The notes under the pieces are model-generated. The model made no database searches. It saw only the letters and a program-made list of their open reading frames with translations, and had not been told where the DNA came from. A DNA stretch of 35,528 nt from an uncultured Lachnospiraceae bacterium (GTDB lineage Bacteria > Bacillota > Clostridia > Lachnospirales > Lachnospiraceae): positions 1 to 35,528 of the forward strand of contig CANOVJ010000044.1 of the NCBI GenBank assembly GCA_947570615.1, given 5' to 3'. Shown one piece after another: positions 1-35,528 of the stretch (positions within the stretch are counted from its first letter, which is position 1; each line of letters opens with the position of its first letter). The position numbers and the translations under genes are program-made.

Positions 1-1
1 T

Positions 2-1855
2 CAGGGCAACGTGGTAGTGGGTATCGTTATCTACATGATCATCGTGCTGATGCAGTTTTTGGTCATTACCAAGGGCGCGGAGCGTGTATCGGAGGTTGCA
101 GCCAGATTTACGCTGGATGCTATGCCAGGTAAGCAGATGGCCATTGACGCGGATCTGAATTCCGGACTGATCGACGAGCAGGAGGCCAAGGTGCGCCGTG
201 AGAAGATCCAGAGGGAGGCGGACTTCTATGGCTCCATGGACGGCGCCACGAAGATCGTAAAAGGCGATTCGATCATGTCGTTGATCACCACGGCCATCAA
301 CCTGATCGGAGGGAGCATCATCGGTATCCTCCAGTCGGGGCAGGCCATCGGCGACGTACTGAATACGTATTCCATCGCCACTGTCGGCGACGGCCTGGTA
401 GGTCAGATCCCGGCCCTTTTGATCTCCGTGGCTACGGGCATGATCGTTACGAGAGCCGTGTCCGAGGGCAGCCTGAACGAGGACATTTCCAAACAGTTTA
501 TGGCTCAGCCGGTGGCGATCATGATAAGCGGCATTGTTGTGGCGGCTTTAGGGGTCATCCCCGGGATGCCGATTGTGCAGCTGGCTATGGTGTCCATAGG
601 GCTTGTGGCGGGAGGCTTCTATCTTTACAGACGGATGGAGGAGGATCCCAAACTTGCCCTGGCAGGCGGAGGCGTCGGCGGTCCGGGAGGCACTTCCTTA
701 AGGAACTTTTCCCCGGAGGGCGAACAGCAGGAGGAGCCGGAGACGCCCAAGCCGGTCAGCGAGGAAGAATTTTACAAGGATGTCAATAATGTTTACAGTC
801 TGCTTTCGGTGGAAGCCATTGAGATGGAGTTTGGCTACAGCCTGATACCGCTGGTGGATGAATCCGTGGGCGGACGGCTGATTAACCGGATCATCATATT
901 CCGAAGGCAGTATGCCCAGGATATGGGATTTGTGATCCCTTCCATCCGTCTTAGGGACAGTTCGGGGCTTAACACCAATCAGTACTGTATCAAGATTAAG
1001 GGCGAGGAAGTGGCCAGGGGAGAACTGCTGATCGATTATTTTCTGGCGCTGGAGCCGGAGAATCCGGAGGTGGAGATCGACGGCATCGAGACCATCGAGC
1101 CGGCCTACGGCATCCCAAGCCGCTGGATACGGCCGGAGGACCGGGAGAAGGCGGAGATCTACGGGTATACGGTCATTGATCCCCTGTCCGTGCTGGTGAC
1201 CCATTTGTCTGAAGTGGTGAAGCAGCACGCCCATGAACTGATCACCAGACAGGAAGTGATCCATCTGGTGGAGAACACCAAGAAGATCTCTCCGGAACTT
1301 ATAGAAGAGGCGTTTCCCAACTTTATTTCCTATAGCATGTTCCAGAAGATCCTTACAAGCCTCCTGAAAGAGGGAGTGCCCATTAAGGATATGGAGACGA
1401 TCATTGAGACGGTCCTTGAGACCGTATCGGATACAGGCATTCCGGTCAAGGATGTGGACGGCCTGATCGAAAATATCCGCACTGCCTTAAAGCGCACCAT
1501 TACCCGTATGTACTGCGAAGACGGCAGCATGAAAGTCATCACTCTGGATTCGGAGCTGGAGAGGACCATGGTTGGATGTCTCTCCAAGGGCGAGCGGGGA
1601 TATTATCTTGCGTTAAGCCCCGACGTGCTCCAGAGCGTGATCAATCAGTTGACGGGCCAGTTGAAAAAGTTCAACAGCCTTTCCCAAACTCCGGTTATCC
1701 TGACCTCTCAGGTTATGAGAGTTCATTTTTACCGGCTGATCGATCAGTTTTATCCCAATGTAAGGGTCCTGTCCTTTAATGAGATCTCCAATAATGTGCA
1801 GATCCAGTCCATCGGCAGCCTGACATTGGAAAACCGCAATCGAGTGGGAGCTTAA
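2..1855 (+). CDS. flhA: Flagellar export gate protein FlhA (5' end cut by window edge)
   Basis: FlhA is the integral-membrane core of the flagellar type III export gate; its cytosolic domain receives chaperone-substrate complexes. The reading frame is already open at the left edge (Q-G-N then [16 protein letters not shown]), so the N-terminal membrane segments, on the order of a hundred residues, lie outside the window. The family signature [20 protein letters not shown], followed by [17 protein letters not shown], is clear. Further hydrophobic helices follow (around visible residues 95-115, 130-150 and 170-210). After them come an acidic/proline linker ([13 protein letters not shown]) and the long soluble C-terminal domain. 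The first gene downstream is the flagellar sigma factor, 24 bases on. I see no internal disruption. The identification is secure; only the true start is invisible. Confidence 0.97.
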
Positions 1856-1879
1856 AGTCATGAGAAGGATTGATGCAGA

Positions 1880-2650
1880 ATGGTTCAGATCGATCATTTA
1901 GAAGAAAAGACCAACGAGGAACTTCTGGAGATGTACCGTTTGGAGGGAAAACTGGAAGTTAAGCAGGCCCTTGTGCTCCGTTACCTTTACATAGTAAAGG
2001 CTATTGCGTCCCAGATGCGCAATGTCTATACCGGATCTCTCCAGATGGAGGATATTATTAATGAAGGCGTTATCGCCATCATGAAAGGTATTGACAGATA
2101 CGACCCGGAGCGAGATAATAAGTTTGAGACATTTATTTCACGGCGCATCAGGGGGATGATCATAGATTTGGTGCGCAAGAACGACTGGATGCCCCGGGAT
2201 TTCAGGAAGCAGGTAAAGGCCATGGAGGATCTGCAGATCTCTCTGGGCCGGAGTCTGGGGCGTCTGCCTGCGGACGAGGAGGTGGCCGATGCTCTGGGGA
2301 TGGATATCCGGAAGTATCGGAAGCTTCAGCGCATGAGTGTTATGATGAATGTGCTTTCACTGGATATGATAACCGACGACGAGGGAGAGCACCAGTCTTT
2401 GCAGCTTTCCAGCGGAGACGCGGATTCCCAGCCGGAGAAAGCCTTTTTGAAGATCGAGTCCCGTCAGGTTCTGGCGGAGGCCATCAAAGGGCTGAAGGAG
2501 AAGGAACAGATGGTGATCTCTCTGTACTATATGGAAGAGCTTAACATGGGGCAGATTGCCCAGATTCTGGGGGTCAGTGAGCCCAGGATTTCCCAGATCC
2601 ACAGTTCGGCTATCCGAAAGCTGAAAGCGCATATGAGCAGCTATAAATAA
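1880..2650 (+). CDS. fliA: Flagellar sigma factor (FliA/WhiG, sigma-28 type)
   Basis: This is an alternative sigma factor for late flagellar and chemotaxis genes, 256 aa and normal for the family. Region 2 is seen as LVLRYLYIVKAIASQM then MEDIINEGVIAIMKGIDRYDP and FETFISRRIRGMIIDLVRK. Region 3 follows (QVKAMEDLQISLGRSLGRLP), and region 4 has a helix-turn-helix (MGQIAQILGVSEPRISQIHSSAIRKL). The ATG has a GAGAAGGA ribosome site about 11 bases upstream. It sits directly after flhA and just before two rod-protein genes, so it appears to be part of the basal-body operon it acts downstream of. In many clostridial operons flhF, flhG and further chemotaxis genes lie between flhA and this gene; here they do not. 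Confidence 0.95.
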   Translation: MVQIDHLEEKTNEELLEMYRLEGKLEVKQALVLRYLYIVKAIASQMRNVYTGSLQMEDIINEGVIAIMKGIDRYDPERDNKFETFISRRIRGMIIDLVRKNDWMPRDFRKQVKAMEDLQISLGRSLGRLPADEEVADALGMDIRKYRKLQRMSVMMNVLSLDMITDDEGEHQSLQLSSGDADSQPEKAFLKIESRQVLAEAIKGLKEKEQMVISLYYMEELNMGQIAQILGVSEPRISQIHSSAIRKLKAHMSSYK

Positions 2651-2667
2651 GAGTCAGACTGAGAGAA

Positions 2668-2673
2668 AGGAGG
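2668..2673 (+). promoter_or_regulatory. Ribosome binding site that sets the first rod-protein start
   Basis: AGGAGG lies only 2 bases before an ATG at 2676 but 8 bases before the in-frame ATG at 2682. The second spacing is the normal one. A start at 2682 also gives MYQGFYN, which matches the MYQSFYT start of the paralogous next gene. Confidence 0.75.
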
Positions 2674-2681
2674 AGATGGAA

Positions 2682-3497
2682 ATGTACCAGGGATTTTACA
2701 ACCTGACATCGGGCATGCTGACCCAGAGCAGGAATCTGAATGTGATCAGTAATAATATGGTGAATATCCAGACTCCCGGTTATAAAAAAGATAAGATGGT
2801 CAGCACTACATTTCAGGAGGAGATGCTTTACCGGACCGGACGCCGCTACAAGGATAATCCGGAACCTATAGCCACCACTTCCAAGATCCGGTCTGCGGAC
2901 AGGACCTATGTGAGCTATGAGCAGGGATCTTTCGACATGACGGAGGGGACCTTGGATTTTGCCCTGTCATCCCCGGGGTTTTTCTGCATCGAGACGCCTC
3001 AGGGAGTTCGATATACCAGGAACGGATCGTTTCAGGTGGATGATGAAGGATACCTGTCTTTGAATAATGTGGGCAGAGTTCTGGGAAAGGACGGCCCCAT
3101 AGCCATTACCAACGAAAACTTCGCCGTCAGCAATCAGGGCGTCATCAGTGTCAGGATCCAGCCGGAAGCGTCGGATGAGGACGGGGATGACTACGGTTAC
3201 GATGATGAGGACAGCGAGCCGCAGGTGGAGATACTGGGTACTCTGCGGATCGTTGACTTCGCGGATTATGAACAGCTTCACAAGGAAGATTACGGCCTGT
3301 TCTCCACAGGTCAGGCTCCCCAGGAGCAGGAGCTGCCTTCCATCCAGTGGCAGGCCCTGGAGAAGTCCAATGTGGATATGGTGGAGGAGATGACCTCCAT
3401 GATGACATCTCAGAGAGCGCTGCAGAGCGCGGCCCAGGTGCTTAGGATGTATGACCAGATCATGAGCAAGGCGGTTACGGATGTAGGCAGACTGTAA
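2682..3497 (+). CDS. Flagellar basal-body rod protein, FlgF/FlgG family (first copy)
   Basis: This is a distal or proximal rod subunit of the flagellar basal body, exported by the type III apparatus and without a signal peptide. The N-terminal rod motif reads GMLTQSRNLNVISNNMVNIQTPGYKK (canonical SNNLANxxTxGYK). The C-terminal D0 helix reads LEKSNVDMVEEMTSMMTSQRALQSAAQVL, also diagnostic. The start at 2682 was chosen from the ribosome site. An insert rich in Asp/Glu (about residues 163-181, DEDGDDYGYDDEDSE) sits in the middle domain, in the same place as the acidic insert of the next gene. FlgF and FlgG cannot be told apart safely from sequence alone, so no symbol is given. It lies in operon order between the sigma gene and its paralogue, about 18 bases upstream of the latter. 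Confidence 0.93.
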   Translation: MYQGFYNLTSGMLTQSRNLNVISNNMVNIQTPGYKKDKMVSTTFQEEMLYRTGRRYKDNPEPIATTSKIRSADRTYVSYEQGSFDMTEGTLDFALSSPGFFCIETPQGVRYTRNGSFQVDDEGYLSLNNVGRVLGKDGPIAITNENFAVSNQGVISVRIQPEASDEDGDDYGYDDEDSEPQVEILGTLRIVDFADYEQLHKEDYGLFSTGQAPQEQELPSIQWQALEKSNVDMVEEMTSMMTSQRALQSAAQVLRMYDQIMSKAVTDVGRL

Positions 3498-3515
3498 GGG
3501 AGGAAGTAAAAGGAT

Positions 3516-4310
3516 ATGTATCAGTCATTTTATACCGGAGCCTTGGGCGCCGGAACGTGTATGGCAAAGATGGGGGTTATCTCCAACAACCTGGCCAATA
3601 TCAACAATGAGGGCTTTAAGCCAAAGACAGCGGCGTTTACCGACCTTTTGAACTACAATCTCAACGACTCCGAGAATGCGGTCACGGAACTGATGGCAGG
3701 CAACGGCGTCAGGATGCAGAGGACCTACTCCAGGTACAATGTGGAGGCCCTTACGCCTACCAACAGCGCCATAGATTTCGCCATCATGGATGAGAACGCG
3801 TTTTTCATGCTTCGGGATCCGGTGACCCAGCAGATCACATACACCAGAGGCGGTCATTTTTATCGTTCTCAGATGGAGGACGGGTATTATCTGATGACGG
3901 ACGGCGGAAAGCTGGTGCTGGACCAGAACGGGGAGCCTCTTAGGGCCGAGGTGCCGGATATCGAGCATATGCTTGAGATGCTGGAGGAGGATTACGAGCC
4001 GGAGGAGGAAGAGGAGGAAGAGCTTGACGAGGACGAGGAGGATGACAGCCCCCGCTTAAGCGCCTACACGTTCTCGAATCCCAGCCGATTAATGAGCGTG
4101 GGAGCCAACGAGTATGTTCCTCCGGAGAATATGGAGCCTATTCTGGTGAAGAATGCCAACATCCAAAGCGGCGTGCTGGAGCGGTCCGGCACGGATATGG
4201 CCAAGGAGATGGTTCGGATGATCGAATGTCAGAGAGCTTACAGTTATGCACTTAAGATGGTGATGACATCCGACGAGATTGAGTCTACGATCAACTCTTT
4301 AAGAGGATGA
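3516..4310 (+). CDS. Flagellar basal-body rod protein, FlgF/FlgG family (second copy, acidic insert)
   Basis: This is a second rod subunit, 264 aa. Its N-terminal motif (CMAKMGVISNNLANINNEGFKPK) and its C-terminal helix (GVLERSGTDMAKEMVRMIECQRAYSYALK) match the FlgF/FlgG/FlgE rod-hook superfamily. Between them, about residues 150-178, is an extreme acidic run (EEDYEPEEEEEEELDEDEED), longer than the insert in the gene before it. GGGAGG starts just after the upstream stop, with about 12 bases to the ATG; a weaker AAAGGA is closer. The pair probably provides FlgF- and FlgG-like rod subunits. The acidic loop is not a usual feature of either and may be exposed during assembly or facing the thick wall; that part is inference. 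Confidence 0.92.
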   Translation: MYQSFYTGALGAGTCMAKMGVISNNLANINNEGFKPKTAAFTDLLNYNLNDSENAVTELMAGNGVRMQRTYSRYNVEALTPTNSAIDFAIMDENAFFMLRDPVTQQITYTRGGHFYRSQMEDGYYLMTDGGKLVLDQNGEPLRAEVPDIEHMLEMLEEDYEPEEEEEEELDEDEEDDSPRLSAYTFSNPSRLMSVGANEYVPPENMEPILVKNANIQSGVLERSGTDMAKEMVRMIECQRAYSYALKMVMTSDEIESTINSLRG

Positions 4311-4342
4311 CCACAGAATAAATAGAATGATATGAGGTGACT

Positions 4343-4963
4343 ATGAGACTGAAAAAATACGAAGATATGAATCTTCAGGAACTGGACGTTATGAAAGAGA
4401 TCAGCAGCATCGGCACCAGCCATGCTGCCACGGCTCTGTCCAAACTCCTTCAAAGGGAGATCAGGATCTCGATTCCGGAGATCAATATTCTGGGGTATGA
4501 GGAGACCGTAGACCGGCTGGGCTACATCGAAGAGCTGGTGACAGCCACGCTTGTAAGGATGTCCAACGAGATCGACGGTCTGATGCTGTTTGTATTTAAG
4601 ATGGATCTGGCCAACGCGGTCTTGGGCAAGCTGATCGGAATGGAGTATCAGTCTTTCGAGGAACTGGATGAGCTGGCTTACTCGGCTCTGGAGGAAGTGG
4701 GCAATATCATCATATGCTCCTATGTCAACGCGTTCACCCAGCTGGTAGGGGTGCAGATCGACTTATCCGTTCCCAGTTCCACCGTGAATATGCTGGGCGG
4801 CGTTTTGACGGTCCCCATGGCCGAGTACGGATATGTAACCGATAAGCTGATGTATATCAACGCGGAATTTATCGTGGATGGCGAGAAGCTTTCAGACGGG
4901 CTCTTGATGCTTCCCGATATTGAGTCTCTTAACAGAATCTTAGAGAAATTAGGTGTTTCATAA
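4343..4963 (+). CDS. cheC: CheY-P phosphatase / CheD-binding protein CheC
   Basis: CheC dephosphorylates CheY-P and modulates CheD in Bacillus-type chemotaxis. Two pseudo-symmetric active-site motifs are expected, each [D/S]xxxExxN followed 22 residues later by Pro. The second is intact (SALEEVGN, then Pro after exactly 22 residues). The first reads DVMKEISS, with the same 22-residue spacing to Pro, so its Asn is replaced by Ser and that site is probably weak or dead. A GTG lies at 4337, but the ATG at 4343 is better placed behind GAGGTG, and the protein is then 206 aa. Its stop overlaps the cheD ATG (TAATG), which suggests translational coupling with its partner. Confidence 0.94.
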   Translation: MRLKKYEDMNLQELDVMKEISSIGTSHAATALSKLLQREIRISIPEINILGYEETVDRLGYIEELVTATLVRMSNEIDGLMLFVFKMDLANAVLGKLIGMEYQSFEELDELAYSALEEVGNIIICSYVNAFTQLVGVQIDLSVPSSTVNMLGGVLTVPMAEYGYVTDKLMYINAEFIVDGEKLSDGLLMLPDIESLNRILEKLGVS

Positions 4964-5454
4964 TGGCAGATAAGGAGATAAGGGTAGGTATTGGCGACAT
5001 GAAGTTTGCCAGAGGTGACAGCTGCGTTATTACATATGCTCTGGGTTCTTGTATTGGGATAACGTTTTACGATCCTCTCATCAAACTGGGAGGGCTTCTG
5101 CATGTCATGCTTCCGGCCAGAGTGGATCCAAATGACCCAAAGGTATTTAAATACGCGGACAGCGGGATCCGGGAGACCTTGCGCAAGCTTACGGCTTTCG
5201 GCCTGGTGAAGAGCAGGACTGTGGTGAAGATCGCCGGCGGCGCCAAGATGTTCGAGATGAAGGGAAGCGGTAATTCGGACTTCGGCAATATCGGCGTCAG
5301 GAATGCCACCATGGTGAAGAGGGTCCTGATGGATGAACGGCTGCGCATCGTGGCCGAGGATATCGGCGGCAGCTACGCAAGGACAATGTTGATCAATGTT
5401 TCCAACGGCGACGTGATCATACGCACGGTGGGGAAACCAGAAAAACATCTTTAG
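4963..5454 (+). CDS. cheD: Chemoreceptor glutamine deamidase CheD
   Basis: CheD deamidates specific glutamines in chemoreceptors and also binds CheC, which stimulates CheC phosphatase activity. The 163-aa length is normal. The catalytic pair is visible: Cys30 in YALGSCIGI and His47 in GGLLHVMLP. The later ADSGIRETL and KIAGGAKMF blocks are also typical. The start ATG overlaps the cheC stop by one base. The gene is followed 16 bases later by cheV, so cheC-cheD-cheV form an adaptation module at the end of the flagellar operon. Confidence 0.95.
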   Translation: MADKEIRVGIGDMKFARGDSCVITYALGSCIGITFYDPLIKLGGLLHVMLPARVDPNDPKVFKYADSGIRETLRKLTAFGLVKSRTVVKIAGGAKMFEMKGSGNSDFGNIGVRNATMVKRVLMDERLRIVAEDIGGSYARTMLINVSNGDVIIRTVGKPEKHL

Positions 5455-5470
5455 AGAGGAGAGGATAAAA

Positions 5471-6415
5471 GTGGTGAAAGAAAAAGAGGGAATTCTTCTG
5501 GAATCAGGGACGAACGAGATTGAGATCATGAAGTTTACCATTGACGGGGAATTTTATGGGATCAATGTGGCTAAGGTAAAAGAAATCATGATGGCAGCCA
5601 AAGTAAAGGCTATGCCCCACGCCCATCCGGCTGTGGAAGGCATCTTTAAACCCAGGGATATCCTGATTACGGTCATTGATCTTGGTTACTACCTGACCAA
5701 CGAGTACCGGGAGCATGAGGCAAGGGATCTGTTTATTGTGACTAACTTTAACAAGATGACCGTAGCTTTCCGGGTACAGAGCATTGAGGGCATCAGCCGT
5801 ATTTCCTGGAAGGATATCCAGAAGCCGGATAAGACCTTGAGCCACGGAGAAGAGGGTGTGGCTACAGGTATTGCCCAGTGCGCGGGAGAATTGGTGACCA
5901 TCCTTGATTTCGAGGCTATTGTGGCCGAGATCGCGCCGGAGACTTCCATTCAGATCTCCGAAGTGGAGCAGATGGGCGACAGATCTCTGTGCGACAGCCC
6001 CATCGTTATTGCGGAAGATTCCATCCTTCTGCAGAAGATGATCGACGATTCCCTGCAGACAGCGGGATTTACCAACATCTCCAATTTTAATAACGGCCAG
6101 GAAGCCTGGGATTACCTGGATTCGATTCGCCACGACTCCGATCTGTTTGAAAAGGTGAACCTGATCGTAACGGATATCGAGATGCCGGAGATGGACGGAC
6201 ATCGCCTTACCAAGCTGGTGAAGGATGATCCAAGGCTGAAACATCTTCCCGTAGTGATCTTCTCCTCCCTGATCGACGATCAGATGAGGGTCAAAGGAGA
6301 GCAGCTGGGCGCTGACGAGCAGCTGACCAAGCCGGAGATCGGCAATCTGGTTCATGTAATCGACAAACTTCTGGAGCGGTTTGAAAGGATGCGGGATTCC
6401 GGAGCAGCGCAGTAG
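5471..6415 (+). CDS. cheV: Chemotaxis coupling/receiver protein CheV
   Basis: CheV couples receptors to CheA through its CheW-like domain and is tuned by a phosphorylatable receiver domain. The CheW domain spans about residues 15-155 (MKFTIDGEFYGINVAKVKEI, VEGIFKPRDILITVIDLG). The receiver domain spans about 177-305, with acidic pocket E182/D183, phosphoacceptor D235 (VTDIEMPEMDG), S265/S266 and K287 (LTKPEI) all present. The start is a GTG, at 5471 or 5474, behind a long AGAGGAGAGGA site; no in-frame ATG is close enough. All catalytic receiver residues are retained, so it should be phosphorylation-competent. Confidence 0.95.
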   Translation: MVKEKEGILLESGTNEIEIMKFTIDGEFYGINVAKVKEIMMAAKVKAMPHAHPAVEGIFKPRDILITVIDLGYYLTNEYREHEARDLFIVTNFNKMTVAFRVQSIEGISRISWKDIQKPDKTLSHGEEGVATGIAQCAGELVTILDFEAIVAEIAPETSIQISEVEQMGDRSLCDSPIVIAEDSILLQKMIDDSLQTAGFTNISNFNNGQEAWDYLDSIRHDSDLFEKVNLIVTDIEMPEMDGHRLTKLVKDDPRLKHLPVVIFSSLIDDQMRVKGEQLGADEQLTKPEIGNLVHVIDKLLERFERMRDSGAAQ

Positions 6416-6452
6416 GGAGACGAAAGCAGCACAGGACTGTATGTTGTCAGGC

Positions 6453-6500
6453 GGCAGATTGGCAGATTGGCAGATAGGCAGATAGGCGGATAGGCAGATA
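6453..6500 (+). repeat. Six-copy 8-bp tandem repeat (GGCAGATT/GGCAGATA)
   Basis: Six consecutive octamers occupy this intergenic stretch. The first two are GGCAGATT, the rest GGCAGATA, with one GGCGGATA variant. The array lies between cheV and the cell-wall-binding-protein gene and is not in a credible reading frame. Such simple-sequence arrays change copy number by slippage, so the number may vary between strains and could alter leader length or spacing. Confidence 0.85.
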
Positions 6501-6605
6501 TGCTCCCTGAAAGCAGGGGGCATGGTGTCTGACCGGGCAGAGCTTTAAACTTGCGCCGGACCACAAAGACAAGAGACGGAGGTTTCAGGAAAGGAGAGGC
6601 GGACT

Positions 6606-7526
6606 GTGAGAAAACAGATGGCAGGCATTTTGTGCGGCCTTATGATGGCTGCAGCAGGCGTCATGACGGCGCAGGCCGATGACTGGGCGCTGTCGGATGA
6701 CGGGAAGCATTGGATGTACATGGAAAGTCCTGGCGATCCGGTGAAGGATGAGTGGATCGAGGACGGGGAAAAGCTGTACTATGTGGATGCAAAGGGTTAT
6801 ATGAAAACCGGTTGGGTGACCAACAAGGAGGAAGGCAAGAAGTATTACATGGGGCCGGACGGAGCCATGGCATTTAACACCTTTGCCGCCGACGGCCGCT
6901 ATGTGGGGCCGGACGGCACCGGGGTGGAGACGTATGACAAATACCGGAAAGCCATCAGGGCTGAGTTAAAGAGTTCTTCCAAGACCAAGAACAGTAAGAA
7001 GGCAGTAGCCCAGACTCAGCAGTATTTCCTTGTGACGGACTTAAACCGGGACGGTTACCGGGACCTTGTGGTAATGTGCGGTCAGCAGGGACCGGAAAGT
7101 CTTTTAAAAGTGGCTGTGTGGGACCCGGAGGATGAGAAGCTGCAGCTGGCCGCTGAGTTTGATGGGCTGGACTCGGGGATGAAGAGTACCCTTTACCTGG
7201 ACCCGGAAGGGGAGGAGGTCTGGCTGGAGACGTCAGAAAGCAGCGGCGCGATGAATCTTTTCCAGCTGCGAAAAGGGACTACCCTGTTTGATAATGTCTG
7301 GAGCTTCAGCATGAAGAAGGACGAGGACGGCGATCTGCGTTATTATATGAATGAGGACGAGGAGGATCGGGAGACCTGGGAACTCTTCATGAGCAAGGCG
7401 AGACAGGAACGGGGCAACACGTCTGTGACCGGTTATCTGCCGGTTACGGAGGAGAACATTCAGGTTCAGGTGGATCTGGTGCTGGATGAGAGAGAGATCA
7501 AGATGTGGAAGAAGGCAGAGGAATAA
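6606..7526 (+). CDS. Secreted protein with N-terminal cell-wall-binding (choline-binding type) repeats
   Basis: The GTG start, 9 bases after AAAGGAG, gives a good signal peptide: positive MRKQ, a hydrophobic core (MAGILCGLMMAAAGVM) and a TAQA-like cleavage site near residue 24. Mature residues about 25-105 carry aromatic/Gly repeats of the CW-binding family (WALSDDGKHWMYM, WIEDGEKLYYVDAKGYMKTGW, KKYYMGPDGAMAFN, GRYVGPDG). These motifs bind choline or related groups on teichoic acids in known members. The remaining two thirds contain DLNRDGYRDLVVM, a calcium-loop-like segment, and no enzyme motif I recognise. It is the last gene before the operon terminator. A role in anchoring something to the wall is inference. 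Confidence 0.8.
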   Translation: MRKQMAGILCGLMMAAAGVMTAQADDWALSDDGKHWMYMESPGDPVKDEWIEDGEKLYYVDAKGYMKTGWVTNKEEGKKYYMGPDGAMAFNTFAADGRYVGPDGTGVETYDKYRKAIRAELKSSSKTKNSKKAVAQTQQYFLVTDLNRDGYRDLVVMCGQQGPESLLKVAVWDPEDEKLQLAAEFDGLDSGMKSTLYLDPEGEEVWLETSESSGAMNLFQLRKGTTLFDNVWSFSMKKDEDGDLRYYMNEDEEDRETWELFMSKARQERGNTSVTGYLPVTEENIQVQVDLVLDEREIKMWKKAEE

Positions 7527-7544
7527 AACAGGCAGCGGCAAGAT

Positions 7545-7598
7545 AAAAATGTCTCAAAAGGCGGCGGAATGACGCGGGTTGCTTTTTGAGGCATTTTT
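7545..7598 (+). terminator. Rho-independent terminator ending the flagellar/chemotaxis operon
   Basis: The left arm 7545-7562 and right arm 7581-7598 pair over 18 positions with two G-U type pairs, around an 18-base loop. The left arm starts with five A and the right arm ends in five T. It lies 18 bases after the stop of the cell-wall-binding protein and separates the flagellar genes from the glycan genes. The A/T symmetry could let it work in both directions. Confidence 0.88.
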
Positions 7599-7631
7599 AG
7601 ATTTGATGGGCAATGAAAGGGTTATGAACGG

Positions 7632-8783
7632 ATGAAAATATTGTTTTTACAGTGGAAGTGCGTGGTGGAGCAGAAAGATTTGGAAGATGCTTTTGTTCAG
7701 GAGGGCCACAGCCTGGTAAGTTTTTGGTTTTCTCCCCGCGAGATTCTCTATGGAGATCCTTCGGGCTTTGAAAAAAATGTGACAGAGGTTATGCAGAAGG
7801 AACATCCGGATATTGTTTTTACCGTAAACTATTATCCGGTTATTACAAATATCTGCAGTAAAAGGAAGATAAAATATGTTTCCTGGGTTTACGATTCCCC
7901 ATTTGACTGGATGTATTTTAAGGAGATCATGGATCCCTGCAATCTGGTTTACACATTCGATAAAGAGCTGGCCATGGAGTTTCACTGCGCAGGCATCAAC
8001 ACGGTGCAATATCTGCCGATGGCAGTGAATACAGATCGTTTGGATATTCTTACGGAAGGGCTGCCCATGATGTATAATGTGTCTTTTGTAGGAAATTTTT
8101 ACAAGGACGCAGATTTTTTCTCCGAAAAAAGGTCCCAATTGTCTGATTATACAAAGGGGTATTTGGATGCGGTCAAGGAAGCGCAGCTGAGAATATCGGG
8201 GTATAGCCTGGTTTCAGAAGTAATTGGGGGGGCCGTTTTGGATGAGCTGAGCAAGGTGTATTTACGGTATCCCATTCCCGGTGATCTGCGGACCGATAAG
8301 TATTTTATGGCGGAGTCCGTGATCAATCCTTGGATTACATGCATAGAGCGTATGGGGCTATTGGAGACTGCGGCGAAAAATTTTGGGTTGGATCTGTTTA
8401 GCAAAGAGAGAGACTTTATTTTGCCGAACCTGAACAACCGCGGACCTGTCAGCTACTGTGACGAGATGCCTAAGGTATTCCGGCAAAGCAGGATCAATCT
8501 GAATATCAGCCGCAGGGGCATGAGAAGCGCTGTTCCTCTTCGCTGTTTTGATGTGATGGGCAGCGGGGGATTTCTTTTAAGCAATTTTCAATCCGGTTTT
8601 CTGGATATGTTTGTACCGGACCAGGATTTTGTTTTTTATGACAGCAAAGAGGATTTTGTGCAGAAGATCGGATACTATCTGGCTCATGAAGACGAGAGAG
8701 CGGCGATCGCCAAAAACGGTCATGATAAGGTTGCCGCAAAGCATACATACAGGCATCGGGTGAGGGAAATGTTCAATCAGTAA
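7632..8783 (+). CDS. CgeB-like glycosyltransferase (DUF3880-type N-terminus, GT1-like C-terminus)
   Basis: This 383-aa cytosolic protein resembles the CgeB/spore-maturation-like glycosyltransferases, which are GT-B proteins often found in flagellar and surface-glycan loci. The N-terminal half has MKILFLQWKCVVEQKDLEDAF and the aspartate-rich VSWVYDSPFDWM segment followed by YTFDKELAMEF and YLPMAVN. The C-terminal half has the donor-binding-like block INLNISRRGMRSAVPLRCFDVMGSGGFLLSNF, a typical GT-B acceptor/nucleotide region. It is the first gene after the flagellar terminator; the ribosome site is modest. Donor and acceptor cannot be read from the sequence. The family call is inferred from motif memory. 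Confidence 0.8.
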   Translation: MKILFLQWKCVVEQKDLEDAFVQEGHSLVSFWFSPREILYGDPSGFEKNVTEVMQKEHPDIVFTVNYYPVITNICSKRKIKYVSWVYDSPFDWMYFKEIMDPCNLVYTFDKELAMEFHCAGINTVQYLPMAVNTDRLDILTEGLPMMYNVSFVGNFYKDADFFSEKRSQLSDYTKGYLDAVKEAQLRISGYSLVSEVIGGAVLDELSKVYLRYPIPGDLRTDKYFMAESVINPWITCIERMGLLETAAKNFGLDLFSKERDFILPNLNNRGPVSYCDEMPKVFRQSRINLNISRRGMRSAVPLRCFDVMGSGGFLLSNFQSGFLDMFVPDQDFVFYDSKEDFVQKIGYYLAHEDERAAIAKNGHDKVAAKHTYRHRVREMFNQ

Positions 8784-8803
8784 AAGAAAGAGGTGATGAG
8801 GAT

Positions 8804-9697
8804 ATGATAAAACCAGATCGGAAATTTTTTGAAAAAGAGACGCGATGCGATTTTCTGGTAGATGAAAAGATGAAGAAGATCTGGGCCGTGGAACTGGAGA
8901 TGCTGCAAAGATTTGACGAGGTGTGCAAAAAGCATGATCTTACCTACTGGGTGTTTTACGGTACTCTCTTGGGGGCGGTGCGCCATCATGGTTTTGTTCC
9001 CTGGGATGATGACATTGATCTGGCTATGCTTCGGGATGACTATGAGAGATTCCAGGCCCTTGCGCCTTATGAATTTACGGAGCCCTATTTTTTCCAAAGT
9101 TCTTATACGGACAGGATCGTATGGCCGTTTTCGAAGATCAGGGACAGCAGGACCACAGGGATTGAATTTCGGGATCTGAAGGATGTGAATCAGGGGATCT
9201 TTATTGATGTATTTCCTCTGGATAGTGTGCCGAGCCTTGATGAGGCGAAAAATGATGATGTTTTTGCGACGCAGATGCTGCTGTGGAATGTTGTCACCGA
9301 TCCGGCCAGGGTATTGCTGGGCGTGAAACAGGAGTTAATAGAGGGAAAAAGACGGATAGAAGACGTGCAGATCCTTCTGGATATTTCTAAAAAGGATATT
9401 AAAGAAAGGTTCCGGATTTTCGAAAACGCCAATGTCGCCCGTTTTGGAGAAACCGAGGAAGTAAACTATATAATGGGGGCCTTTGGAGGGAGTAATACTA
9501 TGAAAAGGGAGTGGTTCCGGGATACGGTGTATCTTCCCTTTGAATATATGGAGGTTCCGGTTCCGGCTGAATATGATAAGATCCTGACCCGGCGCTATGG
9601 GGATTACCATCGGCCGGTCAAAGGGGGAAGCACTCACCAGAATATTATCCTGGATCCGGATATGTCTTACAGAGAATATTTTGCCAAATACCTTTAA
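8804..9697 (+). CDS. LicD-family phosphotransferase (first copy)
   Basis: LicD enzymes transfer phosphocholine or a related phospho-group from a CDP-linked donor to a glycan. The diagnostic block is present: VFYGTLLGAVRHHGFVPWDD followed by DIDLAM, with the metal-binding Asp run. Further on, WPFSKIRDSRTTGIEF and GIFIDVFPLDSVPS are typical of the family. The protein is 297 aa and has a GAGGTGATGAGG site before the ATG. The second LicD in the window (32241-33050) is clearly divergent, so this is not a recent duplication. Given the phosphonate and cytidylyltransferase genes nearby, the donor may be a CMP-phosphonate rather than CDP-choline; that is inference. Confidence 0.88.
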   Translation: MIKPDRKFFEKETRCDFLVDEKMKKIWAVELEMLQRFDEVCKKHDLTYWVFYGTLLGAVRHHGFVPWDDDIDLAMLRDDYERFQALAPYEFTEPYFFQSSYTDRIVWPFSKIRDSRTTGIEFRDLKDVNQGIFIDVFPLDSVPSLDEAKNDDVFATQMLLWNVVTDPARVLLGVKQELIEGKRRIEDVQILLDISKKDIKERFRIFENANVARFGETEEVNYIMGAFGGSNTMKREWFRDTVYLPFEYMEVPVPAEYDKILTRRYGDYHRPVKGGSTHQNIILDPDMSYREYFAKYL

Positions 9698-9716
9698 AGA
9701 AAGGGGAATGTCTGCT

Positions 9717-10445
9717 ATGAGTGTTCTGGTTTTATCGGATCTCCACGGCAATCTGTCCGCGTTTCAGGCAGTTCTTGACCGGGCGGCAAAGGATCATGAC
9801 ATCACGTCCTGCATCCTGCTGGGGGATCTGATCGATTATGGGATGTGTTCCAATGAAGTGATCAAGATGGTTGAGAATTTGCCCTATAAGATCCTATGCA
9901 GCATACGTGGGAACCATGAGGATGCGGTGATCCGGGACGAATACAGCCGTTTTTCTTCTGACAGGGGACGAGACAGCGCCAGATATACCAGGAGTATCCT
10001 GACGCCGGATTCCTGGGACTACTTAAACCGCAAAATGGCGCCAGATGGAAAAGCGGAATTTGCAGTTAACGGAAAGAAATGCCTGGCAATCCACGGCAGC
10101 CTAAAGGATCCGTACTGGAAGAGCATCCGCCCTGAGGAGGCGCTGGAGGAATATATCGCATATGATTACGTGTTTTCGGGACATTCCCACCTGCCCCACC
10201 TGTTTGAGCGGTACTACGGGTGCGCGGATGGAGTCAGGCGGAACAAAAAGAAAGTGGTATTTATTAATCCCGGTTCTGTGGGACAGCCGAGAAATCTAAA
10301 TAACCGGGCGCAATTCGCGGTTTTGGATATGGAAAATGAACAGATTGTTTTTGAGAAGACAGCGTACGATATTGACAAGGAACAGGCGGCCTTTTGCGGC
10401 CGGACAGACGATTTTTATCGTGAAAGACTTAGATGGGGGATTTAG
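9717..10445 (+). CDS. Calcineurin-like metallophosphatase/phosphodiesterase (YfcE/ApaH-like)
   Basis: All binding motifs of the two-metal phosphoesterase fold are visible: VLVLSDLHGN (Asp, His), LLGDLIDYG, SIRGNHEDAV, an FSGHSHLPHL box and FINPGSVGQPRN. With the start used here the protein is 242 aa. An open frame runs further upstream inside licD, but AAGGGG at 9701-9706 is 10 bases from the ATG at 9717 and only 1 base from the alternative ATG at 9708, so 9717 is preferred. It probably removes a phosphate or hydrolyses a nucleotide intermediate in the glycan pathway; the substrate cannot be deduced. Confidence 0.86.
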   Translation: MSVLVLSDLHGNLSAFQAVLDRAAKDHDITSCILLGDLIDYGMCSNEVIKMVENLPYKILCSIRGNHEDAVIRDEYSRFSSDRGRDSARYTRSILTPDSWDYLNRKMAPDGKAEFAVNGKKCLAIHGSLKDPYWKSIRPEEALEEYIAYDYVFSGHSHLPHLFERYYGCADGVRRNKKKVVFINPGSVGQPRNLNNRAQFAVLDMENEQIVFEKTAYDIDKEQAAFCGRTDDFYRERLRWGI

Positions 10446-10448
10446 ACG

Positions 10449-11441
10449 ATGGATTTATATGTGATCAGCGGCGTTACAGGAATGACAGGAAACGAATTGT
10501 CCAGAAAGCTGGTGGCCGGCGGACACAGAGTCATTGGCTTTGACAATTTTTTTGCGTCTTCTATCACGACGGTGGAGGACATTTTGGAAAACCAGTGGTT
10601 TTCCTTTTATGAGTTTGACATCAATAACCGGGAGCAGATGGAAATGCTTCGGGACATGGTCCGTGAGGAGACGGAAATGGGCCGGTTTGACCGGGTGGTC
10701 TACATAAACTGCGCGGCAGTGGTCCACACGGAACATTTCTATCATGTGAACCGGACTTTTGAGACCAATGTGCTGGGGATGAAGGCTTTTTTGGAGCAGG
10801 CGGAGGCTGTGGGGGCCGATACGTTTATCAACTGTTCCACATCCGAAGTGTACTCCATGAATTCCTGGGGAGAGCATGGGGTGGCGGAGTCGGACTATAT
10901 CACCATGGCCAACGCCGAGCACAGCCAGAGAACCAGTTATGCCACGGGAAAGCTTTTGACGGAGTTTTTTATGAAGGAGGCGGTGATGGAGGGCAGGATC
11001 AAAGGCTGTTCCATCCGCTTTGCCAATGTGTACAGCAAAAATGAGCGGTATCCCAAACATATCATCCCACACATTTTGATCCAGCTGAAAGAGCATGGCG
11101 GCGTGGAACTGCTGGAGAACTCCAAGGTAAATTACCGGACCTTTCTGCACAATGAGGACAGCTGCGGGGCGGTGATCGCTTTGATCCAGGCAGAGGACGC
11201 GCTGGACGGTTCTGTGTACAATGTGGCTACCGACGAGGAGATCTCCATTCTTGACCTGGTGAAGCTGTGCGCCGAAAAACTGGGGATTGAAAATCCGCGG
11301 ATCACCTTTAACGGGTACCGGGAGTCTGACCCCAAAAGAAGGCTGCTGAATACGGACAAGATAAAGGCCAGGACAGATTGGAGGCCCCATATTACATTGG
11401 ATCAGGGGATTGCAATGTGTGTTAAGGAGATGGCAGATTGA
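10449..11441 (+). CDS. NAD-dependent epimerase/dehydratase (extended SDR), nucleotide-sugar type
   Basis: This 330-aa Rossmann protein acts on a nucleotide-linked sugar or related substrate. The dinucleotide motif is GVTGMTGNEL, the catalytic Ser/Thr region is NCSTSEVYS and the YxxxK pair is in TSYATGKLLTEF. A C-terminal sugar-binding block (RITFNGYRESDPKRRLLNTDKIKARTDWRP) is typical of extended SDRs. It starts 3 bases after the phosphatase stop and overlaps the following gene start through TTGA, so it sits in a tight operon. Substrate and exact reaction (epimerase, 4,6-dehydratase or reductase) are not decidable from this sequence. Confidence 0.85.
   Translation: MDLYVISGVTGMTGNELSRKLVAGGHRVIGFDNFFASSITTVEDILENQWFSFYEFDINNREQMEMLRDMVREETEMGRFDRVVYINCAAVVHTEHFYHVNRTFETNVLGMKAFLEQAEAVGADTFINCSTSEVYSMNSWGEHGVAESDYITMANAEHSQRTSYATGKLLTEFFMKEAVMEGRIKGCSIRFANVYSKNERYPKHIIPHILIQLKEHGGVELLENSKVNYRTFLHNEDSCGAVIALIQAEDALDGSVYNVATDEEISILDLVKLCAEKLGIENPRITFNGYRESDPKRRLLNTDKIKARTDWRPHITLDQGIAMCVKEMAD
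11424..11430 (+). promoter_or_regulatory. Ribosome binding site supporting a TTG start
   Basis: AAGGAGA ends 7 bases before the TTG at 11438. No in-frame ATG or GTG gives an equally complete N-terminus, so this site decides the start of the nucleotidyltransferase gene. Confidence 0.65.
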
Positions 11442-12184
11442 AGATACTGATCGTAACGGTGGCAGGGCTGTCAGCCAGATTCAGCCAGTCTCTGGGATAT
11501 TCCTGCCTTAAATGCTTATATTATGAGAACCGTCCGGAAGAGTCTCTGCTGCACCGCATGCTTTGCCGGGACAGCGGATTTGACCGCTTGGTGATCGTAG
11601 GCGGATTTCTGTATGAGGAACTGGAAAATGCCCTGAAAAGGGATTTTGGGGAGTTTCAGGACAAGATCACGCTCGTGAAGAATGATCATTACGCGGATTA
11701 TGGGTCCGGCTACAGCCTGTATTTGGCATTGGACAAGATCAAAGATATGGATTTTTCGGAGGCGGTGTTCGCCGAGGGAGATCTGTATGTGGACAGGGAC
11801 AGCTTTCGGAAGGTCTGCAGCAGTCCGAGAAACGTGATAACCTGTAGTCAGGAACCCATATTGGCCAACAAGGCGGTGGCGTTTTACTTTGATTCCGGCT
11901 ATGGGATCCATTATATTTATGATACCGAACACAGCGCTCTGGAGATCAGGGAACCGTTTTTGGGTATTTTTAATTCCGGGCAGATCTGGAAATTCGCGGA
12001 TCCCGGGCGCCTTCGCCGGATCACGGAGTCGGCAGGGGAGAGGGAGAAGAGAGGGACCAACCTGGAACTGATCCAGCGGTATTTCGGGGATCTTTCCAGG
12101 GAGCAGTATGAGATCGTCACGTTTAAACAGTGGATCAACTGCAATACGGTCTCTGATTACCGGATGATAGAAGCAAACGAATAA
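11438..12184 (+). CDS. LicC/PntC-like nucleotidyltransferase
   Basis: This 248-aa GT-A-fold nucleotidyltransferase probably activates a phosphorylated or phosphonate substrate with CTP, or a sugar phosphate. The N-terminus MKILIVTVAGLSARFSQSLG is a degenerate G-x-S-x-R loop, with Lys in CLKCLYY. The motif N-x2-Y-x3-G-x3-S-L-x2-A (NDHYADYGSGYSLYLA) and EGDLYVD, a metal-binding Asp, match the LicC family layout. The same spaced motif occurs in the PEP-mutase fusion and in the HisC-like fusion of this window. The start is TTG, overlapping the previous TGA. The next gene is a TagF-like CDP-alditol phosphotransferase, which fits CTP as the nucleotide. Confidence 0.72.
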   Translation: MKILIVTVAGLSARFSQSLGYSCLKCLYYENRPEESLLHRMLCRDSGFDRLVIVGGFLYEELENALKRDFGEFQDKITLVKNDHYADYGSGYSLYLALDKIKDMDFSEAVFAEGDLYVDRDSFRKVCSSPRNVITCSQEPILANKAVAFYFDSGYGIHYIYDTEHSALEIREPFLGIFNSGQIWKFADPGRLRRITESAGEREKRGTNLELIQRYFGDLSREQYEIVTFKQWINCNTVSDYRMIEANE

Positions 12185-12205
12185 GGCGAATGTTTGGAGG
12201 ATTCT

Positions 12206-13774
12206 ATGAGGAGATTTCACAGAAGGCAGCTATTGGAAAATATCAATATACTCCGGGAGGCAGGCAATGCGCTGAACGGGCAGTCAGGAGAAAAAAAGAT
12301 CAATTTATGCGCGGATATACAGGAATTTATTGCAGCTGTGCTGAGTTTTCTTGACAGCGTGGCCGGGGATGATTCCCTGCTGACAGATGGTTTTGTCCAG
12401 TTATACAGGATGCTGCTGAAGGTAAGCCGGGATGAAATCTCCTCCCAACAGCTGGTGGTTCAGATCGACGAGATGAAAGGCTATGTTGAAAGCAAAGCAG
12501 AGACAGATAAACTGGAGATGGCTTTTCTTTGCTATAAAGCCAGCATGAGCGATTGCCTGGAGAGTGTTTATCTGGCAGCGAAAGAAGATGCTGGATGTGA
12601 CGCGTACTTTATTCCGATCCCGTATTTTGACAGAACCCCGGAGGGGACAATCGGGCAGATGCATTGTGAGGCAGAAGGCTGCTATTCCGACAGGATTTTG
12701 CTGACGGACTGGAAGACGTATCGTATACAGGAACGGCATCCGGATGTTATTTTTATTATGAATCCTTATGATGAGTATAATTATATTACTACGGTCCATC
12801 CCGACTTTTATGCCAGCCGTCTGAAAGATCAGACGGAATTATTAGTATATATACCTTATTATATACATGAAGAGTCCATTGATCCCATTGTGGGATGTCT
12901 TCCGGGCGTTCTTTGGGCGGATAAGGTTATGGTGCAGTCGGAAAAGGTGAGAGAGCAGTACATCAGCAGCATGATCCGGGAGGGGAAAGGGATTACGCCG
13001 GAAACGGCGGGGAAGAAGATAGAGGCGCTTGGATCACCGAAAACAGATAAAGTGATAACTCATAAAGCGGAAGATTATGAGATCCCCAAAGCATGGCAGA
13101 GGCTTCTGACGCCTGATGGGGCAAAAAAGAAACGGGTGGTGCTGTATAATCTATCTGTATCCTGCGCGCTGGCTCACTCTATGGAGGAGAAACAGCAGCG
13201 CTATCTGGATAAGCTGCGGCATGTGCTTGGGTTTTTCCGGACCAGAAATGATGTGATCCTGTGGTTTCGCCCCCATCCGCTGTTAGGAGAGACGTTTGCG
13301 TCCGTTCAGCCTAAGATGTATGAGGAATATCAGAATATTATCCGGGAGTATCAGGAATGGGGCGGAGGAATCTATGATGACAGCCCGCAGCTGAACAGGG
13401 CGGTTGCCTGGGCGGACGCCTGTTATGGGGACAGCAGTTCGGTTAACCTGCTTTTTCAGCTTGTGGGAAAACCGGTTCTTTTGCAGCGCGTGGAGGATGC
13501 CGGTAAAGAATTTGCCGTCAGGAAAACGAGGCAGCAAGTAAAAGAGCAGATGGAACTGCTGATTGGGGACCGGGAACGGTATCATTATTTTATCTATGGC
13601 GAGGCGTCGGCCGATGGACAAAAGGGAGAATTTGCCTTAGCGGATTTTGTTGAATATATGGATGTGATCAGGGAATACGGACCGGTCCAGTCTGCCAGAT
13701 ACCGCGCGTGTTACGCCAATGCCGACGCAACGGCAGGACAAAAGATCTATGAATATGTAAAAAACTTGAAATAG
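12206..13774 (+). CDS. TagF-like CDP-glycerol/CDP-alditol phosphotransferase with extra N-terminal module
   Basis: The C-terminal part (about residues 115-470) looks like the GT-B domain of teichoic-acid polymerases: YFIPIPYFD, VLYNLSVSCALAH, the WFRPHPLLGE His-Pro box and a CYGDSSSVNLLFQLVGKPVLL block (TagF-like Asp-Ser-Ser). Such enzymes transfer glycerol phosphate or similar from a CDP donor. Residues 1-100 (MRRFHRRQLL, KINLCAD, MLLKVSRDEI) are not part of that family. They align with the standalone protein at 16290-16601 at roughly 45% identity by hand alignment. The ATG at 12206 follows GGAGG by 5 bases, and the paralogue starts at the same residue, which supports this start over a TTG at 12194. 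Confidence 0.78.
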   Translation: MRRFHRRQLLENINILREAGNALNGQSGEKKINLCADIQEFIAAVLSFLDSVAGDDSLLTDGFVQLYRMLLKVSRDEISSQQLVVQIDEMKGYVESKAETDKLEMAFLCYKASMSDCLESVYLAAKEDAGCDAYFIPIPYFDRTPEGTIGQMHCEAEGCYSDRILLTDWKTYRIQERHPDVIFIMNPYDEYNYITTVHPDFYASRLKDQTELLVYIPYYIHEESIDPIVGCLPGVLWADKVMVQSEKVREQYISSMIREGKGITPETAGKKIEALGSPKTDKVITHKAEDYEIPKAWQRLLTPDGAKKKRVVLYNLSVSCALAHSMEEKQQRYLDKLRHVLGFFRTRNDVILWFRPHPLLGETFASVQPKMYEEYQNIIREYQEWGGGIYDDSPQLNRAVAWADACYGDSSSVNLLFQLVGKPVLLQRVEDAGKEFAVRKTRQQVKEQMELLIGDRERYHYFIYGEASADGQKGEFALADFVEYMDVIREYGPVQSARYRACYANADATAGQKIYEYVKNLK

Positions 13775-13794
13775 GGTAGTCCGTCTGCTATAGT
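13766..13794 (+). promoter_or_regulatory. Sigma-A promoter (extended -10) before the phosphonate genes
   Basis: TTGAAA (13766-13771), a 17-base spacer and TATAGT (13789-13794) form a 5/6 and 5/6 match to the housekeeping consensus, and TGC directly before the -10 supplies an extended -10 TGn. The -35 lies in the last codons of the TagF-like gene. Transcription would begin near 13801, leaving a leader of about 30 bases to the next ATG. It would let the dehydrogenase, ppd, small protein and pepM genes be expressed apart from the upstream genes. Confidence 0.7.
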
Positions 13795-13832
13795 ATTCTA
13801 TAGAACATTATTAAAGAATAAGGCGGTGGAGT

Positions 13833-15008
13833 ATGCTGGGATTAAGTGAAAAGCTGAATATCATGAAGGAAAGCATAAAAGGGCGAAACGCAAAGGTCAT
13901 GATCATAGGGCTGGGCAGCGTGGGAGGGTATCTTCTGGACTATCTTCTCTCGTCAGGGGACAGCGGCTTGGAAGTATACGTGGCGGGGCGCAATGAAGAG
14001 AAGATGGTTTCCGATGTGAACATTGTTCGGGTGGCGTCCCTGATTCGGAACCAGAACCGGACCAATGTGGTGATCAGGTCTGACGTGGATTTGGAGGATG
14101 TGGATTCTATTGCCAGGTGCCTGGAGGAGTGCAGACCGGATATTATCGTAAATTCCAGCCGCGCGTATCCCGGACTGAAATACGGCAGCATTTCCTGGAA
14201 AAATGTGCGGGCTTACGGGATCTGGGCGCCTCTGGCTATCAAATACACGAAGAATATCATGGAGGCATGGCAGCAGGCCAAGAGCAGAGCTGTTGTGATC
14301 AACACATCCTATTCCGACGGGGTGATCCCATGGTTAAAATCGGCGGGAAAGCCGTATCCGGATTTGGGCAGCGGCAATATTAATCACCTGATCCCCCGGA
14401 TCAAGTTTGCGGCGGCAGGGGAGTGTGGGATCCGGGATTACTGGAATATAGAGATTACCTATGCGGTCAGTCATTTTCATGATGTGGTCATCAGCAAGGA
14501 AGGGCAGACAGAAGGCGTGGAGCAGATGATCCGTATCCGGTATGGGGAAAAGACGCTGAAACCGGATATGGATAGGATCTTCGCTGCCTGTAAGATTCCC
14601 ATGCCCACAGACGCAAAGCGCAACATGATGAATGCCTCCAGCAATTTTGAGATCATACAGGGAATACTGGCGGCAGTGAGAGAGGAGAAAAAGGTCCGTC
14701 TGCACTGTCCGGGAGCTTTTGGCGAGATCGGCGGATATCCGGTGGTTATCGACGGGACAGAAAGGGAGATCAAGGCATACATCGATGAGGCGTGTTTCGA
14801 CCTGGAGTCTATGAGAAGGAAAAACCGGGAGTCCATCTATCTGGACGGGATAGAAGCCATTGAAAGCGGAAGTCTTTTCTATACCGATGAACTGATCGAA
14901 AAGTGCAGGGATGCTTTTGGGATCACACTGATGAAGCAGGTGGCGTTTGAGGAGATCGAAAGCGCGGCTAAGTTTTTGATCAGGGAAGTGATCGAAAAGC
15001 AGATTTAG
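13833..15008 (+). CDS. NAD(P)-binding Rossmann dehydrogenase-like protein, substrate unknown
   Basis: I do not recognise a precise family. The N-terminus has a classic dinucleotide-binding fingerprint, VMIIGLGSVGGYLLDYLL (GxGxxG), followed by VYVAGRNEEKM at the end of the second strand and PDIIVNSSRAYPG. The overall form resembles saccharopine-dehydrogenase or opine-type reductases (391 aa). It is the first gene after the internal promoter and is followed by phosphonopyruvate decarboxylase. It could therefore act on phosphonoacetaldehyde (for example reduction to 2-hydroxyethylphosphonate), but known enzymes for that step are iron alcohol dehydrogenases, so this is only a hypothesis. No membrane segment or signal peptide is seen. 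Confidence 0.7.
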   Translation: MLGLSEKLNIMKESIKGRNAKVMIIGLGSVGGYLLDYLLSSGDSGLEVYVAGRNEEKMVSDVNIVRVASLIRNQNRTNVVIRSDVDLEDVDSIARCLEECRPDIIVNSSRAYPGLKYGSISWKNVRAYGIWAPLAIKYTKNIMEAWQQAKSRAVVINTSYSDGVIPWLKSAGKPYPDLGSGNINHLIPRIKFAAAGECGIRDYWNIEITYAVSHFHDVVISKEGQTEGVEQMIRIRYGEKTLKPDMDRIFAACKIPMPTDAKRNMMNASSNFEIIQGILAAVREEKKVRLHCPGAFGEIGGYPVVIDGTEREIKAYIDEACFDLESMRRKNRESIYLDGIEAIESGSLFYTDELIEKCRDAFGITLMKQVAFEEIESAAKFLIREVIEKQI

Positions 15009-15043
15009 TCAAAAGCCGGAATGAGAGGGAGGAGCGGATTAAA

Positions 15044-16162
15044 GTGAATGTTGAGAGATTGACGGAGATCATAGGGGCTGATTTTTTTACCGGGGTTCCG
15101 GATTCGCAGCTAAAGGCGCTCTGTGATCATTTGTTCCAGAAGTACCAGACAGACCCCAGACACCATGTTATCGGGGCCAATGAAGGCAGCTGCGCGGCTA
15201 TGGCAGCAGGGTATCATCTTGCCACGGGAAAGACGCCGGTGGTGTATATGCAAAACAGCGGTCAGGGAAATATGATCAATCCTACGGCCTCTCTGTTAAG
15301 CGACAAGGTCTACGGAATCCCGTGTATTTTTATCATCGGATGGAGAGGAGAGCCGGGCATTCATGATGAGCCCCAGCACGTGTATCAGGGGGAGGTAACG
15401 CTGAAACTTTTGGAGGATATGGATATAGCGGCTTTTGTCATTGACAAGGACACAACGGAGGACATGGCGCGTCACAAGATGGAGGAGTTTGGGAAGCTGC
15501 TGGAAAAGGGAAAGTGCGTGGCCTTTGTGGTCCGCAAGGGGGCGCTGCGTTACGACAAGAAAGCCGTTTATAAGAACCGTCATCTTATGAAGAGGGAGGA
15601 GATCATACGCCATGTGGCGCAGGTTTCCGGGGAAGATCCTATCGTGTCAACAACCGGCAAGGCCAGCCGGGAACTGTTTGAGATCAGAGAAGAAAAGGGG
15701 CAGGGCCACGGCTATGATTTTCTCACTGTAGGTTCCATGGGACACGCATCGTCCATTGCCGCCGGCATCGCTTTTCAGAAGCCGGATAAGAAGATCTGGT
15801 GTCTGGACGGAGACGGGGCGGCGCTGATGCATATGGGGGCCATGGCTGTCATAGGAGCAGGCAGGCCGGACAATCTGGTCCATATCGTTATGAACAATGA
15901 GGCCCATGAAACTGTGGGAGGGATGCCCACGGCGGCGGCTAAGGCGGATCTGCCAGGGATTGCCAGGGCCTGCGGCTATGACCGGGCGGTGACGGTGGAG
16001 GACTATGAGAGTCTGGACCGGGAGCTGCAAAAGGCCAAGTCCGGAAAAAGCCTGACTTTTATTGAAGTGAAATGCGCCATAGGGGCCCGGGAGGACTTAG
16101 GAAGGCCAACCACGACGCCGCTGCAGAATAAGCAATGGTTTATGGAGTGCCTGAAAGAATAG
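15044..16162 (+). CDS. ppd: Phosphonopyruvate decarboxylase (TPP-dependent)
   Basis: This enzyme decarboxylates phosphonopyruvate to phosphonoacetaldehyde, the step that pulls the unfavourable PEP mutase reaction forward. The protein is 372 aa, the short length typical of this family rather than acetolactate synthase. The PYR part begins TGVPDSQLKALCDHL and has the catalytic-type Glu in GANEGSCAAMAAGYHLATGK (about E47), followed by YMQNSGQGNMINP. The PP part has CLDGDGAALMHMG followed by NNEAHETVGGMPT, the TPP/Mg-binding GDG...N motif. The start is a GTG behind GGGAGGAG. It lies close to pepM, which strongly supports the assignment. Confidence 0.93.
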   Translation: MNVERLTEIIGADFFTGVPDSQLKALCDHLFQKYQTDPRHHVIGANEGSCAAMAAGYHLATGKTPVVYMQNSGQGNMINPTASLLSDKVYGIPCIFIIGWRGEPGIHDEPQHVYQGEVTLKLLEDMDIAAFVIDKDTTEDMARHKMEEFGKLLEKGKCVAFVVRKGALRYDKKAVYKNRHLMKREEIIRHVAQVSGEDPIVSTTGKASRELFEIREEKGQGHGYDFLTVGSMGHASSIAAGIAFQKPDKKIWCLDGDGAALMHMGAMAVIGAGRPDNLVHIVMNNEAHETVGGMPTAAAKADLPGIARACGYDRAVTVEDYESLDRELQKAKSGKSLTFIEVKCAIGAREDLGRPTTTPLQNKQWFMECLKE

Positions 16163-16289
16163 GACTGCCTGGGAAATCCTAAGGGGAATGTTTGCGGATG
16201 TTGGTTAAGACTGTAAGAAATCTGACGATATTATAAAGAGGGGATTTACAGAATGAAGTAAGATAAAAGGCGAGAAATCGGAGGTTTTT

Positions 16290-16601
16290 ATGAACAAATT
16301 TCAGAAAAAACAGCTTTTAGGGTGTGTGGATGTACTTTGGAAGGCAGAGGAAGAGTTGAAAGAGCAGCAGCCAGGCGCGCAGAAGATTAATTTGTGCGCG
16401 GATATGCAGGAATTTACGTTGGCTATGCTGAACTTCCTCGGTAATATCGAAGAGGAGGATGAGAAATTAACCGACTGTCTTTCCGAGTTATACAAGATGC
16501 TGCTGAAAGTCAGCCAGGATGAGATCCCTTCTGAACAGTTAGAAGCTCAGATTAACCACATCAAAGATCATGTTGAGAAGAAAGAAACCGCGGATAATTA
16601 G
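16290..16601 (+). CDS. Small standalone KINLCAD-module protein, paralogous to the N-terminus of the TagF-like enzyme
   Basis: This is an unrecognised 103-aa, probably helical, cytosolic protein. It aligns end to end with the first 100 residues of the protein at 12206-13774. Shared blocks include KINLCAD followed by QEF, LTD, Y-x-MLLKVS-x-DEI and QL-x2-QI. The start is secure: GGAGG 5 bases before ATG, the same arrangement as the paralogue. It lies between phosphonopyruvate decarboxylase and PEP mutase, with a gap of about 127 bases upstream and 30 downstream. A docking, scaffold or regulatory module is possible; no catalytic motif is visible. Confidence 0.8.
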   Translation: MNKFQKKQLLGCVDVLWKAEEELKEQQPGAQKINLCADMQEFTLAMLNFLGNIEEEDEKLTDCLSELYKMLLKVSQDEIPSEQLEAQINHIKDHVEKKETADN

Positions 16602-16631
16602 GAAACAGGTTGTTCGGGGTTAGGAGGTAAG

Positions 16632-18224
16632 ATGGATAAAGCGAAAAAATTTCGGCAGCTGCTGAATGCTGACAGGCATTTTTTTCTTATGGAGGCTCAT
16701 GACGGTCTTTCGGCCAAGATTGTTGAGGAGACAGGGTTTCCGGCGATCTGGGCCAGCGGCCTGTCCATAACGGCTTCTTTAGGAGTGCGCGATAATAATG
16801 AGATCTCCTACACCCAGCTGCTTGACGTGCTGGAATATATGAATGATGCCTGCGATCTGCCCATACTGGTGGACGGAGATACGGGCTACGGGAATTTTAA
16901 CAATGCATGCAGACTGGTTCAGAAGCTGGAGCAGATAGGGATTGCGGCTGTCTGCATTGAAGATAAAAAGTTTCCCAAGACCAATTCATTTTTGGAGACA
17001 AAACTTGACGCGTTGGCTGACCCTCTGGAATTTGCAGGCAAGATTCGGGCGATGAAGGCCACCCAGAAGAATCCTGATTTTGTGGTGATCGCACGACTGG
17101 AATCTCTGATCGTAGGGGCCGGGGTTGAGGACGCCGTGAACAGGGCGAAGATGTATCTGTCTGCCGGGGCAGATGCCATATTGGTTCATTCCAAGCGCCC
17201 CAATTCCAAGGATATCGACGATTTTCTGGCAGCCTTTGACAGGAATGTTCCGATTTTTCTTGTGCCGACCAAGTACTATACGGTGCCGGTAAGCCATCTG
17301 ACCAGGGATAAAAGGGTGCGGGGCATTATATGGGCCAATCATAATGTAAGGGCCTGTGTGACCGTGATGCAGGAGATCAGCAAAAAGATATACAACGACT
17401 GCTCCATCGCCAATGTGGAAGGGGAGATCGCGCCTGTGACAGAGATCTTCCGGCTTCAGAAGAATGAAGAGTACCTTGAGATGGAGAAGAAGTATCTGCC
17501 GGAGTATTCGAATTTAAGCGCGGTGATCCTTGCGGCGGGAGGCCCGGGACCTTTGGATTTCGAGAAGCCCAAGTCGCTTCTGAAGATCAACGGAAAAAGC
17601 ATATTGGAGCATCAGCTGGATGCTTTAAGGTCCGTAAGATTGTCCAATATTACGGTTGTCAGAGGCTATAAGAGGGATGAGATACAGGCAAAGGATGTAA
17701 AACTCATCGATAACCCCAAGTGGAAGGATACCAACGCGGCTTACTCCCTTTCTCTGGCGGTACCGGATGTAAAGGAGCCTTATCTGGTTTTGTACGGAGA
17801 TGTGTTCTTTAAGCGGTATTTGTTGAGAAGCATTCTGGATTACGCGTCCGAACACCCGTCGTCGGATATGATCCTGGTATGCGTGAAGGAAGATTACATC
17901 AAAGGCGGTTATTATCTTAGGCTTAACAAGAGGCCGGATGTGTTTGGCGATGACGACGAACTGACCGTGATTGATGTCCGCAGAGAACGAGAGGCGGATA
18001 AGGATGGGGACGTGGTATATTTCAGCGGACTGATGATGGTGAACAATCATCTGGCAGTGCAGCAGCTGCTGGAGGAAGAGGATTGTGAAAACCTGCATAT
18101 CTCTGATTTTATGGGACATGCGGTGGACAAGGGGATGAAGCTGTCGGTGATCATGTCATCGAAAGAGGCGATCGTTGATATTAATCTTTTAAATGATCTG
18201 ATGAAGGCCGGAGAATTACTGTAA
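16632..18224 (+). CDS. Phosphoenolpyruvate mutase fused to a PntC/LicC-like nucleotidyltransferase
   Basis: PEP mutase makes the C-P bond by rearranging PEP to phosphonopyruvate. The mutase domain is residues 1-290, with the metal-binding DGDTGYGN (81-88) and the defining loop EDKKFPKTNS (110-119), which separates PEP mutase from isocitrate lyase relatives. Residues about 295-530 are a nucleotidyltransferase: LSAVILAAGG, KPKSLLKINGKSILEHQLDAL, N-x2-W-x3-N-x3-S-L-x2-A and YGDVFF. The glycine loop (AAGGPGPLDFEKPK) lacks the usual Arg. Such cytidylyltransferase domains activate phosphonates as CMP conjugates for transfer to glycans. AGGAGGT lies just before the ATG. The gene is followed by a terminator. 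Confidence 0.94.
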   Translation: MDKAKKFRQLLNADRHFFLMEAHDGLSAKIVEETGFPAIWASGLSITASLGVRDNNEISYTQLLDVLEYMNDACDLPILVDGDTGYGNFNNACRLVQKLEQIGIAAVCIEDKKFPKTNSFLETKLDALADPLEFAGKIRAMKATQKNPDFVVIARLESLIVGAGVEDAVNRAKMYLSAGADAILVHSKRPNSKDIDDFLAAFDRNVPIFLVPTKYYTVPVSHLTRDKRVRGIIWANHNVRACVTVMQEISKKIYNDCSIANVEGEIAPVTEIFRLQKNEEYLEMEKKYLPEYSNLSAVILAAGGPGPLDFEKPKSLLKINGKSILEHQLDALRSVRLSNITVVRGYKRDEIQAKDVKLIDNPKWKDTNAAYSLSLAVPDVKEPYLVLYGDVFFKRYLLRSILDYASEHPSSDMILVCVKEDYIKGGYYLRLNKRPDVFGDDDELTVIDVRREREADKDGDVVYFSGLMMVNNHLAVQQLLEEEDCENLHISDFMGHAVDKGMKLSVIMSSKEAIVDINLLNDLMKAGELL

Positions 18225-18228
18225 AGAG

Positions 18229-18264
18229 AAAACTTTCCTGTTGATGCTTAGCGGGAAAGTTTTT
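18229..18264 (+). terminator. Terminator shared by the two convergent gene sets
   Basis: The left arm (AAAACTTTCC, 18229-18238) pairs with GGAAAGTTTT (18254-18263). The stem extends inward through four more pairs, including G-U, to a 7-base loop. It begins 4 bases after the PEP mutase stop and ends 8 bases before the stop of the opposing recombinase gene, so it can serve both. Confidence 0.82.
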
Positions 18265-18271
18265 CTATCTG

Positions 18272-18954
<683 letters not shown>

Positions 18955-18960
18955 ACTTCT

Positions 18961-20661
18961 TCAAATAAGTTTATTTGGCATACTGTTGGACTGCATTATC
19001 CTCTCAATATCTTTGGTTATATTACCTTCCAATGCTCTGGCCTTTTCACGATCCATGCCGGATACGCCGATATAGATCTTTATCTTGGGTTCGGTTCCGC
19101 TGGGCCTTAGAACTACGGAACAATTGTTTTCTAACTGGAATTTAAGAACATTCGCGCTGGGCAATCCCCACAGACCAACGGAGTAGTCCAGACATCTTTT
19201 TACCCGTATTCCCCCGACAGATGGGATATTGCCTCGAAAAAAGTTCATGACGCTCTGCATCTTTAGGAAACCGGAAAAACCTTCGAAGGTGTACGAATGG
19301 AGCGTATCCAGATAATAACCATATTGCTCATACAATTCATTCCGTTTATCAAGGAGATTTTTTTCCTGGGCAGCGTAATAACTGAACATCTCACAGATCA
19401 GAAGCGCGGCGCCGACCCCATCTTTATCTCTCACATACGAACCGCTTAAATATCCGCAGGATTCTTCAAAGCCAAAGATATATCGTTCCCCTTCATTTTT
19501 TTCTTCCAACAGACGGATCTGTTCTCCTATATATTTAAATCCTGTTAGCACATTTATGGTTTTTACCCCATAGTTGTCCGCGATTTTTTCGGCTAACTCT
19601 GTAGTTACAATGGACTTTATCATAATCGGATCAGAGGGCATCCGGTTATGTGTTACCCTCTGACGGCAAATGTAATCGAAAAGCAGAATGCCGGTTTCAT
19701 TGCCGGAGAGCAGTGTATACTCCCCGGAATGATCTCTGACACCGATCCCCACACGATCGCAGTCAGGATCCGTGGCAATCAATAAATCGCCGTTAAATTT
19801 TCTGGCATATTCTATGCCAAGAACCATAGCGTCCCTAATCTCTGGATTGGGATAGGGGCAAGTCGGAAAGTTACCGTCTGGATGTTCCTGCTCTTTTACC
19901 GTAATAAGACGGCGGTAGCCCATTTCTCTTAAAGTTCTGGTAACAGGCATTAAGCCTGCGCCGTTTAGCGGGCTGTATATAATGGTCTGATCTTTATTGA
20001 TTTTTTCTCCAAACAAAACACTCTGCTTTTTTACTTCCTGCAAAAAGGTTTCACAAACCGCATTGCTGATATATTGGATCGCGCCTTTTTCCAGCGCTTT
20101 TGCGAACTCGATCGTTTTTATGTCCGCAAAAATATCCAGCCCTGTGATCTCCGCGGAGATATCAGCGGCTGCTTTGGAGGTGATTTGGCATCCATCCGCG
20201 TCATATGCTTTATACCCATTATAGGCGCTTGGATTATGGGATGCGGTGATCATTACGCCGGCCAAACATCCTAAATATCTTACGGCAAAGGAAAGGCACG
20301 GTGTTGGCATTAACTGGGGAAAGAGGAACGCCTTTATGCCGTTAGCTGCAAACACGCATGCCGCTGTCTTACTAAATGTGCTGCTTTTTATCCTGCTGTC
20401 ATAGCTGATTGCGATGGATCTTTTATTGTCCGGAAAATTTTTTATTACATAGTTGGCAAGTCCTTGGGAGGCCATGGCAACGGTATATCGATTCATTCGA
20501 TTGGTTCCCGCGCCGATGATCCCCCGCAGACCGCCTGTTCCAAAGGTCAAATGGCTGAAAAAGGCATCCTGGATTTCTTCTTCTTTAAGATTGTTTAATT
20601 CTTCTGCCATATCTGCAGAGGCTTTCTCACACCAGCGCAGGTATTCTTTCCGATAATCCAT
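18961..20661 (-). CDS. Phosphomannomutase/phosphoglucomutase
   Basis: This enzyme interconverts hexose-6-phosphate and hexose-1-phosphate; here it probably supplies mannose-1-phosphate for the GDP-sugar genes upstream. The four phosphohexomutase domains can be followed: the N-terminal FGTGGLRGIIGAGTNRMN, the active phosphoserine loop GVMITASHNPSAYNGYKAY (near residue 140), the metal loop IATDPDCDRVGIG, the sugar-binding GFEESCGYL, and the C-terminal VLRPSGTEPKIKIYI. The length is 566 aa, close to the long PgcA-like form. The start at 20661 follows AAGGA by 8 bases, so the gene overlaps the end of the preceding manC-type gene by 35 bases. It is the last gene of the - strand operon. Mannose rather than glucose specificity is inferred from context. 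Confidence 0.9.
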   Translation of the reverse strand: MDYRKEYLRWCEKASADMAEELNNLKEEEIQDAFFSHLTFGTGGLRGIIGAGTNRMNRYTVAMASQGLANYVIKNFPDNKRSIAISYDSRIKSSTFSKTAACVFAANGIKAFLFPQLMPTPCLSFAVRYLGCLAGVMITASHNPSAYNGYKAYDADGCQITSKAAADISAEITGLDIFADIKTIEFAKALEKGAIQYISNAVCETFLQEVKKQSVLFGEKINKDQTIIYSPLNGAGLMPVTRTLREMGYRRLITVKEQEHPDGNFPTCPYPNPEIRDAMVLGIEYARKFNGDLLIATDPDCDRVGIGVRDHSGEYTLLSGNETGILLFDYICRQRVTHNRMPSDPIMIKSIVTTELAEKIADNYGVKTINVLTGFKYIGEQIRLLEEKNEGERYIFGFEESCGYLSGSYVRDKDGVGAALLICEMFSYYAAQEKNLLDKRNELYEQYGYYLDTLHSYTFEGFSGFLKMQSVMNFFRGNIPSVGGIRVKRCLDYSVGLWGLPSANVLKFQLENNCSVVLRPSGTEPKIKIYIGVSGMDREKARALEGNITKDIERIMQSNSMPNKLI

Positions 20662-21982
20662 GGCCCATTTCCTTCTGTCCGTATATCTTTTTATCACTTT
20701 TTCGAATATCAGACCCAACTTGTATCTCGATCAGACTTAATTCTTCATCTGCGATTATGGCATGTCTGCATCCGGAAAGGATGGTTACCACATCTCCCGG
20801 ATGAACCGTCTGCTCCGCATCATCAACGATAACCCTGCCTTTCCCGGAAAGAATGGTCCAAATCTCATTTCTGCATTGGTGGCTATGATATTTCATCCGT
20901 TTGCCTTTTTGCATCTCTATTTTAACTGTCATGGAGCCGGGACGCATATCAAGCACCGAGTAGGTTCCCCATGATTTTTCCGCAAAACTTATATCCGAAT
21001 CCATCTTCTCAACAAAGGGTTTCACATTGTCGCTGGATGTTTTATCTGAGATCAGGATGCCGTCACTGCTGGCCGCGATGAACATATCTTTACAGCCCAT
21101 GCATAAGATGGGAAGATTCAGCTCATTGATTACCTGCGTATTGATGCATTCTTCGTTCAGTATCACCTTTCCCTTTGTCATCTCTTTCATGGTTTGGGCA
21201 ACCATGCTCCAGTTGCCCACATCTTTCCATGCTCCCGCGTACCGCATGACCTGAATGCTTTTCTCATTCTCCACAACCGCGTAATCAAAACTGATGCTTT
21301 CTAATGTTTCATATCGTTTATACAGATCCCAATAATCCGTAAACTCTATCATATTATGGGCTTTTTCCAACAGATAGCCCAGGCGAAACGCAAAGACGCC
21401 GGAATTCCATAAGGCCCCCTGCCGGATATAACTTTCGGCCAGCTGGGACGATGGTTTTTCTTTGAATATTTTTACACGGCTTACGTGTCCCAGATCTTCG
21501 GGAAGGATATAACCGTATTTTTCGTTAGGATAAGTCGGCTCAATGCCCATCAAGGTAAGATTCGCTGTTTTCTGCGCCACAAGGCTCTCCAATTGACCAA
21601 TGGCCTCATAATAGTTATCTTCAACATAAGGATCAACAGGGCAGACGATAATGCATTCGTCCTCCAGCGCGTTCAAGTTATCTTTAAGATAAGACGCTGC
21701 AAGCGCGATGGCGGGAAAGGTATCTTTTCTGCATGGTTCTACACAGATCGACAGTTTATCATGTAATTGATTTTTAACGGCGCTAACCTGAGATCTGCTT
21801 GTAGCGATGGTGATCTTCGCGTCTTTATCTACAGACATGATCTGCCGATACACGCGCTGGATCATGGATTCATATACGCCGTCCTCATTTTTAAAAAGGC
21901 GAAGGAACTGCTTACTGCGCACATCGTTGGAAAGAGGCCATAAACGCTTGCCGCTTCCTCCGGATAACAAGATGATATTCAT
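20627..21982 (-). CDS. manC: Mannose-1-phosphate guanylyltransferase with C-terminal type II phosphomannose isomerase cupin
   Basis: The N-terminal domain (residues 1 to about 330) makes GDP-mannose: MNIILLSGGSGKRLWPLSND is the nucleotide loop, SKQFLRLF carries the Lys, and EKYGYILPED and FKEKPSSQLAESY are typical ManC blocks. The C-terminal cupin (about 340-451; KSWGTYSVLDMRPGSMTVKI, KYHSHQCRNEIWTILSGKGRV) is the type II phosphomannose isomerase domain, so it may also convert fructose-6-P to mannose-6-P. The start at 21982 follows AGGGAGA by 8 bases, and the 30 residues open upstream are not part of the protein. It lies 16 bases after the reductase gene and overlaps the phosphomannomutase gene. 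Confidence 0.93.
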   Translation of the reverse strand: MNIILLSGGSGKRLWPLSNDVRSKQFLRLFKNEDGVYESMIQRVYRQIMSVDKDAKITIATSRSQVSAVKNQLHDKLSICVEPCRKDTFPAIALAASYLKDNLNALEDECIIVCPVDPYVEDNYYEAIGQLESLVAQKTANLTLMGIEPTYPNEKYGYILPEDLGHVSRVKIFKEKPSSQLAESYIRQGALWNSGVFAFRLGYLLEKAHNMIEFTDYWDLYKRYETLESISFDYAVVENEKSIQVMRYAGAWKDVGNWSMVAQTMKEMTKGKVILNEECINTQVINELNLPILCMGCKDMFIAASSDGILISDKTSSDNVKPFVEKMDSDISFAEKSWGTYSVLDMRPGSMTVKIEMQKGKRMKYHSHQCRNEIWTILSGKGRVIVDDAEQTVHPGDVVTILSGCRHAIIADEELSLIEIQVGSDIRKSDKKIYGQKEMGHGLSERIPALV

Positions 21983-21998
21983 TGTGTTTTCTCCCTGG

Positions 21999-22934
21999 CT
22001 ACAATTCATTAAGATAATGCTCATACATATCATGCATGGCATCAAATATAGAATGCTTCTCACACCAACCAAGCTCTTTTTTTATACGGTGATTATCGCA
22101 CCATATAGATGCCGGTTCATTTGGGCGGATCAAATGATTGTCAATGCGTACCTCAATCGGCATATCAGAGAGGGAAATGATATAGTTTAACAGCTCTTTC
22201 AGTTCATAAACCTTTCCGCTTCCAATATTATATACTTGGTTTGGCGTTCCCCTTTCCAGAACAAGCCTGTACCCTCTGGCAATGTCTCTTACATCGCTGA
22301 AATCTCTTTTCACATGCAGATTTCCAACGGTTATAACATTAAAATCACTGCCTCTCTTTTTAATCGCCGCCACCTGTCTGCACCAGGACGGTATTACAAA
22401 ATTGTCTTTCTGCCCTATGCCTGTGTGATTAAATGCCCTGACATAAAATACGTTTATGCCATATCGTCCATAATAGATCTCACCTATTTTTTCCTGTGTT
22501 GCTTTTGATATTGCATAGGGACTCGCTCCATTGATCAAGCCGTTCTCATTGATCGGAGTGTTTAAAGGCGCGTATTCTTCGCTTGATCCCACTAACAACA
22601 AACGGGTGTCAGGTGAATGCTGTCGGATTCCTTCAAGAATGTTTAAAGTTCCTATGACATTGATCTCTAAGGTCTTCTGCGGGATATCCCAGGACTGCGC
22701 CACACTGCTTACTGCGGCAAGGTTTACAATATAGGTGGGACAGATATCCTTTATGATGGCCGCGATCTCATTAGGGTCTCTGATATCGGATGCCGCGAAG
22801 CTGACATAATCTTGCATACGCTCTCCTTTAAAAAGGTCGCTTCCATACACCTTATAATTGTTTAAATAAAATTCCTCTGCAAGATAGTTTCCTACAAAAC
22901 CAGAAACACCAAATATTAAAACGGATAACTTCAT
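21999..22934 (-). CDS. rmd: GDP-6-deoxy-D-mannose reductase (Rmd type)
   Basis: This SDR enzyme reduces the GDP-4-keto-6-deoxymannose made by Gmd to GDP-D-rhamnose. The dinucleotide motif is [16 protein letters not shown]. The segment [19 protein letters not shown] (GSSEEY is typical of Rmd) and [14 protein letters not shown] (YxxxK) carry the catalytic residues, and the C-terminal [26 protein letters not shown] is the substrate-binding tail. The length is 311 aa. It overlaps the upstream gmd stop by four bases (ATGA), which supports a two-step partnership. A GDP-fucose synthase or a second dehydratase is less likely because the sequence has the Rmd SSEEY form. Confidence 0.87.
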
Positions 22935-23977
22935 TGTTTCCTCGCTTTAAAATCGAATTCCCTTTTGGCTAATTGAAGATCATGGTCTGCCATGATCGCG
23001 CAGAGCTGCTCATAACTGGTCTTCTGGGGATTCCATCCAAGCTTTGTTTTCGCCTTTCGGGGATCGCCCAGCAGGTTAACTACATCTGCCGGTCTGAACC
23101 ACTTAGGATTTACGCATACAAGCATTCGCCCTGTTTTTTTATCATAACCTTTTTCGTGGATCCCCTGACCTTTCCACTGAAGTTCGATGCCGTCATTGGC
23201 AAATACAAGTGTTGTAAATTCACGTACCGTATGCTGAACGCCTGTTGCGATAACATAATCATCGGGAGCGTCCTGCTGAAGCATGAGCCACATGCATTCG
23301 ACATAATCTTTTGCATACCCCCAATCCCGAAGGGCGTCAAGATTGCCTAACTCCAGATGATCCTGGAGGCCGCAGGCGATTCTTCCGGCGGCAAGGGTTA
23401 TCTTGCGTGTCACAAAATCTTCACCGCGTCTTTCGGATTCGTGATTAAATAGAATGCCATTGCATGTAAACATCTTATAGGCTTCGCGATAGTGCCGGAT
23501 CATCCAATAGCCGTACAGCTTTGCCACTGCGTACGGGCTGTAAGGGTGAAAGGGAGTGTCCTCGTTTTGGGGACATTCTTCGACCTTTCCGTAAAGTTCG
23601 GATGTGGATGCCTGATAGACGCGGCATCTCTTGTCCGGATCGGTCATGCGGACTGCCTCCAGAAGCCTTAGCACCCCTAACGCGTCAATATCCCCCGTAT
23701 ATTCAGGGGCGTTAAAAGATACCTGAACATGGGACTGCGCCGCGAGATTATAGATCTCGTCAGGCTTTATCTCATTTAAAACGCGCGCAAGACTTGAAAA
23801 GTCGGAGAGGTCCCCTTCGTGGATCCTTAATCTGTCCAGGACATGATCAATACGCGCTGTTGTAGAGACAGAAGACCGGCGGATGATCCCATGTACTTCA
23901 TATCCTTTTTCAAGTAAAAGTTCCGCAAGATAGGACCCATCCTGGCCGGTGATTCCTGTTATAAGTGCTGTTTTCAT
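22931..23977 (-). CDS. gmd: GDP-mannose 4,6-dehydratase
   Basis: Gmd converts GDP-mannose to GDP-4-keto-6-deoxymannose, the branch point to GDP-rhamnose, fucose and related sugars. The motifs are [58 protein letters not shown] and [16 protein letters not shown] (YxxxK), with a typical [16 protein letters not shown] block. With the ATG at 23977, which follows AAGGGAGA by 6 bases, it has 348 aa and the usual N-terminus [11 protein letters not shown]. The extra 11 residues open upstream are rejected. It lies 26 bases after the FkbM-like gene and overlaps the reductase gene downstream. Confidence 0.96.
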
Positions 23978-24003
23978 CCAATTCTCCCTTCCACAATTAG
24001 ATT

Positions 24004-25083
24004 TTACCAATTTCCTAATATAAAATCATTTAATTTATACTTGTTAGGCTGGTCTATATCCCAAGGGAAGTAAACGTTTGTCTCCTCAAAGGAATAATAA
24101 TTTTTATTCAGATAAAGTACCTCTATTGTATTTGGTACAATAACGCCATTATCACATTCCGCGTAATTACAATTATTTCCATGAATCCAGACCGCTTGAT
24201 GTGTTTCATTCAATTTTTGTAAAGACTTTTTAATTCTTTCTTTATTCTCCAATTTTGTTATATTATGAAGTTCAAAGACCATTTGTTTAAAATTGCTAAT
24301 TATGGATGGGGATGCACTTTCTAAAAAATCATATTCGGCTCCTTCTACATCCATTTTCAATATTAAATTAGTTTCTTCTGTATGCGCATTATTTTTTAAA
24401 ATAGTTTCTATGGAAAAGAGATGATTCATGGAATCATCTTTCCCAGAAATTCCCGCTTTGAAATAGTGGAATTTTTTGTGATATTCGGGAAGACCTGTAA
24501 TCGTATGATCATACATATATATGTCTATTCCATACCTTTCCGCCATTTCTCTGTCCCACGAAACATCATCGCATATTCCAAAGCTATAGGCTTTCATATT
24601 TGTTTCAATATCATCCAGCATGACATATCCACCATCATTCATCCGCCCGATTCGGACATACTGCTTATTAGAAATAAGGCGTTTGATCCCCAACAATTCT
24701 TTGAACTCTTTAAACCATCCTTCCTTATCGTTCACTGGTATGATTAATGGTTCCAGTACATTAATTATCTCAGCATTAGGGAATTTGATTTTTATTTGGT
24801 TATATAATTTATTATTTAATTCCTTATCTGTTGCGACTAAAAAGAAAAGCAAGCTTTTATCATCCATATTTATTAAGGAATATAAGGGAAAAATATTTTT
24901 ATTGTAGTTACACAGTACGTTATCAATAATATAGTTTTCATGCAGATCATAGGCAGAATTTAAAATATTTTTAAATATCATTCCTTGTTCGCCGAAAGGA
25001 AAAATAATCAATTTTTTTTCGGGATATTTATTTAAATTCGCCCTAATTATCTGCATATAATGTGAATGGAAATCTATTCCCAT
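24004..25083 (-). CDS. FkbM-family methyltransferase-like protein with N-terminal Rossmann-like module
   Basis: This is a 359-aa protein with two parts. Residues about 20-110 ([20 protein letters not shown], then a second strand ending in IIDN) look like a nucleotide-binding Rossmann half-domain similar to PglD N-termini. Residues about 130-350 carry FkbM-type features: [36 protein letters not shown], and [18 protein letters not shown], the MDVEGAE signature. FkbM proteins are usually SAM-dependent O-methyltransferases for sugars. The start at 25083 has AGGAGG 10 bases upstream, whereas the ATG at 25104 has none, so the gene begins just after the previous stop. Its base composition is markedly A+T-rich. 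Confidence 0.8.
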
Positions 25084-25100
25084 ATTCGAGATGCCTCCTA

Positions 25101-26348
25101 TCATTGTAAAACTTCAATATTTTTTACCGCTATTCCTAAAGGCATTGTATCATCCATTCCGTCAACCTGATGATGATTCCATAATTTATTAATTTCAATA
25201 TCTACCTTTAAGATATCTCCAGATGCATAATCATGTTCGATAACAGAGAAAATATCCTGTTCACCTTTTTTGATGCCGATAAATTTTTGTTTTTCCTCGC
25301 CTTCTACACAAACAGTTATTTCCAGTTCTTCAATTTCGTTAATAAAAGATATCTTTATTTTTTTAGGCATATCTACCAAGCTGCGGACAAAAGTTTCACA
25401 CTTAGTTCCTCTCATCCATTGTAAATTAAATCTTCCATCCGCATCATATTCAGGTTTGTAAAATCCATTATGTAAAATGAAGTTTTCACCTGAAATATCA
25501 AAATCCCCTGCCATTCCCTCTCCGGAATACCTAAGACAAGTTTTAGGAGGATGACCGCTTACAAATTTGAGATATTTGTATCGTACCGGATTATATAACA
25601 TTTCAGCAGTAGCGGGTTCTACAAATTTATGTCCAACTAAATCCCTTCGTACAAAAAAAGCATTCGCTCCCGAAATATTAGTGCCAACAAGAACATATCC
25701 TAACTGTTCTCCTAGCTTTTCATATGCTTTAAGTGAAGCTCCATGTCTATCAGTTCCGCGCCAAATATAATGTTCGTTATATGGCATAATCCATTCCAGA
25801 TATGGTGGAAATTTTGCGTTATATTCGATTACGACAACTCTGGGGCTTAAACATTTCAATGCCTTCCATACATGATAATCATTTCCGTCAATATCAATAC
25901 TTAATAAGTCTATCTCTTCCGTAAAACCTGCTTTTTCAAATAATTGATTAATATTGTTCCTAGTAACATATGAATTTAAAATCTTTAACTGCCCCGATTG
26001 AATAACAGAATGAAATTTTTGATTTATAAAATTACAATATCTTTCTTCACCTTCAATCCAAAGTCCACGCCAATCGTCATAAAGAAGACAGTGAGTATTA
26101 CTTTCCAGGCCATCTTGAACCCCAAATTCAATAAAACGCTTATCGGTATAGCCAATACGTTTAAATATTTCGTGAATAATACCATCTTCATCATTTTGGG
26201 AATATACTTTATAGCCAAAAGGCTCTAAATATAATGAATTTTTAAATCTATTTTCTAACATCACATCCCAACAAAATCCAGCTGTAATAATAAAATTTTC
26301 ATTCAACGCAACGTTTCCTCTTTTCCTGATATAATTGTGATCAAACAT
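25101..26348 (-). CDS. FkbM-like methyltransferase-domain protein with C-terminal beta-rich extension
   Basis: The N-terminal half holds a methyltransferase-like fold: YSQNDEDGIIHEIFKRIG, RFIEFGVQDGLESNTHCLL (motif I region), LWIEGEERYC and DLLSIDIDGNDYHVWKAL (IDIDGND, like the FkbM family signature). The last 150 residues (from about HPPKTCLRYSG) contain mostly short strands and no enzyme motif, and may bind glycan. The start is uncertain. The ATG at 26348 overlaps the upstream stop by 8 bases with a poor ribosome site. A TTG 14 codons further in follows AGAGG at about 9 bases and is a real alternative. It is followed by a second FkbM-like gene, which suggests two methylations of one glycan. 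Confidence 0.75.
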   Translation of the reverse strand: MFDHNYIRKRGNVALNENFIITAGFCWDVMLENRFKNSLYLEPFGYKVYSQNDEDGIIHEIFKRIGYTDKRFIEFGVQDGLESNTHCLLYDDWRGLWIEGEERYCNFINQKFHSVIQSGQLKILNSYVTRNNINQLFEKAGFTEEIDLLSIDIDGNDYHVWKALKCLSPRVVVIEYNAKFPPYLEWIMPYNEHYIWRGTDRHGASLKAYEKLGEQLGYVLVGTNISGANAFFVRRDLVGHKFVEPATAEMLYNPVRYKYLKFVSGHPPKTCLRYSGEGMAGDFDISGENFILHNGFYKPEYDADGRFNLQWMRGTKCETFVRSLVDMPKKIKISFINEIEELEITVCVEGEEKQKFIGIKKGEQDIFSVIEHDYASGDILKVDIEINKLWNHHQVDGMDDTMPLGIAVKNIEVLQ

Positions 26349-27444
26349 AATCCGCAAGTGAAATATGATAATACTTTTCAACAGATTTAATAAACATATC
26401 GTTTTGACTTCCGCCAACATTGGTATTGCTAAGAGCACTGCTATTGTCAGTAACTACCGGCATTATCTGGCTGTGTTTTCCTCTGACATACACCACCGGG
26501 GTATTGTTTTGAATCTGCATAAATTTAAGCCATATATCGTCATTTCTCATACAAATATTTTTAAATACCTCTTTATTAAAAAGTTCCTGTGGCATACATC
26601 GCGGAGGATAGAGAACGCCGCCAACGCCGAGGGCAAACAGTCCCATGGACGGTTTTGCAACACTTTTGCAATCTCCGTCCCACATATTGTAGTTTAAAAG
26701 ATTTCCGTTCTCATCTTTCATCATTCTATGAACCATTCTGGCTGATACAGCGTAAGGATAACGTTTGTAACTTTCCAATAATCCGCTGATCAGATCTTTT
26801 TCATAATAAATATCATCATCTACAGTAATAACGATGTCGTCAGGGTGTTCTTTTATCGCGTAATAATATTTTTTATGAACACTTATATTTTCTGGTCGAA
26901 CCAGTATCTCTAATCCACGATCACGCATAGCAAGCAAACGTTGGGGAACTTTCTCGCCTTCATCCAAATATAATATCACCCGATCTGCCTTAACACTTTG
27001 TTCCAGTATACTTTCTATTGTCAAATAAGCTCTTGGCAGCCTTTTGGAATAACTTGTTAATGATACGATCACTTTCTGATCTCTAGGTTCTGTGATATTC
27101 ACCCCAGATTCCTGTAAAAACATCTTATGGAGTTTATTGTTCATAAAAAAATACCGAAACATTTCAACTCGGATAATTGTATCTTTGAAGTACCATTCGT
27201 CAATATCATCGTACCATGTCTTAAGATATTGTACCGCTTCTCCTCCTGCTGACATAGCGATAATAATGTAATCAATATCATCCAGATTTAACTCTGATGC
27301 TGGCTTCACTTCATAACCATAAAATTTGGATTTGGATGGAGTCGTTTCGGTAAAGTTCTTTATATGGATAAGATCTTTATTCTGTTGGAAAAAGTCCATA
27401 TTGTTCCTCGCGATTTCTCCGGTCCCATATACGATTACATTCAT
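26341..27444 (-). CDS. GT-A glycosyltransferase with N-terminal Rossmann-like module
   Basis: Residues 1-75 (MNVIVYGTGEIARNNMDFF, DIDYIIIAMSAGGEAVQYL) form a short nucleotide-binding-like module. Residues about 120-367 are a glycosyltransferase: VIVSLTSYSKRLPRAYLTIES, SVKADRVILYLDEGE, and DDIVITVDDDIYYEKDLI, where the Asp triad is the metal/nucleotide-sugar site. The Rossmann-like head resembles those in the FkbM protein at 24004-25083 and in the C-terminus of the GT2 at 30990-32210. The ATG has AAGGGA and AGGAGG upstream. It overlaps the next gene by 8 bases. The sugar donor is unknown; GDP-D-rhamnose is a natural candidate, since its pathway is in the same operon. Confidence 0.8.
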   Translation of the reverse strand: MNVIVYGTGEIARNNMDFFQQNKDLIHIKNFTETTPSKSKFYGYEVKPASELNLDDIDYIIIAMSAGGEAVQYLKTWYDDIDEWYFKDTIIRVEMFRYFFMNNKLHKMFLQESGVNITEPRDQKVIVSLTSYSKRLPRAYLTIESILEQSVKADRVILYLDEGEKVPQRLLAMRDRGLEILVRPENISVHKKYYYAIKEHPDDIVITVDDDIYYEKDLISGLLESYKRYPYAVSARMVHRMMKDENGNLLNYNMWDGDCKSVAKPSMGLFALGVGGVLYPPRCMPQELFNKEVFKNICMRNDDIWLKFMQIQNNTPVVYVRGKHSQIMPVVTDNSSALSNTNVGGSQNDMFIKSVEKYYHISLADYV

Positions 27445-27470
27445 AAATAATCCCTTCCTCCTGATCCTGT

Positions 27471-28583
27471 TTACTTTTCTAAAATCTTTTTTACATGCGT
27501 AATGGTTTGGTCATCAAGCTCTGGCCTTATCTGAGACGTTTCAAACAGGATTTTAGGCGTAAGAAGGCTGTCTTCCGGCAATAAAATATCAAATAAACAT
27601 GGCTTGTCATCCTTTAGCCAATCGCAGTAATGATCCAGTTCTTTATAAGATGACAGCGCTGCGGCCCTGATTCCATAAGCTTTGGCAATTTTCTGAAAAT
27701 CGGGAACCGAATAGCCTCCCAAAGCGGTTGTATTCGCAAATCTGTCGTCATGTTCTAAATGCTGTGTTTCACTGATTTTACCAAGAACTTTGTTGTTTAG
27801 AATAAAAATTTTTACAGGAAGTTTTTCTCTTTTCACGGTCTCCAATTCCTGAATATTCATTTGAAAACCACCGTCCCCAGTAATACAATAAGTAATCATA
27901 TTTCCCAGAGCAACAGACGATCCTATCGCGAAGGGGAGGCCGCATCCCATCGTGCCATAACCGCCGCTGATATGGATTCTTCCTTTATCGCCCTTCAATA
28001 CCAGAGATTGCGCGCACCAGCACTGATGCATGCCCACATCAACGGAAACAATTGGGTTTGGAGGTAATAATGATCCGATTTTTTCAACAGCATGGTTCCC
28101 GGGCTGTTTATCATAATGATCCAGTATTCTCTTCGCCTCCATACACTGATTTTTCCAATCCGAGTAGTCAGAGTCTGTTTCCGAAAGAAGCATTCGCATA
28201 AAATCCCTGGCATCTGTTTGAAACTTTTTTTCGTTTTCTTTAATATTACGGCTTAATTCATATTCATCAATATCACATCGCGCCAATTCTGCTTTTGGAG
28301 CAAAATTATCCGTATATCTCCCAACCTGACGGATTCCTAACCTTGCCCCTACACTGACAACCAGATCACATTCATTAAGAATCATATTGGCAATTCGATT
28401 ACCATGTGTTCCAATGAATCCAATATGTAGATGATCCTGTGCAAGGTCCACGCCATTCATCGTAGTTAAAACTGGTATATTCGTTTTACGGGCAAATTCA
28501 TGAACCATATCAACCGCGTTCGCGCTCCGTACTCCATTACCCACCAGCAATACTGGCTTGCTGTATGTCGAGTGGAAAATCAA
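27471..28583 (-). CDS. C-terminal part of a TPP-dependent acetolactate-synthase-like enzyme (split gene)
   Basis: This frame holds the central and PP domains: KPVLLVGNGVRSANAV, MNGVDLAQDHLHIGFIGTHGNR, IHISGGYGTMGCGLPFAIGS and the TPP/Mg motif CITGDGGFQMNIQEL followed by FILNNKVLG. It continues the enzyme begun in the gene at 28537-29070 but in a shifted frame. Family members have a linker of about 35 residues between the PYR domain end (xxDxPxDxQ) and xRPVxxxGxG. Here the two blocks abut directly, so a deletion of a length not divisible by three is likely. The TTG at 28583 sits 8 bases after a strong AAAGGAGGTG site, so separate translation is possible. Confidence 0.75.
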   Translation of the reverse strand: MIFHSTYSKPVLLVGNGVRSANAVDMVHEFARKTNIPVLTTMNGVDLAQDHLHIGFIGTHGNRIANMILNECDLVVSVGARLGIRQVGRYTDNFAPKAELARCDIDEYELSRNIKENEKKFQTDARDFMRMLLSETDSDYSDWKNQCMEAKRILDHYDKQPGNHAVEKIGSLLPPNPIVSVDVGMHQCWCAQSLVLKGDKGRIHISGGYGTMGCGLPFAIGSSVALGNMITYCITGDGGFQMNIQELETVKREKLPVKIFILNNKVLGKISETQHLEHDDRFANTTALGGYSVPDFQKIAKAYGIRAAALSSYKELDHYCDWLKDDKPCLFDILLPEDSLLTPKILFETSQIRPELDDQTITHVKKILEK

Positions 28584-29070
28584 TGATTACACCTCCTTTC
28601 CGCCCCAGCAGCGCCATATTATAAGCGCGGCTGACTATATCAGGAAATCCTTCACTGCTGTTAGCTGTTACAGAGTATTTTGTAATATTTCTTGTCATTG
28701 ACACAATATCCATCTCCTGAAATCCGTTTTGCCGGATACCTGAAAAACCTTTCATCTCATTGATCGGTACATTGCCGCAGATCCCCATCACTGGGTATCC
28801 GTCAAACCAGGCATCCGCCAGTCCGCCCAGGCCATTTACCGCGCCTGGGCCGGATGTTGTAAAATAAACACCTATTTTTCCGCTTGTTCTGGCAAATCCG
28901 TCAGCTGCCAAGGAACAGCCTTGCTCATTGTAGCAGACATGGGTTTTTATCTTATTCTTCTGCCTGTACAGCGCGTCCATAAAAGGTACAATGTATCCTC
29001 CTGCATAGCCAAATACGTCCGTTACTCCGTGATTGATCAGGAAATCAACTAAATATTCAGAACAGTTCAA
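28537..29070 (-). CDS. N-terminal PYR part of a TPP-dependent acetolactate-synthase-like enzyme (split gene)
   Basis: This 177-aa frame contains a full PYR domain: EYLVDFLINHGVTDVFGYAG, the cofactor-activating Glu in CYNEQGCSLAADGFART, GVYFTTSGPGAVNGLGGLADAW and the end block GGVIIDFPLDIQ, after which it soon stops. The rest of the enzyme is in the overlapping frame at 27471-28583. The start is TTG, overlapping the upstream TGA (TTGA) and preceded by a G-rich AAGGGGGG site. The enzyme would condense or decarboxylate a 2-oxoacid. In sugar loci, relatives such as YerE add two-carbon branches to 4-keto sugars, and here Gmd makes such a 4-keto sugar. That role is speculative, and the split may have inactivated it. 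Confidence 0.75.
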   Translation of the reverse strand: MNCSEYLVDFLINHGVTDVFGYAGGYIVPFMDALYRQKNKIKTHVCYNEQGCSLAADGFARTSGKIGVYFTTSGPGAVNGLGGLADAWFDGYPVMGICGNVPINEMKGFSGIRQNGFQEMDIVSMTRNITKYSVTANSSEGFPDIVSRAYNMALLGRKGGVIIDFPLDIQQASIAGG

Positions 29071-30953
29071 TATTTTTTCCCCCCTTTTACAGCTTCTATG
29101 GTAATTCTGAATTTACGCATAAAATCCTTCATTGTGTCCATAGGGGCAACATTGATTCTATAAAACTGTTCTCCGTTATATTCAAAGATTCTGTACAGAT
29201 ATCCCTGTTGGATCATTTCTTCTCTTACAGCGGCGGCATTAACGCCTGTTATCTTCATATACAAGAAGTTTGTATCAGAACGATATGGATGAACATTCTC
29301 CATAGTTGCCAGTTCATGATAAAGCCATTCTTTGACAGTATGGATTTCTTGACGAATGTGATCATAATAAGCATCATCCTTCAGACATTCCATGGCTGAC
29401 TTTCTGGCAATAACAGGAAGGCGAAGGAGCGGCAGATCAAGCCACAGTGCCTTCATGGCCCTTTTGCTTGCGATTCCATACCCTAACCTAAGACCTGCTA
29501 AAGCAAAAAATTTGGAAAATGTCCGGCTGAACATTACGTTATCATAATTGTTTATAAAGTAATTAACATCAATCGGGTCATATTCAAAGCCAAAGTACGC
29601 CTGGTCTACAAATACGAACGATATAGGATTATTTTTTACAATCTTCTCCAAATCCTCAGGAGTTATTAGATTTCCGGAAGGCATAGCAGGGCTTGTTATA
29701 ATAATAAATTTAGAGTTGTTTTTTTGGGCTTTCTGCATTAAGTCATCTATATCATGGTAGCATTTATCACCATCTTCATGAAAATGATAAAATGACTTAC
29801 TTCCGAAACGGTAATCTACCACGCCTGGATAATAGCTCCAATGCGGAAGCGGAAGAAGAACATTATCATTCTCGCCGACCATAATGGTAATCATACTTCT
29901 TACAATTTCAGATCCGCTATTATGCAAAAAAATGTTGTCAGATTCAATATTGTATTTTCTTGAAATTTCTACAATAAGATCATCTGTTTCCTGTGAATCA
30001 TACAAAAACAGTTCCTCAGAAACTGCTTCGTGAAATGGGATAAGCGCATTTGGAGACGGCCCCCACAGATTCTCATTGAAATGTAATCTTCCGTACCTGA
30101 TATCTGTTTTGACTCCGGCATATCTGGTTACGCCATTATATTTACCATATAGATCATCTGCGATTACCTTCTTGGAATAGATGGTAAAATCCGGATCAAA
30201 CATTTCAAACTCTTCAAGCGTATCAAATTCCAGCACAAGCCCGTCATTCATTTTATTTGCGGTAATAGGAAGCTCTGAAAAATGGCGGATATGAAAATCG
30301 TCAATCAGTAAATTCCAGATTTCCGGATTCCCATATTCTGCTTCAAGCAATTCAATAAACTTTTTGGAAAAACTTCTTGACCAGAAATTCGCGCCAATTG
30401 TGAACCACTGTTCCTTCCCGCCCCTTTTAATGCTTTCAATATAGCCTCTGTCATCCTCTACGATACAATATTCATCTGCGAAATCTTTAGTATAAGCGCA
30501 GGTATAGATAGACTCATAAACATATTGTTCGAAAATGTTTTCTTCATAATAGTTATCCGCACAGCAAATATAAGAATTTCCCAAGTAATTTCTTGCCGCA
30601 TATATTGAAGAAATATTATTTTTCGTTTTATACTCTTTATTCTCAACGAGTATAACATCATACTTGTCAGATAAGTAGGAAAACATTTCCGATTTATACC
30701 CGACCACAACAATAATATTTGTAATCCCGGCTTCTTTTAACTGGCGAATTTCCCTTTCAATAAGAACTTCACCTCTGACTTTAAACAGCCCTTTAGGGAG
30801 GATTTTAGAGAGAGGCGCGCATCTTTTTGATTCTCCTGCCGCCATAATTATGGCGTTATCAACGTGATACGGCTTTAATAACGCCGTTTCTTTTTCGGTA
30901 ATTTCTCCTAATCTGCAGCGGGCCATCAAGCTGATGAATTCTTCTTTCTTCAT
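29067..30953 (-). CDS. LicC/PntC-like cytidylyltransferase fused to a HisC/CobD-like PLP aminotransferase or decarboxylase
   Basis: A short helical lead (residues 1-30) is followed by a nucleotidyltransferase (about 31-270): NAIIMAAGESKRCAPLSKIL, FKVRGEVLIEREI, the LicC-type motif NKEYKTKNNISSIYAA and CADNYYEENIF. From about residue 290 comes a fold-type I PLP domain: LHFNENLWGPSP (compare HisC NENPxGPSP), LHNSGSEIVRSMI, FVDQAYFGFEYD and FSRTFSKFFALAGLRLGYG, where the SK lysine holds PLP. PntC fused to an aminoethylphosphonate transaminase is known, but there the transaminase is a different PLP class. This HisC/CobD-like partner could instead decarboxylate or transaminate a phospho-amino acid. 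The fusion suggests a CMP-activated amino-alkyl phosphate or phosphonate. 628 aa; the stop overlaps the next start. Confidence 0.85.
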   Translation of the reverse strand: MKKEEFISLMARCRLGEITEKETALLKPYHVDNAIIMAAGESKRCAPLSKILPKGLFKVRGEVLIEREIRQLKEAGITNIIVVVGYKSEMFSYLSDKYDVILVENKEYKTKNNISSIYAARNYLGNSYICCADNYYEENIFEQYVYESIYTCAYTKDFADEYCIVEDDRGYIESIKRGGKEQWFTIGANFWSRSFSKKFIELLEAEYGNPEIWNLLIDDFHIRHFSELPITANKMNDGLVLEFDTLEEFEMFDPDFTIYSKKVIADDLYGKYNGVTRYAGVKTDIRYGRLHFNENLWGPSPNALIPFHEAVSEELFLYDSQETDDLIVEISRKYNIESDNIFLHNSGSEIVRSMITIMVGENDNVLLPLPHWSYYPGVVDYRFGSKSFYHFHEDGDKCYHDIDDLMQKAQKNNSKFIIITSPAMPSGNLITPEDLEKIVKNNPISFVFVDQAYFGFEYDPIDVNYFINNYDNVMFSRTFSKFFALAGLRLGYGIASKRAMKALWLDLPLLRLPVIARKSAMECLKDDAYYDHIRQEIHTVKEWLYHELATMENVHPYRSDTNFLYMKITGVNAAAVREEMIQQGYLYRIFEYNGEQFYRINVAPMDTMKDFMRKFRITIEAVKGGKKY

Positions 30954-30989
30954 TTTTTAATCCGCCTTTCTGCGAATGTTTTTTGATTC

Positions 30990-32210
30990 TTAAAGGCTCC
31001 TTATATTAATGTTACTCAGACACTTTTCAAGAAACTCCTGACTGATGGCCTCAGGCTCCATACATGCTATTTTAGAATTCTTTATTCCCATTTCCAATAG
31101 ATAGTTTTTTACTTTTTGGGAAACGGTGGCGTCCTGGATCGCAATCGCAATATAATCATAGGTTACTTCATGGATATATTCGGGTTCGCATGGCGTGAAC
31201 CCTCCGATTGTTTGATCCCTTACATTCTGGTCTATCCACGCGGCAACCGAATACTTATGATCGTTCGTTATACTTTCCATAAGTCTGATACCCGTAAGTC
31301 CGGCTCCGTAAACGATGATCCGGCTACCTTCTTTTATGGAAAGATACGGATATAAAAATCCACTGGAATGATGATAAAAAACATCGTAATCAACTTCAAG
31401 CAGTATTCTGGTCATCATGAAAAGCAGCCTTTTATACATATGAGGAGCGCAATGATGCCTGTCCAGTTCCGTTTTAATCGATTGATAAACCAGGGGAATG
31501 CTATGTCTGGTACATCTGCCTGGCAGATGGGTAATTGAAGATGGTCTCATGACATAGTAATAACTGGTTTCTCTCATGACATAAACACTGTCTGCTTCCA
31601 AAAGACAGAGCCAAAAAAAGACCAGGTCACTTGCTGTCAAAATATTGCTGTCAACCATCATCTGTATCCGCAGATGTAATTCTCTTTTGATTCCCCAGCA
31701 CCACATACATGGAATCAGTCTTCTGATAAAACAAACATCTATATCCTGCAGATAAGAACAAATATCAGCGGAAGAATAAGAACCTTCCTCAATACAGGGT
31801 TCTTCTAAAGAATAGGTATCCCCCCACTGAATATATCGGCCATTTAAATAGACCATATCGGCGCCTGACGAGATACCTTTACGGACCAACGTTTCAATTC
31901 TGGTGCTGCCGATCCAATCATCTCCGTCTACATTTATGACATATTCACCGGTTGCGGCTTTTGCCCCTGCTTTGCGCGCGCCGACTACGGTACCTTCATT
32001 CTCTTTATGGATTACAACAATACGTGAATCTTTTTCCGCATAAGTATCACATATTTGGCTGCTCCCATCTGTGGAACCGTCATCTACCAGAATGATCTCC
32101 AGATTTTGATATGTCTGGTGTATGATACTTTCTATACACTTTGCAAGATAATCTTTTACATTATAGATGGGTACTATGATACTGATTAAGACGTCATTAT
32201 CCATATTCAT
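30990..32210 (-). CDS. Family 2 glycosyltransferase with C-terminal Rossmann-like module
   Basis: Residues 5-220 form a GT2 domain: ISIIVPIYNVKDYLAKCIES, IILVDDGSTDGSSQICD, VVGARKAGAKAATGEYVINV followed by DGDDW (the catalytic metal Asp). Residues about 300-395 (SRIIVYGAGLTGIRLMESI, WIDQN, YDYIAIAIQDATVSQKV) are a Rossmann-like module as in PglD-type domains, which has counterparts in two other proteins of this operon. The ATG at 32210 follows GGAGG by 5 bases; a second ATG two codons on is less well placed. It is the second gene of the - strand operon, between LicD and the cytidylyltransferase fusion. No membrane helix is visible, so it is cytosolic or peripheral. Confidence 0.88.
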   Translation of the reverse strand: MNMDNDVLISIIVPIYNVKDYLAKCIESIIHQTYQNLEIILVDDGSTDGSSQICDTYAEKDSRIVVIHKENEGTVVGARKAGAKAATGEYVINVDGDDWIGSTRIETLVRKGISSGADMVYLNGRYIQWGDTYSLEEPCIEEGSYSSADICSYLQDIDVCFIRRLIPCMWCWGIKRELHLRIQMMVDSNILTASDLVFFWLCLLEADSVYVMRETSYYYVMRPSSITHLPGRCTRHSIPLVYQSIKTELDRHHCAPHMYKRLLFMMTRILLEVDYDVFYHHSSGFLYPYLSIKEGSRIIVYGAGLTGIRLMESITNDHKYSVAAWIDQNVRDQTIGGFTPCEPEYIHEVTYDYIAIAIQDATVSQKVKNYLLEMGIKNSKIACMEPEAISQEFLEKCLSNINIRSL

Positions 32211-32240
32211 TCTTTCCTCCGATATTTTTAGAAGCCTGAT

Positions 32241-33050
32241 TTATAACTTTACCTTACTTGCCGGGTGAACCTGCCGGTTTTCAAGCGGTGGCAGGTTCAT
32301 GTAATCTCCATACAGCATTTTTAAATAGCTATCGTAATGTTTAAAAATCTTAAACGAATACCCTTCAAAGTCCTTTTCCATTGATTGGTCATAGAACTTT
32401 CGCGGCATCCCATAACGGCATTGCTTTGGGAACGGAAAGGTCACATGACGTACCAGCCGTGTCTTTTTACGGCTGGTTCTGTCGGTCAGCATTTCTAGCT
32501 GCCAGAACCAGAAATCCCTGGGGATTTTGCTGATCAGGGTATACCACGCTCGTAAAAAAGGAGATTTCTCAGCCTTTTTCCCAACACTTGAATACTGTCC
32601 CTTACGGATACAGTAACAATAGAAGTAATGTAGTCTGCGCAGCATAGGGTTATCCGGAACATTGTCGCAATAAAAAATATCAATACACACACCAGTATGA
32701 CATTTGACATGTTCTTGTCCTTCTCTTAGGAAGGTAGTGCCATTCCGCCTCATTTTGGCAAACCCCCAAAGGTAATGTTTATCTGTGCGGTAATCCTGAA
32801 GAAAAAAACGTTCCGTGTTTAACTCTCTTTTGCATGCGTTATAAAATTTTTCGTATTCTTCACGCAGCATGATGATATCCGCATCATCATCCCATGGTAT
32901 AAAGCCGTCATGGCGAACGGCTCCAAGCAGAGTACCTCCGTCCAGAAAATATTGGATATCATATTTTCGGCAGATGCGATCTACCTCTATGAGCATTTCA
33001 AGTTCCATTAGCTGGAGTTTGCGTAGGAGTTCTCCCTCTATCTTGACCAT
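32241..33050 (-). CDS. LicD-family phosphotransferase (second copy)
   Basis: This 269-aa LicD protein has the core YFLDGGTLLGAVRHDGFIPW followed by DDDADIIM, with the metal-binding Asp cluster, then GFAKMRRNGTTFL and CIDIFYCDNVPDNP. LicD enzymes move phosphocholine-like groups from a CDP donor to a glycan. It is the first gene of the long - strand operon and lies two genes before the LicC-like fusion, so donor synthesis and transfer are paired. It differs strongly from the LicD at 8804-9697 outside the core, so the two may use different acceptors or donors. The ATG follows an AAAGGG site at about 9 bases. Confidence 0.9.
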   Translation of the reverse strand: MVKIEGELLRKLQLMELEMLIEVDRICRKYDIQYFLDGGTLLGAVRHDGFIPWDDDADIIMLREEYEKFYNACKRELNTERFFLQDYRTDKHYLWGFAKMRRNGTTFLREGQEHVKCHTGVCIDIFYCDNVPDNPMLRRLHYFYCYCIRKGQYSSVGKKAEKSPFLRAWYTLISKIPRDFWFWQLEMLTDRTSRKKTRLVRHVTFPFPKQCRYGMPRKFYDQSMEKDFEGYSFKIFKHYDSYLKMLYGDYMNLPPLENRQVHPASKVKL

Positions 33051-33119
33051 GTTTCATCCCTTTCTTTTCGTTTTTCGACAAAGCCTATGTGTGCTAGTTT
33101 CGTAATCTGGAATCAATTA

Positions 33120-33191
33120 GTCTGACCAAAAAGCGGCAATGTTCACGAATCGTCTGACGTCATAGGAAAATACCTGCCCAAGTTGTCTGAC
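33120..33191 (+). repeat. Three direct GTCTGAC copies at 32-33-base intervals
   Basis: GTCTGAC occurs at 33120-33126, 33152-33158 and 33185-33191, so starts are 32 and 33 bases apart, about three turns of the helix. A fourth copy lies inverted at 33302-33308. Same-face spacing upstream of the - strand operon fits binding sites for a regulator; that reading is inference. Confidence 0.6.
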
Positions 33192-33272
33192 TTATATGGC
33201 AGGATGTGCCCTTTTTTGCACAGAAAAACAGATGTTCTGTAAAACGGGAGGGCTGGTCTGTTTATGGGGGTT

Positions 33273-33292
33273 AAAAAAGGTATACCTTTTTT
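33273..33292. repeat. Perfect 20-bp palindrome, copy 1 (A6-GG-TATA-CC-T6)
   Basis: The sequence is its own reverse complement over 20 bases. It is identical to copy 2, 105 bases further on, and both are followed by GA. It is most likely an operator for a dimeric regulator or a recombination half-site; as RNA it would form only an 8-bp stem with a 4-base loop. Confidence 0.8.
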
Positions 33293-33397
33293 GATTTAGC
33301 CGTCAGACTATATATATCTTATTTATTATCGGCAATATGTATAAAAAATTAACCTTTTTTTTAAATTTAATGGATTTTTGCACCTGAAAATACTTCC

Positions 33398-33417
33398 AAA
33401 AAAGGTATACCTTTTTT
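33398..33417. repeat. Perfect 20-bp palindrome, copy 2 (A6-GG-TATA-CC-T6)
   Basis: Identical to copy 1. It ends 50 bases before the acyltransferase ATG, so a protein bound here would be placed to control that gene. Confidence 0.8.
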
Positions 33418-33467
33418 GACTATACCTAAGATTTTATGACCAGGTGACATAATATAGGAGACGATCC

Positions 33468-34436
33468 ATGGAAGGGAAACGGATTTTCATAAAGCAATAT
33501 GTATCAGATTTATCCATAGAATGGAATGAATTTAACGCATCAGCCAAAAATGGACTTTTTTTATTTGACCGTAATTATATGGAATATCACAGTGACCGCT
33601 TCAAGGATAATTCCCTGTTGTTTTACTATGACAATAGATTAGTAGCTATCCTCCCCGCAAATATATTCAAAGAAACCTTTTATTCGCATCAGGGGTTAAC
33701 CTATGGGGGATTCATTGTCGATGCTGGGATGAAACAGCATATTATGAATGATTGTTTCACTGCATTGATAGAGTATTTGAGGGAGCACAATATTAAGTAC
33801 ATGCTATATAAAACAATTCCTCATATTTTTCACAAAATACATTCTGAGGAAGATAAATATTCTCTTTTTATCAACAACTCCTTTATAGAAAAAGTGGAAG
33901 CGTCAACGGCGATTGATCTCTTATTCCCGCTAAAAATGACCAAAGGCCGAAAAGCCCAAATAAGTCGGGCAAAGAGAGAAGAGATTTTTATAGATGAATC
34001 TACAGATGAGAGGGACTATAAAGAATTTTTTGTTTTGGAAGAATATGTTTTAAAAAAGTATCATAATACGGTCCCTGTACACACTGCAGATGAAATGATT
34101 TTGTTACACAGACGTTTTCCTGAACATATACACCTTTATACTGCAAAATCACATCAAAAGATCGTTGCTGGGATAATTTTATATGAATATGAGAACTCCA
34201 TACACACCCAGTACATGGCAGCTGATGAGGATGGAAGAAAAAATGGCGCCTTAGATCTAATAATCGCCTCGATCATTGATATCTACAAACATAGAAAAAG
34301 ATGGTTGGATTTCGGCATATCAACCGAACATGGGGGAAACGTGTTAAATGGCGGTCTTATATCTCAGAAAGAAAGCTTTGGCGGCAGGACTATCGTTTAT
34401 GAAACATATGGGGTAAAAATCGATGAGAAATATTAA
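33468..34436 (+). CDS. FemAB/GNAT-like acyltransferase
   Basis: This 322-aa protein resembles the FemAB-like GNAT acyltransferases found in capsule and surface-polysaccharide clusters, which acylate amino sugars or add amino acids. Visible landmarks are WNEFNASAKNGLFLFDRNYMEYH at the start, LVAILPANIF, a HQGLTYGGFIVD segment, HLYTAKSHQKIVAGIILYEYENSIHTQYMA (the acetyl-CoA fold strands) and LDFGISTEHGGNVLNGGLISQKESFGGR at the end. AGGAG lies 7 bases before the ATG. It is the first gene of the right-hand + strand set and overlaps the methyltransferase gene by 14 bases. The acyl donor and acceptor are unknown. Confidence 0.75.
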   Translation: MEGKRIFIKQYVSDLSIEWNEFNASAKNGLFLFDRNYMEYHSDRFKDNSLLFYYDNRLVAILPANIFKETFYSHQGLTYGGFIVDAGMKQHIMNDCFTALIEYLREHNIKYMLYKTIPHIFHKIHSEEDKYSLFINNSFIEKVEASTAIDLLFPLKMTKGRKAQISRAKREEIFIDESTDERDYKEFFVLEEYVLKKYHNTVPVHTADEMILLHRRFPEHIHLYTAKSHQKIVAGIILYEYENSIHTQYMAADEDGRKNGALDLIIASIIDIYKHRKRWLDFGISTEHGGNVLNGGLISQKESFGGRTIVYETYGVKIDEKY

Positions 34437-35151
34437 AGAATACACAAAAAACTATAACAATATCGCGTTTGAAAAATATCAGGTGATATTCCGCAGAAAA
34501 AAGGTTTTGGAATTATTAGAGAAATCCCGTCCTAAACGTATTTTAGAAATTGGATGCGGAATGGAACCATTATTCCAATATATCAGTTGGCCTATTGCCA
34601 ATTACACCATCGTGGAGCCCAGCAAAGTATTTGCGGAACATGCAAAAGAATTAACAGACCATGGATATCTTCATGTTATAAATCAAGAGTATAAAGCTAC
34701 AGAAGAATTAAAAAATCAAAGATTTGATTTTATTATCTGCTCCAGTCTTTTACACGAAGTAGAGGACCCGGCTTCACTGCTTAAAGAAATTGTGCTGTCT
34801 TGTTTGGAAAATACGGTAGTACATATTAATGTTCCCAATGCGAATTCGATGCACCGGTTGATTGCGCTGGAAGCAGGTCTCATTAAAGATACCCATGAAA
34901 TGTCGGATCAAAACAAAAGATTGGAGCAGCACAGTATATTTGATTTAAAATCACTTCAAGATATGGTTGAACAAGCCGGATTCAAGATTATAGGATCTGG
35001 CGGATATTTTATTAAACCATTTACCCATATACAAATGGCACAGATACTGGAATATAAAATCATATCAGAAGAGATATTGAACGGCCTATACAAACTAACG
35101 GACTATATACCAGAGTTAAGCTCTGAGATTTGGGTGAACTGTAAAATATGA
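34423..35151 (+). CDS. SAM-dependent methyltransferase (class I)
   Basis: This 242-aa class I methyltransferase has motif I at RILEIGCGMEPLFQYIS, an acidic residue at the end of strand 2 (YTIVEPSKVFAEHAKEL), and FDFIICSSLLHEVEDPASLLKEI as motif IV and beyond. The layout matches the Methyltransf_11/23 type, often acting on sugars or lipid-linked glycans. It overlaps the preceding acyltransferase gene by 14 bases and the following glycosyltransferase gene by four (ATGA), so the three are translated as a unit. The acceptor cannot be read from the sequence. Confidence 0.88.
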   Translation: MRNIKEYTKNYNNIAFEKYQVIFRRKKVLELLEKSRPKRILEIGCGMEPLFQYISWPIANYTIVEPSKVFAEHAKELTDHGYLHVINQEYKATEELKNQRFDFIICSSLLHEVEDPASLLKEIVLSCLENTVVHINVPNANSMHRLIALEAGLIKDTHEMSDQNKRLEQHSIFDLKSLQDMVEQAGFKIIGSGGYFIKPFTHIQMAQILEYKIISEEILNGLYKLTDYIPELSSEIWVNCKI

Positions 35152-35528
35152 AACTTTCATTTTTAGTAACTTATTATAATCAACAAGAATTTGTTGCGGA
35201 TAGTATGCGCAGTGTCGCTGAGCTGAAAAAGCCTTGTGAGTATGAAGTTTTAGTGGGCGATGATGGGTCTGTTGACAATTCTGTTGCAGAGGTGGAAAAG
35301 TGGAGAGAACATTTTGGAGATCATCTTCAGATTTTTAAAATGTCAAGAGATGACGGAAATACAAATCCTGTTGTCCGTGCCAGCAATCTGCGTAGATTTC
35401 TTTTAAAACAAAGTACCGGGGATTATTTTTGTGTTCTGGACGGTGATGACTATTATTGTGACCGCATGTTTATAACAGACGCACTTTGGATATATAAAAA
35501 TCATCCTGATATATCAGTGTTTATGTTT
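35148..35528 (+). CDS. Family 2 glycosyltransferase (3' end cut by window edge)
   Basis: My translation from the ATG at 35148, which overlaps the methyltransferase TGA, gives an open frame to the right edge (127 codons). It begins MKLSFLVTYYNQQEFVADSM and contains VLVGDDGSVDNSV and FCVLDGDDYYCDRMF, the two Asp motifs of GT2 enzymes. Only the N-terminal half of the catalytic domain is visible. It is the third gene of the right-hand + strand glycan set. Confidence 0.88.
   Translation, partial: MKLSFLVTYYNQQEFVADSMRSVAELKKPCEYEVLVGDDGSVDNSVAEVEKWREHFGDHLQIFKMSRDDGNTNPVVRASNLRRFLLKQSTGDYFCVLDGDDYYCDRMFITDALWIYKNHPDISVFMF

Follow-up and report, generated by a model that had tools for sequence, protein, structure and literature searches.

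In 2022, 2-AEP was reported on FliC of C. difficile, an organism in which, according to the accessible part of that report, pepM was not found and the source of the AEP is unknown; its authors proposed that other gut bacteria supply it (PMC8861647). The earlier note's statement that no phosphonate-decorated flagellin had been described was therefore wrong. Fusion of PEP mutase to PF12804 has been described before (PMC6697681, where the string 'flagell' is absent from the text available), and the available text on clostridial flagellar glycosylation islands contains neither 'phosphon' nor 'LicD' (PMC13317340). Our literature searches found no published linkage of pepM to flagellin. Small serine recombinases with inverted repeats around a promoter are familiar from Hin (Salmonella flagellin) and Mpi (Bacteroides capsule).

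Here we describe a 35,528-nucleotide stretch of DNA (the window) from an uncultured Lachnospiraceae bacterium, in which C–P genes adjoin the flagellar operon. On sequence evidence, we consider it probable that the locus is a flagellar glycosylation island equipped to supply its own phosphonate. Phosphonate on flagellin itself is already known chemically.

Architecture of the locus

The flagellar and chemotaxis operon (2–6415, + strand) encodes FlhA (FHIPEP, cut at its 5′ end), a sigma-70 factor that is probably of the FliA type (1880–2650), two rod-type proteins (2676–3497 and 3516–4310), CheC, CheD and a CheW-receiver protein, all recognized by Pfam, which confirms the flagellar side adjoining the locus. 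A choline-binding-repeat protein (6606–7526, +; PF19085, 39.7 bits) lies between the che genes and an intrinsic terminator hairpin (7544–7599, +), which separates this operon from arm 1. The predicted fold of −28 kcal/mol (z −6.85, equalled by 0 of 200 shuffles) upholds the terminator claimed previously, and a hairpin of this strength led us to reject read-through from the che operon into arm 1; a short-loop terminator scan of the + strand of the window found nothing and missed it. A second hairpin (18225–18266; −19.7 kcal/mol, z −5.39) lies between the two convergent arms.

Arm 1 encodes phosphonate synthesis

The PEP mutase of arm 1, fused to a MobA/LicC-like domain (16632–18224, +), scores 332.5 bits against TIGR02320 (cut-off 319.55) and 343.9 bits against the PEP mutase structure 1m1b, and phosphonopyruvate decarboxylase (Ppd; 15044–16162, +) scores 450.8 bits against TIGR03297 (cut-off 312.5). 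Both assignments made in the earlier note are thus sound. The motif EDKX5NS is present as EDKKFPKTNS and is intact in all ten PEP mutase proteins aligned. The fused NTP domain is LicC-like (1jyk, 39.9 bits) and in the alignment lacks the usual G-x-G-T-R loop. This domain is atypical, and arm 2 alone could make phospho-amino-alcohol decorations, as would be expected if PEP mutase or Ppd were inactive and the locus made only such ordinary groups. We regard this as very improbable, given that both enzymes exceed curated cut-offs, that the motif is intact and that each gene is a single open frame.

On the same strand are a CgeB-like glycosyltransferase (7632–8783, +; DUF3880 and Glyco_trans_1_2 in Pfam), a candidate flagellin O-glycosyltransferase with homologues near flagellin in L117, L125, L128 and L129; a LicD-type phosphotransferase, LicD 1 (8804–9697, +; PF04991, 160.7 bits); a calcineurin-like phosphoesterase (Mpase; 9720–10445, +; longest frame from 9597; PF12850, E 3.5e-20); an epimerase/dehydratase-type SDR (Epim; 10449–11441, +; PF01370, E 3.1e-27); and a DUF6564 nucleotidyltransferase-like protein (11438–12184, +; PF20202, 309.9 bits) with weak LicC similarity (1jyk, E 2.9e-5). 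NADb, an NAD(P)-binding enzyme (13833–15008, +; PF03435, E 6.6e-6), gave dehydrogenase matches in PDB sequence searches, all of them weak. It is tied to the phosphonate set: five strong matches occur in 397 genomes, all five among the 51 PEP-mutase genomes counted.

No class-V AEP transaminase was found in arm 1 or elsewhere in the Pfam scan of 34 window proteins, in which the HisC/CobD-like domain of arm 2 is the sole aminotransferase-type domain. For this reason we do not call arm 1 an AEP pathway, nor do we claim an AEP-type Pnt cluster. The product may therefore be an unaminated or altered phosphonate and not 2-AEP, unless it is aminated by the HisC-like domain in arm 2.

Arm 2 and an invertible-looking element

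PGM/PMM, a GDP-mannose pyrophosphorylase-like protein, an SDR reductase and GDP-mannose 4,6-dehydratase (18961–24010, −; Pfam and NCBIfam) constitute a predicted supply of GDP-6-deoxyhexose. The dehydratase passes its NCBIfam cut-off (503.9 versus 415); the reductase (21999–22934) and the pyrophosphorylase-like protein pass none, so that the GDP-rhamnose pathway proposed earlier stands as GDP-deoxyhexose genes, with rhamnose unproven among the 6-deoxy sugars. Arm 2 continues with an FkbM-type methyltransferase, u445 (no known family) and a GT2 glycosyltransferase (24004–27444, −; Pfam); an acetolactate-synthase-like TPP enzyme (27471–29070, −) split into two overlapping frames (27471–28583 and 28537–29070), identically split in L065; a LicC-like cytidylyltransferase fused to a HisC/CobD-like aminotransferase (29067–30953, −; 1jyk, 118.9 bits); and a further GT2 glycosyltransferase with LicD 2 (30990–33050, −; Pfam; LicD 2 at 32241–33050, 137.7 bits). 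The two LicD proteins and three LicC-like domains counted previously were all recovered, that of the DUF6564 protein being the weak one.

A small serine recombinase (18272–18907, −; PF00239, with Sin, Tn552 and DNA-invertase matches) is the candidate invertase of an invertible-looking element (33270–33420), in which 24-nt inverted repeats flank 103 nt containing a sigma-28-like site (33351–33327, −) that resembles the flagellar sigma consensus. The element sits just beyond the locus first noted, between arm 2 and a strain-variable right-hand cassette cut by the contig end (33468–35528, +; FemAB-like protein, methyltransferase and GT2 in Pfam). The sister assembly G037 is 98.6–99.8% identical to the window (99.6% over 21.6 kb) and has no match to this cassette, and thus glycan genes inside the flagellar locus differ between strains. 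In G037 the spacer of the element occurs in both orientations with the same right flank after each, the site lying beside a one-base gap; glycan expression may therefore be phase-variable through the element.

The site preceding arm 2 was found with a strict sigma-28-like pattern, which has two matches in the window against 0.7 expected, and one of the two falls within a gene; at two mismatches the pattern is at chance level (45 found, 40.4 expected). No flagellar-sigma-like site was found upstream of arm 1. Strict sites stand 84–165 bases before flagellin in L124, L125, L128 and L129, and none was found before flagellin in the own-species loci (L002–L006 and L067) or in L017, L020 and L117. 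Further strict matches lie elsewhere in L119, L124, L127, L128 and L130.

A transferase family tied to flagellin

The TagF-like transferase of the earlier note is u526 (12194–13774, +), which owes this placement to aligned family members and not to a domain match of its own: Glyphos_transf matches three of six aligned members with E no higher than 1, the best being 9.3e-6, and does not match the window protein. A relative in L119 reaches 1.3e-4 and 21.5 bits, below the cut-off of 22.1, and PDB sequence searches with u526 gave nothing credible. The N-terminal part of u526 recurs as a separate gene at 16290–16601 (+; own-genome match, E 6.1e-21).

Among the 48 strongest non-own genomes of the 91 with u526, u526 lies within 10 kb of flagellin in at least 12 (expected at most 0.98, P about 1e-10; four distance limits tried), and 10 of these 12 are outside the tested PEP-mutase genomes. 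Flagellin is present in all 48, a count with no family-wide flagellin rate set against it. A u526-family protein stands beside flagellin and GT2 in L017, L020 and L119; that of the window is on the flagellar island, yet does not adjoin flagellin.

Linkage to flagellin in relatives

Both arms in G037 lie between FlhB–FlhA–CheW and FliD–FliS–FlgK–flagellin, with about 52 kb from the start of arm 1 to fliD. Two species of one other genus (L017 and L020) have flagellin–GT2–GT2–u526–PEP mutase on one strand, the flagellin of the L020 run being a short copy, and the genome of L020 (G042) has a second locus, flagellin–GT2–GT2–u526–LicD–PEP mutase. L117, from another genus, has flagellin–CgeB-like glycosyltransferase–flagellin–FkbM–PEP mutase–LicD–LicD followed by Mpase (54%)–Epim (67%)–DUF6564 (49%)–NADb (62%)–LicD. 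Same-strand flagellin–glycosyltransferase–PEP mutase runs occur in three genomes. In L129/L130, flgK, fliD, fliS and flagellin lead to NeuA/NeuB-like genes and then to class-V aminotransferase–PEP mutase–PntC-like–Ppd, and in L019 transporter-like genes stand between flagellin and PEP mutase. Many of these neighbours were named solely by BLAST against our own query set or by first residues (fliW, flgL, flgN, NeuA, NeuC, DegT outside L065 and transporters, as well as the AEP transaminase of L019 and L121). The neighbourhood check suggested earlier thus placed PEP mutase alongside flagellin or other flagellar genes in several genera, and the linkage is not unique to the window genome.

The arrangement in L117 also bears on whether the arms belong together. 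Arm 2 and the right-hand cassette could make the flagellar glycan, with the phosphonate of arm 1 serving some other purpose, for example in a small secreted molecule, as the terminator ahead of arm 1, the hairpin between the arms and the lack of a flagellar-sigma-like site upstream of arm 1 would allow. This seems improbable to us, because the flagellin-linked glycosyltransferase and u526 families sit within arm 1, in L117 a single run after flagellin contains both the arm 1 set and a gene of NTP-HisC-like type, and neither an exporter nor a resistance protein appears in the Pfam results for the window proteins scanned.

In 6 of 35 genomes with both, no more than 20 kb separates PEP mutase from a match to PF00669, a family model that also matches hook-associated proteins (expected at most 1.26, P 0.0013), and each of the six has a flagellin-like ORF of 269–297 aa near PEP mutase; within 10 kb the count is 2 of 35, which is not significant (P 0.15). 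Six distance limits were tried, and the expectations, here and for u526, take no account of contig ends and represent upper limits. The 50 PEP-mutase genomes tested were 4 non-own genomes over the cut-off and the 46 best non-own others, with exclusion from G062 (E 3e-29) downwards; 15 of the 50 had no flagellin match.

Several carriers would suit a different reading, in which the phosphonate decorates capsule, teichoic acid or another envelope glycan and the flagellar region is a recombination hot spot for glycan genes. G232, a genome without a flagellin match, has PepM, Mpase, DUF6564 and NADb, the greater part of the arm 1 set. G095 has the full set on a contig that also carries LicD-, NeuA-, NeuB- and NeuC-like genes; the 34 kb examined there gave no flagellar match, and the nearest PF00669 is about 50 kb off. 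Outside the species, the PEP mutases most similar to that of the window are those of C. porci (L016) and UC5.1-1D2 (L021), which accompany the phosphonate set and several LicD-like genes, with no match to 26 flagellar-region query proteins in the about 81 and 60 kb read. Those queries, which include two glycosyltransferases, were named from reading the sequences (FlhA, FliP, FlhB, FliD, FliS, FlgK and one flagellin are Pfam-confirmed); in ten more distant loci (L022–L031) they gave no flagellar match, and a glycosyltransferase match in L024 only. The set of G370 is split over two contigs, of 27.9 and of 4.3 kb, which do not extend far enough for linkage to be judged. A universal linkage of PEP mutase to flagellin is ruled out by G232, G095, L016 and L021. 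Furthermore, LicD proteins elsewhere have wall and LPS glycans as substrates.

We nonetheless consider an envelope glycan rather unlikely, in view of the three same-strand runs and the family-wide enrichment, the strong tie of u526 to flagellin and the flagellar-sigma-like site ahead of arm 2. The original suggestion of a phosphonate on flagellin or a surface glycan gains from a C–P pathway that is encoded and flagellin-linked in several genera; flagellin itself is a presumptive acceptor, and the set also occurs with no flagellin near (G232, G095 and C. porci).

Proposed pathway and implications

If the locus is a flagellar glycosylation island, PEP mutase and Ppd would, by family assignment, yield phosphonoacetaldehyde, which the SDR, NADb, the DUF6564 protein and the phosphoesterase may convert and nucleotide-activate, probably as a CMP-phosphonate. 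LicD and/or u526 would transfer the phosphonyl group onto a sugar, and the CgeB-like glycosyltransferase would place this acceptor sugar on flagellin Ser/Thr, both by analogy with the scheme put forward for the type A glycan of C. difficile. Arm 2 would provide GDP-6-deoxyhexose and a second CDP-activated phospho-group (through LicC–HisC and LicD 2), with an amine possibly from its HisC-like domain, and its predicted promoter is one that the serine recombinase could flip.

A broader proposal is possible but tentative. In motile gut clostridia, a six-gene set (PEP mutase, Ppd, phosphoesterase, SDR, DUF6564 and NADb, with no AEP transaminase) might place a phosphonate other than 2-AEP on flagellin, and the serine recombinase and flagellar-sigma promoter might choose between the arm 2 glycan and a strain-specific second cassette.

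Because relatives described here hold the C–P pathway in flagellar islands, the question of the AEP source for C. difficile becomes testable, and island genes may explain the origin of a tag already seen on the flagella of one species. If this is true, phosphonates would be a flagellar decoration in several genera of Lachnospiraceae and could affect motility, phage adsorption and host sensing of flagellin. In having no AEP transaminase, the gene set suggests a branch of phosphonate biosynthesis that is as yet undescribed.

Comparison with known systems

As described in the part of the source available, the C. difficile type A genes (cd0240–cd0244) resemble this locus in having a glycosyltransferase near flagellin, a LicC-like nucleotidyltransferase, a methyltransferase and a TagF-like transferase (PMC10714395), and the minor 2-AEP variant of the C. 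difficile flagellin glycan is a phosphonate on flagellin, as proposed here (PMC8861647, in part). The C–P pathway is inside the island here, whereas the accessible text reports no pepM there; the two are likened by description, not by sequence. No phosphoserine-phosphatase-like protein such as CD0241 appears in the Pfam results for the 34 window proteins, the phosphoesterase here being calcineurin-like, and so the locus may work like the type A system without being a member of it.

With the Pnt clusters of Treponema denticola, Atopobium rimae and Olsenella uli, as far as the available text describes them, the window has PEP mutase, Ppd, a LicC/PntC-like domain and LicD in common (PMC6697681). 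Arm 1 differs in lacking a class-V AEP transaminase, in its extra Mpase–Epim–DUF6564–NADb set and in its flagellar placement. Variable glycan genes in a flagellar locus, and NeuB-family genes near the island in G037, are shared with clostridial flagellar glycosylation islands (PMC13317340, in the part accessible). The resemblance to Hin and Mpi, seen here at the level of sequence, lies in a small serine recombinase gene and inverted repeats around a promoter-like site; in contrast to those systems, the site here resembles the flagellar sigma consensus and faces glycan arms.

Organization of the locus

The window spans the entire contig (35,528 bases) of a 4.05-Mb assembly that is given as 94.8% complete. 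Pfam profiles place FlhA, a sigma-70 factor encoded within the flagellar operon, two rod-type proteins, CheC, CheD and a CheW-receiver protein in the left 6.4 kb. After them, at the left edge of what we read as a flagellar glycosylation island with its own phosphonate supply, comes a choline-binding-repeat protein (6606–7526), followed by a strong terminator hairpin predicted by folding. Two ORFs near flagellin in the sister assembly (L067:10070–12758) are similar to this protein by BLAST (35–36% identity); for such proteins, a phospho-amino-alcohol carried by the flagellar glycan is a possible ligand.

Arm 1 (7632–18224, plus strand; Pfam and curated-family profiles) encodes, in order, a CgeB-like glycosyltransferase, LicD, a calcineurin-like phosphoesterase, an epimerase-type SDR, DUF6564, a TagF-like transferase (family u526), an NAD(P)-binding enzyme, phosphonopyruvate decarboxylase (Ppd), a copy of the u526 N terminus and a PEP mutase fused with a MobA/LicC-like domain. 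The N-terminal copy stands alone (103 amino acids; 16290–16601), directly before PEP mutase. A predicted hairpin separates arm 1 from the convergent arm 2 (33050–18272, minus strand; Pfam), which encodes LicD, GT2, a LicC–HisC fusion, a split acetolactate-synthase-like enzyme, GT2, u445, an FkbM methyltransferase, GDP-mannose 4,6-dehydratase, a reductase, a GDP-mannose pyrophosphorylase-like protein, PGM/PMM and a serine recombinase. The acetolactate-synthase-like gene (27471–29070) lies in two overlapping frames; the sister assembly has the same split, which is therefore not an error of one assembly, and the gene is either a split enzyme or a broken one.

Linkage to flagellar genes

In the sister assembly (Clostridiaceae bacterium C65_88_CS_BP; 98.6–99.8% nucleotide identity over pieces), the locus sits in a 422-kb contig. 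Upstream of the arms are FliP, FlhB, FlhA and che genes; downstream of both, a stretch of about 26 kb with additional genes, most of glycan type (IspD-like, LicD, DegT and two NeuB-family genes, one in pieces), leads to FliD, FliS, FlgK, two flagellins and GT2. This contig is broken by one base of N, but the join is supported by sequence, as the 215 bases on the left side of the gap are all found again on the right.

Six other loci (L016–L021) carry a PEP mutase of the window type at 65–81% identity. L017 and L020, from two species, share the one-strand order flagellin–GT2–GT2–u526–PEP mutase, the L020 flagellin being a short copy of 188 amino acids. L018 has flagellin and glycosyltransferase-like genes on the PEP mutase contig at a distance of about 32 kb, and in L019 flagellin is about 5 kb away, with transporter-like genes in between. 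No flagellar match occurs in the roughly 81 and 60 kb read around L016 (C. porci) and L021, or in ten more distant loci with short flanks (L022–L031); on the contig of the C. porci PEP mutase, more than 100 kb separate the locus from the nearest match to the flagellin profile PF00669. Our reading is slightly weakened because L017 and L020 represent a single genus and the ten distant loci have no flagellar match. A second locus in the genome containing L020, with about 40 kb between the two, is ordered flagellin–GT2–GT2–u526–LicD–PEP mutase (L119:8226–15761). Directly upstream of the C. porci phosphonate set is a TnpB-like protein (Cas12f1-like TNB domain; L016:6794–8155).

Among the 397 family genomes searched, a close copy of the window PEP mutase occurs only in its own genome, and PEP mutases below 40% identity are common. 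We surveyed 50 genomes with such PEP mutases for flagellin, which 35 encode. PEP mutase lies within 20 kb of flagellin in 6 of the 35, representing six genera (at most 1.26 expected, P = 0.0013), within 10 kb in two (P = 0.15) and within 40 kb in nine (P = 0.0002). Linkage of PEP mutase to flagellar genes, which the earlier note proposed to look for in related genomes, occurs in the sister assembly, L017, L020 and these six, but not in L016, L021, L022–L031 or the 15 of 50 genomes with no flagellin match. At L117, two flagellins, a CgeB-like glycosyltransferase, FkbM and PEP mutase precede the arm 1 set at 49–67% identity. L129/L130 runs from flgK–fliD–fliS–flagellin onward to class-V aminotransferase–PEP mutase–PntC-like–Ppd, and in L127/L128 and L124 fliD–fliS–flagellin is followed by glycan genes and then PEP mutase. 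PEP mutase is on the opposite strand in L125, and unrelated-looking genes intervene in L121.

The u526 family is associated with flagellin largely independently of PEP mutase. One genome (G232) has most of the arm 1 set with no flagellin match, in another (G095) the set and the closest PF00669 match are about 50 kb apart, and a third (G370) has it next to a CgeB-like glycosyltransferase, the contigs being short. The phosphonate genes probably form a module able to serve more than one glycan.

Predicted phosphonate chemistry

Both PEP mutase and Ppd of the window score above curated family cut-offs. The EDKX5NS motif, which separates PEP mutase from its relatives according to the available text of Rice et al. 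2019 (PMC6697681), is kept in the window protein and in all nine aligned relatives. Alignment of the fused NTP domain shows that the signature Lys and an Asp are kept; the G-x-G-T-R-type loop is absent there, in contrast to the PntC-like proteins that stand alone in L019 and L130. On sequence grounds, DUF6564, the place of which is occupied by another NTP-like ORF in L016, and the LicC–HisC fusion are candidates for phosphonate activation.

Pfam identified no class-V aminotransferase among the 34 window proteins scanned. Among the loci read, a class-V-type aminoethylphosphonate (AEP) transaminase match occurs in L019, L121 and L130, and the phosphoesterase–epimerase–NAD(P)-binding set in the window, L016–L018, L020, L021, L117, L136 and L137/L138; the two never co-occur. 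In L016–L018, L020 and L021 the set is only 25–37% identical to that of the window, and L020 gave no Ppd. L135 has the phosphoesterase, DUF6564, the NAD(P)-binding enzyme and two PntC-like ORFs; the epimerase was not recognized there, where ORF calling is poor.

The NAD(P)-binding protein is most likely a phosphonate enzyme, because all five of the 397 family genomes with strong matches (E below 1e-140) also hold PEP mutase, with 1.6 to 4.4 kb between the two genes when they share a contig. It may reduce phosphonoacetaldehyde.

A probable invertible element upstream of arm 2

At 33270–33420, 24-nt inverted repeats (96% complementary) surround 103 bases. The minus strand of this spacer carries TAAT-N14-GCCGATA, directed at arm 2, a pattern that resembles the flagellar sigma-28 consensus. 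The same loose pattern lies 84–165 bases upstream of flagellin in four relatives' loci but was not found before own-species flagellins, and confidence in the sigma-28-like assignment is only moderate for that reason.

The exact 103-base spacer is present in the sister assembly in either orientation (L065:11852–12456), with an identical flank to the right of each copy, and the repeats (up to two mismatches allowed) occur at this place only in both genomes. Inversion of the element is likely, judging from these arrangements, and the serine recombinase (18272–18907) is the natural candidate enzyme. Beyond the repeat, on its right side, the gene cassettes differ between the two genomes; the FemAB cassette of the window has no match in the sister assembly. 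GTCTGAC occurs nine times in the window against 2.35 expected. Four of these sites cluster at 33120–33308, three of them spaced 32–33 bases apart beside the inverted repeats, and might act as accessory recombinase sites or as regulator sites.

Comparison with known flagellin glycans

Every chemical and regulatory part of this system has precedent; what is new is their combination and its spread in the family. The earlier note knew of no phosphonate-decorated flagellin, yet the available text of Hensbergen et al. 2022 (PMC8861647) describes 2-AEP on the C. difficile flagellin glycan, the sole such report recognized among the open-literature papers listed, and states that pepM was not found in C. 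difficile. The listed titles and abstract openings, from open papers other than preprints, gave no link between pepM and flagellin genes. For marine phosphonate producers, the text available (PMC8931226) proposes cell-surface glycoproteins rather than flagellin.

In the C. difficile type A model, as given in the accessible part of Claushuis et al. 2023 (PMC10714395), the CDP-linked donor is proposed to come from a LicC-like enzyme, and the phospho-group to be transferred onto the flagellin sugar by a TagF-like one; work on P. aeruginosa PAO1 published in 2025 (PMC11833859, in part) broadens this model. In the window, the CgeB-like glycosyltransferase would attach the core sugar, and u526, LicD or both would carry out phosphonyl transfer. 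The parts fit the same logic as the type A glycan, with a C–P donor in the window.
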